This document shows, piece after piece, positions 1 to 64,000 of a DNA stretch of 64,000 bases; positions within the stretch are counted from its first letter, which is position 1, and each line of letters opens with the position of its first letter. This DNA comes from Variovorax sp. UMC13. GTDB taxonomy: Bacteria > Pseudomonadota > Gammaproteobacteria > Burkholderiales > Burkholderiaceae_C. A program made the translations under genes and the position numbers. A model generated the notes under the pieces. That model was given only the letters and a program-made list of their open reading frames with translations, searched no databases and was not told the DNA's origin. The stretch lies in the NCBI RefSeq assembly GCF_014170375.1, contig NZ_LZZW01000023.1, forward strand, positions 186,001 to 250,000, given 5' to 3'.

Positions 1-617
1 TAGCCGTGCGTGCTCACGCCCAGGCGCAGGCCCGCGCTGCGGATGCGCTGCAGGTCTGCGGGTGCGAGCGCATCCAGGTCTTCCTGGCCCAGGTGCACGC
101 CATAGGCGCCGGCATCGATCGCGGCCTGCCAGTGGTCGTTGATGAACAGCAGCGCATCGGTGCCGCGCACCGCGTCCACCGCGGCCCGCGTCTCGGCCGC
201 GATGGCGCCCGCGTCCTCGGACTTGAAACGCAGTTGCACCGTGGGCACGCCCGCGCGCGCCATGCGGCCGACCCAGGCGGCGTCGGGCAGCACCGCGTAG
301 AGGCCCAGCCGCTCGGGGCAGGCCGCGAAGGCATTGGGGCGCCGGGCGGGCGGCAGGGGCGACATGCCGAAGTCTTCAGGCGCATCGGGCCAGGCCTGCG
401 CATCGAAGTGGCCGGTGCGCGCGGTCTGGGCCTGCCAGGCGCGGGCCAGGCAGTCGGCATCGACGTCGATGAAGCCGAGCTTGAGGCAGTTCTGCTTTGC
501 GGTGCCGTAGACATCCGCTTCGGTCGGGATGTCGACCGGAGCCGTTGCCGCCAGGGTGCCGAGGCGTTCGCTGCAGGTCGCGAGGGTGGCGGGGGCAGGG
601 GTGTCGTCGTGCTTCAT
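1..617 (-). CDS. thiE: Thiamine-phosphate synthase, 3' end beyond window
   Basis: Couples hydroxymethylpyrimidine diphosphate with thiazole phosphate to give thiamine phosphate in the cytoplasm. About 205 codons are visible and the reading frame runs off the left edge. The first ~100 residues are an extension; the barrel starts at RLGLYAVLPDA, followed by VQLRFKSED (the family VQLR.K strand) and FINDHW...GVHLGQEDL, the phosphate/Mg binding region typical of ThiE. The ATG at 615-617 lies 4 bases after the thiG stop, so it is the last gene of the thiO-thiS-thiG-thiE run. The function is clear from the motifs; the long N-terminal extension was not assigned. Confidence 0.9.
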   Translation of the reverse strand, partial: MKHDDTPAPATLATCSERLGTLAATAPVDIPTEADVYGTAKQNCLKLGFIDVDADCLARAWQAQTARTGHFDAQAWPDAPEDFGMSPLPPARRPNAFAACPERLGLYAVLPDAAWVGRMARAGVPTVQLRFKSEDAGAIAAETRAAVDAVRGTDALLFINDHWQAAIDAGAYGVHLGQEDLDALAPADLQRIRSAGLRLGVSTHG

Positions 618-621
618 GTGT

Positions 622-1440
622 TCATTGGGTCTCGTGATGCCAGAAGGGGGTGCCGAGAACCGGCGTGCTGGGTTGGGCCGCATCCTGCGCGGCCATGGCG
701 CCGGCGCGGTGGGCGGCGCGGCCGGCCTGCACCGCATCGGAGAAGGCGCCGGCCATCGCGACCGGGTCCTGTGCCAGTGCCACCGCGGTGTTGAGCAGCA
801 CGCCGTCGTAGCCCCACTCCATCACCTGGCAGGCATGCGAGGGCAGGCCCAGGCCGGCATCGACCAGCATGGGCACGTCGAGCCGCTCGCGCAGCAGCTG
901 CAATGCGTAGGGGTTGACGGGCCCGCGGCCGGTGCCGATGGGCGCGGCCCAGGGCATCACGGCCTGGCAGCCGACGTCGACCAGGCGCTGGCACAGCACC
1001 AGGTCCTCGGTGCAGTAGGGCAGCACCTGGAAGCCGTCGCGGATCAGGTAGGAGGCCGCTTCGACCAGGTTCAGCGTGTCGGGCTGCAGCGTGTAGTCGT
1101 CGCCGATCAGTTCGAGCTTGATCCATGGCGTGTCGAACAGCTCGCGCGCCATCTGCGCGGTGGCGATGACCTCCTGCACGCCGTGGCAGCCCGCGGTGTT
1201 GGGCAGCACCGGCACGCCGAGCCGGCGCAGCAGCGCCCAGAAGCCGTGGTCGTCGGTGGCGCCGGGTGCCTGGGCCGCGGTCTGCCGGCGCAGCGAGGCG
1301 GTGAGCATCGCGGGCCGCGCGCGTTCGACCGCGGCCGCGAGCACGTCGGGCGAGGGGTAGCGCGCCGTGCCCAGCAGCAGGCGGCTGTGGAAGGTCTGGC
1401 CGTACAGGACCAGCGGATCGTCGGATGGGGCGGGGTTCAT
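622..1440 (-). CDS. thiG: Thiazole synthase
   Basis: Builds the thiamine thiazole ring from deoxyxylulose phosphate, dehydroglycine and ThiS thiocarboxylate. The 272-residue product matches the family length. It has the substrate loop LLGTARYPS near the N-terminus, the Schiff-base lysine in WIKLELIGD, the glycine-rich APIGTGRGP phosphate region and [11 protein letters not shown], all ThiG hallmarks. The start at 1440 was chosen over an upstream in-frame ATG because the upstream residues look like shadow sequence and would overlap thiS. It lies 4 bp behind thiS, so translational coupling is likely. The dehydroglycine route fits the adjacent glycine oxidase ThiO. Confidence 0.95.
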
Positions 1441-1444
1441 GGCT

Positions 1445-1642
1445 TCAGCCTCCGGTGACAGGGCGGATGACCTCGATGCGGTCCTCGTCCTGGAGGGGAT
1501 GTTCGGCATAGGTCGAGCGCGGCACGAAGGCGCGGTTGACCGCCACCGCGAAGGGCGGCACGGCCTTCAGGGCCGCCAGCGCATCGGCCACCGTGGCGGG
1601 TGCGGGCAGCGTGTGCGGAATGTCGTTGATCAGCACGTTCAT
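1445..1642 (-). CDS. thiS: Sulfur carrier protein ThiS
   Basis: Small ubiquitin-like protein of 65 residues whose C-terminal Gly-Gly (RPVTGG) is adenylated and thiocarboxylated to deliver sulfur to ThiG. The beta-grasp pattern is visible: [10 protein letters not shown], the VADAL helix, [10 protein letters not shown], then the GG end. Its ATG overlaps the thiO stop by 4 nt (ATGA), so it is translated in line with thiO and thiG. No thiF is in the window. Confidence 0.95.
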
Positions 1643-2730
1643 GCGAGGGTCTCCGTGGTCGTGAGGCCGAGGCGTTCCGCCAGCGCGGAGCGGCCGTCGG
1701 CCAGCCATTCCATCGCCATGTCGAGTATCGCCGGGGCGAGCATGAAACCGTGGCGGTAGAGGCCGTTGATCTGTAGCACGCGCGACGCCGGCTGGCGCAG
1801 CGCGGGCAGGTTGTCGGGCAGCGTCGGGCGGCACTGGGTGGCGATCTCGAGGATGCGCGCCTCGCCGAAGCCGCTGTGCACCGCATAGGCCGCGCTCAGC
1901 AGTTCGAGCGTGGAGCGCACGCTGGCCGGCGACATGTCGTTCGATTCGATCTCGGTCGCGCCGATCACGAACACGCCGCCGGGCTTGGGCGCGATGTACA
2001 GCGGGTAGCGCGGATGCACCAGCCGGGTCGGGCGCGTCAGGCCCACTTCGGGGGCATGCACGCGGATCACCTCGCCGCGCACGCCGCGCAGCGCGGGCCA
2101 TTGCGGCAGCGCGCCGAGGCCGCGGCAATCGATCACGCGCTCGTGCGGGCCCGGCGTGAAGTCGGCGGGCGCGCGGGGTGCGTGCCAGTGCAGCTGCACG
2201 TTGGGCAAGGCTTCGAGTTCGGTCCGCAGCGCGAGCAGCAGCGCGCGGTTGTCGAGCTGGCCTTCCTCCGGCAGGAACAGGCCCTGCGCGAAGCGCGTGC
2301 CGAGCGCGGGCTCGAGCGCCGCGATGCCGGCCGCGTCCACGCGCTGCATCGCCGGCAGCTCGGGCACCTGGGCCTCGGTGCGTTTGAGCACCCGTGCCAG
2401 GCGCGCCGCTTCGGCCGCGTCCTGCCGATGCCACAGCACCAGCGTGCCTTCGCGCTGGAAGAAGACCGGCGTGGCCAGCGAGGCCAGCAGCGCGGGCCAG
2501 CGGTCCAGCGCGTAGCGCCCCATGCGCACCACCGACAGCGGCGCGACGGCCGACTCGGCCAGCGGCGCGAGCATGGCCGCGGCCACGCGCGCGGCGGCGC
2601 CATCGGCCTCCGGTCCGCCCGCATCGAACAACGCAACCCGGCAACCGGCACGCGCCAGCGCGAGTGCCATCAGCCGGCCCATCAGGCCGGCGCCGAGCAC
2701 GTTGGCGGCATCGAAAGGCAGTGTTTTCAT
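1639..2730 (-). CDS. thiO: FAD-dependent glycine oxidase ThiO
   Basis: Oxidises glycine to the imine (dehydroglycine) used by ThiG. The 363-residue protein begins with an FAD Rossmann motif, NVLGAGLMGRLMALALA (GxGxxG), and ends with the DAO-type GLYRHGFMLAPA region. The ATG at 2728-2730 (MKTLPFDAAN) was chosen because the Rossmann strand begins a few residues later; in-frame starts further upstream cut into the thiD leader. It is the first gene of the minus-strand thi run, divergent from thiD with 47 bp between them. Known role of the family; substrate not tested here. Confidence 0.9.
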   Translation of the reverse strand: MKTLPFDAANVLGAGLMGRLMALALARAGCRVALFDAGGPEADGAAARVAAAMLAPLAESAVAPLSVVRMGRYALDRWPALLASLATPVFFQREGTLVLWHRQDAAEAARLARVLKRTEAQVPELPAMQRVDAAGIAALEPALGTRFAQGLFLPEEGQLDNRALLLALRTELEALPNVQLHWHAPRAPADFTPGPHERVIDCRGLGALPQWPALRGVRGEVIRVHAPEVGLTRPTRLVHPRYPLYIAPKPGGVFVIGATEIESNDMSPASVRSTLELLSAAYAVHSGFGEARILEIATQCRPTLPDNLPALRQPASRVLQINGLYRHGFMLAPAILDMAMEWLADGRSALAERLGLTTTETLA

Positions 2731-2777
2731 CGCATCGACCTCCAGGCGACGGGCCGCCATCGCCCATAATTTTCGGC

Positions 2778-3650
2778 ATGACCAACCCATCGACCTCCGT
2801 GCCTCCTTCTGCCCAACGCTATGCCCGCGTGCTGTCCATCGCGGGCTCCGACAGCGGCGGCGGCGCTGGCATCCAGGCCGACCTCAAGACCTTCGCGGCA
2901 CTGGGCTGCTACGGCATGACCGCCATCACCGCGCTCACCGCGCAGAACACGCTCGGCGTGCGTGGCATCCACGGCGTGCCGGCGGCCTTCCTCAAGGCGC
3001 AGATCCAGGCCGTGGTCGAGGACATCGGCGTCGATGCGGTCAAGCTCGGCATGCTGCATGCGCCCGAGGTGGTCGAGGTGGTGGCCTGGGCGATCGACCA
3101 CTACCAGCTGCCCAACGTGGTGCTCGACCCGGTGATGATCGCCACCAGCGGCGACCGCCTGATCGCGCCCGCGACCGTCGAGGTGCTGGTGCGCGAGCTG
3201 TTCCCGCGCGCCACGGTCGTGACGCCCAACCTCGACGAGGCCGCGCTGCTGATCGGCCATGCGATCGGCGGCATCGATGCACTCGACGGCGCGTGCGACG
3301 AACTGCTCGCGCTCGGCGCACGCGCCATGCTGCTCAAGGGCGGCCATCTGCCGGGCCAGGAGGTGGTCGACGTGCTGGCGCTGCGCGGCGGTGCGCGCCA
3401 CCGCCATGCATCGGCACGCATCGCCAGCCGCAACCTGCACGGCACCGGCTGCACGCTGTCGTCGGCCATCGCCGCGCACCTGGCGCTCGGTCACGCATTG
3501 CCCGAGGCCGTGGCGCTGGCGCGCGCCTACGTGCTCGGCGCGATGGCGGCCGGCGTCGACGTGGTGGTGGGCGCGGGCCATGGTCCGCTCAACCATGGCT
3601 TCGCGCCAGTGCCGACCCATCGCTTTGCGCGGGCGACCGCGGCCGCGTGA
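2778..3650 (+). CDS. thiD: Hydroxymethylpyrimidine (phosphate) kinase
   Basis: Phosphorylates HMP and HMP-P to HMP-PP for ThiE. The 290-residue protein has the ribokinase-fold signatures SIAGSDSGGGAGIQADLK at the N-terminus, the LDPVMIATSGD strand and the C-terminal anion hole NLHGTGCTLSSA with the conserved Cys. A CATAAT box ends about 8 bp before the ATG and there is no clear Shine-Dalgarno sequence, so the transcript may be almost leaderless (inference). Its last 62 bp overlap the 3' end of cytX, which is convergent. Confidence 0.95.
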   Translation: MTNPSTSVPPSAQRYARVLSIAGSDSGGGAGIQADLKTFAALGCYGMTAITALTAQNTLGVRGIHGVPAAFLKAQIQAVVEDIGVDAVKLGMLHAPEVVEVVAWAIDHYQLPNVVLDPVMIATSGDRLIAPATVEVLVRELFPRATVVTPNLDEAALLIGHAIGGIDALDGACDELLALGARAMLLKGGHLPGQEVVDVLALRGGARHRHASARIASRNLHGTGCTLSSAIAAHLALGHALPEAVALARAYVLGAMAAGVDVVVGAGHGPLNHGFAPVPTHRFARATAAA

Positions 3651-4938
3651 GCCAGGCCAGCACGAAGCTCAGCGCCAGCGTGGGCAGCGCAGAGCCCCAC
3701 TGCGGCGCCCAGGCCGCACAGCCGTGGTACAGCGCGATGCCGGCCAGCCACAGCCCGGCCGCGACCGGGTCGATGCGGCGCGTGGTCACCGTTGATGCGC
3801 CCGTGCCCAGCCGGCCCAGGATCACGCCGTAGAGCGGCACGAAGACCGAACTCAGCATCAGCAGGAAGGGCTCGAGCGTGTGCATCGGCAGCACCAGCGC
3901 AAAGGCGATGCACACGGCCGCCAGCACCAGGCCCCAGCGCCGCACGCTCCAGCGCGGGCGCAGGCTGTGGGCCGACACCGAGCCCGAGTAGACGTCGCCA
4001 TAGGCGTTGTCCAGTTCGTCGATCAGGATCAGGCCGAGCGCCAGCAGGCCGCCCTGGGCGAGCAGCAGCGCGGTCACCAGGTTGGTGCCCGGCTCCGCCA
4101 CGCTGACCACCATCACGCCCAGCGCATAGCACCAGACGTTGGCGATGCCGTAGCCCAGCCAGGTGCCGCCGAAGGCGCCGCCCAGGCCGCGGCCCGCGCG
4201 CCGGCCGTGCCGTGCGTAGTCGGCCACCAGCGGCAGCCACGACACCGGCATCGCGATCACCAGGTCGAGCGCGCCGAACATGCCCATGCTGCCGTTGCCG
4301 GGGCGCGACCAGAAGGCGTCGAAGCCCTTCGCGTGGAGCTGCGAGGCGAACTGCCAGCTCAGCCACAGCAGCGAGAGCACCACCAGCGGCAGGCCGAAGC
4401 GGCTCACGAAGCGGCGCACCAGCGTCACCATCGAGCCCGCCAGCAGGGCCAGCAGCACGCCGCCCCAGAGCAGCGTGGTCAGCGCGGTGCCGAGTAGGCC
4501 GCCGGCATCGAGGCCGAAGGCGCGCTGCGCGAGCGCCTGCGTGCCTTCGCGCATCACCACCAGTTCGAAGGTGGTCCAGCCGATCAGCTGCACGATGTTG
4601 AGCAGCACCGGCAGCCGCGCGAAGGCGCTGCCGTAGGTCGCATGCATCAGCCCCGCGCTCGCGAGGCCGCTCTCGCAGCCCAGCCGCGCGGTCCAGGCGA
4701 GCAGCGCCGCGCCGAGGCACGAGCCCACGAGGATCGCGACCGTCGCGTCGCGCGTGCCCACGGCCGGCACCAGGTAGGCGCCGATCTGCATCACCAGCAG
4801 GCCCACGCCCAGGCTGAACCACAGCGCCGCATGGTCGTGCCAGCCGAACACGCGGCTGGACAGGGGCAGGGGCGCCTCGTTGCCGCCCGGCGCGGCGGGC
4901 CGCGGGGCGGAAGAAGTCGTCGTCGGAGTCGTTGCCAT
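3589..4938 (-). CDS. cytX: CytX-type hydroxymethylpyrimidine permease (NCS1)
   Basis: Inner-membrane permease of the cytosine/purine (NCS1) family with roughly 12 hydrophobic segments over 449 residues. The first segment, AALWFSLGVGLLVMQIG, is preceded by a hydrophilic 30-residue tail. CytX proteins are known from thiamine loci and are thought to import HMP. The TPP riboswitch upstream and the neighbouring thiD fit that role. The ATG at 4938 has a TGGAG sequence about 8 bases upstream. The leader has been altered by the integrated element, so regulation may differ from that of the ancestral locus. Assignment to CytX rather than CodB rests on context. Confidence 0.88.
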   Translation of the reverse strand: MATTPTTTSSAPRPAAPGGNEAPLPLSSRVFGWHDHAALWFSLGVGLLVMQIGAYLVPAVGTRDATVAILVGSCLGAALLAWTARLGCESGLASAGLMHATYGSAFARLPVLLNIVQLIGWTTFELVVMREGTQALAQRAFGLDAGGLLGTALTTLLWGGVLLALLAGSMVTLVRRFVSRFGLPLVVLSLLWLSWQFASQLHAKGFDAFWSRPGNGSMGMFGALDLVIAMPVSWLPLVADYARHGRRAGRGLGGAFGGTWLGYGIANVWCYALGVMVVSVAEPGTNLVTALLLAQGGLLALGLILIDELDNAYGDVYSGSVSAHSLRPRWSVRRWGLVLAAVCIAFALVLPMHTLEPFLLMLSSVFVPLYGVILGRLGTGASTVTTRRIDPVAAGLWLAGIALYHGCAAWAPQWGSALPTLALSFVLAWLTRPRSPAQSDGSALARSHG

Positions 4939-5034
4939 TCATTTGCTCCAGTGCAAATTCTTTGGCAGGTGGGCGTGGCCCGAATGCGCATGGCACGCGC
5001 CGGGGCTCCAAGGAGCGGGCGTGGCGACGTGACG

Positions 5035-5167
5035 GTTTTCGGACCGGCTTCCCTGCGCGAGGATTACCTCGGGCCACCTATGTAAAACCTACAAAAAGTG
5101 GCGCAATCAGGTTCAAAGGGACTTTCTCAGCCGTGTCGGTAAACCGACACAGCACCCCTAGCGAGCG
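5035..5167 (-). promoter_or_regulatory. Composite TPP riboswitch of cytX, interrupted by an element-derived hairpin
   Basis: Read on the minus strand, the 5' part (5167 to about 5104) has CTAGGGGTGCTG, a P3 hairpin, the conserved CTGAGA and CCCTTTGAACCTGAT. The 3' part (about 5071 to 5040) has the P5 loop CCGAGGTAATCCTCG and P4' CGCGCAGGGAAG. These are the diagnostic THI-box elements. Between them lie about 33 extra nt that fold as GCCAC...GTGGC with an inner TGTA/TACA stem. The 5' part belongs to the integrated element and the 3' part to the chromosome. Whether the aptamer still binds TPP with this insertion is unknown. Confidence 0.88.
5041..5091. other. attL of the integrated element
   Basis: Left junction. 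The chromosomal half-site (5041-5063) ends in GCGAGGA, the crossover dinucleotide TT is 5064-5065, and the element half-site (ACCTCGGG...) follows. It was placed by comparison with attR: both share GAGG-N-TTACCTC and differ on either side. The element arm 5066-5088 is an inverted repeat (16 of 23 positions) of the arm 44603-44625 at the other end, as expected for an attP of a serine integrase. Confidence 0.82.
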
Positions 5168-5170
5168 GGC

Positions 5171-5177
5171 ATTCTAA
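5171..5177 (-). promoter_or_regulatory. Element-carried -10 box reading into the cytX leader
   Basis: TTAGAAT on the minus strand, 5-10 nt before the start of the aptamer copy. The same TAGAAT box lies at the same distance upstream of the host copy at 44699-44704. No convincing -35 hexamer was seen. In the integrated state this would drive cytX; in an excised circle it would face int. Confidence 0.5.
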
Positions 5178-5208
5178 GCCTCTGCAGCGCGCGGTTGCGA
5201 ATCTCCGC

Positions 5209-6021
5209 ATGGGTCAAAATGCCGCAGCTAACAAAAAAAAGATGCAAAACAGCATGAGTAACCCGTTCTACCTCGACTGGACTTTCTGGGCGTTTGCATC
5301 GTCGTTGCTAGCCATAGCGCTATCACAAGCGCCTCCGATCGTGCGCTGGTTCGGCAAGCCGAGGCTTGTCCTTGAGTTGCCAAACCAAATGCGTATCACA
5401 CATGTAGCAGGCTACGCAGCTGCGGGAGTAGTGCTGAGCATCCGAAACGCCGGAAGCAAAGCGGCGCGCATCACCTCTCTGAGCATCAAGTTTCGGAGAA
5501 ATGGAGAGGATCTTCTTGATGCCCCGATCCTGGAGTTCCATCCCGATCCGCGCAACGCGCAGGCGCTACTGCTGATGCCGTTTTCCGTCGCGGCTGGCGT
5601 CGAAGTGACGCGAAGCATGAACGCCTATCAACAGCTCCCTAGAGATAAGGACCGAAAACTAAGTGAGCTCGCGTCCAGGGTGCGGGTTGATATAGGCAAG
5701 AAAGTCGAGCTTGCACAGGCAAACCGCGATTCGTTTGCGCCGCTGGGTTCAATGGTGACGCTCGATGCACGGCTGCTGCAAGAGGCGCAGTCCATGTTCG
5801 AGGCGAACTTTTGCTGGAAGGCCGGTGACTATGACGTGCAGATTCTTTGTAGATCCGATGAGCAAGCAGAGGTGCGACAACAAAAATTAGCCTTCACACT
5901 TTGGGAATCAGATGAGGCCGAGCTGAAGGCGTTGGCAGACGACTATCAGTATGGATTTGGTATAGGCCTCACGCACGAGCGCCATGCCAAGGGCGTGTTC
6001 GTGACGCTTCGAAGGATTTAG
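5209..6021 (+). CDS. Membrane-anchored protein of unknown function
   Basis: A 270-residue protein with one N-terminal hydrophobic segment (FYLDWTFWAFASSLLAIAL) followed by a soluble domain. The beta-rich stretch VVLSIRNAGSKAARITSLSIKF resembles an Ig-like or 'rare lipoprotein' type fold often seen in one-TM bacterial proteins (weak inference). Starts are possible at 5209, 5242 and 5254; the last places the membrane segment near the N-terminus. It is the first gene inside the left end, in cargo with lower GC than the host. No function is assigned. Confidence 0.7.
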   Translation: MGQNAAANKKKMQNSMSNPFYLDWTFWAFASSLLAIALSQAPPIVRWFGKPRLVLELPNQMRITHVAGYAAAGVVLSIRNAGSKAARITSLSIKFRRNGEDLLDAPILEFHPDPRNAQALLLMPFSVAAGVEVTRSMNAYQQLPRDKDRKLSELASRVRVDIGKKVELAQANRDSFAPLGSMVTLDARLLQEAQSMFEANFCWKAGDYDVQILCRSDEQAEVRQQKLAFTLWESDEAELKALADDYQYGFGIGLTHERHAKGVFVTLRRI

Positions 6022-6031
6022 AGGTTCGCGG

Positions 6032-6289
6032 TTAACTTTTCTCCTCGAAGCTGAGGGGCAAGCTCATTACCCGTAAAAAGCCTTTGCCCTGCAGCACGTT
6101 GCGATAGCAGTTGAGCGTGACGGCCTCCGCTTCCCGCGCCACGTCGTCGCCAGCGCTAACGATCGTCCCGTCGTCGAGGACGATCGCGAGCCTAGCGGGC
6201 TTGCCGTTGACGCTCACGCGCAGGCTTTCGTGCGAGACCTTCGAGATCACGACGCCTTCGATGGCACCGGTGGGCTGCTGGCCGATCAT
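6032..6289 (-). CDS. Small hypothetical protein (85 aa)
   Basis: Convergent with the preceding gene. The ATG at 6289 was chosen because GGAGG lies 7 nt upstream, inside an alternative longer frame. The product is soluble with alternating beta strands (IEGVVISKVSHESLRVSVNG, LAIVLDDGTIVSAGDD). It is not recognised as a known family. Confidence 0.55.
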   Translation of the reverse strand: MIGQQPTGAIEGVVISKVSHESLRVSVNGKPARLAIVLDDGTIVSAGDDVAREAEAVTLNCYRNVLQGKGFLRVMSLPLSFEEKS

Positions 6290-6430
6290 GTGGATTCCCT
6301 CCACGGCGCTGCTGTACTACCTTGGTCGAGTGAAATGGAAATACTCCCTGTCGCCGTTGCTCGGCCATAGGAAAACTGCGACAGGCTCCTTGTGCCGTTC
6401 ATACTGAGGCCTCCAATTTAAGGAGCGCTC

Positions 6431-6700
6431 TTGTCAAACTACATCCAACAGTTCCATGTTGTTCAGACCGAAAATGGTCCGAGATACGTTCAAGAAGGCT
6501 CGTTTCAAGGCGACAAAGTAATGGTCGCCACCGGTTATGACGCAACCAACGACACCTGGCCGTACCACGTGTACGTTCAAAAGCCATCTGAGGAACCTCA
6601 AAAGCTCCCCACTCCCGATGCGTTCGGAAGCGACCAATTCGACGCATTCGTACGTGGTTTTCGATTTCTACAAGGTTGGTTCGCTCATCCAGGTCGATAA
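6431..6700 (+). CDS. Small hypothetical protein (89 aa), TTG start
   Basis: The frame opens at a TTG with AAGGAG 6-8 nt upstream, which decides the start. The product is hydrophilic and aromatic-rich (NYIQQFHVVQTENGPRYVQE; WPYHVYVQKP). No family is recognised. It lies upstream of the EVE-HNH gene in the same direction, 130 bp away. Confidence 0.5.
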   Translation: MSNYIQQFHVVQTENGPRYVQEGSFQGDKVMVATGYDATNDTWPYHVYVQKPSEEPQKLPTPDAFGSDQFDAFVRGFRFLQGWFAHPGR

Positions 6701-6830
6701 GGCTGAATGAAGGCCTGCCAGAGATTGAGGCAATGCGGGTCCTGATGGTGTTGACTCCTTCCCGTAGTTGCAAGCTGAGGGCGTGGGCACCGCACGGCAT
6801 ACTCCTCGTCAGAACAGAAGGAGGAGCGAC

Positions 6831-7790
6831 ATGGCGATCAGCTATTGGTGGGTGAACCACAAGCAAACGCACGCGGCCGAGATTGACGGCGGCTACATCT
6901 GGAGCCCACAGAAGAAGGCCAACGGCCAGGCCAATGCAACCTACCTCAACCTCACCAAGGTCGAGGCTGGCGACGTTGTCTTCTCGTACGCCAGCGGCAA
7001 GCTCATGGCGCTTGGCATTGCGACGTCTCGCCATCGCATCGCGCAGAAGCCGGAGGAGTTCGGTGCGAGTGGCTCCAACTGGGACAGCCTCGGCTGGCTG
7101 GTGCCGATCGAATGGCAGATGCTCAAGTCGCCGATCGTTCCGAAGCAGCACCTGGGCAGCATCGGCCCACTGCTGCCAGAGGCACACTCGCCGATCCGGA
7201 AAGAGACGGGTGACGGGAACCAGGGCTGCTACCTCGCGGCGATCAGTCCCGAGCTGGGGCGATTGCTGCAGTGCCTGACGGAGATTCCCGATCGCGAGGT
7301 ATTGGACGTCGCCGAGGAGCGATCCGCCGATGCTGCGGCCGATGTTGTCCAGGCTGAAATCGAGTCTGCGCCGCACTTGGGCCCGACTGAGATCGAGCAG
7401 CTGGTGCGCGCGCGCCGTGGGCAGGGCCGCTTCCGGCTCAACCTTCTGAAGGTCGAGAAGCGCTGCCGACTCACGCACGTCGAGCTCGAGCAGTTTCTCG
7501 TGGCCAGCCACATCAAGCCCTGGGCCGTGTGCACGAACGAGGAGCGCCTCGACGGGCACAACGGACTGCTGCTCGCCCCACACGTCGACCGCCTGTTCGA
7601 TCGAGGGTGGGTGAGCTTCTCGGATGCAGGCGACCTGATGGTAGCCAATGACGACGCGCGCGCCGTGCTGGCCGCGTGGGGCGTCGTCGTGCCACCCGCG
7701 GGCATGCGCTCGTTCAGCGATCGGCAGCGCGCGTACCTCTCCTACCATCGCGAAAACGTCTTCCGAAAGAGCTTTCGCCTGGTGAGCTGA
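6831..7790 (+). CDS. EVE-like/HNH endonuclease, probable modification-dependent restriction enzyme
   Basis: The 319-residue protein has two parts. Residues 1-~140 (ISYWWVNHKQTHAAEI...GDVVFSYASGKLMALG) look like an EVE/PUA-type module that reads modified bases. The C-terminal ~110 residues are an HNH_2 domain: CRLTHVELEQFLVASHIKPW, then LDGHNGLLLAPHVDRLFDRG, with the conserved H, N and FDRG. EVE-HNH fusions are known type IV restriction enzymes that cut DNA containing modified cytosine. The start at 6831 is supported by AAGGAGGAGCGAC just before the ATG. Function is inferred from domain order; no methylase partner is next to it, as expected for type IV. Confidence 0.78.
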   Translation: MAISYWWVNHKQTHAAEIDGGYIWSPQKKANGQANATYLNLTKVEAGDVVFSYASGKLMALGIATSRHRIAQKPEEFGASGSNWDSLGWLVPIEWQMLKSPIVPKQHLGSIGPLLPEAHSPIRKETGDGNQGCYLAAISPELGRLLQCLTEIPDREVLDVAEERSADAAADVVQAEIESAPHLGPTEIEQLVRARRGQGRFRLNLLKVEKRCRLTHVELEQFLVASHIKPWAVCTNEERLDGHNGLLLAPHVDRLFDRGWVSFSDAGDLMVANDDARAVLAAWGVVVPPAGMRSFSDRQRAYLSYHRENVFRKSFRLVS

Positions 7791-7921
7791 GATGCGCGCC
7801 ATGCCAGCAGTAGCTGTGCGCTGCGCGAGGTAGGCCTGGGTCTTCGTGCGCGCTACGACGCTAAACAGGGCGATGAAGCCGTATGTGGTCATACTGCCGA
7901 CTCCACAACGAGGAGATGACG

Positions 7922-8191
7922 ATGGCTTCCACTGGCAATACGACGATGCCGAGTGACGAACTTCAGGACTTCTGGCGCGAGTGTGCGGCGGCGGGATTCA
8001 ACCAGGGAGATTTCATGGTCTCCGCGACGGAGACGATTCCCAACGAACCGGGGCCAATCAAACGAACTGTCGTAATCACGCGCACCGTGAAAGGCAAGCC
8101 GATTGGTTTTCAGTACGACGGCTCTAGCGGCAGCGACTGGATTGCACCGGCTGTCGCAGATGTGAAAAGCGGGACATTTGGACCCGCTTAG
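7922..8191 (+). CDS. Small hypothetical protein (89 aa)
   Basis: Starts at an ATG preceded by GAGGAG at 7910-7915; a second in-frame ATG at 7916 abuts the Shine-Dalgarno sequence and is less likely. The product has a DELQDFWREC helix and a basic beta-rich middle (RTVVITRTVKGKPIGF). It converges on the leftward phage operon. No family is recognised. Confidence 0.5.
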   Translation: MASTGNTTMPSDELQDFWRECAAAGFNQGDFMVSATETIPNEPGPIKRTVVITRTVKGKPIGFQYDGSSGSDWIAPAVADVKSGTFGPA

Positions 8192-8232
8192 CGGGGATGA
8201 CGCCTTCACGTCGCCTGAGAGGTGGCTGCGCT

Positions 8233-8406
8233 TCACGCTAGCTCCTCGTGGCTCAGCGCCAGGTGCTCGTCGACGACAGCGAGCACAGTGTCGAATTCAA
8301 GCCCGGTGAGCTGGGCCACGGCCTCGCATGCGGCCTCGTGGCTCGGCGCCAGTTCTCGCGACCGCACGTACTCGTTGATGATTCGGTGCTTTGCCACGAT
8401 GTTCAC
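8233..8406 (-). CDS. Small protein (57 aa), last gene of the leftward operon
   Basis: GTG start overlapping the parB-like stop in a GTGA, the same coupling used along the operon. The product NIVAKHRIINEYVRSRELA...HEAACEAVAQLTGL looks fully helical and ends in LSHEELA. It is missed when only ATG starts are considered. Function unknown. Confidence 0.6.
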   Translation of the reverse strand: MNIVAKHRIINEYVRSRELAPSHEAACEAVAQLTGLEFDTVLAVVDEHLALSHEELA

Positions 8407-9221
8407 CCTGCGGCCCCCACCAGTGCAGCCGCGATCGCTCGAAGGTTCTCGGCCGGCGCGCCGTTTGGCAGCTCGACCTTCAGCACCATGACGCCGCCTG
8501 TCGCGTCACCCAGCAAGATCTTCATGTGGCGCTCCAGCGCGCGGAACAGCTGACCGTCGTTGATCGCCGTGACCTTGGCTCCGCCCTTCGCTTTGCTCTC
8601 CTCCAGCCGCGCAGCCAACTCGTGGCCGGCATCGACACCACGCTTGCGGACCACCTTCACGGCTTCGGCCGCGCTCACCGTGCCGGCCTGGACCATGCGC
8701 TGCACGTCGGTGTTCGCGTTGGCCAGGAGGAGCATCTGGCGGACATGCTCCTCGCTCTTCTGCATGCTGGTGGCGATGCGGGAGGTCGGCCAGTCAAAGG
8801 CAGCCAGCCGCTTGTAGACGCGGCCCAGCTCCAACGGGGTCAGCTTGAGGCCGGCGTTGGTCTGCGCGATCGCGGCGACTGCCTCCGCATCATTCCCAGC
8901 GAAAACGTCAAACCGCACCCAGACCTCGCCATCGGCGTCAGCGATGCTGGTGTCTTCGGCGAGGGCGCGGCGCGTCGCTTCGGTGCGGCAGTGGCCATCG
9001 CGGATCAGCCCGCCCTTTTCCTCGAGTGAGATCAGGATGGGCGGCCAGGTGCCACCGGCCAGCTTGTGGCGCTTCAACGCCTCGATGTGCGCTTCCAGTT
9101 CTGGGCCGGGCGTGCGTTCGTTGAAGCCGTCCTGCACGCGCAGCGCGGACAAGCGGATCACGGGCCCGGTGTCGGGCCGGCGAATCACCTTCGCCGCATT
9201 CAGCTTGTTCAGCGAGCTCAT
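8403..9221 (-). CDS. ParB/RepB-like DNA-binding protein
   Basis: The 272-residue protein has the ParB N-terminal pattern: LEAHIEALKRHKLAGGTWPP, then GLIRDGHCRTEATRRAL (the GxxRxxA-type motif). A helix-turn-helix region follows (LTPLELGRVYKRLAAFDWP, SRIATSMQKSEEHVRQML). Phage and plasmid ParB-like proteins of this size are often regulators or CTP-binding switches; no ParA is present, so partitioning is not shown. It overlaps the KTSC gene upstream by 4 nt (ATGA). Confidence 0.82.
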   Translation of the reverse strand: MSSLNKLNAAKVIRRPDTGPVIRLSALRVQDGFNERTPGPELEAHIEALKRHKLAGGTWPPILISLEEKGGLIRDGHCRTEATRRALAEDTSIADADGEVWVRFDVFAGNDAEAVAAIAQTNAGLKLTPLELGRVYKRLAAFDWPTSRIATSMQKSEEHVRQMLLLANANTDVQRMVQAGTVSAAEAVKVVRKRGVDAGHELAARLEESKAKGGAKVTAINDGQLFRALERHMKILLGDATGGVMVLKVELPNGAPAENLRAIAAALVGAAG

Positions 9222-9502
9222 GCTGCCACCTCGGGGAGCTTGAACTTCTTGAAGTGCAGGGCCTTGATATGCACGCCGAAGTACTTTCCGATGGACTCGG
9301 CAGCGATGAAGGCGGCGTGCACTTCGGGCTCGACGTGGGGGTACTGGTACAGCGAGTCGCCCCGCGCGAAAGTCACGGCCAGCGTCTTGGTCCCGGTGTC
9401 GTAGCCGATGGCCGCCACCTGGTTCGATGCGACGGGCGTCATGTTGATCACGAGCGGCTGCTCGTCGGCGAAGGCGGCGGCGGCGGTGTAGGTCTTGCTC
9501 AT
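9218..9502 (-). CDS. KTSC-domain protein (94 aa)
   Basis: The C-terminal ~60 residues fit the small KTSC fold found in phage and bacterial proteins: IGYDTGTKTLAVTFARGDSLYQYPHVEPEVHAAF..., ending in the SIGKYFGVHIK segment. In the family this domain sits alone or on nucleases and tRNA-synthetase-like proteins; its role is not established. The start at 9502 overlaps the upstream stop in ATGA, as with its neighbours. Confidence 0.75.
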   Translation of the reverse strand: MSKTYTAAAAFADEQPLVINMTPVASNQVAAIGYDTGTKTLAVTFARGDSLYQYPHVEPEVHAAFIAAESIGKYFGVHIKALHFKKFKLPEVAA

Positions 9503-9691
9503 GGCGTGCTTTCGAAGTGGGGCGGTGAGGCGGCGACGGCCTGCAGTTGGTTGACGAGGAGGGGGTGGTTGGCGATGGCCTGGCCGATGAGCGTCAGGTC
9601 GCTGTCGCGGTAGAAGCGGCGCGCGCCGTCGATGCGCGGGCTCGAAGCCGCGCTCGGAGAGGAATGCGGCGCTGAAGGCGTGGCGCATCAT
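9499..9691 (-). pseudogene. Frameshifted small gene (about 64 aa if repaired)
   Basis: The ATGA overlaps on both sides define start 9691 and stop 9499, but the span is 193 nt, one base off frame. The first frame reads MMRHAFSAAFLSERGFEP; the second reads IDGARRFYRDSDLTLIGQAI... to ESTP. The shift lies near 9638-9641, next to a GGG run. It is either a real single-base indel or an assembly error. Function unknown. Confidence 0.6.
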
Positions 9692-10257
9692 TGGACGCAC
9701 TCCTCGCGCAAGCGCGAATCCGGCTTTGCGCTCTCTTTACAGGCTCCTGCTGCTTCCAACGGCTCATGCACCGGCGTTACGACGGCGCCCTGCCGGCACC
9801 GCGTCTTCGCCACCTCGAAGCTGGTTGTGAACCGGGGGCGCTCAGCCGCTTGCGGCCATCCTTCGGGCCACTCGATGCGGTAGCAGATCGAGCTCTCCTG
9901 CAATGGATCCTCTGCCTGGGCCTCGCTGGGGTTTTCATCCGAGTGCGCAGAGTCGGCCGGGGCGGAAGGTGTCTCGATGCGGCCGTAGCAATGGAACAGG
10001 CACGGCTGCAGCTGTCCCGCGAAGATCGGATGGATGGCGCGGAAGCGCAGGGTGACGGTCTGCAGCTCGCCGCGTTGGTCGATGCGCGCGGGCTGGTGCG
10101 CGCATACGACCTCCCCGGAGGCGGTGTCGATCCTCAGCACGCGCTCAAGCTGCGTTGTCGCTTCCACATCGAAGACCACAGCGCCGCGCGCGTTGTGCGC
10201 CGTGTAGATCTTGGCGCATGCCTTCTCTGCGCTGGGGATGGAGCCGTACCGCTTCAA
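9688..10257 (-). CDS. Hypothetical phage-type protein (189 aa)
   Basis: Begins KRYGSIPSAEKACAKIYTAHNARGAVVFDVEA; the middle has a beta-rich part with two Cys/His pairs (VVCAHQP, CLFHCYG) and an acidic linker, then a C-terminal part (CYRIEWPEGWPQAAERPRF). It overlaps both neighbours by 4 nt. Not recognised as a known family. The operon context suggests an early, lysogeny-silenced gene. Confidence 0.65.
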   Translation of the reverse strand: MKRYGSIPSAEKACAKIYTAHNARGAVVFDVEATTQLERVLRIDTASGEVVCAHQPARIDQRGELQTVTLRFRAIHPIFAGQLQPCLFHCYGRIETPSAPADSAHSDENPSEAQAEDPLQESSICYRIEWPEGWPQAAERPRFTTSFEVAKTRCRQGAVVTPVHEPLEAAGACKESAKPDSRLREECVQ

Positions 10258-11273
10258 GACGGCACCCCATCGTGCGTGTGCCCGTCCAGCAGCCGGCCGG
10301 CAGCCTTCTTCCCGACAAGGTGCACCATGGCCCAGCCATCCGCCGACGTGATGCCCTTCGGATACTCTGGTGCCTCGTAGCCACCGCGCACCACGCGGCC
10401 GTTCCAGTCGATGGCAGCCGTCTTGAACGCTCCGCGCCCCGGGTCACCGCTGCCCGGAGCCCACTCGCCATGCTGCTTGAACAGAAACGGCACACCGGCC
10501 GCCTCGCACTGATTGCGCAGAGCGCGCGCCCAGTCGGGATGCATGGGCCGCGCGTGGGGGCCGCTCTCACCGCCGACGATGACCCAGTTAATGCCAGGCA
10601 CTGCCGGCGCCGGTCCTATCTCGCGCGGGCCGTAGTCGTCCCACATTCCTCGCGCATGGCGAACGTCGCACAGGTCATCCGCCGCCATCTTCCCGTGGAG
10701 GGTGCACCGACGCGACAGAAACTGCTCGATCCAGACCGGACCCAGCAGAGGCTCCAGGCTCAGAAAGTTCGGCAGGCCCAGGCGCAGCAGCTTCGGGATG
10801 TCGCACACGGCCTCTTCCTGGTTCACGATGGTCGCGCCGATGCGAATGTTGGGCGGCGGACCGTCGAGGAACATCTCAGCCAGCATGGAGGCGGCGTTAC
10901 CGATGCGCTTCGTCAGCAGCAACCAATCGAGATCCGGCGTGACGCTGATGAGCGTGGCTAGGTCGGCGCGCCATTCGTCCTCGACGGCGTTGTCGAACAC
11001 GTCGGCCAGACTGGCGCAGAAGACGCGCTGCCGCCGGCCGTGCTGCGCGAGGAAGGTTGCGGCCTGGGCGTTCCAGCGCGTCGGCAGGTACCAGTTCGCG
11101 GCGCTCGTGCGCCGGCGAGCCGCGCCCGGTCCCCAGTTGATCGCGGTGCCACCGTGGAAGCGCGCGTTGCGCGTCTCGGCGTAGCAGTGGTCACAACCGG
11201 GTCCAACCTTCTGGCAGCCTTCCCACGGATTGAACGTGTGATCGGCCCACTCGATCTTGGTGTTCGCGCTCAT
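10254..11273 (-). CDS. Phage Gp37/Gp68 family protein (DUF5131, radical-SAM-like)
   Basis: The 339-residue protein carries IEWADHTFNPWEGCQKVGPG followed by CDHCYAET, the cysteine cluster typical of the Gp37/Gp68 family. Further family blocks are RVFCASLADVFDN, WLLLTKRI, LSLEPLLGPVW and WVIVGGESGPHARPM. The spacing C..C..C resembles a radical-SAM Fe-S site; the biochemical role of the family is unsettled. The start at 11273 is set by the ATGA overlap with the HD gene. It is common in early regions of phages and islands. Confidence 0.88.
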   Translation of the reverse strand: MSANTKIEWADHTFNPWEGCQKVGPGCDHCYAETRNARFHGGTAINWGPGAARRRTSAANWYLPTRWNAQAATFLAQHGRRQRVFCASLADVFDNAVEDEWRADLATLISVTPDLDWLLLTKRIGNAASMLAEMFLDGPPPNIRIGATIVNQEEAVCDIPKLLRLGLPNFLSLEPLLGPVWIEQFLSRRCTLHGKMAADDLCDVRHARGMWDDYGPREIGPAPAVPGINWVIVGGESGPHARPMHPDWARALRNQCEAAGVPFLFKQHGEWAPGSGDPGRGAFKTAAIDWNGRVVRGGYEAPEYPKGITSADGWAMVHLVGKKAAGRLLDGHTHDGVPS

Positions 11274-11953
11274 GGATGGCCGGCCCCCTGCACGGCGCCG
11301 CCCTGCGCGAGCTCGATCGCGAAGGTGAGCTCGTCGAACCGATCGGCGAAGGCCGCGCGCCAGTCCGACCAACTCATGCGCTCGCGCTCGGGCGCATCCA
11401 GGCGTATCCAGTCGATCGGCGCGATGCGCATTGCGGGGTCCTGGCCATCACCGAGTACACCCCATGGCGCATGCGTGCCCTCGCGCCAGGCGGTCAGGTC
11501 GCGCCGTTCGGTGGCCAGCGCCTGCAGATCGAACAGACGCAGCGCATGCTGGTTGCCCGCGAAGACGCTGGTGAGCTTGAAGCGCTGGCGCACCAGACGC
11601 GCATGGATTCCTTCGAACTGCGCCCAGGCCCGTGTCCCGCCGCTCAGGCCGGCGAGGTAGTTCACCGCCTCCTTCGCCGGACTGGAAACATCGGTGACGA
11701 AGGCCTCGTGGGCGTCATGCAGCAGGGCGGCGAACTGCACGTAGACGCTCGCGCCAGCGCGCTGAGCGATCTCGCTGACCAGCAGGCTGTGCTCGGCCAC
11801 GCTGTACGGACGGGTGCAGGCGCCGGTGAAGCGGTTGATCTGCGCCAGGTGGTGGGCGATGTCCTCGATGCGGATCTCGCAGGCGGCCGGGTCGAGCATG
11901 GCGAGGCCGCACAGGTGGTACTCGGCGCCGGTGGCCGTGATCATGAATGACAT
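11270..11953 (-). CDS. HD-domain hydrolase (YfbR-like nucleotidase)
   Basis: The 227-residue protein has the HD signature: RPYSVAEHSLLVSEIAQ with metal His, then FAALLHDAHEAFVTDV with HD. This is the arrangement of YfbR-type 5'-deoxynucleotidases and phage HD hydrolases, which may trim nucleotide pools. The start 11953 has AAAGG upstream; the internal ATG at 11944 would give an ATGA overlap with the preceding gene and is the alternative. The substrate is not shown by the sequence. Confidence 0.8.
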   Translation of the reverse strand: MSFMITATGAEYHLCGLAMLDPAACEIRIEDIAHHLAQINRFTGACTRPYSVAEHSLLVSEIAQRAGASVYVQFAALLHDAHEAFVTDVSSPAKEAVNYLAGLSGGTRAWAQFEGIHARLVRQRFKLTSVFAGNQHALRLFDLQALATERRDLTAWREGTHAPWGVLGDGQDPAMRIAPIDWIRLDAPERERMSWSDWRAAFADRFDELTFAIELAQGGAVQGAGHP

Positions 11954-12174
11954 GGGGCGCCTTTCGGGAGCGTGGAGGGCGAGGCAACGGAGCCAGCGGC
12001 GGCCGGCACGGGCCGGGTCTCGACCAGTGCCAGGCGATAGGCCGCCTTGAAGCGCCGGCCGGCGTCGCTGGCAAACGGATAAGGGCACGCGGCGGCAAGC
12101 GAGACGTAGGCAAAGGCTGCAGCCTTGGCCTCGCGCTCGATGCGCGCCACAGAGATCACTTCGGTGCAATCCAT
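11941..12174 (-). CDS. Small hypothetical protein (77 aa)
   Basis: MDCTEVISVARIEREAKAAA then ACPYPFASDAGRRFKAAYRL; the RRFKAAY segment resembles small phage proteins of the kind that accompany Gp37 (weak). The stop lies at the HD gene start, consistent with operon coupling. Function unknown. Confidence 0.55.
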   Translation of the reverse strand: MDCTEVISVARIEREAKAAAFAYVSLAAACPYPFASDAGRRFKAAYRLALVETRPVPAAAGSVASPSTLPKGAPCHS

Positions 12175-12190
12175 CGTTCTGATGTCCGGG

Positions 12191-12259
12191 TCAGCCGGCG
12201 ACCTTGGCTGTTGGCAGCAGGTCGGCGAGGTCCGTCAATCGGACGGCAAAGAATTTCAT
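12191..12259 (-). CDS. Possible 22-residue peptide
   Basis: ATG with GGAG 8 nt upstream; the product MKFFAVRLTDLADLLPTAKV ends in AG. It fills the gap between two operon genes, where every other gap is closed by a gene. The short length makes this tentative. Confidence 0.3.
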   Translation of the reverse strand: MKFFAVRLTDLADLLPTAKVAG

Positions 12260-12314
12260 GGGATATGGCTCCAATGGGTTGGGAAAGAGGGGCGGCAGCG
12301 ATGCAGCTGCACGC

Positions 12315-12713
12315 TCAGGCGCGCGCAGACATCGCAGCGGGGACGCGCAGGGGCGCCGGCGCGGCCGGGGATGCGCCCGCAGCGCTGGGCGTGAACGAGC
12401 GCGGCGGCAGCAAGCGACAGGTGCGCACCTGCGCATGGATCTCCGGCATGCGCAGGCCGGCGTGTGCGCGCGGGTTCACCAGCTCCAGCTGGAGCGCATC
12501 GCCCGCCTTAAGTGGTCCGTGTGTGCTCCACCAGGCCTCTGCCTCGTGGCCGCGCCAGCGCACCAGATAGGGCTCCACCGCGCGAGGGCCTTGGTTGTCG
12601 ACGACGCGCAGGGTGAGCGCGAAGGTGCCGTCGTCTTCGCGGTGCGCGATGGCCGCAGGACGCGCAGGGGACGCGCGCCCGACGAAGAAGAGGCCGGAGG
12701 TGAGCGTGGGCAT
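12315..12713 (-). CDS. Hypothetical protein (132 aa)
   Basis: Beta-rich N-terminal region (TSGLFFVGRASPARPAAIAH; FALTLRVVDNQGPRAVEPYL), then WWSTHGPLKAGDALQLELVN and a Pro/Ala-rich tail. The pattern is reminiscent of an OB-like fold, but no family could be assigned. Same-direction operon member; the preceding gene stops 3 bp upstream of its ATG. Confidence 0.6.
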   Translation of the reverse strand: MPTLTSGLFFVGRASPARPAAIAHREDDGTFALTLRVVDNQGPRAVEPYLVRWRGHEAEAWWSTHGPLKAGDALQLELVNPRAHAGLRMPEIHAQVRTCRLLPPRSFTPSAAGASPAAPAPLRVPAAMSARA

Positions 12714-12715
12714 GG

Positions 12716-12937
12716 TCAGGTCCTCGCGATGACGATGTAGACGGACAGGGCGATGCAGGCGGCGGTCGACAGCGGCCAGAACAGCAGCGCGAGAAGTCGC
12801 GAGAGAAGGCAAGAGGCGAACTGCTCGTGCTGCAGGCGCTCGGTGCTGCGCAGGTGCGCCATGAGGCGTTCCTCGATCTCGTCGGCCGTATCGCAGGGCG
12901 CACCTCGCCGAGCCGTTGAGCAGTCCTGCGCGCTCAC
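12716..12937 (-). CDS. Small membrane protein (73 aa), GTG start
   Basis: The start is fixed by a GTGA overlap with the preceding gene stop. A hydrophilic helix (ADEIEERLMAHLRSTERLQ) precedes a C-terminal membrane segment (LLSRLLALLFWPLSTAACIA) and a short tail. Likely inserted in the inner membrane; role unknown. Confidence 0.6.
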   Translation of the reverse strand: MSAQDCSTARRGAPCDTADEIEERLMAHLRSTERLQHEQFASCLLSRLLALLFWPLSTAACIALSVYIVIART

Positions 12938-13110
12938 AGCCGAAGCCCCTTGGCGCGCTCGGCGCGCACGCGCGGGAAGGTCCGCGCGACGTTGGTCGCC
13001 ACGCCAGGCAAATAGACGAACCGTGGATCGAGCAGCCCGCCGACCGGGCCGATGGGCTGCGAGGGAACAGGACGGCGCAGGCGCGCGGGCTTGATGACGA
13101 CGAGGCTCAT
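12934..13110 (-). CDS. Small basic protein (58 aa)
   Basis: SLVVIKPARLRRPVPSQPIG then LLDPRFVYLPGVATNVARTF, rich in Arg and Pro. ATGA and GTGA overlaps join it to both neighbours, which supports it despite its length. Strong GC bias at third positions. Function unknown. Confidence 0.6.
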   Translation of the reverse strand: MSLVVIKPARLRRPVPSQPIGPVGGLLDPRFVYLPGVATNVARTFPRVRAERAKGLRL

Positions 13111-13265
13111 GGCAGGCTCCAGCCGTAGATGAAAAGGGCGGCGATCGCGATCGCCAGGACGGCCGGCGCGGCGAGCATCGCCACGTTGCGCAAGGTGCGC
13201 CCGGCGGCATGGACGACGTGGGCGAAGCGGGTGAGCTGGTGGTTGCGTGTGGCCATCGGGCTCAT
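13107..13265 (-). CDS. Small membrane protein (52 aa)
   Basis: A basic N-terminal part (MATRNHQLTRFAHVVHAAGR) and one C-terminal membrane segment (MLAAPAVLAIAIAALFIYGW). ATGA overlaps on both sides. It resembles the 31-aa peptide at 13872-13967, which also ends in a GWS motif, suggesting a family of tiny membrane proteins in this operon. Confidence 0.6.
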   Translation of the reverse strand: MSPMATRNHQLTRFAHVVHAAGRTLRNVAMLAAPAVLAIAIAALFIYGWSLP

Positions 13266-13567
13266 ACGAGACTCCAGTGCTCAGGTGCGGTGGGTGACTT
13301 GCGCGATGCGGACGGGGCTGGCGACGCGGAGGTCGCAGACGCCGAAGGCGACAAGGCGGCAGCGCGCCGATGGAACGGCTGAACCTTGAGTCGGGCGCAC
13401 TCGCGGTCGGCTTCTTCGGGCGTCAGTTCGAGCACGAAGACGCTGCGCTCGAAGTCCTCTCGGGACATGGGCTCGAGCATGGGAGCGCGGACTGTGGGTA
13501 CAGCCGTAGCGCTTGCGGGCGATGCGACACGCGAGGGCGCGCGCCGCTGAAAAAACCGCGCCTTCAT
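13262..13567 (-). CDS. Hypothetical protein (101 aa)
   Basis: Basic N-terminus (MKARFFQRRAPSRVASPASA), a central acidic helix (SREDFERSVFVLELTPEEAD, then RECARLKVQPF) and a Ser/Ala-rich tail. Coupled by ATGA overlaps to genes on both sides. No family recognised. Confidence 0.55.
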   Translation of the reverse strand: MKARFFQRRAPSRVASPASATAVPTVRAPMLEPMSREDFERSVFVLELTPEEADRECARLKVQPFHRRAAALSPSASATSASPAPSASRKSPTAPEHWSLV

Positions 13568-13875
13568 GCCCCGGTCCTTTCGTGGAGACGCGTCGAGTCC
13601 TGACCATGCGGGACCGACCTCGCGAGTCCATTCACGACCATTCCGACAAGCGTGATCGGCGGCGCACTGCCGTCCCAGGCGCCCGCGACCGAGCTCTCCA
13701 GGCCTGCGGCGCCGATGTCCCGCAGGACTCGGATGGGGCTCTGGCGAAGATCGCTGGTGGAAGATCGATCGCCCACCAGCTCGGGCTGTTGTTTTGCGCA
13801 GGCCCGGCGCTGGACGGTGCTGAGCGCGAACAGCCGACGAAGCTCATCGGCAAATCGCGACAGTGCCGCGTTCAT
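13564..13875 (-). CDS. Hypothetical protein (103 aa)
   Basis: Starts in an ATGA overlap with the 31-aa peptide gene. N-terminal helix NAALSRFADELRRLFALSTV, then a polar middle and GSAPPITLVGMVVNGLARSV. The same frame is open far upstream to 14385, but the operon overlaps favour this internal start. Function unknown. Confidence 0.55.
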   Translation of the reverse strand: MNAALSRFADELRRLFALSTVQRRACAKQQPELVGDRSSTSDLRQSPIRVLRDIGAAGLESSVAGAWDGSAPPITLVGMVVNGLARSVPHGQDSTRLHERTGA

Positions 13876-13967
13876 GGCGCGCTCCAGCCGAAGGCGATCG
13901 CTGCGGCGAGCAGTACGGGCAGCAGGACTGGCAGGGCGAGCAGGGCGAAGGTATTGAGTGTGCTCAT
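13872..13967 (-). CDS. Tiny membrane peptide (31 aa)
   Basis: MSTLNTFALLALPVLLPVLL followed by AAAIAFGWSAP, a single membrane span. GGGAG lies 8 nt upstream, and ATGA overlaps exist at both ends. Small hydrophobic peptides are common in phage early operons. No function is assigned. Confidence 0.55.
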   Translation of the reverse strand: MSTLNTFALLALPVLLPVLLAAAIAFGWSAP

Positions 13968-14385
13968 GCATCGCTCCCGCCGTTGAGCACGTAGCGCGGC
14001 TCCTGCAGGAGGGCGCGCCTGCCCGCGCCGCAGGTGAGAAGGGTCTTGCGACGTCATGCGTGCGCTGCACGCGCTCGATCAAGCGTGCGCGCTGCATGGG
14101 CATGACGCGCGCTCTGCTGCGTCCGTAGCGCAGAGCCTCGGCCTTGGCCCGCTCGCGCACTCGTTGGCTCTCGTGGCAGTCGACGCTGATGAGAGGCCCT
14201 TCGCTGAGCGCGCAAAGCTGGCACGTCCGCCCGCCTGTGGACTTGCGCAGCCTGAGGGAGACGAGGACCAGCGGCAGATCGCATGCGCGGATGGTGGCCA
14301 CGATGTCGCCGGTATCGACGCCGGTATCCACGCCGAGACAGAAGTGGTTCTGCGCCGTGACGAGCTGGCGGGTCGATGCGCTCAT
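13964..14385 (-). pseudogene. Frameshifted Cys-containing protein (about 140 aa if repaired)
   Basis: The first frame reads MSASTRQLVTAQNHFCLGVD..., TCQLCALSEGPLISVDCHES and RLIERVQRTHDVAR. A second frame then continues TLLTCGAGRRALLQEPRYVL... to GGSDA, whose stop overlaps the next start in ATGA. The shift is near 14041, beside a GGG run. The CxxC...C pattern suggests zinc binding. The uninterrupted frame instead runs on to 13564, which looks artificial after residue ~115. A real indel or an assembly error are both possible. Confidence 0.55.
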
Positions 14386-14825
14386 GCCGCACCTCCGAGA
14401 GCTGCCCCAGGGGCGGACGTGAGAACCACCTTGGCGCCGTGATGTGAGCGCACGGCGCGCCGCGTGACGCCTGGGCTCGACATCGCCCGCGATTCGCTGC
14501 GCTTGATGTGGCGCGCATCGATCTTTGGTGCCGGTGCCTGTGGGCGGTCAAGCCATTGCGCTATCTCTTCGAAGGCGCGGACCGCAGGGGTCTCGGAGGA
14601 AGTGGTTTCGCGTGGAACAACGGCGAAGGTGCCGAGGCCGCGCAGATCGAGGACGCCGGTGCGCAGCGCCTTGTCGGCGTGTGCGACCTGCATGGGGCGC
14701 CACTGGCGAACGTGGGGCTCGCGATAGAACGCTTGGCGGCGATGGCCAACGCTACGGATCCAGATCTCGCAAGCGGGTCCGCCGCTGGACGGTGCCGGCT
14801 GCGCGGCGGGAGAGGGTGCTGACAT
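14382..14825 (-). CDS. First gene of the leftward operon, hypothetical (147 aa)
   Basis: Contains CEIWIRSVGHRRQAFYREPH and a predicted helical segment (PAVRAFEEIAQWLDRPQAPA). It starts 31 bp from the nearest operator at 14856, so it is the promoter-proximal gene of the leftward operon, the position lambda N holds. No arginine-rich antiterminator motif is obvious. Function unknown. Confidence 0.6.
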   Translation of the reverse strand: MSAPSPAAQPAPSSGGPACEIWIRSVGHRRQAFYREPHVRQWRPMQVAHADKALRTGVLDLRGLGTFAVVPRETTSSETPAVRAFEEIAQWLDRPQAPAPKIDARHIKRSESRAMSSPGVTRRAVRSHHGAKVVLTSAPGAALGGAA

Positions 14826-14855
14826 TCGACCTCCGTCGTTGAGACGAAGGCATAA

Positions 14856-14892
14856 TAGCGCGGCGCTAAGCTATGTCAATAGCGCAGCGCTA
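14856..14892. promoter_or_regulatory. Left operator pair for the phage-type repressor
   Basis: Two 13-bp palindromes, TAGCGCGGCGCTA at 14856-14868 and TAGCGCAGCGCTA at 14880-14892, with starts 24 bp apart. The same sequence occurs three more times upstream of cro at the same spacing. They lie just upstream of the leftward operon and would silence it in the lysogen. Confidence 0.82.
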
Positions 14893-14894
14893 AT

Positions 14895-15047
14895 CTACTT
14901 GATTGGGGCTGCCTTGCACCAGAGAAGTTCTCGACTGGAGGCTACCGGCCACAGCGTATGGAGTCGAGGCGGTAGATGACCGCAGCCGCTCCCTCGGAAG
15001 AGCTTGGCCTCGTAGCAGCCGGTGTCCTGCGAGACCTGCTTGGCCAT
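14895..15047 (-). CDS. Possible small protein (50 aa)
   Basis: ATG with a GGAG about 11 nt upstream; MAKQVSQDTGCYEAKLFRGS then GCGHLPPRLHTLW. It lies between the repressor stop and the left operators, where a small regulator could be encoded. Only the first half reads like protein-coding sequence. Confidence 0.25.
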   Translation of the reverse strand: MAKQVSQDTGCYEAKLFRGSGCGHLPPRLHTLWPVASSRELLWCKAAPIK

Positions 15048-15066
15048 TGATAGACGGTCGCTCCAC

Positions 15067-15486
15067 TTACGCTGCCAGTGCCGAGTCGTTTCCCTGTGAC
15101 CCTCCATTGCCTGGCTTTGTTCTCTCGTACTCAAGGATGAGATTGCGCAGAGCTCCCTGTATTTCCATCTTCTGGGCATCCTCTAGGCGGGAAAAACGGC
15201 TGAATTCGATCCCGGGGAAAGGCCAGGAAGGCGCAGCTCCCAATAGCTCTGGGTCGGTGTCCATCCACCCGACTTCCAGCTCAAGCGCGAGTTCGATCGC
15301 GCGGGCTTGCAGCGAGCCCATCGTCTTAGGCTTCTTCGTCTTGCTTCCGTCCGACTGATTCGTAATCTGGCTCAGCGTTGAGTCAGTAGCGGTGCGATTC
15401 AGTGCCTTGTTGATTGCAGCGAATGAACCGTACCGCGCGCGGAGCTCCAGCAACCTCAGGCGACGGACTTCCTCGACAGTTTTCAT
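15067..15486 (-). CDS. Phage-type repressor (short HTH protein, 139 aa)
   Basis: The N-terminal ~70 residues (TVEEVRRLRLLELRARYGSF, AAINKALNRTATDSTLSQIT) fit a helix-turn-helix of the kind used by prophage repressors that sense tandem palindromic operators. The C-terminal part (ELALELEVGWMDTDPELL...) is acidic and short. There is no S24 peptidase domain with an Ala-Gly cleavage site, so RecA-driven self-cleavage is not expected. It is divergent from the cro-like gene with three operators in between. CI-like role inferred from position. Confidence 0.75.
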   Translation of the reverse strand: MKTVEEVRRLRLLELRARYGSFAAINKALNRTATDSTLSQITNQSDGSKTKKPKTMGSLQARAIELALELEVGWMDTDPELLGAAPSWPFPGIEFSRFSRLEDAQKMEIQGALRNLILEYERTKPGNGGSQGNDSALAA

Positions 15487-15498
15487 GCAGCCATTGGA

Positions 15499-15559
15499 TA
15501 GCGCGCCGCTACTTGCGTGGCGTAGCGCGGCGCTATTGATAAATCTTAGCGCGGCGCTA
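15499..15559. promoter_or_regulatory. Right operator triplet between repressor and cro
   Basis: TAGCGCGCCGCTA at 15499-15511, TAGCGCGGCGCTA at 15523-15535 and again at 15547-15559, with starts exactly 24 bp apart. This mirrors a lambda-type right operator with three sites between divergent repressor and cro promoters. Confidence 0.85.
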
Positions 15560-15568
15560 TCATTGGGC

Positions 15569-15826
15569 ATGCGTCTATCTGAACTGCATTCATCACTCCC
15601 ACGCCAGGAAAGAACTGCTTTGGCGAAAAAGTGCGACATCTCGCCCGCATATCTCTGGCAGCTTGCGACACGTTGGCGAGGAAAGAAGCCCACCGTTGAG
15701 TTGCTTGCGAAGCTCGTGAGCGCTGACGACAGATTGACTGCGGGCGAACTCGTCACGGAGTTCTCTGCCGCCGTCGATGTCGGCAATGCGGCATCGCGTT
15801 CGACGGGTAGAAAAACGCATGCGTAG
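15569..15826 (+). CDS. Cro/YdaS-like DNA-binding protein (85 aa)
   Basis: RLSELHSSLPRQERTALAKK then CDISPAYLWQLATRWRGKKP: a helix-turn-helix typical of YdaS/Cro proteins, in which the family shows SPSYLWQIATG. It starts 10 bp after the third operator and faces the repressor gene. It probably opposes the repressor at the same sites. Confidence 0.78.
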   Translation: MRLSELHSSLPRQERTALAKKCDISPAYLWQLATRWRGKKPTVELLAKLVSADDRLTAGELVTEFSAAVDVGNAASRSTGRKTHA

Positions 15827-16125
15827 GAGCAGGGTGACTTCGCTCGAGTACTGCGTTGTGGCGCCAGGATGCTTGCCCTCCGCAAGGCCTTCGAGGCGGT
15901 CATCGGGCTCCACCCCTGGCGAGTGCGGTTGCCCTGGAGTTTCCAACCTCGCCGCCGTTCCAACCGGCGCGCTGCTTTGCCATTTGCTGTCTCCTCGAAG
16001 ACCACGCGCGGGCAGGTGCGTGGTCCTTGGTGCGCCGGGGCGGCGAGGTTCTTTGTGTTGCGCCATGGGCAGAGTGTCGGCATGGGGCCGTCACAGCGCC
16101 ATGGCGCGTAGTTTTTGAGGCGGAT
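15827..16125 (+). other. Gap between cro and cII
   Basis: About 300 bp. An 80-codon frame at 15869-16111 (MLALRKAFEAVIGLHPWRVR...) has no good Shine-Dalgarno sequence and reads less well than its neighbours. A lambda-like tR1/cro-terminator position is expected here, but no clear stem with a T-run was seen. Confidence 0.3.
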
Positions 16126-16608
16126 ATGAACATCCTCGACACGGTGCGCCGCATGGCGCGCAGCTATCCCGGCGGCATCGAAGCCGTGGCCTTGCGGCTC
16201 GCGAAGTCGCCTTCGACCTTGGAAAAGGAGTTGCGCGGCGCGTCCGGCTTCAAGCTGGGCGCGGACGATGCGGCTGAGATCTCGGCCATGTGCATGGAGC
16301 TGGGCACTGAGCACGCCAGCGCGTACGCGAACGCGGTCGCTGCGCACATGGGCTGCATGCTCGTGCCGCTGCCTGTGGGCCTGGAATTGAGCGAGGACGA
16401 GTGCTTGCGCGCAGTCGCGCAGACCTCCCAGGAGTCGGCCGAGCTGATCGCGGCGGCCGTCTCGTCGCTCGCCGACGGGAAGGTCAGCGACAACGAGCTG
16501 CGCACGGTCGACCGCGCCAGCAGCGATCTGGTCGCCGCGCTGCAGGGTATGCGCCGCGTGATGGCCGAGCGCAACCTGGCCGGCAAGCCCCCGGTGGGCC
16601 CGACGTGA
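16126..16608 (+). CDS. CII-like phage regulatory protein (160 aa)
   Basis: Matches the pattern of the phage regulatory protein CII/CP76 family: DTVRRMARSYPGGIEAVALRL, KSPSTLEKELRGASGFKLGA, DDAAEISAMCMELG, then GCMLVPLPVG. The family occurs in beta-proteobacterial prophages after cro and before the replication genes, exactly as here. It likely controls the lysis/lysogeny choice or copy control. Start at ATG 16126 after GAGGCGG. Confidence 0.82.
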   Translation: MNILDTVRRMARSYPGGIEAVALRLAKSPSTLEKELRGASGFKLGADDAAEISAMCMELGTEHASAYANAVAAHMGCMLVPLPVGLELSEDECLRAVAQTSQESAELIAAAVSSLADGKVSDNELRTVDRASSDLVAALQGMRRVMAERNLAGKPPVGPT

Positions 16609-16631
16609 ATGCCTCGCTTCGCCGGGGGCAC

Positions 16632-17345
16632 GTGACGCCGGTGACGGTGACGACACGCCGTCACCGGCACTCGCTCGGCGGTCTGTTCACGGAGGATGCG
16701 ACATGAGCTGGATCAAGATGCGCGGCACGCTGCTGACGAACCCTAAGGTCATCGGGGTGGCACGAGCGCTGCTGCAGGATGCGGAGTTCCTGGCATGGTC
16801 GGGCTGGGGTGCACCTGGTGTACGTGTCACGCAGAACACAGATCGTGACGTCACGCGTGACGTCACAGGTGACGCGGAGCGTCACGGCGCGGCGTCACAG
16901 CCCGTCACGGGCGTGACGCTCGCGCTCTTGCCGGTCGTCACACGCGTGACGGTCGGGGCTCTGCTGCCCCTATGGTCGATGGTCAACGAGTGCGCGTCAC
17001 CCGATGGCGTGCTGTCCGGGGCTGACACCTTGGTGCTCGACACGATCTGCGGGGTGCCGGGCATCGGAAGGGCGCTTGCCAAGGTCGGCTGGATCGAGAT
17101 TCTTCCCAATGGGGAGGGCGTCTGCTTCACCAACTTCGAGGAGCACAACACGGTGGGCCGGGTGCGCGGCAGCTCGGCGAAAACCGGGGCCGAGCGGACC
17201 AAGGAATACAGGGAGCGCAAAAGGCTGGAGCGTGACGCGTCACGCGCCGTCACTGTGACGTCACAGCGTGACCACAGAGAAGAGAAGAATAGAGAAGATA
17301 GAAATACACCCCCCAACCCCCCGCAGGGTGTGACGTCACAGGCGG
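16632..17345. repeat. GTGACG/CGTCAC repeat cluster, candidate replication origin
   Basis: Dense GTGACG/CGTCAC hexamers in both orientations from before the replication gene to inside it. Four are perfect TGACGTCA octamers at 16846-16853, 16858-16865, 17256-17263 and 17331-17338. In lambda the origin iterons lie inside gene O, so an origin within this gene is plausible. Part of the density could instead reflect Val-Thr/Asp-Val-Thr codons. Confidence 0.5.
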
Positions 17346-17854
17346 ACGGAGCGTCACCGCCGATCGCATCGACGCCGCCAAGCACGGCAGACGAGATCTG
17401 CGGCGCGATCCGAGCACGCGGCGTAGCGGACGCGAATCCATCGAATCCGGAGCTCGCGGCGCTGATCGCCAAGGGCGTGACGCGCGAGACCTTCGAGTCC
17501 GCGGCCGACACCTGCACCAAAGCCCGGCCGCCCAAGGGCATGCCGTACCTGCTCGGCATCGTGAAGCGCCAGCTCGGCGAGGCCGCAGTGATCGCCTCGG
17601 CCGTGGGCTTCCAGGCGAAGGCCTGGGATGCCGGGCGCGACAGCATCGAAGCCAAGGCCAGAGAGCTGGGCATGGCGCCGTGGAACGAGCACGACCTGAG
17701 CCCCGGGAGGGAGAACTTCCTCGCGTACACCGAGCGGGTGCGCCGCAGGGTGGAGGAGGGCGGACGCGCAGAGCAGGGCGGAAGGGCGGAGCAGGGCGCA
17801 CAGACCGGCCATGCCCAGCAGGCGCCACGCATGGCCCATGGGGTACCCGCATGA
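16703..17854 (+). CDS. Phage replication-initiator-type protein (383 aa)
   Basis: The N-terminus SWIKMRGTLLTNPKVIGVAR is typical of phage early replication proteins placed after cII. A wHTH-like part follows (GIGRALAKVGWIEILPNGEG, VCFTNFEEHN), then a basic linker, and a C-terminal region (LAALIAKGVTRETFESAADT, KGMPYLLGIVKRQL) like those on helicase-loading proteins. An Asp-Val-Thr-rich insertion (residues ~48-75) is encoded by the repeat cluster. No helicase or primase gene follows. Role inferred from position and end motifs. Confidence 0.65.
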   Translation: MSWIKMRGTLLTNPKVIGVARALLQDAEFLAWSGWGAPGVRVTQNTDRDVTRDVTGDAERHGAASQPVTGVTLALLPVVTRVTVGALLPLWSMVNECASPDGVLSGADTLVLDTICGVPGIGRALAKVGWIEILPNGEGVCFTNFEEHNTVGRVRGSSAKTGAERTKEYRERKRLERDASRAVTVTSQRDHREEKNREDRNTPPNPPQGVTSQADGASPPIASTPPSTADEICGAIRARGVADANPSNPELAALIAKGVTRETFESAADTCTKARPPKGMPYLLGIVKRQLGEAAVIASAVGFQAKAWDAGRDSIEAKARELGMAPWNEHDLSPGRENFLAYTERVRRRVEEGGRAEQGGRAEQGAQTGHAQQAPRMAHGVPA

Positions 17855-18105
17855 CCCGCGCCGAGGCGATGCGCAAGCTGCTCGCGCTGGGAGAGCTGCG
17901 CTCCCCCGACCTGTTGGAAACCTGCGGCTGGCCGCGTGCCGAAGTGCAGAGCGTGCTCGACGCCGAGATCGAGGCCGGCCGGATCACCTGGGTCAACAAC
18001 CGACGCACGCGGTGGTACCGAGTGTGCTCGCAAAACGCGTCGCACACGCCTCGTGCACCGCGCACGAATGAAACGAATCAAAGGGAAACAGTAGATGCTG
18101 CATGA
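17851..18105 (+). CDS. Small winged-helix-like protein (84 aa)
   Basis: ATGA overlap with the preceding gene. RAEAMRKLLALGELRSPDLL, ETCGWPRAEVQSVLDAEI and GRITWVNNRRTRWYRV follow a winged-helix pattern (helices then a beta wing). Probable DNA-binding accessory of the replication region. Confidence 0.6.
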   Translation: MTRAEAMRKLLALGELRSPDLLETCGWPRAEVQSVLDAEIEAGRITWVNNRRTRWYRVCSQNASHTPRAPRTNETNQRETVDAA

Positions 18106-18757
18106 CGACCAACGCTGCGTCGAGGAGAACTACCTCGCCGCCGGCAACACCTCCAACCTGCGGGTTCAAGCTGAGTACCGCAACGATGCGGATGTGATCA
18201 TCGCCGCAGGCTGGAACAAGTCGCGCACGGGGATGGCCCTGCTGCGTCTGCACTCCGAATGGGACCGGGCGAACAAGCCCCGCAAGCCCACGACCGAAGC
18301 CATTCACGCGCTGGCTGCGACCATGCCCGAGAACCTCAAGCGGGGGGATGGCACAGTGCAGCAGCTATCGAAGTCCAGGCGGCACGAGATGGCCCGAGCT
18401 CAGGCACAGGCCTGGTACATGGGTGAGATGGGGGCGGCGGTGGGCAAGCTGTTGAGCTTGGCCAGCGTTCGCGAGCAACTCTCCCAATTCGTCGCGAAGT
18501 CGCGCATCGAGGACGCTGCGGAGAAGGTGCCTGCGATCATTGCCTACTGGCTCGACCAGACGTGCCACCAATGCCACGGTCTGAAGTTCCTGCGGGTGGC
18601 GGGCACGCCGGCGTTGTCGACCAAGACGTGCCGTGCATGCGGTGGCAGCGGGGCCGCGCCGGTGCCTCTCGGGCAGGATGGACGGCGCATCGCCAACTAC
18701 ATGGACGACTGCGTGTCGAACGCGCGAAGCTCGTTGCAACGGCGCTTGCGGGCCTGA
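18095..18757 (+). CDS. Zinc-finger protein at the end of the rightward early operon
   Basis: The 220-residue protein has a DnaJ-like double cysteine motif, CHQCHG...CRACGGSG, at residues ~157-190 after a helical N-terminal half. Phage Q-type antiterminators carry similar zinc motifs and occupy the last position of the early operon, as this gene does. A Q-like role is an inference; no late genes remain downstream for it to control. It overlaps the preceding gene by 11 nt. Confidence 0.55.
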   Translation: MLHDDQRCVEENYLAAGNTSNLRVQAEYRNDADVIIAAGWNKSRTGMALLRLHSEWDRANKPRKPTTEAIHALAATMPENLKRGDGTVQQLSKSRRHEMARAQAQAWYMGEMGAAVGKLLSLASVREQLSQFVAKSRIEDAAEKVPAIIAYWLDQTCHQCHGLKFLRVAGTPALSTKTCRACGGSGAAPVPLGQDGRRIANYMDDCVSNARSSLQRRLRA

Positions 18758-18839
18758 CAACGCGGTTTGGCTTGAGGCTGACGGCGGGCTAATCGAGCGC
18801 ACTTGGCAGCGTCCAACGTACAGTGGCTAATTTCCGAGA

Positions 18840-19323
18840 GTGGGAGGTCTGGCGCCGATGCCACTAGCGATCCTGACAGACGTTTTGCTTCGGGAAGAGC
18901 TCGGCCAGCCCCGGCGCTCGCTTAGCGGGGAACTTTTGCTCCCGGACGGAAAACGCGGTGATGCCCGAGTTTGTCATACCAAGGATCGCCTTCGCTTTCA
19001 GCTGTTCGTCGGCGCGATCGCAGCGCTGATCATGCTTTTTTCTGCGCGGTTCGTGACTTCAGTGGAGAGCTCAGATTTGGCAATGGGCGAGCCGAACGAG
19101 AAAGGCGGGCTGCACTACCGCATCCAGGAAGAGCGGCGCGAAGATCCTGCCTCCCGCGCTCGAGTCCCTGATCTCGGTGCCGCCGAACACCGCGATGACG
19201 GACGTGAGCGCGGACAACGACAGTACTGGCCGCCTGGTCAGCGCCTTGATCAAGGCCTTCAGCACCAATGACTTCAAGACGGTTGCGGCGTTTCACAAGA
19301 CTGCGCTCGCGCCCGTAAGCTAG
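18840..19323 (+). pseudogene. Possible frameshifted small membrane protein
   Basis: One frame gives MPLAILTDVLLREELGQPRR... and a membrane segment, LFVGAIAALIMLFSARF, up to HYRIQEERR. A second, strongly GC3-biased frame then gives KILPPALESLISVPPNTAMT..., ALIKAFSTNDF and ends at APVS. The switch is near 19137. Neither half is recognised. Could be two unrelated remnants. Confidence 0.3.
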
Positions 19324-19822
19324 GTGGTGCTGGGTATCTGGACGCCAAGTTCTCGCGAAAATTGGCTTGTAGCTTGGCCGAGCTGGAGAAAGCCCATGCG
19401 CTAACCTTGTCGTGCTTAACCGACCGCGAGCGGCACGCCCATGGCGGCCACCAATGTGCAGCCGACCAACAATTTGGTGTACACGTCATGTCGAGCGAGG
19501 GCGCCGCGAATTACGAAGTCTGCGCGTTGCTGACCAACCGGTCGCTGCCGTATGCGGCGCCAGCCGCAAGTGGGACCGACGGGTCGAGCGCATGCTCGAC
19601 CGCATCAGCGGCGCCGCCGCTAGCCGACGCGCTCGACGAGGCGATCGACCTTTCTTGTCGACCCGCCGAGGATCACCGTGCGGACGTTCTTGGGCGAGTG
19701 GACCCATGCACGCATTGTGTGGTGCAACCTGTCCGGTGAAGCCCCGCTGTAGATCCTGCGCTGGACAGAGTTGATGCGCCCCCCTTGCAATCTCTGGAGA
19801 GCGACGCGCGGCAGAATTGGGC
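19324..19822. other. Gene-poor stretch with a coding remnant
   Basis: About 500 bp without an intact gene. A short frame ending near 19750 on the plus strand, VDPPRITVRTFLGEWTHARI then VWCNLSGEAPL, reads like the end of a decayed gene. This is the boundary between phage early genes and cargo. Confidence 0.35.
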
Positions 19823-20368
19823 ATGGCGAAGAAACCTGAACCTACCCCCGAGCGGCTTGCCGCAACCACTCGGCGCAATTTGGCGCACCTGCAACGCGCC
19901 ATCCTCAACTACGAGGTGATGCGTGGGCTCGAGCTGGCCAAGGGTGCCCCCTTTGCGATCCACGTGATCCATGCCTCGCTTAAGAACGACTACCTTGCCA
20001 ACTGCATGAAGGTCTTCGAAGACACGCGCAAGGTCGCAACGTTCTGGAGCGTGCTGGCCGCCTCACCGCACGTCACCGCATCGCTGAACGCCGAGGGCAT
20101 GCCGGTCGACGAGATCCGCGCCGTAGCCGCCGGTCTCAAGGTGATCCGAGATAGAACACATTTCCACATTGGAGCTGAAAGTGTGGAGGCGCCGGCAGAC
20201 GTGTGGAAAGACGCTGGCTTGACCGGCGACAGGCTCTATCGATCTGTGCTTGCCGCGTGGCGCGCGCTGAACTTCCACCAGGCTGAAGCGGGGCGCGAGC
20301 CACTTAGCGTTCCGGACATAGACAAGGAAGCGCTTAAGCGCATGGTGGAGTTCGTTCGAGAGCAGTAG
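19823..20368 (+). CDS. HEPN/AbiU2-like protein
   Basis: The 181-residue helical protein contains IRDRTHFHIGAESVEAPAD, where RDRTHFH fits the R-x4-6-H active motif of HEPN ribonucleases. Overall layout (long helices, HASLKNDYLANCMKVFEDTR, a late LYRSVLAAWRALNFHQ helix) is like AbiU2-type abortive infection proteins. The ATG at 19823 was preferred over a TTG 6 nt upstream. Immunity role inferred from motif and neighbours; no antitoxin partner is evident unless it is the convergent gene. Confidence 0.55.
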   Translation: MAKKPEPTPERLAATTRRNLAHLQRAILNYEVMRGLELAKGAPFAIHVIHASLKNDYLANCMKVFEDTRKVATFWSVLAASPHVTASLNAEGMPVDEIRAVAAGLKVIRDRTHFHIGAESVEAPADVWKDAGLTGDRLYRSVLAAWRALNFHQAEAGREPLSVPDIDKEALKRMVEFVREQ

Positions 20369-20379
20369 TTTCACGGCCT

Positions 20380-21075
20380 TCAGGACGTGATCAGCCAGAC
20401 GCCGTCTTCCCATCGGCAGCGGCGCGCCAGCACAGCTTTCAAGAGTTCGGGGACGGATGCTGTCGTCTTCTTCGCGCCGTAGATTCGCGGTTCATCGCCA
20501 CTCTCCAAAGCCCAAACTGGAAGCTCAGCTAGAAGAGGCCAGAGGTAGCCAGCAGGTGGAAATTTGCCTCCGAACTCGGTGCGGATTCGGTACTGAGCGC
20601 ACGACTTTGCAAGCGTCGCGAAAACTTCAGGCCGGGTCAGCCAGTAGCACTCCACACCGCCAGCAAGATACCGGGCCTGTCTTCTGCGGAACTCAGTGAG
20701 AGATTGATAGGAGCGTTGAAGCTCGATCGCTATGTTTCGCCCCTCGAACTGCACCCACGTGTCCGCGCACCACTTTTGGGTCCCCGAGCGCCCTGGTTCT
20801 TCACTTCGCGGAGTCAGCCCGAGCTGGCTCAGGCCTTCAAGCACCATCGTCTTGCCCTGAATGTGCCAGGCTGTTTCGGGTGCTGTTGCGCATTCGTCGT
20901 TAAGGTGCGAAAAGAACTGGGTGTTCAGCTGGCTGTTCTTCAGAACTGCGGGCGCTCGGCAGCACAGCATTCGGAAGTCTCCCGTGGGCCGCTGCTTGAA
21001 CATATCCCAATCAGCGGGAGGGATGCTGCTCGCATCGATAGGGGTGTCAAAACGGTCTAGTGCGTAGGCTGGCAT
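20380..21075 (-). CDS. CoiA-like PD-(D/E)XK nuclease
   Basis: The 231-residue protein contains KWCADTWVQFEGRNIAIELQ followed by RSYQSLTEFRRRQARYLAGG and VECYWLTRPE. This is the D...(E)xQ core and the 'R..Y...G....W' motif of CoiA/competence-type nucleases. The start at 21075 has AGGAGG 7-8 nt upstream. It is convergent with the HEPN-like gene, with 11 bp between stops. A defence or DNA-processing role is inferred. Confidence 0.65.
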   Translation of the reverse strand: MPAYALDRFDTPIDASSIPPADWDMFKQRPTGDFRMLCCRAPAVLKNSQLNTQFFSHLNDECATAPETAWHIQGKTMVLEGLSQLGLTPRSEEPGRSGTQKWCADTWVQFEGRNIAIELQRSYQSLTEFRRRQARYLAGGVECYWLTRPEVFATLAKSCAQYRIRTEFGGKFPPAGYLWPLLAELPVWALESGDEPRIYGAKKTTASVPELLKAVLARRCRWEDGVWLITS

Positions 21076-21314
21076 GCAGAGTCCTCCTGGGTTTCCGGCG
21101 ATCATGGCGGCGGGGGTCAAATTTAGCCGGTGGTATTCCACTCACCCGTACTGGTTCCCCCTGCAGACACCCGGTGCAGATCATGTTTCATATGAATGCT
21201 AGCGCCGAGGAGCGCAAGGGTCCCAAGCCCCCCAAAGCAGCGACGCGCCTAAAGTGAAGCGCGCACGCAGGACCTGCCCAATCCGAGCTGCCGGACTCGG
21301 ATTGGCGAACCTGC

Positions 21315-21580
21315 TGGCGCATGGAGGAAGCGGGCGATTGCCTCGCGTGGACCGGATATGCGCTCGACGGGAAGTCTCTGCAATGGCGAATCGCCGGAAG
21401 ATCTGGGTTGTGCGTCGCCTGCTGTGGGGGAAGACCCGCGTCCCCTGCTGCCCTGCCTGCAGGTGGGCCTCAAGTGGAGGAGCGAACTATACGTTCACCC
21501 GATCACCTGATGGCGCGCGCGAAGTCGAAGGCTATGCTGGGCCATCTCGTGACGCGGGCCGTTAGCAGCCATCGTAGCTG
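21315..21580 (+). pseudogene. Degenerate phage HNH endonuclease
   Basis: MEEAGDCLAWTGYALDGKSL and QWRIAGR match the start of small phage HNH enzymes (E.gdC..WTG...QwriGgr). The next block, RKIWVVRRLLWG, is in another frame, and the end (IRSPDHLMARAKSKAMLGHL) returns to the first frame, like the family 'C..PdHL'. The HNH catalytic residues are not intact. Confidence 0.4.
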
Positions 21581-22292
21581 AGGGTACCGTTGATACCGAC
21601 TCGAGATGGCTGCGCGTCAAACGGCGTCGTCGAAAAGGCCGCAGTGCAAAAAGATGCGCAGCTAGGCGGTTTCCGCCCCTTGAGCCCACTGCTCCGGCAT
21701 CGGCGGCACAGCGAAGATCGGCATTTCTGCAGGACTCTAGACCAACGCCATTAGTGGGGAGGGGTGGGGTAAAAGTCTGGAAGATTCGAGCGGAAACCGA
21801 GCCCCTATCTGTATTTTTATGGGGAACGAAAACTACCCCCCCGGGGGTCAACGGCACCAGTGATGGCAGGTTTTTCCACGCTCATGCCGACCTCTTCGAT
21901 TTCACTCGACCACTACCTCTCCAAGGCAGAAGGAGAGAGTTAAGCGGCGTGCTGAGGACAGCGGTTGCTCATCAATGAGAGAAGGTCTTGCTCCGGAATG
22001 AACCTTCCCTAGGATCGGCGAACGCCCACTCTGGGGCCAAACGCGCCAGCGACCCCGTGGGAGGATTCGGCCACAAGCGGTCATTCGGCGCCAGGTGGCA
22101 GACGACCGCTTCAGACTGGTTGCAGTCGTTCGTTGCAGCGTGGCTGAAGGCTGCTGTTGGCCGAGACCGTGAGTTCAAGCGCGTTCCCGGAACCTGAGCC
22201 CCAATCATCGCAGCCCGCTGCGATCCGGAGGCCCTTCAACTTGATGTGAGACCATCACGGCATCTTTGGATCATGTCTCGGCGGAACGGGCA
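21581..22292. other. Non-coding stretch before the Avs-like gene
   Basis: About 700 bp with no supported gene. It includes a G/C-run region at about 21755-21850 (GGGGAGGGGTGGGGT, then AACTACCCCCCCGGGGGTC) that resembles the sequences found before terminase genes in cos-type phages, and a copy of the intergenic repeat at 22034. Confidence 0.4.
22034..22089. repeat. Intergenic repeat, copy A
   Basis: Shares GGGCCAAACGCGCC and GGATTCGGCCA-AAGCGG-CATT blocks with copy B at 30672-30727, with few mismatches over 56 bp. It lies upstream of the Avs-like gene. Confidence 0.7.
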
Positions 22293-25200
22293 ATGGCAAT
22301 GGCGACGAAGAAGTACACGACGACGCGCAGAACGCTCACCCCGCGGAAGGCCATACCGACGCCCAAGGCGTTGCCCAAGTCCAAGAGGATGGTCAACCCC
22401 CGAACGCGCCCGGCGGTAGACACCGTCCGCGCCTCCCGCGACGGCCACGAGTTCCACGAAGCCTGGGTCGCTCGAAAGAGCCTGGGCTTGCTCCTGCCCG
22501 GGGCCGAGTTGGTCGGCATTGCGGTGGAAGGTTTCGCCAACGAAGACCAGCGCGGCGTCTCGAACGAAGGCAACGAAATCGCCGATGCGGTCCTGTACTT
22601 CGGAGGCCGGGCGAACCTGCAGCACGCCAAGCGCGTTGTCGTGGTCCAGGTGAAGTACTCCAAGGCGGCCGAGCACAAGCCGTTCCGGGCGGCGGATGCG
22701 AAGAAGACGATCGATAAGTTCGCGCGCACGTATCGCGCCTGCAAGGCGTCGCTGGGGACCGACAAGGCGCGGGCAAAGTTGCGGTTCGAGCTGGTCACCA
22801 ACCGGCCCATCGAACCCGCGCTGCTTGAGGCCATCGAAGGTCTGGCGGCGCAAAGCCCGCTCAAGGGCGACGCGAAAAGGCAGGCGAAGCAGGTGGCGGA
22901 GGCCTGCAAGCTGACGGGGAAGGACCTTGCCGAATTCGCCGCACGGCTGCAAATGATCGGCCTGACCGGCGACCTGCGCGAGAACAAGCAGCAGCTGGCA
23001 CTTACCCTGGTGGACTGGTCAGACGCGCGGGACCACATGGCCCGCCGCCGTCTCTCGGATATCCGGGAGATGGCACGCGACAAGGCCGGTCTGATTAAGC
23101 AGCACGGCAACGTCATCGTGCGCACGGACGTGCTGGCTGCATTGGGCCTGTCCGACGACCGGGACCTGCTCCCGGCGCCGACAAGCTTCCCGCCGATCGG
23201 AACAGTGATTGATCGCGTGCAGTTGGACGACACCGTACACCGCATCCCGCGTCTCACCCGGCCGTTGGTCGTGCATGCCGAAGGCGGGTTCGGAAAGACG
23301 GTCTTCATGAACTCGCTGGCAGCCCGCCTGGGTCACGAGCACGAGACGATCCTGTTCGACTGCTTCGGCATGGGCCAATACCGCGCCCCCGACGACAGCA
23401 GGCACCTGCCAAGCCGCGGTCTAGTGCATGTCGCCAATGAACTCTCCTGTCGAGGTCTGTGCGACCCCATGCTGCCCTCGACCAGCAACAGCGAAGACAT
23501 CCTTCGCGCCTTCCGAGTGCGCTTGGAGCAAGCCGTCGCGACCTTGCGCCGCGGTTCCGCGGACCGGCAACTGGTCCTGCTGCTCGACGCTATCGATAAC
23601 GCCAGCGAGATTGCACGCGATCGCAATCAGGATTCGTTCCCTCGGCTGTTGCTGCAGAGCTTGGAGCACGGCACAGCGATCGCGGGTCTGCAGGTGGTCG
23701 TCAGTGCCCGAACGCACCGGTTGCTCAGCGCAACCGGCGAGATCTCAGCCGAGGAGCTCGAATTGGCGCCGTTCGTCGAGCGAGAGACACGTGCGTTTCT
23801 GCGCGCCCGCGTGAGCAAGCTGACCGAGACGATGGTCCAAGTGGGCCAGGCGCGGTCCAAGGGCAATGCTCGTGTGCTGGAACACTTGGCCGCGGAACCT
23901 ACCCTGCTGGCGCCGAGCCAGATCGACAAGCCGATCGCGCTGGACGATCTGATCCAGCACCGCATTGATCAAGCCTTGGTGGAAGCACGAAAGCTGGGCA
24001 ATGCCGCCCGCAGCATTCGCGCCTTCCTAGCGGGTCTGGCCACCTTGCCGCCGCCCGTGCCGCTCAAGGAGTTCGCGCAAGTCAACGGCATGGCCGAAGG
24101 CGCGGTCGTCAGCTTCGCGGCAGACCTGTCGCCACTGCTGGAGCAGACCAAGCATGGCCTGATGTTCCGTGACGAGCCCACCGAAACCCTCATTCGGCGC
24201 AACTACGCCAGCGACGCGGCGCCGCTGCGTGAGCTGGCAACGAACCTGTTCGCCATGCAGAGCGAGTCGGTCTATGCCGCCACGACGCTGCCCGACCTGC
24301 TGCTGCAGCTGGAGGATGGCGAGAAGCTTTTCCAGCTGGCCTTTGACGAGCGGCTGCCTGCAAGCATCACCGGCACCGTGGGTCAGCAGACAATTCGCCA
24401 TGCGCGACTTCGCGCCGCCGTGGCGCACGCCGTTCGCGTCAACGACCTCGATCACCTCGTGCCGCTGCTGGTCGAATTGTCGACCCTCGCCGCGATGGAC
24501 CAGCGGGGAACGACGTATCTGCTGGACTACCCCGATCTCGTGGTCGCCTCGGCCGATCAGGATTCGCTTCGGCGCATCTTTGAGGCACGAACCCAGTGGC
24601 CCGGCTCCCGCCACGCCCGCCTGGCGATTGCGCATGGATTGATGGGCGAGACCGCCGAGGCAATCTGGCACGCCCGGTGGGTCGCTGAGTGGCTGCAGCA
24701 CTATTTCGACCAGGATAGCGGCGCGCATGACCGCGCGCACCCAACGGTGCTGGACTTGGCGGCGCTCCCGTTCTGCAACCTTCTCAAGGGCGACGGCAAG
24801 GCGGCGGCTCAAGACGTATCGGGTTGGGTCAGCGCCGAGGACGGGTACGAGATCGCCAAGGCGATGTTTCAGCTGGCGCGCCGTCCCGAGGTCGCGCCTT
24901 TGCTCCCGCCCGAGGTGATCCGGGCCTGTGTCGATGCGTTGGCCTCGATCGGGCCGATCGCCGCGGCAATTCGTCACACCGCCGGCAGCCCGGAGCAGCA
25001 ACGCGCGCAGCTCGTGTCGCTCGCGGCGGCATGCACGGCGAACGGCCCGGTGAAGCTTCTTGATCACTACCGACCCGACGAACGCCCGGTGATACAAGGC
25101 ATAGTGGAGGCCGCGGCGAAGGCGTTGCGGTTGGGGATGCCCGCCCAGGCCACCGCGATCCTCGCGGTGCTGCCCTTGGTGCCCCCGAGCCTGCACGTGT

Positions 25201-28200
25201 TCATGGACTCGTCGTACGGGACTGGTGAGATCGCCTCGTACATTGCGCGGCAGGTCATCGCCTGCTGCGCGTCCGGCGCACCAATTGGCCCCCGCGACCT
25301 GCTGCCGCGCGAATTGGCTGAGCACGCTGCTACTCTGACGCCGAATCTTAAGGATGCGGAGTTCCTCACCGCGCTCAAGGAGGCACTGGATGCGGACTAC
25401 AAGGCGAAGGCCAAGGCCGCCCAAGACGCGAAGGAAGATGCGCGCCACGAGCACAGCGACCACGCATCTGCCGTGCAGTTCCTCCAAAAGCGCATGCCGC
25501 GCTGGCTCGATATCGCGCGTGACTTCGCACAGGCTGTTGTCGGTTCCGGCTCCGCGGCACCTAGCTTGACGCCACTGACAGCCCGGTGGATCACGCTGCG
25601 CAACACCGACGATTACCACTCGGGTGGCCGCTCGGCGCAACAGCAGCACAACACGGTCGGTGAGCGCTTGCTAGCTATGGCTCTCACGGCGAATGACGCA
25701 TTTCCTGCGGGCGAAGTCACGGCACACCTCGAAGCTGCCAGCGAACCGGACACCACGCCCGTGCCGAACCTGATCGGGCTTGTCGCCTTGCTGGCGTCCT
25801 GGCCGGCGTTCCATGCCATGGCCGGCGCCCTCGCTATGAAGGCGAGCGCGGCCATCGAGAAGGAGCAAGATGTCACCGATCGCGCCGGGCACTTCGCGCG
25901 ACTCGGGCAGGCGGTCACGTTGGCCAGTCCCGCCGAGGCGGTCGCGTACTTCCGTATGGGGCTCGAGCAGATGGACGCGATCGGCTCGGGCGACTACCGC
26001 TTCGTCGAGGGGCTGATGCACTTCGCCGGCGCACTGACCGGCGAAGGTCTCGACCAGCGCGAGAGCCACACCTTGTCCAACATCTGCGAGCTCAACTTGG
26101 GCGAGGAGCGGAAGTTCGGCTGGGGTTCCTACGGCGCCGCGATGAGCCGGGTAGCCGGTGTGGTCGGGCTCGCGAGGCTGGCGCGGTGGCAGGACCGCGA
26201 GCGAATCTCGTTGGACTACACGCTGTTGCCGTACGTGCGGGCTTTGCTGGAGGACGACAAGCTCGACGCCGAGCTCGCCCTGACGCTCTTGCGACTGTCG
26301 AATCCCGCCGAGCTCTACGTGTGCGGGACCACGCAGCTGGTCGCCACGCTCGAATCCAAGCCGTCCGCACGCGTGCCCGCCGTGGTCACCGAGCTCGTCG
26401 CGCAATACCTGCAGAACAACCCCGGTTCACTGGGCTCGGAAACGCCCCGCGCACTCGCCCGCTTCGCGGGCGCGGTGCTGGGCCAGGATGCCTGGCAGCG
26501 CCAGTATCTGGACGCGGCCGCGGATCGGATCGACGTCAAGCGCGACGACCGGAACACGCGCGTCAACTGGCGCGCGCCCGGAGCCGACGTCGCGCCTCGA
26601 ACCTGGGAATACGAGCAGGCCGAGGCGAAGGCGGACGTTCTGCAGCTCGCCGCGGCCACCGATCCGCTCGAAGAGGTTGCGGTGGGGCGCATCCTCGATG
26701 CTGCTCGCACGCAGCACCGGAACACGCGATTCTCGGGCGATGTCCTCGATGCGCTGCGAGCGAAGGTGGCGTTCAAACAATGGCCTGACTATCTCGCGCT
26801 GATCGCGCGGCTCGAGATGTTGGACCTGTACGAGAAAGAGCGGGAGCTGCGCATCTGCAAGGAGCAATGGATCGGCTCCTCGCTCGCGGTAGCCGACGCG
26901 CTGAAGGCCTGCGCACCGGTCATCGCGCGGGTGAATTCACTCGAGTATATTTCCTTCGACTACCTGTCTGGTTCACACGTCCGCGCTCTCGAGGAGATCT
27001 GTGGTCTGGCGCGCCGCGACGTGCTGATGCTCCTCATCCGCGAGTTCACCCGTCCCAAGATGCCGGTGCCGGCCTCGGTGTGGCTCAACTTCGCGGCGGA
27101 GTTCAACGAAAAGACGTCGCACGGCGTGGGCGAGGCGGCGCTAACGCGCCTGCTGCAAAGCGGGCCGGCGAAGCTCGCGTCCAACACGGAGGACGGGCCA
27201 TGGCAGACCGCGATGGCCTTTACCGGGGATGCGGTCGAGGCTGTCGCGGCAATCACCTGGTTCCAGCTCGGTTCGCCCATCACCCGGCAGCGATGGTTCG
27301 CCGCCCACAGCCTGCGTACGGCGGTTCGTCTCGGACGTGCCGGGGTACTGGATGGGGTCGTTGCGAAGTATCGGCGCCGCGACGCGGTCCCGTTCCAGGC
27401 GCCGGAGTTGCCATTCTTCTACCAGCACGCCCAGCTATGGTTGCTGATCACAATGGCGCGCATCGCACTGGAGGCACCCGTGGTGGTCGCTCGGCATGCC
27501 GATTTTCTCGAAGCCATCGCGTTGCACGCTGTAAACCGCCACGTGCTTCTACGGCATTTCGCGGCGCAGGCCCTGCTTGCCTGTGTGAATGCAGGTGAGG
27601 TGCGCCTGTCGAAGGCATGGGTCCAGAAGCTGCAGCGCGTCAATCGATCGAGCTTCGCTGCCCGGAAGGAGAAGGACTACTACGGGAGCGACTTCTCTCT
27701 CGTGCGCCCCAAGGGCATGGCCGAGCCAGAGCCCGACTTGCATCTGGACTATGACTTCAGCAAGGACGACGTTGCGCACTTGGCGAGCCTGTTCGGACGG
27801 ACGCATCGGAAAACGGTGGATGCCCTCGTCGCAAAGGTGCGTGGACACGACGCCGATATCGCCTTTATGAGCGATCGCAAAGGGCGGTCGCGACCAGGAC
27901 GTGACCACTACACGCGCGGCATCGATGCCGAGTACCAGGCTTACGGCGAGCAGCTGGCCTGGCACGCCATGTTCTCGGTGGCCGGCGATCTGCTCGCCAC
28001 GCACTCGGTGGTCTGGCGCGGCTACGAGGAGGAAGATCCGTGGGCAGACTGGCTTTCACGCGAGGTCGTGACGCATCCGGCGGGCCTGTGGCTCGCGGAC
28101 GGAATGGACCGCCAACCGCTGGACGCCTGGGTCTCCCTGATGACCATGGGCGACACCGCGATGGACCTCACCGCGGATCCGGCCGCCTTGAAGTCGTTGC

Positions 28201-28865
28201 TCGGGATCGGCGATTCGGTGGGATGCTGGCTCACCGTCGATGGCACTTGGCACTCCAACGAGAACGTCGAGATCCGGGTGATGTCGGCGCTGGCGCCGCG
28301 GGACCGGAGCGCCGCACTGGCAGAGGAGCTCGCCGCTCAGGGGCCTTTCCAAGCCTATGTACCGCAGTTACAGATGCACGAAGACGACGGGGTGGCATTG
28401 AACCGTGATGCGCCCTACCTGCCGTGGATCGTGCGGAAGGAAGCCTATGCGCGCCTGGATGAAACCGACGTCCTGGGCGCCGATGGCGCGATGCAGCGCC
28501 CGCGCTTGAGCCAGGACGTCACCGCGTTCGCCAAGCTGCGATCTGTCGATCCGTTCAACCGGACCTGGGAAAACACGGTTGGCGAGACGGTGGTGCGGGC
28601 CGACGCGTGGATCGAATCCGCCCGGCATGAGGAAGTTGCGAGCGAAGGATCACGTCTGTGGTGCCGCACTGACGTCGTGCGTGCGTACCTGGAGGCTCGC
28701 GACGCCGACCTGATGTGGCTGGTGCGCCTGCGCCGCCACGACACAGGCCACGGCAGAGAGCGCAGCCGCTATTGGCATACCACTGCTGTCATCCGGATGA
28801 GTGCCTCGCTCGAGGTGAGTTATACGTTGGGCCGGTCGAATGAAATGGAAGAATCGAAGTTCTAG
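22293..28865 (+). CDS. Avs-like STAND NTPase with N-terminal Cap4-type nuclease (2190 aa)
   Basis: Residues ~45-135 look like a Cap4/DUF4297 PD-(D/E)XK nuclease: RDGHEFHEAWVARKSLGLLL, NEGNEIADAVLYFG and VVVVQVKYSKA (E, D and QxK). A P-loop follows at ~330 (VHAEGGFGKTVFMNSLA) with Walker B near 425 (QLVLLLDAIDNAS) and VVVSARTHR (sensor-like). The remaining ~1500 residues are helical and repeat-like, as in sensor arms of STAND proteins. This layout matches AVAST (Avs) antiphage proteins, which bind phage proteins and then degrade DNA; the nuclease type recalls Avs3. Length is at the upper end. The ATG at 22293 is favoured over TTG 22266; no strong Shine-Dalgarno sequence is seen. The target is unknown. 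Confidence 0.78.
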   Translation: MAMATKKYTTTRRTLTPRKAIPTPKALPKSKRMVNPRTRPAVDTVRASRDGHEFHEAWVARKSLGLLLPGAELVGIAVEGFANEDQRGVSNEGNEIADAVLYFGGRANLQHAKRVVVVQVKYSKAAEHKPFRAADAKKTIDKFARTYRACKASLGTDKARAKLRFELVTNRPIEPALLEAIEGLAAQSPLKGDAKRQAKQVAEACKLTGKDLAEFAARLQMIGLTGDLRENKQQLALTLVDWSDARDHMARRRLSDIREMARDKAGLIKQHGNVIVRTDVLAALGLSDDRDLLPAPTSFPPIGTVIDRVQLDDTVHRIPRLTRPLVVHAEGGFGKTVFMNSLAARLGHEHETILFDCFGMGQYRAPDDSRHLPSRGLVHVANELSCRGLCDPMLPSTSNSEDILRAFRVRLEQAVATLRRGSADRQLVLLLDAIDNASEIARDRNQDSFPRLLLQSLEHGTAIAGLQVVVSARTHRLLSATGEISAEELELAPFVERETRAFLRARVSKLTETMVQVGQARSKGNARVLEHLAAEPTLLAPSQIDKPIALDDLIQHRIDQALVEARKLGNAARSIRAFLAGLATLPPPVPLKEFAQVNGMAEGAVVSFAADLSPLLEQTKHGLMFRDEPTETLIRRNYASDAAPLRELATNLFAMQSESVYAATTLPDLLLQLEDGEKLFQLAFDERLPASITGTVGQQTIRHARLRAAVAHAVRVNDLDHLVPLLVELSTLAAMDQRGTTYLLDYPDLVVASADQDSLRRIFEARTQWPGSRHARLAIAHGLMGETAEAIWHARWVAEWLQHYFDQDSGAHDRAHPTVLDLAALPFCNLLKGDGKAAAQDVSGWVSAEDGYEIAKAMFQLARRPEVAPLLPPEVIRACVDALASIGPIAAAIRHTAGSPEQQRAQLVSLAAACTANGPVKLLDHYRPDERPVIQGIVEAAAKALRLGMPAQATAILAVLPLVPPSLHVFMDSSYGTGEIASYIARQVIACCASGAPIGPRDLLPRELAEHAATLTPNLKDAEFLTALKEALDADYKAKAKAAQDAKEDARHEHSDHASAVQFLQKRMPRWLDIARDFAQAVVGSGSAAPSLTPLTARWITLRNTDDYHSGGRSAQQQHNTVGERLLAMALTANDAFPAGEVTAHLEAASEPDTTPVPNLIGLVALLASWPAFHAMAGALAMKASAAIEKEQDVTDRAGHFARLGQAVTLASPAEAVAYFRMGLEQMDAIGSGDYRFVEGLMHFAGALTGEGLDQRESHTLSNICELNLGEERKFGWGSYGAAMSRVAGVVGLARLARWQDRERISLDYTLLPYVRALLEDDKLDAELALTLLRLSNPAELYVCGTTQLVATLESKPSARVPAVVTELVAQYLQNNPGSLGSETPRALARFAGAVLGQDAWQRQYLDAAADRIDVKRDDRNTRVNWRAPGADVAPRTWEYEQAEAKADVLQLAAATDPLEEVAVGRILDAARTQHRNTRFSGDVLDALRAKVAFKQWPDYLALIARLEMLDLYEKERELRICKEQWIGSSLAVADALKACAPVIARVNSLEYISFDYLSGSHVRALEEICGLARRDVLMLLIREFTRPKMPVPASVWLNFAAEFNEKTSHGVGEAALTRLLQSGPAKLASNTEDGPWQTAMAFTGDAVEAVAAITWFQLGSPITRQRWFAAHSLRTAVRLGRAGVLDGVVAKYRRRDAVPFQAPELPFFYQHAQLWLLITMARIALEAPVVVARHADFLEAIALHAVNRHVLLRHFAAQALLACVNAGEVRLSKAWVQKLQRVNRSSFAARKEKDYYGSDFSLVRPKGMAEPEPDLHLDYDFSKDDVAHLASLFGRTHRKTVDALVAKVRGHDADIAFMSDRKGRSRPGRDHYTRGIDAEYQAYGEQLAWHAMFSVAGDLLATHSVVWRGYEEEDPWADWLSREVVTHPAGLWLADGMDRQPLDAWVSLMTMGDTAMDLTADPAALKSLLGIGDSVGCWLTVDGTWHSNENVEIRVMSALAPRDRSAALAEELAAQGPFQAYVPQLQMHEDDGVALNRDAPYLPWIVRKEAYARLDETDVLGADGAMQRPRLSQDVTAFAKLRSVDPFNRTWENTVGETVVRADAWIESARHEEVASEGSRLWCRTDVVRAYLEARDADLMWLVRLRRHDTGHGRERSRYWHTTAVIRMSASLEVSYTLGRSNEMEESKF

Positions 28866-29399
28866 CGTGCTTCCGATGCGGTAGCGCGTGTCAGCGGCTG
28901 GGACGGCCGCGTTCGTGCAACGGCTGCCGGACGCTGGCCCCCGCGCGGGAGCATGAGCAAAGTCACCGGGTCATGTTTATGCGCGATGATCTTCATCTCG
29001 TGCAGCGAAAGGGCCGCGGGCGCAGGTGCGAATCACAACCGCGTCGCGCCTTTAACGCCCGCTCGGTCGAACGGCACCATGGTTGGGCGGCGAGCGAATT
29101 GTTCAGGCACTGGGATGGCCTGGCTAGCTATCGATCAGGTCGGGGTACATCAACTGTGTGATGCACCCCGCCGCAGTGGCCACGTGGTGCTGGCTGACTA
29201 CACGTATGGCCGGCTTCTCTGCTATTGGCTTGTTCGCGCCGTGAGGCAGCGATCAGAGACCGTAACCTGTCCCGCGAGGTCTTACAACCGGCGGGCCTGC
29301 TACCGCAGCCGTTTACTCCGTACCACTCGTCGGCCCGAAAGTCCGCTTGGTGCTGGTCAGCGTGAGCAGGGGCGCGACGACTGACAGACCGAAACCGCT
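28866..29399. other. Gene-free stretch between the Avs-like gene and the IS30 element
   Basis: About 530 bp of moderate GC. Only short, poorly biased frames on either strand. No terminator hairpin or repeat could be supported. Confidence 0.5.
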
Positions 29400-29427
29400 G
29401 GCGGATTCAACCGGTCGACGCAACACA
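29400..29427 (+). repeat. IS30 left terminal inverted repeat
   Basis: 28 bp, identical to the reverse complement of 30601-30628. Confidence 0.92.
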
Positions 29428-29460
29428 ATAACCACTGCTGAGGCAGAAGGAGTGTTGCAG

Positions 29461-30621
29461 TTGAAGTATCGGACGCGAACCCACTACACGGACGCCCAGA
29501 AGGCATTGATGTGGAAGCGCTGGAAGGAAGGCTGGACTCTGCATCAGATCGGCCATCTGTTCGACCGACCTCACACCTCGATCCACACCATCCTGTCGAA
29601 GACCGGTGGCATTCGACCACCGGACCGGCGGCGCAGCGCGAAGGCGCTGACCCTGGCGGAGCGAGAAGAGATCTCTCGTGCTCTAGTGATCGGTGAATCG
29701 ATGCGCTCGGTGGCCGCCCGACTTGGCAGGGCACCGTCGACCATCAGCCGCGAGATCGGTCGCAACGCAGGGCAAGAATGCTATCGGGCGAGCGTCGCCG
29801 ACGAAGCAGCCTGGAACCGAGCCCTGCGGCCGAAGCGCTGCAAACTGGTCAAGAATCGGGCGCTGGCTGGCGTCGTGGCGGACCTGCTTCGAATGCGGTG
29901 GTCGCCGGAGCAGATCGGCGGTTGGCTCAAGCATACTTATCCGAACGACCCGGGCCTTCATGTGTCACACGAGACCATCTACCGCAGCCTGTTCATTCAA
30001 GCGCGTGGCGCGTTGAAGAAGGAACTGCTGGAGCATCTCAGACGCACACGCGGCATGCGACGCTCTCGTTCCTACACACAGAAGACGGCGATCCATGGGC
30101 AGATTGCTGATGCCGTGTCGATCAGGGAGCGCCCTGCATCTGTCGAAGATCGGGCGGTGCCTGGCCATTGGGAGGGAGACTTGGTCTTCGGGAGTGGCAA
30201 CAGCCAAATCGCCACGTTGGTCGAGCGGCAAACGCGATACGTGATGCTGGTCAAACTCGAAGGCAAGGACTCGCAGTCGGTCGTCAACGCGCTGATCAAG
30301 AACGCACGCAAGTTGCCGCAGGAGCTCTACAAGTCATTGACTTGGGATCGAGGCACGGAGATGCACGGTCACAAGCGATTCACAATGGCCACCGACATCC
30401 AGGTCTACTTCTGTGATCCACAGAGCCCCTGGCAACGCGGCAGCAACGAGAACACCAACGGGCTGCTGCGGCAGTACATGCCGAAGGGCATCGACATCTC
30501 CGGCTACTCACAGCTCCAACTCAACGCGATCGCGCGACAATTGAACGAGAGGCCGCGCAAGACACTCGGCTTCCACACACCCGCTGAGATGTTCAGCGAA
30601 TGTGTTGCGTCGACCGGTTGA
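29461..30621 (+). CDS. IS30-family transposase
   Basis: 386 residues. An N-terminal HTH (MKYRTRTHYTDAQKALMWKR; SVAARLGRAPSTISREI) is followed by a DDE core: VPGHWEGDLVFG (first D), LTWDRGTEM (second D) and QRGSNENTNGLLRQYMPKG (E), all typical of IS30. The TTG at 29461 is preceded by AAGGAG at 29448-29453, deciding the start. The stop codon lies inside the right terminal repeat. Confidence 0.93.
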   Translation: MKYRTRTHYTDAQKALMWKRWKEGWTLHQIGHLFDRPHTSIHTILSKTGGIRPPDRRRSAKALTLAEREEISRALVIGESMRSVAARLGRAPSTISREIGRNAGQECYRASVADEAAWNRALRPKRCKLVKNRALAGVVADLLRMRWSPEQIGGWLKHTYPNDPGLHVSHETIYRSLFIQARGALKKELLEHLRRTRGMRRSRSYTQKTAIHGQIADAVSIRERPASVEDRAVPGHWEGDLVFGSGNSQIATLVERQTRYVMLVKLEGKDSQSVVNALIKNARKLPQELYKSLTWDRGTEMHGHKRFTMATDIQVYFCDPQSPWQRGSNENTNGLLRQYMPKGIDISGYSQLQLNAIARQLNERPRKTLGFHTPAEMFSECVASTG

Positions 30622-30628
30622 ATCCGCC
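30601..30628 (-). repeat. IS30 right terminal inverted repeat
   Basis: 28 bp, perfect inverted copy of 29400-29427; it contains the transposase stop codon. Confidence 0.92.
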
Positions 30629-30630
30629 CT

Positions 30631-30727
30631 GCATACCGGTCAGTCGGTCAATGTTCACGACAGAACGCTTCGGGCCAAACGCGCCGGCGATCCTGTGGCA
30701 GGATTCGGCCAGAAGCGGACATTGGGC
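30631..30727. repeat. Intergenic repeat, copy B
   Basis: Starts GCATACCGGTCAGTCGG (shared with copy C at 35667) and ends with the 56-bp block shared with copy A. It directly follows the IS30 right end. The next ~220 bp, up to 30948, hold no gene that can be supported. Confidence 0.7.
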
Positions 30728-30948
30728 ATCTGCGGGCTAGATGTCTGCAGCAACGCTGCAGCGGTCATCTTGAGCCGACCTATTCGGGCAAGCGAGCCGG
30801 CTCTTAAATGTTATCCATCAATACCTCCACATGCGGGCGGCGCGGTGGTTTCCCTAAACGCAATAGACGTTAATCCCTTGAACCTCTAGATGTAGGCGGC
30901 GCGGTACTTGCCGCGTGCGGCGACGAATCTCACGCGGAAATCCACGCG

Positions 30949-32130
30949 CTAACTCAGGAATGGCTTCAGTCGATCATCCACAAAATGGTTCGGGCGCCAG
31001 CCTTTGAGAATTCGATCCACGAGAAAGGCATCGGCGGCTCCAGATACAACGCCGGAAGTCGGATCGAAGAGTCCTGCGCCGAGGGAGACGAGATAGCGAA
31101 GCAATTTAGCCGGTGCCTTGTCGGCCCAAGTGTCTGCCTTCAGAGCTTCTATGTATTGACTTACTAGCTTTTGATCTGGAGTGGCCTTCGCCAACCAAGT
31201 TTTGAACTTTTCCGCCTTTTCCAAGAGCTTCAGGAACTCAAAGAAGGATTGTTCGCCGCTGTCGATGACGTCCCTGATGCTTGGGTAGTCGGCCAGAACA
31301 AGTTCCGAGAACTGCTCGTGCGCTTCACTATTGCGGTCTGCGCGCTCGAACAAGTATGCTTGCCGCCACCGAACTAGCGCCGAATTTGCACTTGTCGTAA
31401 CGAAATCTCCCCCGTAGAACGCGGCCAAGTGCATGTCGGCTCGCGATTCCAAGATTAGATTGAACAAAGAAGCTGGCGTCAGCGGTTCCAGCGTAGGATT
31501 CATGCTGGCCCTACGCTCGTTGACCGCCGCGAAGTCAATGTTGGTAAAAAGAAAGTATCCCAGGTCGCTTTGAACATAGTCGGCCTCAAGACTGTCTCCC
31601 GCGTCGTATCCGCCTGGTACTGCGGCGAGTCCTGCTCGCAAGAGCCCCTTCAGCGTTGCGTGATCCTTTGCATCTATCCGGGCTGCATTCAGGATGCCGC
31701 CTTTCACATAGTCATCTTTCGTCAGGCTTTTCAGCGGAACAGCATCAGCGAACGACTTTGCTAAGGCCTTCGCCTTGGCGCGGTCGAGGCCGCCGCTGGT
31801 GCGCAACCCTATCTCGATACGTTCCGCGCGGTTCTTTCCTTTGTCTGCCTCGTGGCCGACCAATGTGAATGCGCCGAAGTCGTGCGCTTGAGATATGCCG
31901 TGAGAGTTGGTGATCGTGCCTAGCGTTTCTTCGCAATGCACTGCCTGTAGTCGTCCTTCTTTTACTAGCGCCACGATATGGCCGAGGTCGCCTGTCTTCG
32001 CCAAAGTAACTAGAGTCCCGTGATTAAAGATGACGCGACTGTTCTGGTAGAACAGAAGCGCCTCAGCGATGGCGCCTAGCGTGATGTTGCCGGCGTCCCG
32101 ACTGTTCCTGAGTACGATGCTTTCAAACAA
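30949..32130 (-). CDS. Unknown partner gene of the restriction-modification enzyme (393 aa)
   Basis: The reading frame follows the MmeI-like gene by 27 bp in the same direction, so the two are probably co-transcribed. No catalytic motif is evident. The N-terminus (FESIVLRNSRDAGNITLGAI, then AEALLFYQNSRVIFNHGTLV) suggests a helical adaptor-like fold; the C-terminus is helical and charged. GC content is lower than in the host. It might be a regulator, specificity or inhibitor partner; none of these is shown. Confidence 0.7.
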   Translation of the reverse strand: MFESIVLRNSRDAGNITLGAIAEALLFYQNSRVIFNHGTLVTLAKTGDLGHIVALVKEGRLQAVHCEETLGTITNSHGISQAHDFGAFTLVGHEADKGKNRAERIEIGLRTSGGLDRAKAKALAKSFADAVPLKSLTKDDYVKGGILNAARIDAKDHATLKGLLRAGLAAVPGGYDAGDSLEADYVQSDLGYFLFTNIDFAAVNERRASMNPTLEPLTPASLFNLILESRADMHLAAFYGGDFVTTSANSALVRWRQAYLFERADRNSEAHEQFSELVLADYPSIRDVIDSGEQSFFEFLKLLEKAEKFKTWLAKATPDQKLVSQYIEALKADTWADKAPAKLLRYLVSLGAGLFDPTSGVVSGAADAFLVDRILKGWRPNHFVDDRLKPFLS

Positions 32131-32157
32131 GGTGGCGCTCTCCCTGGGGCTGAGGCA

Positions 32158-35055
32158 TTATTTCCCGCCGCGCTGTGCGTTCAGCGCAAGTAGGCGGCGC
32201 AGGATTTCTTCATCGGACATTTGCGGCGTGTAGTCGCTCCAGCCGTAAGCAGCGGCCACAGCATTGGCCAAGGTTTCGTGTGCCAACGTCAACCACGCAG
32301 GGCTGGAGTTGTAGAGGTTTGTGAGAGTGCGCTGCTTCAGGTCGTCTTCATGCCCCGGCTTGGCGACAGGTCGCTTTGGGAAACCTGCTGCTTGTTCCTC
32401 AGGGGTGAGGTCCCAATCAGTCCACTCAGGCGGGCTTAGGTAGTGGTCGCGTTGCCTAATTAGGTCCTGCGCCGATATTGCGATTGCATGTGCATTTTGA
32501 TCGCCTGCATATGCGGCAGAAGGGGTGTTTGGAGTCAAGCCTTCAGGAAACGGAAAGGTTTCAAAACAAGTTGTGTGTGTGTAGCGCGGGTCATTGCCTA
32601 CTCCCAAGCTGCTACCCCTCCTTAACGCCCAGACTTCGTGAATGCGGGATTGAAGGATTCCGATGCTCGTGTCGTCATCGCGAGCGACAACGACAAGCGC
32701 ATCTCCAGGCGTAACAGCAGGGTGTGTCCATGCGCAGAGGTAGTGTTTGGCGTGACGCGGGATGGAGATGTAGCGTGAAAGTCCTTTGAGCGCTGCGAAC
32801 ATTTCTGGTCGCGGCCAACCGAACTGCCACCACGGATACTTCTTGAAGTCGTTGAAGCGATCAGTATGCCGCCGATGCAAGCGGACATTCGAGATGGCAG
32901 CAAACGGCTTGTCGAACATGGCCGCAGCCTTCTCATCGCGGCCCACGAAATTGACTGTAAACCTGTCCAGCGGCCGCGACGTGATGTCGTCCGCACCCAA
33001 ATAGGGACGAACAACAGCGGCCATAGGCTCCCCGTTCATCGTTGCGGGCTCTCGCAGCATTTTTCTTGCTTCGTTTCCTGGCAGGTTAAAGCTGGCTTTG
33101 GCAAGGCCGAGTTTTTCCCGCAGTGCTGGCCTCACCGAGGCTGATGGCGTCACGCCCTGAAATGACCGGTTCAAGTTTTCGGGCAACTTAGGTGCCTTCG
33201 TCACATCAATGTCTGAAGTGAGGTCTGCATGGATGGCCCGCACTTCAAGGCCATCAAGCCGCGGCTTCATCGCGCTTTGCCCAAATCCGGTCATCGAGAC
33301 GCGCACAGCTGCGCCGTTATCCCACCACTCTTCATCGCTCCACGCTAGAAAGATGCGCGACTTCTCCAAGATGCGTTTGAGAACTTCGCGGTTCGCACCA
33401 CCTCGAATGGAGTTTGTGGAAACCAAGCCTGCCGATTGCACGGCGCCTGCTTCAATCTGCTTCCGTGCCTTTTCAAACCAGAAGCAAACCAAGTCCACGC
33501 CATCCAGGTTGTGGTCCCGATAGGCTAGGCGCAATGCGTCCACGTACGCCCCAGTCAACTCGCCGCGCATCCTCTTGTTGCCGATGAACGGAGGGTTTCC
33601 GACGATCACATCTGATTTAGGCCACACGGCTTCGCTGCCATCGGCGTTCAGCAGGGCGTCGCGGTGCTCGATTCCGTCCAGGGACTGGAGAATTGGGTCG
33701 CTCGCGTGCTGCCACCCGTTCTGCCGGCACCATTGGATGTCGCCAATCCACACCGTCACCCGCGCAAGTTCGGCTGCGAACTCGTTGATTTCCAGGCCCA
33801 AAATGTTGTGCGGGCCGGTCTGCAAACTGACCTCGGCCTGAAGATCAAGTTCCTGCGCTTCGACCTGGGACCGCTTTTCAACATCGCGTAGGGCCTTTAG
33901 CGCCAAATAGAGAAAGTTGCCGCTGCCGCAGGCCGGGTCCAGAACCCGAAATTCGGCCAGACGAAGTAGGAAGCCTTGATAGAGCCCTTGGCCTTCTTGC
34001 AGGGCGGCATTTGGCCGGAACTTCTTGCCGGCCTTCACCATGCCGAACTTGGGTGCGGCCTTGGCGATTTTTTCACGCACGGCCTTCCACTCAAGCAAGA
34101 GCGGATCGCGCACGAGAGGTTCTACGAGCTTCGCTATGGTGTCTGTGTCGGTGTAGTGCGCGCCTAGAGCCGCGCGGCGGCTACCGAGGCCACGCTCGAA
34201 CAGCGTGCCGAAAATTGTGGGATCAATCGCGCGCCAGTCCATGTCGGCCGAGGCGGACCGTAGCGTTTCGAGGTCGTCGGCTGTGAGCGCTGGAACCGCG
34301 ATGTGCTTGAACAGGCCGCCGTTGAACCAAGCGATGTCGTCGTTGCCGTAAGCGCCCTTCGGCGCCTGCATCGCCTTGAACAGCTTCGTGATGCGGTCTG
34401 CGGCCTTGACTACGTCGTTCTTGGCGGCGGCGAGGAGGCCGGTGAAAATCTTCTCCGGCAGCAACCCTTCATCCTCGGCGAACATACAAAATAGGCACTG
34501 CACCAGGAAGTGCGCTACCTGATTGCTGTCCAGTCCGCGTTGGCGCATGGTGTCGGCCAGTGCGGCATAGCGCTGGGCGGCTTCCTCGGTTACGGCAGCG
34601 GTGGACTTCTCGGGCCGCAGCTTCAGCGGCTCCGTAAAGACCCATTTCAGAATTTGCCGCTTGCCGTCATCCGCCAAATCTTCGATTCGGATTTCGCGCG
34701 GTTCGTCTGGGTACCCGGTAAACGCGGTGTGGATGATGATGCGCTCGCGGTCGCAGACAACCAACAGCGGCGGGCTTTCTAGCTGGAGGGAGTAGTCGGT
34801 CAGCTGTTTGAGCGCCTTGCCGAGGTCGCGGCCCGGCTTTTTGTTCTCCCATGCGAAGTGGTTCCGCTTCCACACATCGGCCCAACCGTCGCCGCCGCCT
34901 GCCTTTTTGGCGCCTCGCTCGAAGCAATAGTTTTCGTGGTCACGGGGCTTGTCGACGCCGAGCAAATCGCACAAATCGTCGAAATGGCCCTGCGCTCCGG
35001 CACGTTCGTTGAGCTTGTTGTTCTGCCAGCGGGCGATGAATTGGGCGGGAGTCAT
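32158..35055 (-). CDS. MmeI-like type IIL restriction-modification enzyme (965 aa)
   Basis: A single protein with nuclease and methylase. Nuclease at residues ~55-80: GWADVWKRNHFAWENKKPG gives the D...ExK core. A helical spacer follows, then the N6-adenine methylase with motif I LDPACGSGNFLYLAL and motif IV IVGNPPFIGNKRMRG, then a target-recognition region and a C-terminal domain (LTLAHETLANAVAAAYGWSD). This order is that of MmeI-type enzymes, which methylate one strand and cut ~20 bp away. The ATG at 35055 was chosen because MTPAQFIARWQN is the conserved family start. The recognition site cannot be read from the sequence. Confidence 0.88.
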   Translation of the reverse strand: MTPAQFIARWQNNKLNERAGAQGHFDDLCDLLGVDKPRDHENYCFERGAKKAGGGDGWADVWKRNHFAWENKKPGRDLGKALKQLTDYSLQLESPPLLVVCDRERIIIHTAFTGYPDEPREIRIEDLADDGKRQILKWVFTEPLKLRPEKSTAAVTEEAAQRYAALADTMRQRGLDSNQVAHFLVQCLFCMFAEDEGLLPEKIFTGLLAAAKNDVVKAADRITKLFKAMQAPKGAYGNDDIAWFNGGLFKHIAVPALTADDLETLRSASADMDWRAIDPTIFGTLFERGLGSRRAALGAHYTDTDTIAKLVEPLVRDPLLLEWKAVREKIAKAAPKFGMVKAGKKFRPNAALQEGQGLYQGFLLRLAEFRVLDPACGSGNFLYLALKALRDVEKRSQVEAQELDLQAEVSLQTGPHNILGLEINEFAAELARVTVWIGDIQWCRQNGWQHASDPILQSLDGIEHRDALLNADGSEAVWPKSDVIVGNPPFIGNKRMRGELTGAYVDALRLAYRDHNLDGVDLVCFWFEKARKQIEAGAVQSAGLVSTNSIRGGANREVLKRILEKSRIFLAWSDEEWWDNGAAVRVSMTGFGQSAMKPRLDGLEVRAIHADLTSDIDVTKAPKLPENLNRSFQGVTPSASVRPALREKLGLAKASFNLPGNEARKMLREPATMNGEPMAAVVRPYLGADDITSRPLDRFTVNFVGRDEKAAAMFDKPFAAISNVRLHRRHTDRFNDFKKYPWWQFGWPRPEMFAALKGLSRYISIPRHAKHYLCAWTHPAVTPGDALVVVARDDDTSIGILQSRIHEVWALRRGSSLGVGNDPRYTHTTCFETFPFPEGLTPNTPSAAYAGDQNAHAIAISAQDLIRQRDHYLSPPEWTDWDLTPEEQAAGFPKRPVAKPGHEDDLKQRTLTNLYNSSPAWLTLAHETLANAVAAAYGWSDYTPQMSDEEILRRLLALNAQRGGK

Positions 35056-35814
35056 TCGAGTTATGTGTTGGGAAATGCGGCTTGATCCGGCTGGCGCTCT
35101 GCGCGCTAACCCGGCGATCATGCAACATTTCTTTACGACCTTGCCGCTCGCAATCGCTTGTACAGGAACGATTTGACTAACCCGAGTGCTGGAGGCGTGG
35201 TGGTGGAAGCCATCTAGCTGCTCTGGGCTTATCCCATCTGTGGAACCTCGTGGTTGGCCGGAGCGGCTTGGTCGCGCAGGAAGTGTTTGGACGCCGACCC
35301 TTACCGGGACCCTCCTGACGTCCGGATCGTGGTGGAGGACACACCGCAGATCACGCCGCGCCCATCTCGTCGCCTGTCTAGGGTCGCGCGCTCGCGAACT
35401 TCGGGACCGGAGGTATGTTCAGACCGCCGCAGATCGCGTCCGCAGACGGCAGTAGGCGTCACGGAGGGAAAGCAGAGTGGAAATGACGTATCCGCTGCTT
35501 TCGTCAGAGGTGTCCTGATCGAACAGATCCCGATCTTGTGCGGTCAGCGAGTGATCTATCTTCCCTGCAGAAATCCCTGCGGCTGCAGCGAGAGCGAGGC
35601 GGTGCGCCGGCAGATGCGAGGCGGTTGCAGTCGTTCGCCGCCGAACAGCTGAAGATCGGTTACGCTGCATACCGGTCAGTCGGCAATTCCCGACTGGCGG
35701 CTTCGGGCCCAAAGCGGAAGTTCGACGCGCCGAAAAGCGGTCGTTCAGCGAGGCCAGATGCCTACTCGCTGCGTAATGGCTTGTTGCGCCGCAGGGAGAG
35801 CAAACCTCCATGGC
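35056..35814. other. Gene-free stretch upstream of the MmeI-like gene
   Basis: About 760 bp with no supported gene; frames on both strands are short and poorly biased. It includes repeat copy C and must contain the promoter of the restriction gene, which could not be pinned down. Confidence 0.5.
35667..35750. repeat. Intergenic repeat, copy C
   Basis: GCATACCGGTCAGTCGG then GGCGGCTTCGGGCCCAAAGC, shared in part with copy B. Ends AAAAGCGGTCGTTCAGCG. Resembles dispersed palindromic repeats of beta-proteobacterial genomes. Confidence 0.6.
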
Positions 35815-35955
35815 CCTAGCTGACCCACCGACGCAGCACGCTCTGCTGGATGCCGAGGTCCCGCGCAATGTGCGTGACCTAAGCTCCGGACTGCTTGACC
35901 AATTTCACCGCTTCCCGCTTGAACTCGTCCGTAACGTTCTTCTCTTCCTTGGCAT
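35815..35955 (-). pseudogene. IS3-family transposase OrfA fragment
   Basis: After TTGGAGG and an ATG the frame shifts at once; the second frame reads TDEFKREAVKLVKQSGA, a stop, then VTHIARDLGIQQSVLRRWV, the HTH of IS3-type OrfA. Only ~140 bp remain, with a frameshift and an internal stop. No terminal repeats or OrfB are seen. Confidence 0.75.
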
Positions 35956-35979
35956 GTATGCCTCCAAAAACACATCATG

Positions 35980-36123
35980 TCATTCGATGTGTCCGGGAAA
36001 CCGGGGGAAGCCCAGATAGCCTGGCGTTGCCCTAAGGAAGTGGTCAAGCTTCTCGCAAGCGGCACACCAAGCAAGGGCGGCGCTCTTCTGTTCGGACGTG
36101 AGGCGAGGATTGTTCTGTGGCAT
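35980..36123 (-). CDS. Possible small protein (47 aa)
   Basis: MPQNNPRLTSEQKSAALAWC then AACEKLDHFLRATPGYLGFP. The frame reads like real protein and lies just upstream of the OrfA remnant. No clear Shine-Dalgarno sequence. Could be a fragment of a longer lost gene. Confidence 0.35.
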   Translation of the reverse strand: MPQNNPRLTSEQKSAALAWCAACEKLDHFLRATPGYLGFPRFPGHIE

Positions 36124-36186
36124 CTGAATATCGTAGCGCTCACATTACATGTAGCTACAAATCGCCAAAGCTGGATGGCGTTCTGC

Positions 36187-36591
36187 TCAGTGCAACGTGG
36201 GCGCCGCGACACCCGGCTCCTCTTCACCGATCAGCTGAAAATACTCGCACTGGGCCCTAAATTTCCCGTCATCGGCGGGCGTAAAGGTGTCGGGGCATTC
36301 GTAGACCCCGCGCGCCAGGAACTCATTCGCCGACTGGTAGAACGCGGCTTCGTTTGGGAGTTCAACCGACCGGGTGCCCAGGTACTTGAAGGTCAGCGTC
36401 GCCGGGGTGTCGGCCGGCGCTTCACCGAAGAAGGAGTGCGTGCTGGTGAGCATCAGCGGGCCTCGGACGGCGGCCAGCGCGCTCACGAGCGAATCAAACG
36501 GCTGCAGCGGCCCTTCTAGCTCTTCCTTCGAGATGTCGACCAGGCCGATCGAGATCCGGCCGGCAGCGGTTTCGAGGTAGGCGATGAGCAT
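36187..36591 (-). CDS. Hypothetical protein (134 aa)
   Basis: The start at 36591 has AGGAGACCTGATC just before the ATG. MLIAYLETAAGRISIGLVDI..., MLTSTHSFFGEAPADTPATL and FLARGVYECPDTFTPADDGK; soluble alpha/beta composition. Divergent from dnaE2, with the SOS box between them, so it could be co-regulated. No family recognised. Confidence 0.6.
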   Translation of the reverse strand: MLIAYLETAAGRISIGLVDISKEELEGPLQPFDSLVSALAAVRGPLMLTSTHSFFGEAPADTPATLTFKYLGTRSVELPNEAAFYQSANEFLARGVYECPDTFTPADDGKFRAQCEYFQLIGEEEPGVAAPTLH

Positions 36592-36717
36592 GATCAGGTC
36601 TCCTGAGTCTCGAGCAACCCACCAGTTTAGAGGCGCGCCGACTCGACCGAACCCCTCGATCAAACGAAGGTGTAACGCTGCTTGCGGCCGGCAGTTGGGG
36701 TGACGAATACTGTATGT

Positions 36718-39912
<3,195 letters not shown>

Positions 39913-39955
39913 CGCTGCCGGCACCGTTCGCCCGGGCCGGGGCGATGCTGACACC

Positions 39956-40628
39956 ATGTGCAATCGCTACATACCTCCCGACGTCGGCGAGATCGAGCTA
40001 CTGGGCACTTCCTCGCGGCACCAACCCGACCTGTGGCCGCGCGAGGTGTTCCCGAGGGCGCTGGGCCCGTTCATCCGCCGCCGGCGCGACGCCGTGGGCT
40101 ACGAGCGTGTGCTGGTGGTCGGGCAGTGGGGCCTGATCCCTTGGTTTGCCAAGGAGCCAAAGCTCAAGTACCCGACGAACAACGCGCGCAGCGAGGAGCT
40201 TGAGGCGAAGGCCAGCTACAAGGACCCGTGGAAGCGCGGGCAGCGCTGCATCATCCCGGCGGCCACGTTCGACGAACCGAATTGGGAGACGGGCAAAAAC
40301 GTGTGGTGGCGCTTCCGCCGTGCCGATGGCGCCCTGGGGCCTGGCCGGCCTGTGGAGCACCTGGACCGACAAGGCCACGGGTGAGGTGCACGAGAGCTAC
40401 ACGATGCTCACGGTGAACGCGGACCCGCTGATGAGCCGCATGCACAAGCCCGATCCGAAGCTGGCGCCCGACAAGCGGGACAAGCGCAGCGTGATCCCGC
40501 TGGACCCGATGCACTTCGACCAGTGGCTCGAGGTGACGGTCGCGCAGGCGAGGGTGCTGATGCGCCTGGCTCCGACCGAAGTACTCGACGCTGGGCCAAT
40601 GGAAGATGAGCAGAGGGCGCTCGTGTAG
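39956..40628 (+). pseudogene. SRAP/YedK-type SOS response-associated protein, frameshifted
   Basis: Begins MCNRYIPPDV with the catalytic Cys2 that crosslinks abasic sites in single-stranded DNA, then TNNARSEELE and CIIPAATFDEPNWE (Asn and Glu of the site). The frame breaks near 40330; the second frame continues APWGLAGLWSTWTDKATGEV, SYTMLTVNADPLMSRMHKPD to the normal C-terminus. The total is about 224 residues if repaired, the family length. It follows dnaE2 by 43 bp and would be co-induced. A one-base indel in GCGCCCTGGGG or an assembly error. Confidence 0.8.
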
Positions 40629-40632
40629 GCGT

Positions 40633-40655
40633 GAAAAAGCCCGCCAAAGCGGGCT
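40633..40655 (-). terminator. Rho-independent terminator of the deaminase operon
   Basis: On the minus strand AGCCCGC-TTTG-GCGGGCT is followed by TTTTTC. It lies just after the 70-aa gene that follows the deaminase, and between two convergent transcripts. Confidence 0.8.
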
Positions 40656-40676
40656 CCGAAGCACTTTACAGCAAGG

Positions 40677-40889
40677 CTACATCGCCTCCGCCTCTGCGGA
40701 ACGCCCTGTTATGTGCTCCACCGACCTTACGATCTCTGCTACCAGCTGTGCTTCTTCTTGCTCGATCCTGTGAGCTAACCGTGCATGACGGTGCTTGGCA
40801 AAAATGCTGAACTCCACTACTTGACACGAAGTCTTCGTAGGAGCAGCGAAGCTACCTTCGAGGTCTAGTTCAAGCTGCTTGTGGTCCAT
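40677..40889 (-). CDS. Small protein (70 aa) downstream of the deaminase
   Basis: Start at 40889 preceded by GAGGAAACAGCG; it overlaps the deaminase 3' end by 20 nt. DHKQLELDLEGSFAAPTKTS then a helical charged C-terminus (RIEQEEAQLVAEIVRSVEHI). Co-transcribed with the deaminase and closed by the terminator. It could be a partner of the defence gene; no family recognised. Confidence 0.6.
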   Translation of the reverse strand: MDHKQLELDLEGSFAAPTKTSCQVVEFSIFAKHRHARLAHRIEQEEAQLVAEIVRSVEHITGRSAEAEAM

Positions 40890-42480
40890 CGCTGTTTCCT
40901 CTTTCGAGAGTAGATTGTACTGGGAGTAGCCCACGCTTCACCAGTTTATCAACAACCATACCTTCAAGCTCCGGCAGCGACTGTAGGCTTTTTTCCATTT
41001 TCGGAACGGCATTGCCTGGGACTATTGCGATTCGCCTACCATTCAACTTCCTTGAGTTAGGGCGCATTTGGAAGATTGAAAGATATCGAGAAGGGGCGAC
41101 TCCTTCAAAGGGTAGCAATCGAACAAGACCGATTTCACTTTCACTTTCCGTAATTGCGTCTCCATGTAGCTTGGTGGCAAGGCTTTTACGGTAGGGTTCA
41201 ATGTAATAAACATTGTGAATGCCGCTTGCTACGATGTGTCGTGCGCAGCCATGGCAAGGATAGGTGGTCACGAAAATACTGCCGCCTTGCACCTTATTTC
41301 CGCCAAGCTTTAATGCGTTTAAGATGGCATGCATTTCGGCATGTATGGCTCTTGAAAATTCGATCAGACCTTGCAATTTTTTGTCGGTCAAAATTTTCTG
41401 AACAGCTTCTTCCATTTTGGCTGCGGGCACTATGTCGTGGCCCATGCTCTCTATTAGCGCCTCCGCTAATAAATGCTTCTCTTCATCGTTGAAGCACTTG
41501 CCGCCGTCCTTGTTGTAGCAACGAAGATCCTTGGTTCCATGCGGGTCGTTCTCGCGGTCAGTTTGGTAGAGCCCGCCGAAGGCTTTTGGCACATCGTTCC
41601 ACCCAACCGCAAGCACCTCTCCCGAAAAGTCTGTGACTGCTGCTCCAACCTGACGAGAAAGACATGCAGATGAGCTTGCTGCTGATGCAGCGGCATACAT
41701 CGCCGATTCCTCTTTGGTCGGTGTCGCTATTCTTGCGCCCAAAATCAAATCTAAGTATCGTTCGACTTTGATGGTCAGTCCTGTTTGTGAATTGGTGTCC
41801 ATCCTTAAGAAGAAATCGCTCTGCGGGAAAGTGTCTCCGACTGTCTGCCCATACAAAGCGCTTCCCTTGGCATCCTGCTCCATTAGCGCGTGAATCTTTG
41901 CGCGTGGGAAGTCCGCCGCCTTCATATTGGCCTCCCGCGCAGACGTTGGGGAAAAGACACCAAAAACGTACAGCACTTCACGGTAAACTTCTCTCAATAA
42001 ATCAAGTTCCGCTTGATTTTTGATAGAGTCAATGATGTGGCAAATTCTACGACTTACAAATCGTTCGCCGCCATCGTCTTTTCCATTTTTCTGTCGGTCT
42101 ACTCGAATTTCTGCAACTGCTAGATCCGCGAGAACTGATGCGCCGAAGGAATTCCGCATTTCATCGCCGCTCTTTATTAGAGCCTCGACTCGTGCGACTT
42201 TTGGTGCTTTAGGTATCGACTTGTCGCCGCCGACTTTATCAAAGTGCTTTGAAATAAAATCACTAAGTCGAATAATCTTGCATTGATATCCGTATTTCTG
42301 CGTTACTGCTGCCTCAATCGCTGCAGCAACTTCGTGCAAAGGTGAGCCGATCGGACCGCAAAGAGCAATTACTAACTCACTGGTGTGGGTCGTTTTCAGG
42401 GTCGCATGTGTTTCTGAAAAGTCAGGGCTCTCACCGAACAAGGTCGTTTCGTTTGCTGCTTCTTTTGGTATGGCGCTCAT
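40870..42480 (-). CDS. avcD: AvcD-type antiviral deoxycytidylate deaminase
   Basis: The 536-residue protein has an N-terminal P-loop kinase-like domain (SELVIALCGPIGSPLHEVAA; KIIRLSDFISKHFD) and a C-terminal zinc deaminase domain. Zinc ligands are in SRAIHAEMHAILNALKLGG (HAE) and VTTYPCHGCARHIVASG (PCxxC). This fused layout and size match AvcD/DCD proteins, which deplete dC nucleotides during phage infection and are held off by an adjacent RNA, AvcI. No classical small dCMP deaminase has the kinase domain. GC content is clearly below that of the host. Start at ATG 42480, with a weak GGAAA upstream. A candidate inhibitor RNA would lie upstream. Confidence 0.85.
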   Translation of the reverse strand: MSAIPKEAANETTLFGESPDFSETHATLKTTHTSELVIALCGPIGSPLHEVAAAIEAAVTQKYGYQCKIIRLSDFISKHFDKVGGDKSIPKAPKVARVEALIKSGDEMRNSFGASVLADLAVAEIRVDRQKNGKDDGGERFVSRRICHIIDSIKNQAELDLLREVYREVLYVFGVFSPTSAREANMKAADFPRAKIHALMEQDAKGSALYGQTVGDTFPQSDFFLRMDTNSQTGLTIKVERYLDLILGARIATPTKEESAMYAAASAASSSACLSRQVGAAVTDFSGEVLAVGWNDVPKAFGGLYQTDRENDPHGTKDLRCYNKDGGKCFNDEEKHLLAEALIESMGHDIVPAAKMEEAVQKILTDKKLQGLIEFSRAIHAEMHAILNALKLGGNKVQGGSIFVTTYPCHGCARHIVASGIHNVYYIEPYRKSLATKLHGDAITESESEIGLVRLLPFEGVAPSRYLSIFQMRPNSRKLNGRRIAIVPGNAVPKMEKSLQSLPELEGMVVDKLVKRGLLPVQSTLERGNSDGPQAA

Positions 42481-42715
42481 CTTTTTATTTTCCGTTACAA
42501 ACCGCAACGTGATAGTGATGGTAACCCTACAAAGTGTCAACGATTCCCTGCAAATATGAAGCTCCTCCTACGAGTCCCGCCGGGATGGCAGCTCTGAGAA
42601 TTGCGTCTGCGCGAAGCAACGCCGCTGGTCGCCCCTGCTAACTGGCCGGGCGAATGTCCAGAGCAGCGAACACCATCGAACTGCCCAGCAGCAATAAATT
42701 TCTGTCTCTTGAGCC
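42481..42715 (-). other. Upstream region of the deaminase; possible AvcI-like RNA site
   Basis: 235 bp without a gene. In known AvcID systems a structured RNA that inhibits AvcD is encoded immediately upstream in the same direction. A conserved structure could not be recognised by eye here, so this is only the expected location. Confidence 0.3.
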
Positions 42716-42916
42716 TTACGAGTGCTTCGAGCGAGGGAGCAGGGGAGAGTTGAATGCCTCCGCTACTTTTGCGGCGGGATCACCGAGCGGTGCCGAATCG
42801 TTTTTGCTGTGATCATCGAGAAGCTGGGCGATCGTTGGGAACCCCGGCGCTGCGGCGCTCTTCAACGATCTGTCTGCAGCTCCCGAGCCCTTCGACAGCT
42901 GGGAGGAGGCTGCCAA
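42716..42916 (-). CDS. Possible small protein (66 aa), TTG start
   Basis: SSQLSKGSGAADRSLKSAAA then PGFPTIAQLLDDHSKNDSAP; reads like protein and continues upstream in frame toward the integrase stop, but without an ATG or GTG. It could be the end of a decayed gene or a small accessory such as an excision factor. Tentative. Confidence 0.3.
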   Translation of the reverse strand: MAASSQLSKGSGAADRSLKSAAAPGFPTIAQLLDDHSKNDSAPLGDPAAKVAEAFNSPLLPRSKHS

Positions 42917-42987
42917 GCCGGCGTGGCAGAACTGCGGCGGCGTGAGCCTGAACTCTGGTCCTCGCAGCCGTCCCAGTGAGACCGCGA

Positions 42988-44595
42988 TCAGGCGGTCTCG
43001 GCGATCGCCTCATCAGCGCTGAGCAGTTCCCCGTCGGCGCCGATGCGCAGCAGCCTGGCGGTGCCACCTTTGGCGTGCAGAACGACATCGATGGAGCGAG
43101 CCTTGGCGTCTGGCCGCATTCCGCGCTGATAGACCACGATGCGCTCGAACGTGTCGCCCACCAGTTGGCGGGCGCGCATGCGCGCCTCGTAGTCGAGCTT
43201 CTCCACGCCGTCGACCAACGCACGCCACCGGTCATCGGCGCCTGTGAGATCCGCTCGGGTCGCTTCGGCTACTGCACGCTCGGCTGCTTTCACCTCGTCG
43301 CGCGCGCCGTCGCGCTCCATCTCGAGTTCGCGGGCCCGGCGCAGGAAGGTCGCCGGCGCATCGTCGCTGGTCAGCAGCGCCTCCGTGATCCTGTCGAGCT
43401 TCGCCTCGATCGCCTGAAGGCGCGCCGACGTGCTGGCCAGTTCACCTCGCGGCACGATGCTGCGATCAGCTGCATACAGCGCCTGCAGGTTCACCAAATC
43501 AGAGCAGTAGAGCATGAGCGCGCGCTCGATCGGCGCGGCCGAGCACGACCCCTTCACGAGGCAGCCGTCACCGCTGTTCACTCGGATGCACTGCAGCCGG
43601 CGGTGGCCATCGGCCAGCGTGCCGTCGGCCCTCATCTTGTTCGCCATGGTCTGGCTCTTCAGCGGCCCGCCGCAGTAGCCGCAGAACGCGACGCCGAAGC
43701 CGGTCAGCAGCGGCGGAATCTGGCCCTTCACGTGCCGGCGGCTGCGCAGCGCGGCCAGCTGCTGCAGCTCGTTCCACGCGTCCGCGTCCAGCAGAGCAGG
43801 GTAATAGTCGACGAGCACATGCGTGTCAGCCTCGAGCGTTAGGTGCTTCTCGCCTTTCAGCGCGGGGTTGGACAGCAGCCGCACCAAGTGCCCCGACGTC
43901 GGCATGCCGGCGCTGGTCGCGAGGCCAGCATCGTGCAGCGCCTTGGCGATGTGGCCGGCGCCCAGCCCACGGCGGAACATGTCGACGGCGGCCCGCACTG
44001 CCTCGGCGCGGGCCGGGATGAGCGTCCACTTCCCCTCCACCACCTCGAGCCAGCCCGGCGTCTTGCCGTACCTGACCAGGCCGCGGTACGTGCCGGCGAT
44101 CCAGCCCAGGCACTGGCGCCGGATCGCGTCGCGCACGCGCTTGCTCTTGGTGTCGCTTTCCTCGTGCGCGCGGATCATCACCAGCAGGCTGTAGACGAGA
44201 TCCATGGGGTTAGCCTTCAGCCGCTCGCGGCTGTAGACCTTGCCGTCGCTGGCCGTCACCACGGAGATGCCGGCGCTGATGATGGCGGTGAGCTGCGCCT
44301 GCGCCTGGATAGGTTCAGCGCGGGAGAGGCGATCGAGGCCCTCGACGACGAGGTATGAGCCGCCCGGCACCTGGCCGTCTTCGACCGCGTTCAGGAACGC
44401 GCCAAGTGCGCCCTTCTTGACGTGCTTCTGGTGGAAGGCCGACAGGCCCTCATCGCGCATGGAGAGGGTTTCGTCGAGGAGCAGCTGGTGTTGTTCGGCC
44501 CACTGCGCCGCGTAGGCGCGTTGGCGATCGCTGCTCGCGCCGCCTGCCTGGCGCGCGTCACTGAACCGCATGTAGCTGTAGACCTTGGCACTCAT
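42988..44595 (-). CDS. int: Large serine recombinase (integrase of the element)
   Basis: 535 residues. The resolvase-type catalytic domain starts AKVYSYMRFSDARQAGGASS, with the nucleophilic Ser in RFS and the Arg motif in VVEGLDRLSR. A recombinase domain (RLVRYGKTPGWL...GHLVRLLSNPALKGE) follows, then a zinc ribbon (FCGYCGGPL...GDGCLVKGSC) and a coiled coil (residues ~385-450). This is the standard architecture of phage serine integrases that recombine attB and attP at a central dinucleotide. The ATG is 30 bp from the crossover, so attP forms its leader. No strong Shine-Dalgarno sequence; upstream transcription comes from the host riboswitch promoter when integrated. Confidence 0.93.
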   Translation of the reverse strand: MSAKVYSYMRFSDARQAGGASSDRQRAYAAQWAEQHQLLLDETLSMRDEGLSAFHQKHVKKGALGAFLNAVEDGQVPGGSYLVVEGLDRLSRAEPIQAQAQLTAIISAGISVVTASDGKVYSRERLKANPMDLVYSLLVMIRAHEESDTKSKRVRDAIRRQCLGWIAGTYRGLVRYGKTPGWLEVVEGKWTLIPARAEAVRAAVDMFRRGLGAGHIAKALHDAGLATSAGMPTSGHLVRLLSNPALKGEKHLTLEADTHVLVDYYPALLDADAWNELQQLAALRSRRHVKGQIPPLLTGFGVAFCGYCGGPLKSQTMANKMRADGTLADGHRRLQCIRVNSGDGCLVKGSCSAAPIERALMLYCSDLVNLQALYAADRSIVPRGELASTSARLQAIEAKLDRITEALLTSDDAPATFLRRARELEMERDGARDEVKAAERAVAEATRADLTGADDRWRALVDGVEKLDYEARMRARQLVGDTFERIVVYQRGMRPDAKARSIDVVLHAKGGTARLLRIGADGELLSADEAIAETA

Positions 44596-44601
44596 GCCGA
44601 G

Positions 44602-44652
44602 CAGTTTACTTAGCTCGCGTGAGGTTTACCTCAATCAGGTTCAAAGGGACTT
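44602..44652. other. attR of the integrated element
   Basis: Element half-site 44603-44625 (AGTTTACTTAGC...GAGGT), TT crossover at 44626-44627, then the chromosomal half-site ACCTCAATCAGGTTC. The central GAGGTTTACCTC is nearly symmetric, and the attL counterpart is GAGGATTACCTC. The arms match attL as described there. Confidence 0.82.
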
Positions 44653-44704
44653 TCTCAGTCGTGTCGGCAAGCCGACGCAACACCCCTAGCGAGTCGCTAT
44701 TCTA
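44628..44704 (-). promoter_or_regulatory. Orphaned host promoter box and 5' half of the TPP riboswitch
   Basis: Minus strand: TAGAAT (-10-like, 44699-44704), CTAGGGGTGTTG, a P3 hairpin, CTGAGA and CCCTTTGAACCTGA. It was separated from its P5/P4' half by the insertion and now reads into int. Downstream, the element supplies a P5-like TGAGG-TAAA-CCTCA but lacks the conserved P4' AGGGA, so it is probably not a working TPP sensor. Confidence 0.82.
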
Positions 44705-44709
44705 GGCGC

Positions 44710-45090
44710 TCAAGGCTTGGTGCCTGCCGCAGCCGGCGCAGCGACTGCCTTGGCCGCGGGCGATGCGATGAGCACCATCGCCCCGTCCGGCCCGCGCCGG
44801 ATGCGCAGCCGCGTGCCATCCAGCAACCGGTCGAGCGCCGCATCGGGCGCGATCCTTCCCTTGATGCCTCGCGTCGAGAGGTCCTTGACGTCTTCCACCT
44901 TGTAGATGAGCTGCACGCCGGACTGTGCGATGTATGCGTCGAGCGCCGGCCGCAGTTCGCCGCTGCGAACGTCGAAATCCCGGGGATGGGCGGCCGACAG
45001 GCCCGTCGCCAGCAGGCATCCGAGCGCGGCGGCGATGCACCGGCCGGCGCCGGTGTGGAGGAGGGCGGTCTGCCTCCGGAGTCGATTCAT
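44710..45090 (-). CDS. Stand-alone periplasmic STN-domain protein
   Basis: The 126-residue protein has a signal peptide (ALGCLLATGLSAAHP) and a single secretin/TonB N-terminal (STN) domain, FDVRSGELRPALDAYIAQSG. This is very close to the STN domain at the N-terminus of the TonB-dependent receptor encoded at 46944 (FDIGGGELKTALDAYIAQGG). The receptor domain normally signals to FecR. A free copy could compete with it. It has its own copy of the ECF promoter and is divergent from the sigma gene. Role inferred. Confidence 0.8.
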   Translation of the reverse strand: MNRLRRQTALLHTGAGRCIAAALGCLLATGLSAAHPRDFDVRSGELRPALDAYIAQSGVQLIYKVEDVKDLSTRGIKGRIAPDAALDRLLDGTRLRIRRGPDGAMVLIASPAAKAVAAPAAAGTKP

Positions 45091-45129
45091 GTCGGTGTAT
45101 TTCCGGCGAGATGGTTCTTGTTACCCCCA

Positions 45130-45159
45130 TGAGACGAGCGCGGCGGCGCTTTCCGGTAA
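45130..45159 (-). promoter_or_regulatory. ECF sigma promoter of the STN gene
   Basis: TTACCGGAA-N13-TCGTCTCA on the minus strand, 40 bp before the STN start; identical in both boxes and spacing to the promoters at 45214 and 46878. Confidence 0.75.
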
Positions 45160-45213
45160 CGGGCTGCCCCATTTCAGTGCCGCCTAGAATTTCCTGGTGC
45201 TCCTCACCGTGCG

Positions 45214-45243
45214 TTACCGGAAATCCTCGGGCCGTTCGTCTCA
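45214..45243 (+). promoter_or_regulatory. ECF sigma promoter of the sigma-fecR operon
   Basis: TTACCGGAA-N13-TCGTCTCA, about 60 bp before the sigma gene. Indicates autoregulation. GGAA and CGTC are the usual ECF -35/-10 cores. Confidence 0.78.
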
Positions 45244-45305
45244 GTGTCTGTCGTCAATCCCGGCGACGAGCCGCCCACCCATCCGGCCATTCCCAGGAGC
45301 GCTTT

Positions 45306-45878
45306 TTGGTTCTCAGTGACTTGGACAACTGGTTCGTCAGGGAAGTGCTGCCCATGGAGGCCGCGCTCACGCGTTTCCTTCGCCGCAACTGGCGCGACGA
45401 CGCCGAAATACCTGACTTGCGTCAGGACGTCTACATGCGCATCTATGAATCAGCGGCCAAGGCCATGCCCGAACTGGTGAAGCCCTTCGTCTTCGCCACG
45501 GCGCGCAACCTGCTGATCGACCGCGCACGGCGGTCGCAGATCGTGTCGATCGAGATCATTGCCGACCTCGATGCGCTGGATTTCTCGGCCGACGAACTCA
45601 CGCCCGAGCGTCACGCGTCGGGCCGCGGCGAGCTGCGGTTGCTGCAGGCGGCGCTCGATGCCTTGCCTTCCAAGTGCCGCCGGGTGGTGGAGATGCGCAA
45701 GATCGAAGGCCTGTCGCAACGCGAGGTCGCGACACAGCTGGGCATCACCGAAGACACGGTCGAGCGCCAGGTGTCGCGCGGCGTGCGGGCGTTGGCCGAT
45801 GCGCTGCTGTCCGACGGGGTGCTGCTCGACACCAAGGCCTTCGGCCGGGCGCAGAACGAAAAGAGGCTCTCCACATGA
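45306..45878 (+). CDS. FecI-type ECF sigma factor
   Basis: 190 residues. Sigma-2 (ALTRFLRRNWRDDAEIPDLR; QDVYMRIYESAAKAMPELVK, FVFATARNLLIDRARR) and sigma-4 (LQAALDALPSKCRRVVEMRK; GLSQREVATQLGITEDTVER) are both clear. The TTG at 45306 has AGGAG 6 nt upstream and gives the usual length, so it is preferred. Overlaps fecR by 4 nt. With FecR and the STN receptor it forms a cell-surface signalling set that responds to the receptor's ligand. Confidence 0.9.
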   Translation: MVLSDLDNWFVREVLPMEAALTRFLRRNWRDDAEIPDLRQDVYMRIYESAAKAMPELVKPFVFATARNLLIDRARRSQIVSIEIIADLDALDFSADELTPERHASGRGELRLLQAALDALPSKCRRVVEMRKIEGLSQREVATQLGITEDTVERQVSRGVRALADALLSDGVLLDTKAFGRAQNEKRLST

Positions 45879-46873
45879 CAGAAGCCCAACGCATCGAATC
45901 CGCCGCCGCCGACTGGCTGGCGCGCCGCGACGGCGGCAACTGGACCGAGGCCGACGAGCAGCAGCTCGAGGCCTGGATCGGCGCGTCGATCGCGCACCGC
46001 GTGGCCTGGCTGCGCCTCGCCAGCGTCTGGCAGCGCAGCGACCGGCTGGGCGCGCTGCGCACGCCGCCGCCGATCCCGGCGCCGATCCCTGCCCCCGCGC
46101 CGCAGCCGCAGCCCGCCCGGCCGGCGCCCCGCCTGTCGCGCTTCTCGCTGCAGCGCATCGCCGCCGGCGTGCTGGTCGCGGCCGCCGGCACCGCCTGGCT
46201 CGGCTGGCAGCACGCGCAGGAAGCGCAAGGACAGCACTACGCCACCGCGGTGGGGGCGCGCCAGTCGGTGGCGCTGCCCGATGGATCGAAGCTCACGCTG
46301 AACACCGCCACGCAGGTGCGCGCCGCCGTCAACGGCAGCGGGCGCAAGGTGTGGCTCGACGCGGGCGAGGCCTACTTCGACATCGCGCACGACCAGGCCC
46401 ATCCCTTCGTCGTGATCGCCGGCGACCGCCGCATCACCGTGCTGGGCACGCGCTTCCTGGTGCGGCGCCAAGGCGATCAGGTGAACGTGACGGTGGAGGA
46501 AGGGCGCGTACAGATCGCGTCGGCCAGGCCCGACACGAAGAGTGCCGAGCCCACGGTGCTCACGCGCAACCAGGCGGCCGTCACCCATGCCGACAACGTG
46601 CTGGTGATATCGAGGGCGCCCAAGCAGGTCGACGACGAACTGCGCTGGCGCGAAGGCAAGCTGGTGTTCGACCAGACCACGCTGGGCGATGCGGCCGCGC
46701 AGTTCAACCGCTACAACACACGCCAGCTGGTGATCGCCGATCCGGCCATCGCGCAGGTGCGCATCGGCGGCAGCTTCGATGCCAACAACATGAGCGGCTT
46801 CGTGGCCTTGCTCAAGCAGGGCTTTGGCCTGGCCGCACAGGACAGCGGCAACGAAATCAGAATTTCAAACTAG
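45875..46873 (+). CDS. FecR-type anti-sigma/transmembrane regulator
   Basis: 332 residues: an N-terminal cytoplasmic DUF4880-like part (AADWLARRDGGNWTEADEQQ), one membrane helix (IAAGVLVAAAGTAWLGWQ), then the FecR domain (GARQSVALPDGSKLTLNTAT; VTVEEGRVQIAS) and a C-terminal STN-like region (FDQTTLGDAAAQFNRYN). Passes the signal from the receptor STN domain to the sigma factor. Confidence 0.92.
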   Translation: MTEAQRIESAAADWLARRDGGNWTEADEQQLEAWIGASIAHRVAWLRLASVWQRSDRLGALRTPPPIPAPIPAPAPQPQPARPAPRLSRFSLQRIAAGVLVAAAGTAWLGWQHAQEAQGQHYATAVGARQSVALPDGSKLTLNTATQVRAAVNGSGRKVWLDAGEAYFDIAHDQAHPFVVIAGDRRITVLGTRFLVRRQGDQVNVTVEEGRVQIASARPDTKSAEPTVLTRNQAAVTHADNVLVISRAPKQVDDELRWREGKLVFDQTTLGDAAAQFNRYNTRQLVIADPAIAQVRIGGSFDANNMSGFVALLKQGFGLAAQDSGNEIRISN

Positions 46874-46877
46874 CTTA

Positions 46878-46907
46878 TTACCGGAATGTGACCAGGCATT
46901 CGTCTCA
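46878..46907 (+). promoter_or_regulatory. ECF sigma promoter of the TonB-receptor operon
   Basis: TTACCGGAA-N13-TCGTCTCA immediately after the fecR stop and 36 bp before the receptor ATG. Same boxes and spacing as at 45214 and 45130. Confidence 0.8.
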
Positions 46908-46943
46908 GTGGATACCAAAACAAATACCACTCTGGAGACCCCC

Positions 46944-49469
46944 ATGAATCGAGTCGAGCAAGGCCTTGGCCAGCCCGCCAGGAAGAAGCAGAAGAAGAAA
47001 CGTCCTTCGGTGGCGCTCCGCCATTGGGTCATCGGCGGCACGTGGGCGCTGATGAGCGGCCTGCCTGTTCTGGTACACGCCCAAACTCAGGTACAGGCGC
47101 AGCGGGTCTTCGACATCGGTGGCGGCGAGCTGAAGACTGCGCTTGATGCCTACATCGCACAGGGCGGTGTGCAACTGCTCTACAAGGTCGACGACGTGAA
47201 GGGCGTGAGCACACGCGGCGTGAAGGGCGCGCTGTCACCGGAGGAGGCACTGGCACGCCTGCTCGAAGGCACGCCGCTGCTCACGCGCCGCGGTGCCGAC
47301 GGCGCGATCGTGATCCATGTCGCCGCGCCGGTGCCGACGGCCCCAAGGCCGTCGACCGAAGCGCCGCAGTCACTCGAGAGCGTCACCGTCACGGCCACGC
47401 GCCGCCGCGAGCCGGTGCGTGAAGTGCCGATGCAGGTCAACGTGATGAAGGCCGAGACGCTGGAGCGCGCCGGCGCCAAGAACCTGGCCGACTATGTCGC
47501 CGAGCAGCCCGGGGTGAACCTGACGAGCAGCGGCAGCGTGGGCGGCACGCTCACCATGCGCGGGCTGACCATGGGCCCGGTGCAGGGCATCGCGACCGTG
47601 GGCGTGTACGTGGACGACGTGGCCACCGGCCTGAGCTCGGCCGGCGCCAACGGCGGCAACACGCCGCTGGACATGGGCATGCTCGACCTGAGCCACATCG
47701 AGGTGTTGCGCGGCCCGCAGGGCACGCTGTACGGCGCCGGCGCCATGAGCGGCGTGCTCAAGTACGCGACCAACCAGCCCGACACCCTGGAGTTCGGCGG
47801 CTCGGTCAGGTTCGGCACCTCCTGGACCCAGAGCGGCGGCATGGGGTTCACGACCGGCGCGGTGCTCAACGTGCCGATCAAGGAAGACGTGGCGGCGGTC
47901 CGCTTCGCGGCCTTCACCGACCGGGTGGGCGGCAGCTACGACGCCGTGGGGCGCGCGGCGGGGCAGAACATCGACCGTGGCCATACCGACGGCGGCCGGG
48001 TTTCGCTGCTGGTGACGCCCACGAGGGAGCTCACCGTGCGTCTCACCGGCATGGTGCAGGACGTGAACCGCAAGGGCCTGGGCTTCGAGGACATCGACAA
48101 GCGAACCGGCCGCCCGTGGGGCCTGGATCGCACGCGGCAGCTGTCGGTCCCCGAGACCTACGGCAACCGCACACAGTTGTTTGGCCTCGACGTGGAATAC
48201 GACTTCGGCTGGGCCCGCCTGAACTCGATCACTTCCGCGCAGGACGTGAGGATCCACAACACCGTCGACGTCACCGGCCTCTACGGACCGGCGCTGAGCG
48301 CACTGCGCCTGCCGGTGGCCTCGGTGCCGGTGAACAGCGTCGTTGATCAGCACCGCATTAGCCAGGAGTTCCGCCTGACCTCGCGCTCGGGCACCACCTT
48401 CGAGTGGCTGGCCGGCCTCTATCTGAACCGTGAACGCGGCGCCAACAACGGAGCGATGGACGTCAACCTGAGCGGCGGTCTGGGCAGCAGGAGCCTGCTG
48501 TCGTCGAGCCAGTCCTCGCGCTACCGCGAGGCGGCCGCCTATGGCGATGTCACGTGGAACGTGACGCCTGCGTTCTCGCTCACCGGCGGCGTGCGCCTGG
48601 CGCGCAACAACCAGGAGTACGCCAGCCGCCAGACCGGCCAGCTCGTCGGCTCGGTCGCCGCCGATGCCGCCGGCACCTCGTCGGAAAGCCCGACCACCTA
48701 TCTGGCCGCGGCCAAGTACACGCTGTCGGAGACGAGCACCATGTATTTCCGCGCGGCCAGCGGCTATCGCCCCGGCGGCCCCAATGTGCTGAAGCCCGAC
48801 ACCGACCGGCGGGTCGTGCAGCCGATGTACAACTCCGACTCGCTGTGGAGCTACGAGCTGGGCTACAAGGCCGATCTGCTGGACCGCACGCTGTCGCTGG
48901 AAGCAGCGCTGTACGACATCGAGTGGAGCGGCGTGCAGCAGCCCACGCGCAGTGGCGGCTTCGTGTTCGTCACCAACGCGGGGGCGGCCCGCATCAAGGG
49001 CAGCGAGCTCACGCTCAACTGGAAGCCCAACAAGGAATGGCGCTTCACCGCCAATGCCGCGGCCGTCGATGCGCGCCTGACCGAGGACGCCAAGGGCCTG
49101 GACGCCAGGGCTGGCACGCGGCTGCCGCACACGCCGCGCTTTGCGGCAACGCTGGGCGTGACGCGCAACTTCAGCCTGGCCGACCACCCTGCCTACGTCG
49201 GCATCAGCACGCGCTACACCGGCAAGCGCGATGCGGGCTACCGCGGCAGTGCCACCCTGCCGAGCATAGTGATGCCGGCCTACACGCTGGTCGACTTGCA
49301 GGCGGGCATCGACTTCAAGACCTTCAGCGTCTCGGCCTACGTGCGCAACCTGACGAACCGGCGCGGCATCGTGTCGATCGAGACCGGCCTCAACGCGAAC
49401 CCGAACCTGGCGACTGCGGCGCTCGTGCCGACGCGCACCGTCGGCCTGAACGTCAACGTTCCGTTCTGA
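46944..49469 (+). CDS. TonB-dependent transducer with STN signalling domain
   Basis: 841-residue outer-membrane receptor. It has a long basic leader and signal sequence ending near VHAQTQ, an STN domain (residues ~55-125), a TonB box region (LESVTVTATRRREPVREVPM), a plug (LADYVAEQPGVNLTSSGSVG, VLRGPQGTLYGAGAMSGVLK) and a 22-strand-type barrel. Receptors with VTATRR...VP.qv and LRGPQGTLYGAGAM are usually annotated as siderophore or glycan/peptide receptors. The downstream hydrolases suggest a peptide-like ligand rather than iron (inference). Confidence 0.93.
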   Translation: MNRVEQGLGQPARKKQKKKRPSVALRHWVIGGTWALMSGLPVLVHAQTQVQAQRVFDIGGGELKTALDAYIAQGGVQLLYKVDDVKGVSTRGVKGALSPEEALARLLEGTPLLTRRGADGAIVIHVAAPVPTAPRPSTEAPQSLESVTVTATRRREPVREVPMQVNVMKAETLERAGAKNLADYVAEQPGVNLTSSGSVGGTLTMRGLTMGPVQGIATVGVYVDDVATGLSSAGANGGNTPLDMGMLDLSHIEVLRGPQGTLYGAGAMSGVLKYATNQPDTLEFGGSVRFGTSWTQSGGMGFTTGAVLNVPIKEDVAAVRFAAFTDRVGGSYDAVGRAAGQNIDRGHTDGGRVSLLVTPTRELTVRLTGMVQDVNRKGLGFEDIDKRTGRPWGLDRTRQLSVPETYGNRTQLFGLDVEYDFGWARLNSITSAQDVRIHNTVDVTGLYGPALSALRLPVASVPVNSVVDQHRISQEFRLTSRSGTTFEWLAGLYLNRERGANNGAMDVNLSGGLGSRSLLSSSQSSRYREAAAYGDVTWNVTPAFSLTGGVRLARNNQEYASRQTGQLVGSVAADAAGTSSESPTTYLAAAKYTLSETSTMYFRAASGYRPGGPNVLKPDTDRRVVQPMYNSDSLWSYELGYKADLLDRTLSLEAALYDIEWSGVQQPTRSGGFVFVTNAGAARIKGSELTLNWKPNKEWRFTANAAAVDARLTEDAKGLDARAGTRLPHTPRFAATLGVTRNFSLADHPAYVGISTRYTGKRDAGYRGSATLPSIVMPAYTLVDLQAGIDFKTFSVSAYVRNLTNRRGIVSIETGLNANPNLATAALVPTRTVGLNVNVPF

Positions 49470-49470
49470 G

Positions 49471-50913
49471 ATGTCGAGCATCACACCATTGGCGGCCACC
49501 GTGCCGCCGGATGCGACGCGCCCCGCCGCCCACGAGACGGCACGCAAGGCACCCTCCAGTGCCTGGTACGCGCTCGCGGTGCTGGTCATCGCGACGGTGC
49601 TGGGTTCGATCGACAAGGTCATCCTGACGCTGCTGACGGAGCCGGTGCGCCACGCGCTGTCGCTGTCCGACACCCAGATCGGCCTGCTGCACGGCGCCGG
49701 CATCGTGCTGTTCACCGGCATCGCCACGCTGCCCCTGGGCTGGCTCAGCGACCGCTACGACCGGCGCGTGGTGCTGGCCGCCTGCGTGCTGCTGTGGAGC
49801 GCCGCCACCGCCATGCGCGGCACCGCGACGGACTACAGCATGCTGTTCATCGCCTCCATCGGCCTGGGCGTGGGCGAGGCCGGCCTCGGGCCCATCACCA
49901 ACAGCATGATCCCCGACCTGTTCCCGCGTGCGCAGCGGGTGTTGGCCAACGCGGTGTTCGCGCTGTCGGCCATCTTCGGCGGCGCGCTGGGCGCGCTGCT
50001 GGGCGGCACCATCGTGCACCTGACGGACGACCTGCGGCACTGGCTGCCGGCGTCGATGCAGCAACTGGAGGCGTGGCGGCTGACCTTCTTCGTGATGGCC
50101 TTTGCGGGCCTGCCGGTGGCGTTGCTGGTGCTGTCGATCCGCAGGACCCGGCGCGGGGGCGCACAGCCGGCGACCCCTGCGGCCTCGGTGGCGCAGGGCG
50201 CCGCATCCGCCGCCGGCGCAGCGCATCCGGACGATGCGGACGATGCGGACGATGCGGTCAGCACCGTGAGCTTCCGCGACCACCTGCGGCTGCACTGGCG
50301 CACCTTCGCGGGCCTGGTGGTCGGCGCGGGCCTGGCGAGCATCGGCATGAGCTCGATCGGCACCTGGCTGCCGATCATGGCGGCACGCGAGTACGGCATC
50401 ACGCCGGCGCAGATGGGGCAGGGCATGGGCATCGCCTTCCTCTGCGGCACGGTCATCGGTGGCCTGCTGGGCGTGGTGGCGATGCGCTACGTGCAGCCCC
50501 GCATGGGCCCGGCCGCCGCGCTGCGCATCATCATGCTGGGCAACCTCACGGCCGCGCTGCTGTCGTCGCTGCTGCTCTTCACGCGTTCGGCGACCGATGC
50601 CTTCGCCTTGCTGGCGCTGCTGGTCGTGCCGCTCATCAGCGGCGCGGTGCTGCTGCCCAACGTGCTGCAGGACGCGGCGCCGCCGCACCTGCGCGCCCGC
50701 ACCATCGCGATGCTCTCCGTCGCCGGCCTGCCGTTCGGCGTCGTGGGGCCGCTGGTGGTCGGCATGTTGTCGGACGCCCTCAAGTCGGTGCCCAACGGCC
50801 TGGCGATGTCCATCGTCGCCGCCACGCTGATCGGCGGCGTCCTCGGCGCCATGGTGCTGCGCGCCACCGAAGGCCCGTTCGTGCGCCTGATGCGCGCGGC
50901 GCGGCCTACCTGA
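49471..50913 (+). CDS. MFS transporter (Spns-like)
   Basis: 480 residues with about 12 membrane helices. The conserved loop 2-3 motif is GWLSDRYDRRVVLAAC. A central hydrophilic loop (residues ~230-268) is Ala/Asp-rich, encoded in part by three tandem GACGATGCG repeats at 50230-50256. The start lies 1 bp after the receptor stop. Probably moves a product or intermediate of the imported ligand across the inner membrane. Confidence 0.85.
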   Translation: MSSITPLAATVPPDATRPAAHETARKAPSSAWYALAVLVIATVLGSIDKVILTLLTEPVRHALSLSDTQIGLLHGAGIVLFTGIATLPLGWLSDRYDRRVVLAACVLLWSAATAMRGTATDYSMLFIASIGLGVGEAGLGPITNSMIPDLFPRAQRVLANAVFALSAIFGGALGALLGGTIVHLTDDLRHWLPASMQQLEAWRLTFFVMAFAGLPVALLVLSIRRTRRGGAQPATPAASVAQGAASAAGAAHPDDADDADDAVSTVSFRDHLRLHWRTFAGLVVGAGLASIGMSSIGTWLPIMAAREYGITPAQMGQGMGIAFLCGTVIGGLLGVVAMRYVQPRMGPAAALRIIMLGNLTAALLSSLLLFTRSATDAFALLALLVVPLISGAVLLPNVLQDAAPPHLRARTIAMLSVAGLPFGVVGPLVVGMLSDALKSVPNGLAMSIVAATLIGGVLGAMVLRATEGPFVRLMRAARPT

Positions 50914-50952
50914 TCCTTCCTCCCGTTCCCCATTCCCCTTGGTTGTCCTTCC

Positions 50953-52647
50953 ATGTCACCCCAACCCCTGCCTTCCGTACCTGAAATCCCCGCGTCGGCG
51001 GTTGCCGCCGAAGCGGCCGCACTGGCCGCCATCGACGCACTGGTGGCGCCCTTCAACCGCGGCGACGCGCCCGGCCTGACCGTCGGCATCGCGCGCCACG
51101 GCCGCCTGCTGTACCGGCGCGCCGTCGGCATGGCCAGCCTGGAGATGGGCGTGGCCCTCACGCCGACCACGCGCATGCGCATCGCCTCCACCAGCAAGCA
51201 CTTCACGGCGATGGCGGTGCTGCTGCTGGCCGAAGACGGCCTGCTCGGCGTGGACGACGCGGTGCAGAAGCACCTGCCCGAACTGCCGCAACTGAGCGCC
51301 AACGGCCCGACGCTGCGCCACCTGCTGACGCACACCAGCGGCTGGCGCGGCCACGACGAGCTGTGGGCCATCGCCCATGGCCTCACCTTCACCCGGCCGG
51401 GCCCGGGGCTGCCCGCCATGGCGCGGCAGAGCGAGCTCAACTTCGAGCCCGGCACCCACATGGTCTACAGCAACGGCGGCTACTTCCTGCTGGCGAAGAT
51501 CGTCGAGCGCGTGAGTGGACTGGGCTTCGACGCCTTCCTCAAGACGCGCCTGTTCGGCCCGCTGGGCATGCCCGACACCGCCTCGGTGGCGACCGACCTC
51601 GACGTGGTGCCTGGCCTGGCCGGGCTCTACATGCCTGCGCCCGCCGGCGGATGGCAGCGCGGCCTGTATCCGTGCGAGCTCGACGGCGGCGGTTCGCTGG
51701 TGTCGACGGTGGACGACATGCTGCGCTGGCTCGCGCACATGCGCGGCGACCAGAAGATCGTGGGCAGCGCCAGGAGCTGGGCGCTGCTGTCCGAACCCAC
51801 CACGCTGTCCTCGGGCTCGAAGGTGAGCTATGGGTTCGGGCTGGCGCGCCACCCCTACCGCGGCGTCGAGATCGTCCATCACGCGGGCGCGGTGCTCGGC
51901 GCCCAGTCGCAGATGCTGAGCGTGCCGGCGCACGGGCTGGACATCATCGTCATGTCGAACGGGGCCGCGGTGGCACCGTCGACGCTGGCCCTCAAGGCGG
52001 TCGAACTGCTGCTCGGCGACGCGCTCCAGCCGCCCGAGGCGCGGCCCCTGGCCAGCGCCTTTCCCGCGCTGGTCGGCCAGCGCTACCACGCGCCGTCCAC
52101 CGGTCGCCTGATCGCTTTCGCCGACGTCGCGGGCAAGCTGGGCATGTCGTGGCAGGCCTCTGCCGCGAAGCCGATGCACCAGGGCGAAGGCAAGCTGTGG
52201 CTGGACCTGCAGGACCTGCCCACCAACGACCTCGTGCTCGATGCCAGCGACATCGATCCGCAGCGCACGCCCGACACGCTGGTGCTGCACGAGGGCGGGC
52301 AGCCGCGCCGCTTCGAGCGCATGGCCGAGACCGCGCCCGATGTCGCCGCGCTGGCCGGGCAGCTCTGCGGCGACTACACCAGCCCCGACCTCGACGCCAC
52401 CGCGCGGATGGCGCTGGTCGACGGCACGCTGATGTTCATGGTGCAGGGCCGCCACGGCATGCACGCCTGTGCGGTGACACCGTTGTCGGCCGACGTGATG
52501 ACGCTGGTCTCGACCGATCCGGTGCTGGGCCAGATGGGCCGATCGATCCTCAACGTGGAGCGCGAGGCCGGCCGGGTCGTGGGACTTCGGCTGGACACCT
52601 CGCGCTCCCGGAACATCCACTTTGCCCGCCAGGAGTCACTCGCATGA
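50953..52647 (+). CDS. Serine beta-lactamase/DD-peptidase-family hydrolase
   Basis: 564 residues. Penicillin-binding fold with the SxxK motif in RIASTSKHFTAMAV, YxN in MVYSNGGYFLLAKIVE and an HHAGA third motif. A C-terminal ~200-residue beta domain follows, as in D-aminopeptidases and esterases of this family. No obvious signal peptide, so it may be cytoplasmic. Members hydrolyse D-amino-acid peptides, esters or beta-lactams. Context with M81 and the D-amino-acid enzyme favours a peptide. Confidence 0.82.
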   Translation: MSPQPLPSVPEIPASAVAAEAAALAAIDALVAPFNRGDAPGLTVGIARHGRLLYRRAVGMASLEMGVALTPTTRMRIASTSKHFTAMAVLLLAEDGLLGVDDAVQKHLPELPQLSANGPTLRHLLTHTSGWRGHDELWAIAHGLTFTRPGPGLPAMARQSELNFEPGTHMVYSNGGYFLLAKIVERVSGLGFDAFLKTRLFGPLGMPDTASVATDLDVVPGLAGLYMPAPAGGWQRGLYPCELDGGGSLVSTVDDMLRWLAHMRGDQKIVGSARSWALLSEPTTLSSGSKVSYGFGLARHPYRGVEIVHHAGAVLGAQSQMLSVPAHGLDIIVMSNGAAVAPSTLALKAVELLLGDALQPPEARPLASAFPALVGQRYHAPSTGRLIAFADVAGKLGMSWQASAAKPMHQGEGKLWLDLQDLPTNDLVLDASDIDPQRTPDTLVLHEGGQPRRFERMAETAPDVAALAGQLCGDYTSPDLDATARMALVDGTLMFMVQGRHGMHACAVTPLSADVMTLVSTDPVLGQMGRSILNVEREAGRVVGLRLDTSRSRNIHFARQESLA

Positions 52648-55028
52648 AGTTCTTCGCCGCCCTGTTCGCCACCGAGACCAACACCTTCGCTCCCGCCCCG
52701 ACCGGGCTGGGCAGCTTCGAGGAATACGGCATCTTCCACGGCGACGCCAGCACGCGCGACGCCACCGGCTACGGCATGTTCGCGGTGGAGGCGCGCAAGC
52801 AGCTGGCCGCCGAAGGCCACGAGATGGTCGAGAGCCTGTTGGCCTTCGCCCAGCCGCTGGGACGCATCGTGCGCCCGGTGTACCAGCGCCTGCGCGACGA
52901 GATCCTGGACGACCTGCGCCAGGCCGGCCCGGTCGACGGGGTGATCCTGGTGCTGCACGGTGCCATGGTGGCCGACGGCTACGACGACGGCGAAGGCGAC
53001 CTGATCGCGCGCGTGCGCGCCATCGTCGGGCCGGAGGTGAGCATCGGCGTGTCGCTCGACCTGCACTGCCACTTCACGCAGCAGATGCTGCACGGCGCGG
53101 ACGTGATCATCTGCTACAAGGAATATCCGCACACCGACGCGCTGGAGCGCCTGCAGGAGCTGATCCGCATCGTGGTCGACACCGCGCAGGGCCGCGTGAA
53201 GCCGGTGACGGCCGTGCACGACTGCCGCATGGTGGGCAAGTGGCACACCACGCGCGAACCGATGGCCGGCTTCGTGCGCCGCATGGAAGCCGCGGAGAAG
53301 CTGCCGGGCGTGCTCTCGGTCTCGCTGGGCCATGGCTTCCCCTGGGCCGACGTGCCGGAGTCCGGCGCCAAGCTGTGGGTCGTGACGGACAACGACCCGG
53401 CCCTGGCCGCCAGGCTCGCCGAGGAACTGGGCCGCGAGTTCTGGGACCTGCGCCACCAGACCGGCGTGCCTTCGATCCCGGTCGCGCAGGCGCTCGACCA
53501 GGCCATGGCCCTGACGGGCGGCCCGGTGGTCATCGCCGACACGGCCGACAACGCCGGCGGCGGCGCCACCAGCGACAGCACCTTCGTGCTGCGCGCGATC
53601 ATCGAGCGCGGCATCGCCGACGTGGCCTTCGGCGGCGTCTGGGATCTGGGGGCGGTGCAGCTGTGCCGCGATGCGGGCGTCGGCGCCAGCTTCGCGCTGC
53701 GGCTGGGCGGCAAGTGCGGCCCGGCCTCGGGCGACCCGATCGACCTGCAGGTGACCGTCAAGGCCGTGAAGGATGCGCATTCGCAGCGTGGCCTGGTCGA
53801 AGGCAACCACACGCCCATGGGCCCGTGCGTATGGGTGCAGGCGGCCAACGGCGTGGACATCGTGCTCATCAGCAAGCGCAACCAGGTCATCGGCAGCGAC
53901 CTCTTCACGGGATTGGGCATCGACCTGGCGACCAAGAAGCTGGTCGTGGTGAAGTCGGCGCAGCACTTCCATGCGGAATTCGGCCCGCTCGCCAGCGCGG
54001 TGCTCTACGTGTCGACGCCAGCCGCGCTGAGCACCGACTTCGCCAGGCTCCCGTACCGCGTGCGCGACCTCGACTACTGGCCGCGCGTGGAAGAGCCCAA
54101 GCGCGTCGCGCCGCAGGTGCGCCGCCCGCACTGGATGCCCGCACCCGGCGAGTTGTACAGCGTCGAAGGCCGCAGGATGCACCTGCAGCGCAGCGGCCCC
54201 ATGCCGGCCAGCGCGCAGCAGCCCACGCTGGTGCTCGAGGCCGGCGGCGGCTGCGCCTCGCCGATCTACGCGCGGCTGCAGCAGGCGCTCGCGACCCGGT
54301 ACCCGGTGATCAGCTACGACCGCGCCGGCATGGGCTGGAGCGAGGCCGACGATGCGCCCTTCGACGGTCAGCGCAATGCGCAACGGCTGAATGCCCTGCT
54401 GGCCGCGGCCGGCGTGACCGGCCCGATCGTGCTGGTCGGCCATTCGCTGGGCGGCCTGCTGAACCGCATCTACACCGGCCTGTACCCGCAACAGGTGGCC
54501 GGTGTGGTGATGCTCGACGCCAGCCACCCGGCGCAGTTCGAAGTGTTCAAGGGCTTGCCGACGGAGGTGCTGGCGGGCGAGCGCACCAAGCGTGCCGAGT
54601 TCCAGGCCGGCGGCCCGCCGCCGCCGGAGTTCGCGCCGGTGCAGGCCATCTTTGCCGACATGCCCCATGTGCTGCGGCAGATGGTCGCGAACTACACGCC
54701 GGAAACCATCGACACGATGGTGAAGGAGCACGAGGGCCTTGCGCAGGTCGCCCGGCAGGCCGGCGCGTCGCCCGACCTGGGCGCGCGTCCGCTGTCGGTG
54801 CTGTCGGCGACCGTCATGCCCAAGCTGCCGCCCGGCGCCGAGGAGGCCGCCGAGGTGCAGCGGCGCTGGCCCGACTACCAGCAGTCGCATGCGGCGCTGT
54901 CGACGCGGAGCCGCCTGCATCGCGTCGAAGGTGCCGAGCACATGACGCTGGTGGTGCTGCCCCCCTTCGTGAGCCGCGTGGTCGAAGAGGTCGACTGGGT
55001 CATGGCCGCGCTGGGATGCGCCGCATGA
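52644..55028 (+). CDS. Fused M81 (MlrC-like) metallopeptidase and alpha/beta hydrolase
   Basis: 794 residues. Residues 1-~495 are an M81 peptidase: FAALFATETNTFAPAPTGLG, LVLHGAMVADGYDDGEGDLI, GVSLDLHCHFTQQM (metal ligands), ICYKEYPHTD and ADTADNAGGGATSDSTF. From ~500 an alpha/beta hydrolase follows (LVLEAGGGCASPIYARLQQA; nucleophile elbow VGHSLGGLLNR; late EGAEHMTLV His). MlrC enzymes open peptides in microcystin breakdown. The two are usually separate genes. ATGA overlaps at both ends and an unbroken frame support a real fusion. Confidence 0.88.
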   Translation: MKFFAALFATETNTFAPAPTGLGSFEEYGIFHGDASTRDATGYGMFAVEARKQLAAEGHEMVESLLAFAQPLGRIVRPVYQRLRDEILDDLRQAGPVDGVILVLHGAMVADGYDDGEGDLIARVRAIVGPEVSIGVSLDLHCHFTQQMLHGADVIICYKEYPHTDALERLQELIRIVVDTAQGRVKPVTAVHDCRMVGKWHTTREPMAGFVRRMEAAEKLPGVLSVSLGHGFPWADVPESGAKLWVVTDNDPALAARLAEELGREFWDLRHQTGVPSIPVAQALDQAMALTGGPVVIADTADNAGGGATSDSTFVLRAIIERGIADVAFGGVWDLGAVQLCRDAGVGASFALRLGGKCGPASGDPIDLQVTVKAVKDAHSQRGLVEGNHTPMGPCVWVQAANGVDIVLISKRNQVIGSDLFTGLGIDLATKKLVVVKSAQHFHAEFGPLASAVLYVSTPAALSTDFARLPYRVRDLDYWPRVEEPKRVAPQVRRPHWMPAPGELYSVEGRRMHLQRSGPMPASAQQPTLVLEAGGGCASPIYARLQQALATRYPVISYDRAGMGWSEADDAPFDGQRNAQRLNALLAAAGVTGPIVLVGHSLGGLLNRIYTGLYPQQVAGVVMLDASHPAQFEVFKGLPTEVLAGERTKRAEFQAGGPPPPEFAPVQAIFADMPHVLRQMVANYTPETIDTMVKEHEGLAQVARQAGASPDLGARPLSVLSATVMPKLPPGAEEAAEVQRRWPDYQQSHAALSTRSRLHRVEGAEHMTLVVLPPFVSRVVEEVDWVMAALGCAA

Positions 55029-56218
55029 AGGCGCCCGTGCACATGGCGCTGGCCGGGTTGGCCACGCCCGCGCTGCTGCTCGACAGCGCGGTGCTCGAGC
55101 GCAACTGCGAAGCGATGGCGCAGCGCGCCGCGCACCACGGCGTGGCGCTGCGCCCGCACCTGAAGACCTCCAAGTCGGCCGAGGTGGCGCGCCTGGCCAC
55201 CCGCGGCCAGGCCGGCGGCATCGCGGTCTCGACCGTGGCCGAGGCCGACTACTTCGCGGCCCACGGCTTCCTGGACCTGACCTACGCCGTGGGCATCAGC
55301 GCCAGCAAGATCGAGGCGCTCGACCGCATCCAGCGCACCTACGGTGCACGCATCACGCTGCTGGCCGACCGTGTCGAGGCGGTGCTGTCGGCGGCCGAGG
55401 AGGCGCGTGCCCTGGACGCCAGCTTCCGGATGCTGATCGAGATCGACACCGGCGGCGGCCGCGGCGGCCTGGCGCCGGGCGACGCCGAACTGCTGAGCGT
55501 CGCACGCGCCGTGCAGCAGAGCGAGGCGTTCGCGCTCGCCGGCGTGCTGACCCATGCGGGCCACAGTTACCACGTCGAAGGGCGGGATGCGATCCGCGCG
55601 ATCGCCGAGACCGAGCGTGCCGGTGCGGTGCATGCGGCCGGGCGCCTGCGCGCGGCCGGCCTGCGGATCGACGTGGTGAGCGTGGGTGCCACGCCCACCG
55701 CGGTGTGCGCCGAACGGCTCGACGGCGTGACGGAGATGCGCCCCGGCGTGTACACCTTCTTCGACCTCGACCAGGCTGCGCGCGGCATCTGCGACATCGA
55801 GGACGTGGCGCTGTCGGTGCTGGCCACCGTGATCGGCCACAACCCGCGTTCGCGCCGCGTGCTCATCGACGCCGGCGCGCTCGCGCTGTCGAAGGACGAA
55901 TCCGCCGCCGAGTTCCGCGACGGCCTCGGCTTCGGGCTGGTCTGCCAGGTGGACGGCGCGGCGCCGATGGCCGGTTTGCGCGTGGCCGAGCTGCACCAGG
56001 AGCACGGACTCATCGCCTGCGACAGCGACACCGACGGCGCGGTCGAGGCCATGTTCGCGGCCCTGCCGGTCGGCAGCCGCGTGCGCATCCTGCCGCACCA
56101 CGCGTGCATGACCGCCGCCCCCTACGACCGTTACCACGTCGTGCGCGGCGCGGGTTCCGACGTGCATGCCATCTGGGGCAAGACCCGTGGCTGGAACGTC
56201 CACACGAAGGATGCGTGA
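55025..56218 (+). CDS. DSD1/D-threonine aldolase-like PLP enzyme
   Basis: 397 residues, alanine-racemase-like fold type III. PLP lysine in LRPHLKTSKSAEVARL, AGGIAVSTVAEADYFAAHGF, IEIDTGGGRGGLAPGD, and the metal site RILPHHACMTAAPYD. The family acts on D-serine, D-threonine or 3-hydroxy-D-aspartate. With the hydrolases upstream it probably processes a D-hydroxy amino acid released from the imported compound (inference). Confidence 0.87.
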   Translation: MKAPVHMALAGLATPALLLDSAVLERNCEAMAQRAAHHGVALRPHLKTSKSAEVARLATRGQAGGIAVSTVAEADYFAAHGFLDLTYAVGISASKIEALDRIQRTYGARITLLADRVEAVLSAAEEARALDASFRMLIEIDTGGGRGGLAPGDAELLSVARAVQQSEAFALAGVLTHAGHSYHVEGRDAIRAIAETERAGAVHAAGRLRAAGLRIDVVSVGATPTAVCAERLDGVTEMRPGVYTFFDLDQAARGICDIEDVALSVLATVIGHNPRSRRVLIDAGALALSKDESAAEFRDGLGFGLVCQVDGAAPMAGLRVAELHQEHGLIACDSDTDGAVEAMFAALPVGSRVRILPHHACMTAAPYDRYHVVRGAGSDVHAIWGKTRGWNVHTKDA

Positions 56219-56254
56219 GCGCAACCCTACTTTCTTTTCCTGGAGACATTCCCG

Positions 56255-57073
56255 ATGAAAACGCTTCTCGCCCGCTTCGTGTCGGCCGCCGCGATGGCAC
56301 TGGCCTTCTGCCTGGCAGGCGCATTGCCGGCCCACGCACAGACCGCCGTGGCACCGACGACGGCAGCCGCTGCCGCCCCGGCCCCGACCACCACCCACGC
56401 CGCCGCGGTGAAGACCGACAACCCCTACGGCATCGGCGCCCTGTGGGCCCAGAGCGATGCCGTGACCAAGGCCGTGCTCGCGATCCTCGTGATCATGTCG
56501 ATGAGCAGCTGGTACGTGATCGCGATGAAGCTCTTCGAGCAGTCGCGCATGGGCCGCCAGGCCAAGCAGGTCGACGATGCCTTCTGGAACGCCAACAGCG
56601 TGAAGAGCGGCGCCGAGCAGCTCGCCCCCACCAGCCCCTTCCGCTTCATCGCCGATGCCGGCGTGCACGCCACCAAGAAGCACGACGGCCTGCGCGGCAA
56701 GGTCGACTTCGCGGACTTCGTGGACCTGTGCATCCACCGCGCCACCGAGCGTGTGCAGCGTCGCCTGAGCAACGGCATGTCGCTGCTCGCGACCGTCGGC
56801 TCGACCTCGCCCTTCGTGGGCCTGTTCGGCACTGTCTGGGGCATCTACCACGCGCTCACCGCCATCGGCGTGGCCGGCCAGGCCTCGATCGACAAGGTCG
56901 CAGGCCCGGTGGGCGAGGCGCTGATCATGACCGCCATCGGCCTGGCTGTGGCCGTGCCCGCGGTGCTGGGCTACAACTGGCTGCTGCGCCGCAACGTCGC
57001 CGTGATGGACGACGTGCGCGAGTTCAGCGGCGAACTGCACTCGGTGATCCTGGCCAGCAGCACCCCGGCCTGA
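56255..57073 (+). CDS. exbB: ExbB proton-channel component
   Basis: 272 residues. Signal-like N-terminus (FCLAGALPAHAQ), a first membrane helix (VLAILVIMSMSSWYVIAMKL) and the conserved TVGSTSPFVGLFGTVWGIYH with the following helices. Partners ExbD and TonB follow. Energises outer-membrane receptors. Confidence 0.93.
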   Translation: MKTLLARFVSAAAMALAFCLAGALPAHAQTAVAPTTAAAAAPAPTTTHAAAVKTDNPYGIGALWAQSDAVTKAVLAILVIMSMSSWYVIAMKLFEQSRMGRQAKQVDDAFWNANSVKSGAEQLAPTSPFRFIADAGVHATKKHDGLRGKVDFADFVDLCIHRATERVQRRLSNGMSLLATVGSTSPFVGLFGTVWGIYHALTAIGVAGQASIDKVAGPVGEALIMTAIGLAVAVPAVLGYNWLLRRNVAVMDDVREFSGELHSVILASSTPA

Positions 57074-57107
57074 CCCCCTTGTCGCAACACGACATGCGAG
57101 GCGCGCC

Positions 57108-57536
57108 ATGGCAATGAACATCCCCTCCGCCGGCGGCGACGAGGAACAGGTCATCGCGGCCATCAACACCACGCCGCTGGTCGACGTGATGCTGGTGCTG
57201 CTGATCATCTTCCTCATCACCATCCCGGTGGTCAATTACTCGGTCCCGGTGCAGGTGCCCAAGGAACGCAACGAGGTGCGCGAGAGCAAGCCGGAGACCG
57301 TCGTGCTGTCGGTCGATGCGGCCGGCCGCATCTACTGGTACGACACGCCGGTGCGCGACACCCAGAGCCTCACCGACAAGCTGACCAAGGTGGCCGCGCT
57401 CAACCCGCAGCCCGAGGTGCACATCCGCGGCGACTGGCAGTCCGACTACGAACCGGTGGGCAAGATCATCTATGCCTGCCAGGCCGCGGGCATCGCCAAG
57501 GTCGGCTTCATCACCGAGCCGCCCGCGCGCAACTGA
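57108..57536 (+). CDS. exbD: ExbD (first copy)
   Basis: 142 residues with the ExbD membrane helix and conserved Asp: AAINTTPLVDVMLVLLIIF. A periplasmic domain ends EVHIRGDWQSDYEPVGKIIY. Lies 34 bp after exbB; two unequal exbD copies are common in such operons. Confidence 0.93.
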   Translation: MAMNIPSAGGDEEQVIAAINTTPLVDVMLVLLIIFLITIPVVNYSVPVQVPKERNEVRESKPETVVLSVDAAGRIYWYDTPVRDTQSLTDKLTKVAALNPQPEVHIRGDWQSDYEPVGKIIYACQAAGIAKVGFITEPPARN

Positions 57537-57560
57537 CAACGCATAGGAAGACACACAGCC

Positions 57561-57995
57561 ATGCGAAAAGACAAGCCGGGGCGCCGCCGCAGCGCGCCCT
57601 CCGACGAGCCCATGATGGACATCAACACCACGCCGCTGATCGACGTGATGCTGGTGCTCCTGATCATGCTGATCATCACGATCCCGATCCAGCTGCACGC
57701 CGTGAACCTGAACATGCCCACGGGCAACCCGCCGCCGAGCGACTTCAAGCCGGAGGTGCTGCGCATCGATGTCGATGAACGCAGCAACGTGCTGTGGAAC
57801 GGCGAGATCGTGGCCGACCGCGCCGAAGTCGAACGCCGCTTCGAGGTGGTGGCCGCGCAGGAAGTGCAGCCCGAGGTGCACCTGCGCCCGGACAAGCGCG
57901 CCAGGTACGAGATCGTGGCCGGCCTGATGGCCGCGGCCCAGCGCACCGGCCTGACCAAGCTGGGCATCGTCGGATCGGAGCAGTTCATCCCATGA
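57561..57995 (+). CDS. exbD: ExbD (second copy)
   Basis: 144 residues; MMDINTTPLIDVMLVLLIML carries the Asp of the proton path. Overlaps tonB by 4 nt. Diverged from the first copy outside the membrane helix. Confidence 0.92.
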   Translation: MRKDKPGRRRSAPSDEPMMDINTTPLIDVMLVLLIMLIITIPIQLHAVNLNMPTGNPPPSDFKPEVLRIDVDERSNVLWNGEIVADRAEVERRFEVVAAQEVQPEVHLRPDKRARYEIVAGLMAAAQRTGLTKLGIVGSEQFIP

Positions 57996-58654
57996 CGCGC
58001 GCCCAAGACTTCAACCCTAAGTCCCGCTTCGGCCCGGTGAGCATCGCCGTGATGGTGCTGGCCCATGGCCTGATCGGCTACGGCCTGGTCTCGGGCCTGG
58101 GCGGGCATGCGCTCGAGCTGATCAAGAAGCCGATGGAGGCGACCATCATCACCGAGGTCAAGCTGCCACCGCCGCCCCCTCTGCCACCGCCGCCTCCTCC
58201 GAAGAAGATCGTGCGCCAGGAAGTGGCCAAGGTGCCGCCGCCGCCGCGGCCGGCCTATGTGCCGCCGCCGGCCGTGACGCCGCCCGTGAGCTCTGCGCCG
58301 GCGATCACGGCGGTGCAGAGCGTCGAGCCCGCGGCGCCGCCGCCCGCCGCGCCGCCTGCGCCGCCCGCACCACCGGCGCCGCCGGCACCGAAGGCGGCAT
58401 CGACCGATATCGCGATGGCCTGTCCCCGGCAAGTCAAGCCCGAGATGCCGCGCAAGGCGCTGGACGAAGGCATCGGCGGCGTCGTCAAGGCCGAGGTGCG
58501 CATCAAGGGCACGCATGTGACGGAGGTGCGCTTCCTGTCGGGGCCGCGCGTCTATCACGGCGCGGTGCGCTCGGCCATGATGAAGTACGAATGCCAGACC
58601 ACCGGCGACGCGGAGATCCTGGCCACGCAGGAGTTCGTCTTCAAGATCGAATGA
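57992..58654 (+). CDS. tonB: TonB energy transducer
   Basis: 220 residues: an N-terminal helix (VSIAVMVLAHGLIGYGLVSG), a long Pro-rich spacer (~residues 50-140) and a C-terminal domain (GVVKAEVRIKGTHVTEVRFL; YHGAVRSAMMKYECQ). ATG overlaps the exbD stop. Likely dedicated to the receptor upstream. Confidence 0.92.
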   Translation: MTRAQDFNPKSRFGPVSIAVMVLAHGLIGYGLVSGLGGHALELIKKPMEATIITEVKLPPPPPLPPPPPPKKIVRQEVAKVPPPPRPAYVPPPAVTPPVSSAPAITAVQSVEPAAPPPAAPPAPPAPPAPPAPKAASTDIAMACPRQVKPEMPRKALDEGIGGVVKAEVRIKGTHVTEVRFLSGPRVYHGAVRSAMMKYECQTTGDAEILATQEFVFKIE

Positions 58655-58697
58655 GCGGCCCGGCCGCGATGAAGGGGGCTTGCGTACACTGCCCCCG

Positions 58698-60065
58698 ATG
58701 AACCGAGAGCCGGACTTTCTGGAACACCTGCGCGCCGAGTTGCGTGGCGGCCGCGTGTGGCTCGACCGCGCCATCGTGCTGGGCTATGCCATTGCGGCCG
58801 GCCTCTTCGTGGTGGGCTTCACCTTCGCCAGCGACTGGGTCTTCGGTGCATTCCACCGCTTCTACCGCGCCTGGCCCTGGGCCGTGCTGCTGACCACGCC
58901 GCTGATCACGGCCGGCATCGTCTGGGCCACGCTGCGCTTCTTTCCCGGCGCGAGCGGCTCGGGCATTCCGCAGGTCAAGGCGGCGCTCCATCCGGCCTTG
59001 CCCGAGGAACGGCGTTCGATGTTCGCGTCGCTGCGGCTCACGGTGGCCAAGATCGGCCTGGGCGTGGCGGGCTTTGCCGCCGGCCTGTCGATCGGGCGCG
59101 AGGGTCCGTCGGTGCAGGTGGCGGCGGGCGTCATGCAGCACGCGCGCCGCTGGCTCTCGCCAGCCACCACCATCGACGGGCGGGCGCTGCTGGTGGCCGG
59201 CGGCGCGGCCGGCATCGCCGCGGCCTTCAACGCGCCGCTGGCGGGCGTGGTGTTCGCGATCGAGGAACTGTCGGGCCGGCTGGAGGCGCGCTCCAGCGGC
59301 CTGATCATCACGGCCATCGTGCTGGCCGGCCTGGTGGCGGTGTCGGCCTTCGGCAATGTCAGCTATTTCGGCGTGATTCATGTGCCGCGCCTGGGTTGGG
59401 ATGCGCTCGGGCCGGGCCTCTTGGTCACGCTGCTGAGCGGTGCGGCCGGCGGCCTGTTCGCCCGGCTGCTGATCGCCTCGCTCACCGGCGCGCCGGGCCG
59501 CCTCGGCCGGTGGCGCGCGCGCTTCCCGGTGCGCTTCGCGGCCGTGGGCGGGCTGGCGGTGGCCGTGATCGGCCTGGTGACGGGCGGCGTCACCTTCGGT
59601 GCGGGGTCCGAGGCGGTCAAGGCGATGCTGCAGGGCCACGACGAACTGACGCCGCTGTACACGGTGCTCAAGTTCGTGGCCACCTGGCTCACCGCCTGGT
59701 GCGGCGTGCCGGGCGGCATCTTCGCGCCTTCGCTGTCGATCGGCGCGGGCATCGGCGATGCCGTGGCCGGCCTGACCAGCGGCGAGCTGGGGCCGGCGCT
59801 CATCGCGATGGGCATGGCCGGCTTCCTGGCGGCGGTGACGCAGGCGCCGCTCACCGCCTTCATCATCGTGATGGAGATGGTCGACGGGCATGCCATGGTG
59901 CTGAGCCTGATGGCGGCCGCCATGCTGGCCAGCCTGGTTTCGCGGATGATCAGCCGGCCCCTGTACGACACGCTGGCCGAACACATGGTGGGGCGGGCGA
60001 TGGCGTCCGGGCCGCCGCAGGCCGATCGGGTGGCGGGCTCGGCGCCTCAGCGGCCAGACGCGTAG
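58698..60065 (+). CDS. ClC-family chloride channel/antiporter
   Basis: 455 residues. Selectivity motifs [23 protein letters not shown] (with the gating Glu) and [15 protein letters not shown] are all present. The position of the CLC-ec1 proton Glu is less certain from sequence, so antiport versus channel is open. Its 3' end overlaps the convergent monooxygenase by 19 bp. Confidence 0.92.
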
Positions 60066-61177
60066 CCGGTGAACAGCGCCACCACGCTCTGGGGCGCGTC
60101 GGCGTCGAAGAAGCACCGGAGGTTCCGGTCGGTCTCGGCAGCAACGGAGCTGCTGCGCGGGAAGAGATCACGTTCATACGCCGCGAGCGCGGCTTCGATG
60201 TCGCCAGGATGGGCGGCGATGGCCTGGCCCAGTTCGGCGCCGTCGCAGAGCGCGAGGTTGGCGCCCTCGCCGGCGAAGGGCGACATCAGGTGGGCCGCGT
60301 CGCCGAGCAGGGTCACGCCGGGCACGCGGTTCCAGCGATGGCCGATCGGCAGCGCATGGATGGGGCGCAGCACGGGTTCGGTGTCGCCGTCGGTGATCAG
60401 CGCCTTCAGCGCGGGCGCCCAACGCTCGAACTCGTCGGCGATGCGGGCCAGGGCCTTCGTCCGATCGGAGAAGTCGAGCGCGGCGATCCAGTCCTCGGGC
60501 CGGTTCAGGGACACATAGGCCTGCAGCTCGCCGTTGGCATGGCGGTGGGCCAGGATGCCCTGGCCCGGCGCGATCGCCATCAAGGTGCCGTCGCCGACGG
60601 CTTGCGCGCTGGCGGGGTGCCGGGTGTCGCTGTCGAACAGATGCGTCTCGATGAACGAGGTGCCGACGTACGCGGGCAGCACGTCGGACAGCAGGGGGCG
60701 AACCCTGGACCAGGCGCCATCGGCGCCGACCAGCAGATCGGCGACCACGCGCGTGCCGTCGGTGAAGTCGAGCCGGTGTTTTCCGTCGCCCAGCGGGATG
60801 GCCGCGCCGAGCTTGCGGCCCCACTGGATCGTGCCGGGCGGCAGGGCATCCATCAGGAGCCGGCGCAGCGCGCCGCGATCGACCTCGGGCCGGGTGCCGC
60901 TGCCCGGCCACGCCATCAGGATGCGGCCGTGCAGGTCGACCACCCGCTTGGCGTCCGCGCCGGGGAGCACCAGGTCGAGGAATTGCTCGTAGAGGCCTGC
61001 GGCCTTGAGCGCGAGCTGCCCGTTGTGTTCATGGATGTCGAGCAGGCCGCCCTGGGCGCGCGCGTCGGCCGAGGCCTCCGCTTCGTAGACCGTGGCGGCG
61101 ATGCCGTGGACGTGGAGGACGCGCGCCAGGGCCAGGCCGCCGAGGCCGGCGCCGACGATCGCGATGCGGGGATGCAT
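60047..61177 (-). CDS. FAD-dependent aromatic-type monooxygenase (TetX-like)
   Basis: 376 residues. FAD dinucleotide motif [20 protein letters not shown] at the start, the DG motif [16 protein letters not shown] and the GD motif [20 protein letters not shown]. This is the PHBH/TetX class. AAAGGA precedes the ATG at 61177. Divergent from the tetR gene with two operators between them, so it is probably controlled by it. The substrate is unknown. Confidence 0.88.
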
Positions 61178-61223
61178 GGAGATTCCTTTGGGGAAATGGG
61201 TTTCAGGGAAGTCCGCGAGTTCA

Positions 61224-61259
61224 TGGAACGTCATTCCATTATGTTGGAACAACATTCCA
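61224..61259. promoter_or_regulatory. Tandem operators for the TetR regulator
   Basis: TGGAACGTCATTCCA (61224-61238) and TGGAACAACATTCCA (61245-61259), both TGGAA-N5-TTCCA palindromes 21 bp (two helical turns) apart, midway between the divergent monooxygenase and tetR starts. Confidence 0.82.
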
Positions 61260-61278
61260 TTCATGTCAAGATGCGGCC

Positions 61279-61959
61279 ATGGCTTCCAAAAAAATCAGCA
61301 CCCCCCGGCGAGAAGAATCGCTCTCGCGCGATCGCATCATCGAGGCAGCAATCGAGTTGCTGGACAGCAACGGAGAAGGCGGCTTGACCTTCCGCAGCCT
61401 GTCCGAACGGCTCGCCACCGGCCCGGGCGCCCTCTACTGGCACGTCGCGAACAAGGACGACCTGCTGAGCGCGGCCTGCGACGCCATCGTCGCGCGCACC
61501 CTCGAAGACAGCGCCGTTGGCGCAACGCCGGATCACACGATCCGCACGCTGGCAGGCGACCTGTTCGACGCGATCGACCTGCATCCCTGGGTCGGCTCGT
61601 CCCTGGCCGCCGCGTCCGGGCAGTTGCCGATGATGCGCATCGTCGAGCGCATCGGCCGGCAGGTCCGCGCGCTGGGCGTGCCGGACGCGGCGCAGTGGGC
61701 CACGGCGTCGGTGCTGCTGCACTACATCCTGGGCGTGGGCGGGCAGAACGCGGCCAACGGGCAGTTCGCCCGCACGCACGGCATCGACCGGGAGGCGTTC
61801 CTCGCGGCGATGTCGGCCAGGTGGCTGGCGCTGGACCCCGAGGATTTCGCCTTCACGCGCAGCTTCGCGGACCGCCTGCCGACGCACGACGACCGGGCCG
61901 ACTTCCTGGCCGGCATCGACGTGATCCTCGACGGCATCGCGTCGGCGCACGGCCGCTGA
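61279..61959 (+). CDS. TetR-family transcriptional regulator
   Basis: 226 residues. N-terminal [43 protein letters not shown]. The C-terminal ligand-binding domain is of TetR_C type. Divergent from the FAD monooxygenase; the tandem palindromes in the 102-bp gap are the likely sites. Confidence 0.9.
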
Positions 61960-62020
61960 GCCCGATGCGGGGGTGCCCGTACGATCGGGGCCTTTCACCC
62001 TCGACCCGATTCTTTGCTGC

Positions 62021-62458
62021 ATGAAGATCCGCCTTGCCCTTCCCGCCGACATCCCTGCCGTCTTCGAAGTCCGCACGGGCGTGCGAGAGAACCACATGTC
62101 GATGGCCGAACTGGCGGTCATTGGCGTCACGCCCGACACATTGCCCGGCATGCTCGAAGGCGACGGGCGTGGCTGGGTGGCCGAGGAAGACGGCCGGGTG
62201 CTGGCCTTCGCGATGGCTGACGCGGCCGATGCGACGGTGTTCGCGCTGTTCGTGCGCGACGGCAGCGAGGGCCGGGGACTGGGACGCCTGCTGATGGCCG
62301 AGGCCGAGCAATGGCTGTTCGCGCGCGGCTGCGCGCAGATCTGGCTGGTCACCGACAGCGACCGGGCCGTGCGGGCCAACGGCTTCTACCGCCACCTGGG
62401 CTGGACCGACGACGGCCTTCAGGACGACGGACAGGTCCGCTTCATCAAGCGGGCCTGA
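62021..62458 (+). CDS. GNAT-family N-acetyltransferase
   Basis: 145 residues. GNAT motif A, FVRDGSEGRGLGRLLMAEAE (R-G-x-G-x-G/A acetyl-CoA loop), and the late NGFYRHLGW. The start MKIRLALPADIPAVFEV is typical for the family. Substrate unknown. Confidence 0.88.
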   Translation: MKIRLALPADIPAVFEVRTGVRENHMSMAELAVIGVTPDTLPGMLEGDGRGWVAEEDGRVLAFAMADAADATVFALFVRDGSEGRGLGRLLMAEAEQWLFARGCAQIWLVTDSDRAVRANGFYRHLGWTDDGLQDDGQVRFIKRA

Positions 62459-62467
62459 GCGCGCCGT

Positions 62468-63496
62468 TCAGCCGACGCCGAGCAGCTGGTGCAGGCGGGT
62501 GCTGGTGGTCGTGTACTGCAGCGGCACGGCCTTGCCCGGGAACACGATGGCGGTCGCGGCCCAGGCGGCCAGCGTGGCCTCGTGGAAGCCGCAGACGATC
62601 AGCTTGCGCTTGCCCGGGTAGGTGTTGATGTCGCCCACCGCGAACACGCCGGGCTCGCGGGTCTGGTAGCCCTCGGTCTCGACCGGCACCTGCTTGCGTT
62701 CGAGTTCCAGGCCCCAGTCGGCGATCGGGCCCAGCCGCGGCGAGATGCCCAGGCAGGCGATCAGCGCGTCGATGGGGCGCGCGACCACCTGCGTGTCGGG
62801 CAGGGTCACTTCCAGCTCGGTGCCGTCGAAGCCCGAAGGCTGGCCGACCACGAAGCGCAGCGCGCCCGCCGCGAGCTGCGCGCGCAGTGCCGCGACCTTG
62901 GCCGGCTCGGCCTGGAAGCCGTCGCGGCGATGCAGCAGCGTGACCTCGGCAGCCACATCGACCAGGGCCAGCGCGGTGTCGAGCGCGGCATCGTCGCCGC
63001 CCTGGACCACCACCGACTGGCCGGCGAAGCGGGAGAGGTCCGACGGGTGATAGAACAGCTTCGTGCCCTCGAAGGCTTCGATGCCCTCGATGGTCACGCG
63101 CCGCGGGACGAAGGCGCCCACGCCGCCCGCGATGAACACGGTCCTGGCGAGGAATTCGGTGCCGGTGCTGGTGCCCAGCCGCAGGCGGCCGTCGGGCTCG
63201 CGCGCCAGCGTGGCGACCTGCTGGCCCAGGTGCATCACCGGCTGGAGCGGGGCGACCTGTGCCAGCAGCGCGTCGGCCAGGCCGCGGCCGGTGGTCGCGG
63301 GCGTGCCGGGGATGTCGTAGATGGGCTTGTCGCCGTAGAGCTCGACGCACTGGCCGCCCACGTGGGGCAGGGTGTCGACGATGTGGCTGCGGATCTCGAG
63401 CAGGCCCAGCTGGAAGGCCTGGAACAGCCCGACCGGGCCGGCGCCGATGATCAGCGCGTCGGTTTCGATCGGGCCGATCGGTGAGGGCGACGTCAT
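62468..63496 (-). CDS. Ferredoxin/flavodoxin-NADP reductase (thioredoxin-reductase type)
   Basis: 342 residues. FAD motif ALIIGAGPVGLFQAFQLG, VGGQCVELYGDKPIYDIPG (family signature), NADP-side VVVQGGDDAALDTALAL and GVFAVGDINTYPGKRKLIV. Lacks the CxxC of thioredoxin reductases, so it is the FNR branch. It lies 7 bp downstream of fdxA, its likely electron partner. Confidence 0.9.
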   Translation of the reverse strand: MTSPSPIGPIETDALIIGAGPVGLFQAFQLGLLEIRSHIVDTLPHVGGQCVELYGDKPIYDIPGTPATTGRGLADALLAQVAPLQPVMHLGQQVATLAREPDGRLRLGTSTGTEFLARTVFIAGGVGAFVPRRVTIEGIEAFEGTKLFYHPSDLSRFAGQSVVVQGGDDAALDTALALVDVAAEVTLLHRRDGFQAEPAKVAALRAQLAAGALRFVVGQPSGFDGTELEVTLPDTQVVARPIDALIACLGISPRLGPIADWGLELERKQVPVETEGYQTREPGVFAVGDINTYPGKRKLIVCGFHEATLAAWAATAIVFPGKAVPLQYTTTSTRLHQLLGVG

Positions 63497-63503
63497 CGAC
63501 GCC

Positions 63504-63833
63504 TTACTTCACCAGCTCGGCGACCTTGTTGGGCTTGTCTTTCCACTCGTCGGCATCGGGCAGCGGCGCCTTGCGCTTGGTGATGCTCTTCCAGCCGTCG
63601 GCCAGGGCCAGTTCGGCGTTGAGCTTGATGAAGGCGAGCTGGTCGGCCGGCAGGTCTTCTTCCGCGAAGATCGCGTTGGCTGGGCATTCGGGGATGCAGA
63701 CGGCGCAATCGATGCATTCGTCCGGATCGATCACCAGCATGTTGGGGCCTTCGCGGAAACAGTCCACGGGACACACGTCGACGCAGTCGGTGTATTTGCA
63801 GCGGATGCAGTTTTCTGAGACGACGTGGGTCAT
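63504..63833 (-). CDS. fdxA: 7Fe ferredoxin FdxA
   Basis: 109 residues with [18 protein letters not shown] and [17 protein letters not shown], binding one 3Fe-4S and one 4Fe-4S cluster. The C-terminal extension ([20 protein letters not shown]) is typical of FdxA. First gene of a two-gene unit with the reductase. Confidence 0.95.
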
Positions 63834-63867
63834 GAGGATCTATTGCCGAGGGAGCTCGGTCGTCAAG

Positions 63868-63890
63868 TGAAATCGGGGGAAACCCCGCAT
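63868..63890. terminator. Possible terminator downstream of cysN
   Basis: CGGGGGAAACCCCG hairpin in the 78-bp gap between cysN and fdxA, with short T/A tracts on either side. It has no long T-run, so it is tentative. Confidence 0.35.
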
Positions 63891-63911
63891 TTTAAGGGCG
63901 TTGTGCGGGCT

Positions 63912-64000
63912 TCAGCCGAGGGCGGGACGAATCAGCACCGCGGCCGAGGTCTTGTGGCTGGCCGTGTCGACCAGCACCAGCGAACCCAGGGCACGCGAAC
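63912..64000 (-). CDS. cysN: C-terminal end of sulfate adenylyltransferase subunit CysN (partial)
   Basis: The visible 28 codons, ALGSLVLVDTASHKTSAAVL then IRPALG and a stop, match the CysN C-terminus (lGsf.liD..t..TvaAGmi). The gene continues beyond the right edge. Identification rests on this short tail only. Confidence 0.6.
   Translation of the reverse strand, partial: SRALGSLVLVDTASHKTSAAVLIRPALG

Follow-up and report, generated by a model that had tools for sequence, protein, structure and literature searches.

Variovorax sp. UMC13 carries a mobile element of 39,562 bp (39.6 kb), equipped with a serine integrase, within a TPP riboswitch (RF00059) that precedes a cytX-like permease gene. 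The element sits in the P5 hairpin of the aptamer and brings an aptamer 5' half of its own; the riboswitch is thereby likely rebuilt, with the predicted integrase-binding attP arm as a predicted extra hairpin of the RNA. The window, that is, the whole stretch of DNA analysed, comprises 64,000 nucleotides: positions 186,001 to 250,000 of the forward strand of NZ_LZZW01000023.1 (features in Table 1).

A sequence-only reading had placed an element at 5041..44652 inside a TPP riboswitch, with the joined outer flanks giving the aptamer consensus in order. Joining the flanks bears this out, and the predicted fold of the joined flanks shows, by eye, the P1-P5 layout. The proposed limits are about 20 bases too wide on each side when set against the cores, and the serine integrase gene, said to lie 30 bp inside attR, has its start codon at 44595 (minus strand), 25 bp inside the right core. 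A covariance-model search finds no RF00059 match that reaches the cut-off (gathering score 54.3) anywhere in the window, and sub-threshold matches at both element ends. The uninterrupted leader that the reading had suggested seeking in relatives exists in G405, a genus relative without the element. Its site is joined in one piece, with 487/510 positions matching the predicted attB, 107 consecutive identical bases over the joint and 6 gap positions, all within coding sequence; the leader (C1:217603-217705) scores 55.6 bits, above the gathering score. The host 5' half at 44634..44707 aligns with G405 at 72/74 bases, and 76 of the 101 genus genomes have the uninterrupted P4-P5 pattern, against none for the reversed pattern used as a control. 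This natural empty site, together with a second genome and viral contigs, rules out chance as the source of the riboswitch pairing of the flanks.

Table 1. Features of the element and its surroundings (positions in the window)
Feature	Position	Strand	Evidence
cytX-like permease gene behind the riboswitch	3589..4938	-	PF02133, E 6.6e-13; 98% identical protein behind the G405 empty site
Rebuilt TPP aptamer, left junction (attL)	5033..5169	-	RF00059 38.8 bits, full model 1-105, below gathering score 54.3
Host aptamer 3' half (J5/4, P4 and P1 3' strands)	5033..5058	-	Joined to the 5' half in the empty site of G405
attL core GAGGATTACCTC = P5 hairpin; core position 8 is the host base	5059..5070	-	Core comparison
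Element-borne insert, J4/5 to P5 (predicted integrase P' arm): predicted hairpin, TTTTAC 11 bp from core	5071..5107	-	Not in the empty site
Element's own -10 region and aptamer 5' half (second copy)	5106..5179	-	64/74 bases as in host copy 44634-44707, counted by hand on the alignment
Small left-end protein (candidate excision factor)	6032..6304	-	Homologues upstream of attP in L160, L161, L166, L237
ParB-like protein	8403..9221	-	phrog_1033
DUF5131 protein	10254..11372	-	PF07505
Replication-initiation-like protein	16703..17854	+	phrog_2509
NACHT / Avs3a-like defence ATPase	22266..28865	+	PF05729; PDLC02167 Avs3a
Transposase (HTH_38 + rve)	29347..30621	+	Domain/profile matches
Type IIG restriction-modification protein (MmeI-like)	32158..35121	-	Domain/profile matches
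DNA polymerase III alpha-like protein	36682..39912	+	phrog_405; PF07733
dCTP/dCMP deaminase-like defence protein	40870..42540	-	PF00383; PDLC02373 dCTPase
Large serine integrase, 535 aa	42988..44595	-	PF00239 + PF07508
P arm, GTAAAC 11 bp from core; doubles as integrase leader	44596..44620	-	Sequence comparison
attR core GAGGTTTACCTC; core position 8 is the element base	44621..44632	-	Core comparison
Host version of the -10 region and aptamer 5' half, which now leads to the integrase gene	44634..44707	-	RF00059 36.8 bits over 44594-44697

The riboswitch had been described as interrupted, which is correct for the insertion site; however, it is not left cut, as the element supplies a replacement 5' half that had gone unreported. 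The element-borne stretch 5106-5179 takes the place of the displaced 44634-44707, as in elements that restore their target, and the empty site is known. With this copy of the -10 region and 5' half in place, an almost entire aptamer stands at the left junction once more, with a single insert separating P4 from P5. Conserved aptamer sequence is present on both sides of the insert in six attL. In predicted folds of the P4-insert-P5 segment made with the actual cores, both helices persist in 6/6 attL and 15/15 element-free leaders, so that the rebuilt switch is predicted to keep P4 and P5. The minimum free energy (MFE) fold of the whole attL leader contains no canonical aptamer, whereas that of the joined attB does, and the attL score below 54.3 is attributed to the insert. 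In the class of inserts to which the window belongs (ATTGCGC...), the insert pairs with J5/4 in the predicted fold. The equivalents of J5/4 contact TPP in known aptamers, and TPP binding could therefore be weakened.

The integrase is a large serine recombinase, with Resolvase catalytic and Recombinase domains in a protein of 535 aa. The small protein encoded at the left end is found in 5/101 genus genomes, including all four with the integrase; it matches no family in Pfam or PHROGs and is a candidate excision factor. Terminase, portal, capsid and tail genes were not found among the 20 proteins of the window element scanned against PHROGs. A different element occupies the same site in Variovorax sp. 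SG517 (G453), with an integrase 82% identical: it is a myophage-like prophage, with terminase, portal, sheath, tape measure and baseplate genes among 10 proteins scanned. The phage structural genes lie between ends that score 46.8 and 41.1 bits against RF00059 and are 46.7 kb apart, and J4/5 reads GUU instead of GAU.

Viral contigs (IMG/VR) supply further riboswitch insertions. Related elements are represented by attP-like contigs in which one unbroken stretch holds the 5' half, hairpin insert, core, P arm and integrase; in L160, L161, L166 and L237 a homologue of the left-end small protein lies upstream of the 5' half and the integrase downstream (61-74% identical). The left junctions of L250 and L255 lead to a TonB-receptor-like gene (Plug domain in the product from L250, the one tested), which indicates that the target is the RNA element and not cytX. 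L165 has its riboswitch half 5 kb away from the integrase, and a tyrosine-integrase gene lies upstream of the half in L075; as this gene and the upstream open reading frames (ORFs) of both contigs, which match neither the window nor the SG517 element, do not fit, the two are counted among the 12 element inserts and not as confirmed attP. Fuzzy motif matches in L100, L115, L125, L133, L169, L172, L185 and L222, and a second one in L161, were judged by eye to be chance and dropped, as were most matches of a further motif search, which are not riboswitches. L268, L274, L292 and L293 resemble real TPP aptamers.

In an integrase tree of 65 rows, the riboswitch insertions group in a single 15-row clade (support 100/99), and 40 of the 50 rows outside it sit at rimO. 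The sole TPP label outside the clade, L125, is the chance motif match just mentioned. The TPP riboswitch is used repeatedly as a target, and related integrases at unrelated sites, which would have counted against the sequence-only reading, are seen only outside this clade. The suggestion that the aptamer is a universal, tRNA-like attachment site was overstated, because the other TPP riboswitch of the UMC13 genome has a different P5 (CCGGTTAGTACCGG) and is uninterrupted, and because integrases below about 60% identity are mostly at the 5' end of rimO.

The inserts share a tendency to fold. All 12 element inserts form one or two hairpins, each with z < -1.5 (mean -4.2), and the 14 distinct inserts of element-free leaders likewise all have z < -1.5 (mean -3.6); control folds average -0.11 (11 P arms) and -0.10 (seven attP arms of rimO-site relatives, both strands). 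L343, with the same insert as L344, was left out of this set, and the element-free leaders L340, L348-L350 and L352 were folded with the common core; refolding with their own cores leads to the same conclusions. Among nine single-hairpin sequences of one class, pairing holds in 62/63 cells (slid controls, 18-37 of 63), with 12 two-sided changes over 6/7 pairs; the three single-hairpin inserts of a second class pair in only 20/24 cells. TTTA[CT] stands 11 bp from the core in 10/12 element inserts, L165 and L255 being the deviants; it is probably the integrase-binding motif.

Fifteen of the 101 genus genomes have a hairpin insert at the riboswitch site and no integrase match, and these element-free leaders are probably scars of lost elements. 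That they are unseen copies of these elements was rejected from a comparison of upstream genes, covering up to 20 kb in 11 of the 15 genomes and in six empty-site genomes: in 11/11, gene clusters in common with an empty-site genome begin 0-2.6 kb upstream (a single such cluster in G497), and none of the listed upstream ORFs clusters with proteins of the window or SG517 elements. The idea that the window strain originally had a leader with such a hairpin was likewise rejected, the empty site of G405 having no insert. The right flank of the window was considered as part of a second element: beside the site it has no synteny with G405, and it has 70-84% matches elsewhere in that genome. Genes in common with G405 resume about 14 kb further out, and the flank is therefore taken for host DNA with a strain-specific stretch.

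The sequences of attB, attL and attR and the attP-like ones are compatible with an exchange between attB and attP at a central dinucleotide. Core position 8 is T in attL and the empty sites examined, and A or G in attR and attP-like sites; strand exchange is therefore placed 5' of this position, most likely at core bases 6-7. In the mechanism that we propose, the integrase would insert the element into the P5 hairpin. Insertion swaps the leaders: the host -10 region and 5' half now precede the integrase gene, and the element copy precedes the permease gene. Hairpins may be retained because folding is still required of the mRNA aptamer into which the attP arm is incorporated. As the two 5' halves flank the whole element as direct repeats, homologous recombination between them could delete it and leave the host 5' half plus the hairpin; the element-free relatives have this predicted product.

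The hairpins could instead be old host variation of the TPP riboswitch, with elements having acquired such a half from a host and the element-free leaders not being scars. Inserts of 18-48 bases do occur at the site in 20/399 genomes of the bacterial family (the window's own genome apart), spread over 15/141 genera (the window's genus counted); each of the 18 distinct inserts among them folds into hairpins (mean z -4.4), with two hairpins in 17/20 rows, and TTTA[CT] is at the attP place in 0/20. Within the genus, however, 6/15 element-free inserts (two of the six identical) have GTTTA[CT] at the attP spacing of exactly 11 bp to the core, another has TTTTAT, and the inserts of L342 and L347 are closely similar to those of the window and SG517, which makes host variation a possible but rather improbable origin. 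It is also unlikely that the element simply breaks the riboswitch, its half serving only as a promoter and the permease gene being unregulated in the lysogen. The non-canonical MFE fold of attL, the pairing of J5/4 in one insert class and the sub-threshold RF00059 score agree with breakage, but conserved aptamer sequence is retained on both sides of the insert in six attL, and hairpin pairing, needless for a mere promoter copy, is maintained over elements and scars. Little probability attaches to the hairpins being DNA-level attP features, bound by integrase or excision factor and lacking an RNA role. The motif does keep a constant distance from the core and falls within or close to the hairpin loop, but on average neither the opposite attP arm nor those of rimO-site relatives with a related integrase are more hairpin-like than shuffles, two-hairpin inserts place the extra hairpin away from the core, and pairing survives in scars with a decayed motif. 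A rebuilt riboswitch with an attP-derived hairpin is the preferred reading, and a likely one. Its widest form has about an even chance of being right: a family of phages and defence islands with a riboswitch as attB, giving each lysogen a working switch through the attP-arm hairpin, leaving that hairpin as a heritable scar when the duplicated halves recombine and the element departs, and so remodelling the TPP riboswitches of an entire bacterial family.

Most descriptions of attachment sites concern tRNA, tmRNA or protein genes. In the present case the target is a ligand-sensing RNA, and DNA predicted to be an integrase arm would have to function in RNA as well, as an extra hairpin. This raises the questions of how much P4-P5 insertion a TPP aptamer tolerates, whether lysogeny alters regulation by thiamine, and whether unusual riboswitch expansions seen in genomes mark places from which mobile elements have been lost. 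The system also offers a new candidate pair of integrase and attB. Literature searches aimed at a riboswitch as attB found no report, in keeping with the sequence-only reading, which knew of no such element.

The dusA-specific prophages and islands, in the parts of PMC4482086 consulted, also insert at the 5' end of a conserved gene and replace the displaced part with a sequence that gives a putative promoter. They differ in having a protein gene as target and their own integrase family, whereas the present elements use a riboswitch aptamer and a predicted attP-derived RNA hairpin. Burkholderia phage JC1, a rimO-site serine-recombinase phage, has an integrase 53.5% identical to that of the window over 96% of the query; according to the parts of PMC9144972 consulted, it too replaces the 5' part of its target with phage sequence, but at the rimO coding start. 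The rimO-site relatives in the tree lie outside the riboswitch clade, JC1 itself not being among the rows. Compared with RF00059, conserved aptamer sequence is alike and the empty site is above the cut-off, but in attL and the scars P4 and P5 are separated by one or two additional hairpins. Elements that integrate into tRNA genes likewise target a conserved, structured RNA and restore it with sequence of their own. Such integration is common, as the parts of PMC9658991 consulted describe. In contrast with tRNA genes, the 5' half and -10 region are replaced here, and not the 3' end, and a large extra hairpin stays in the RNA.

In Variovorax sp. UMC13 (genome size 7.1 Mb; the window is part of a 300 kb contig), the TPP aptamer (RF00059) ahead of a cytX-like gene is split at its P5 hairpin by an element of 39,562 bp. 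The element brings its own -10-like region and aptamer 5′ half, with 64 of 74 bases identical to the host copy on alignment. RF00059 therefore again aligns over its full length at the left junction (attL; 38.8 bits), where 37 extra bases separate J4/5 from P5, and attL presumably works as a riboswitch. At the right junction the host copy of both parts is retained (36.8 bits) and now leads into the integrase gene. The element of Variovorax sp. SG517 has the same layout, with RF00059 scores of 46.8 bits (C2:202142-202245) and 41.1 bits (C2:155361-155485).

Features of the element and its target in the window
Feature	Position	Strand	Remarks
cytX-like permease gene		-	PF02133; TPP aptamer upstream
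Left core GAGGATTACCTC	5059-5070		
-10-like region and aptamer 5′ half	5106-5179		element-borne, left end
90 aa protein	6032-6304	-	candidate excision (directionality) factor
Avs3a-like NACHT ATPase	22266-28865	+	best PADLOC stretch, residues 53-987
Right core GAGGTTTACCTC	44621-44632		
Serine integrase, 535 aa			PF00239 and PF07508; start 25 bp inside right core

The empty host site was sought by searching the joined flanks in 101 genomes of the genus. An uninterrupted relative matching the predicted attB, the check proposed by the sequence-only reading, is present: genome G405 is identical at 487 of 510 positions, a stretch running from the -10 region to inside the permease coding sequence, with 107 consecutive identical bases spanning the joint, and its leader scores 55.6 bits against an RF00059 cut-off of 54.3. 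A 39-base P4-P5 pattern, allowing up to three mismatches, is unbroken in 76 of the 101 genomes, and its reversed control in none; the remaining 25 comprise the two with elements (UMC13 and SG517), 15 with an insert at the same place, and eight in which the joined site has no match. To the right of the site, from 44710 to ~58700, the window has no synteny with G405, and genes common to both resume ~14 kb outward; the first right-flank gene matches the STN domain weakly, under the Pfam cut-off.

The target is the TPP riboswitch. The left junction opens onto a cytX-like gene in the window, SG517 and viral contig L251, and onto a TonB-receptor-like gene in L250 and L255 (Plug domain found in L250, the one tested); L239, whose available sequence is too short, is left out of this comparison. 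A second TPP riboswitch in the UMC13 genome is uninterrupted, with P5 CCGGTTAGTACCGG.

Related integrase loci were retained from genome contigs (80 of 106) and viral contigs (80 of 212), and a motif scan for the aptamer 5′ half covered 232 loci. This placed the half upstream of the integrase in SG517 (L073), an Acidovorax MAG (L074), a Rubrivivax MAG (L075) and viral contigs L154, L156, L158-L163, L165 and L166, some of the viral set being copies of one another. Scanning viral contigs with a pattern brought in L237, L250/L256, L251, L255 and L239, the last from the opposite end of the contig that carries L158 and L244. Of 11 integrase loci found by order and genus searches, Rfam matched that of SG517 (L024) alone. 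In L160, L161, L166 and L237 a left-end element gene is followed by the 5′ half, a hairpin insert, the core, the integrase-side P arm and the integrase, which is the order of the element's joined site, attP. Their left-end genes are homologues of that for the window's 90 aa protein (61-67% identical), and their integrases share 61-74% identity with that of the window. The genes upstream of the half in L074 are host genes, shared with the right flank of the window. Several contigs have features of their own: in L075 the half directly follows a tyrosine-integrase gene (46-1080, +), in L166 a reverse transcriptase gene precedes attP (1-1773, +), and in L165 (1700-6627), unlike other members examined, several ORFs separate the half and the integrase by ~5 kb. 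TPP-like aptamer sequence also occurs in viral contigs apart from the riboswitch-site integrase clade (L268:1-24, L274, L292, L293), L268 ending exactly at GAACCTGA.

In a tree of the window integrase and 64 of 160 related loci from the genome and viral contig scans, riboswitch insertions fall in one 15-row clade (support 100/99), made up of 11 rows labelled TPP, three ending before the site, and L164, whose integrase protein is identical to that of L165. Outside it, 40 of 50 rows have upstream what is taken here to be the RimO N-terminal motif; the others are eight with other or unresolved upstream sequence, one cut off, and L125, a twelfth TPP label judged to be a chance motif match. The sole rimO row checked, L078, has TIGR01125 RimO as its best NCBIfam match (282 bits; a partial protein, under the full-length cut-off). 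The site has switched within the integrase family, riboswitch versus rimO; related integrases at unrelated sites, which the sequence-only reading named as refuting, occur only outside the riboswitch clade, where rimO predominates.

The insert carried at this site is predicted to form hairpins as RNA. One or two local hairpins are predicted in all 12 element inserts (six attL, six attP-like; mean z -4.18, every z < -1.5), against a mean z of -0.11 in 11 integrase-side P arms of 37 bases (one < -1.5) and -0.10 in seven attP arms of rimO-site relatives folded on both strands (2 of 14 < -1.5). TTTA[CT] stands exactly 11 bp before the core in 10 of the 12, the exceptions being L255 (GCTTAT) and L165 (CCAGAT), and the window's P arm has the mirror motif GTAAAC 11 bp after it. 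In one single-hairpin class (two elements, seven scars; see below) 62 of 63 stem cells pair and 12 changes are two-sided, against 18-37 paired cells when one strand is slid; a second class, with three sequences, has 20 of 24 cells paired. These counts are biased in the register's favour by its derivation from predicted folds of the same sequences. The minimum free energy fold of the window's full attL leader is non-canonical and inserts of its class can pair with J5/4 in the predicted fold, so TPP binding may be changed.

Hairpin-type inserts at the same riboswitch place in 15 genus genomes (L340-L354) are termed scars here; none of these genomes is among the four of 101 with an integrase match (E <= 1e-80). 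Hairpins are predicted for the 14 distinct inserts (mean z -3.6), and each of the 15 scars, folded with its real core, retains P4 and P5 in the prediction. GTTTA[CT] occupies the exact attP place in six (two of these inserts being identical) and TTTTAT in one; four have ATTCAT or ACTCAC, which is what motif decay with a conserved stem would give, and in L348-L350 and L353 the place barely resembles TTTA[CT]. In 11 of 11 scar genomes sampled, genes also present in empty-site genomes occur no more than 2.6 kb upstream of the scar. In the lysogen the two 5′ halves are direct repeats flanking the whole element, and recombination between them would remove the element and leave exactly the scar product. 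Across the family, a stricter pattern found inserts of 18-48 bases in 21 of 399 genomes, the window's own included. The 20 others all fold as hairpins, like the scars, and every one of them lacks TTTA[CT] where attP has it, so these may be of host origin. In many genera of the family (L357-L375) TPP riboswitches carry an additional hairpin, or two, between P4 and P5, the majority of those examined standing ahead of TonB-receptor-like genes (Plug domain in two of two tested).

No virion genes were found among 20 proteins scanned in the window element, which encodes an Avs3a-like NACHT ATPase, a type IIG restriction enzyme and a deaminase-like defence protein, together with polymerase III alpha-like, ParB-like and replication-initiation-like proteins. 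At the same site SG517 harbours a myophage-like prophage, and one integration module therefore serves both a defence-bearing element and a prophage. The 90 aa protein, without a Pfam or PHROGs match, occurs in all eight genomes selected for carrying the integrase and in five of 101 genus genomes, including all four with the integrase. Among the 120 best listed homologues of the Avs3a-like ATPase, full-length ones from several named genera are 77-89% identical.

No description of a riboswitch as an attachment or integration site was found by searching open PMC papers. Passages of PMC5644110, PMC2222628, PMC12593503, PMC7643969 and PMC3556495 concern other subjects, and PMC9658991 lists Variovorax prophage sites, the word riboswitch being absent from its main text. 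Of related systems, the Neisseria cytX leader gives thiamine-dependent control in an E. coli reporter (PMC7237195), and Burkholderia phage JC1, whose integrase is 53.5% identical to the window's, inserts at rimO (PMC9144972). The nearest parallel to replacement of the riboswitch 5′ half is dusA, the 5′ end of which is replaced by inserting elements (PMC4482086).
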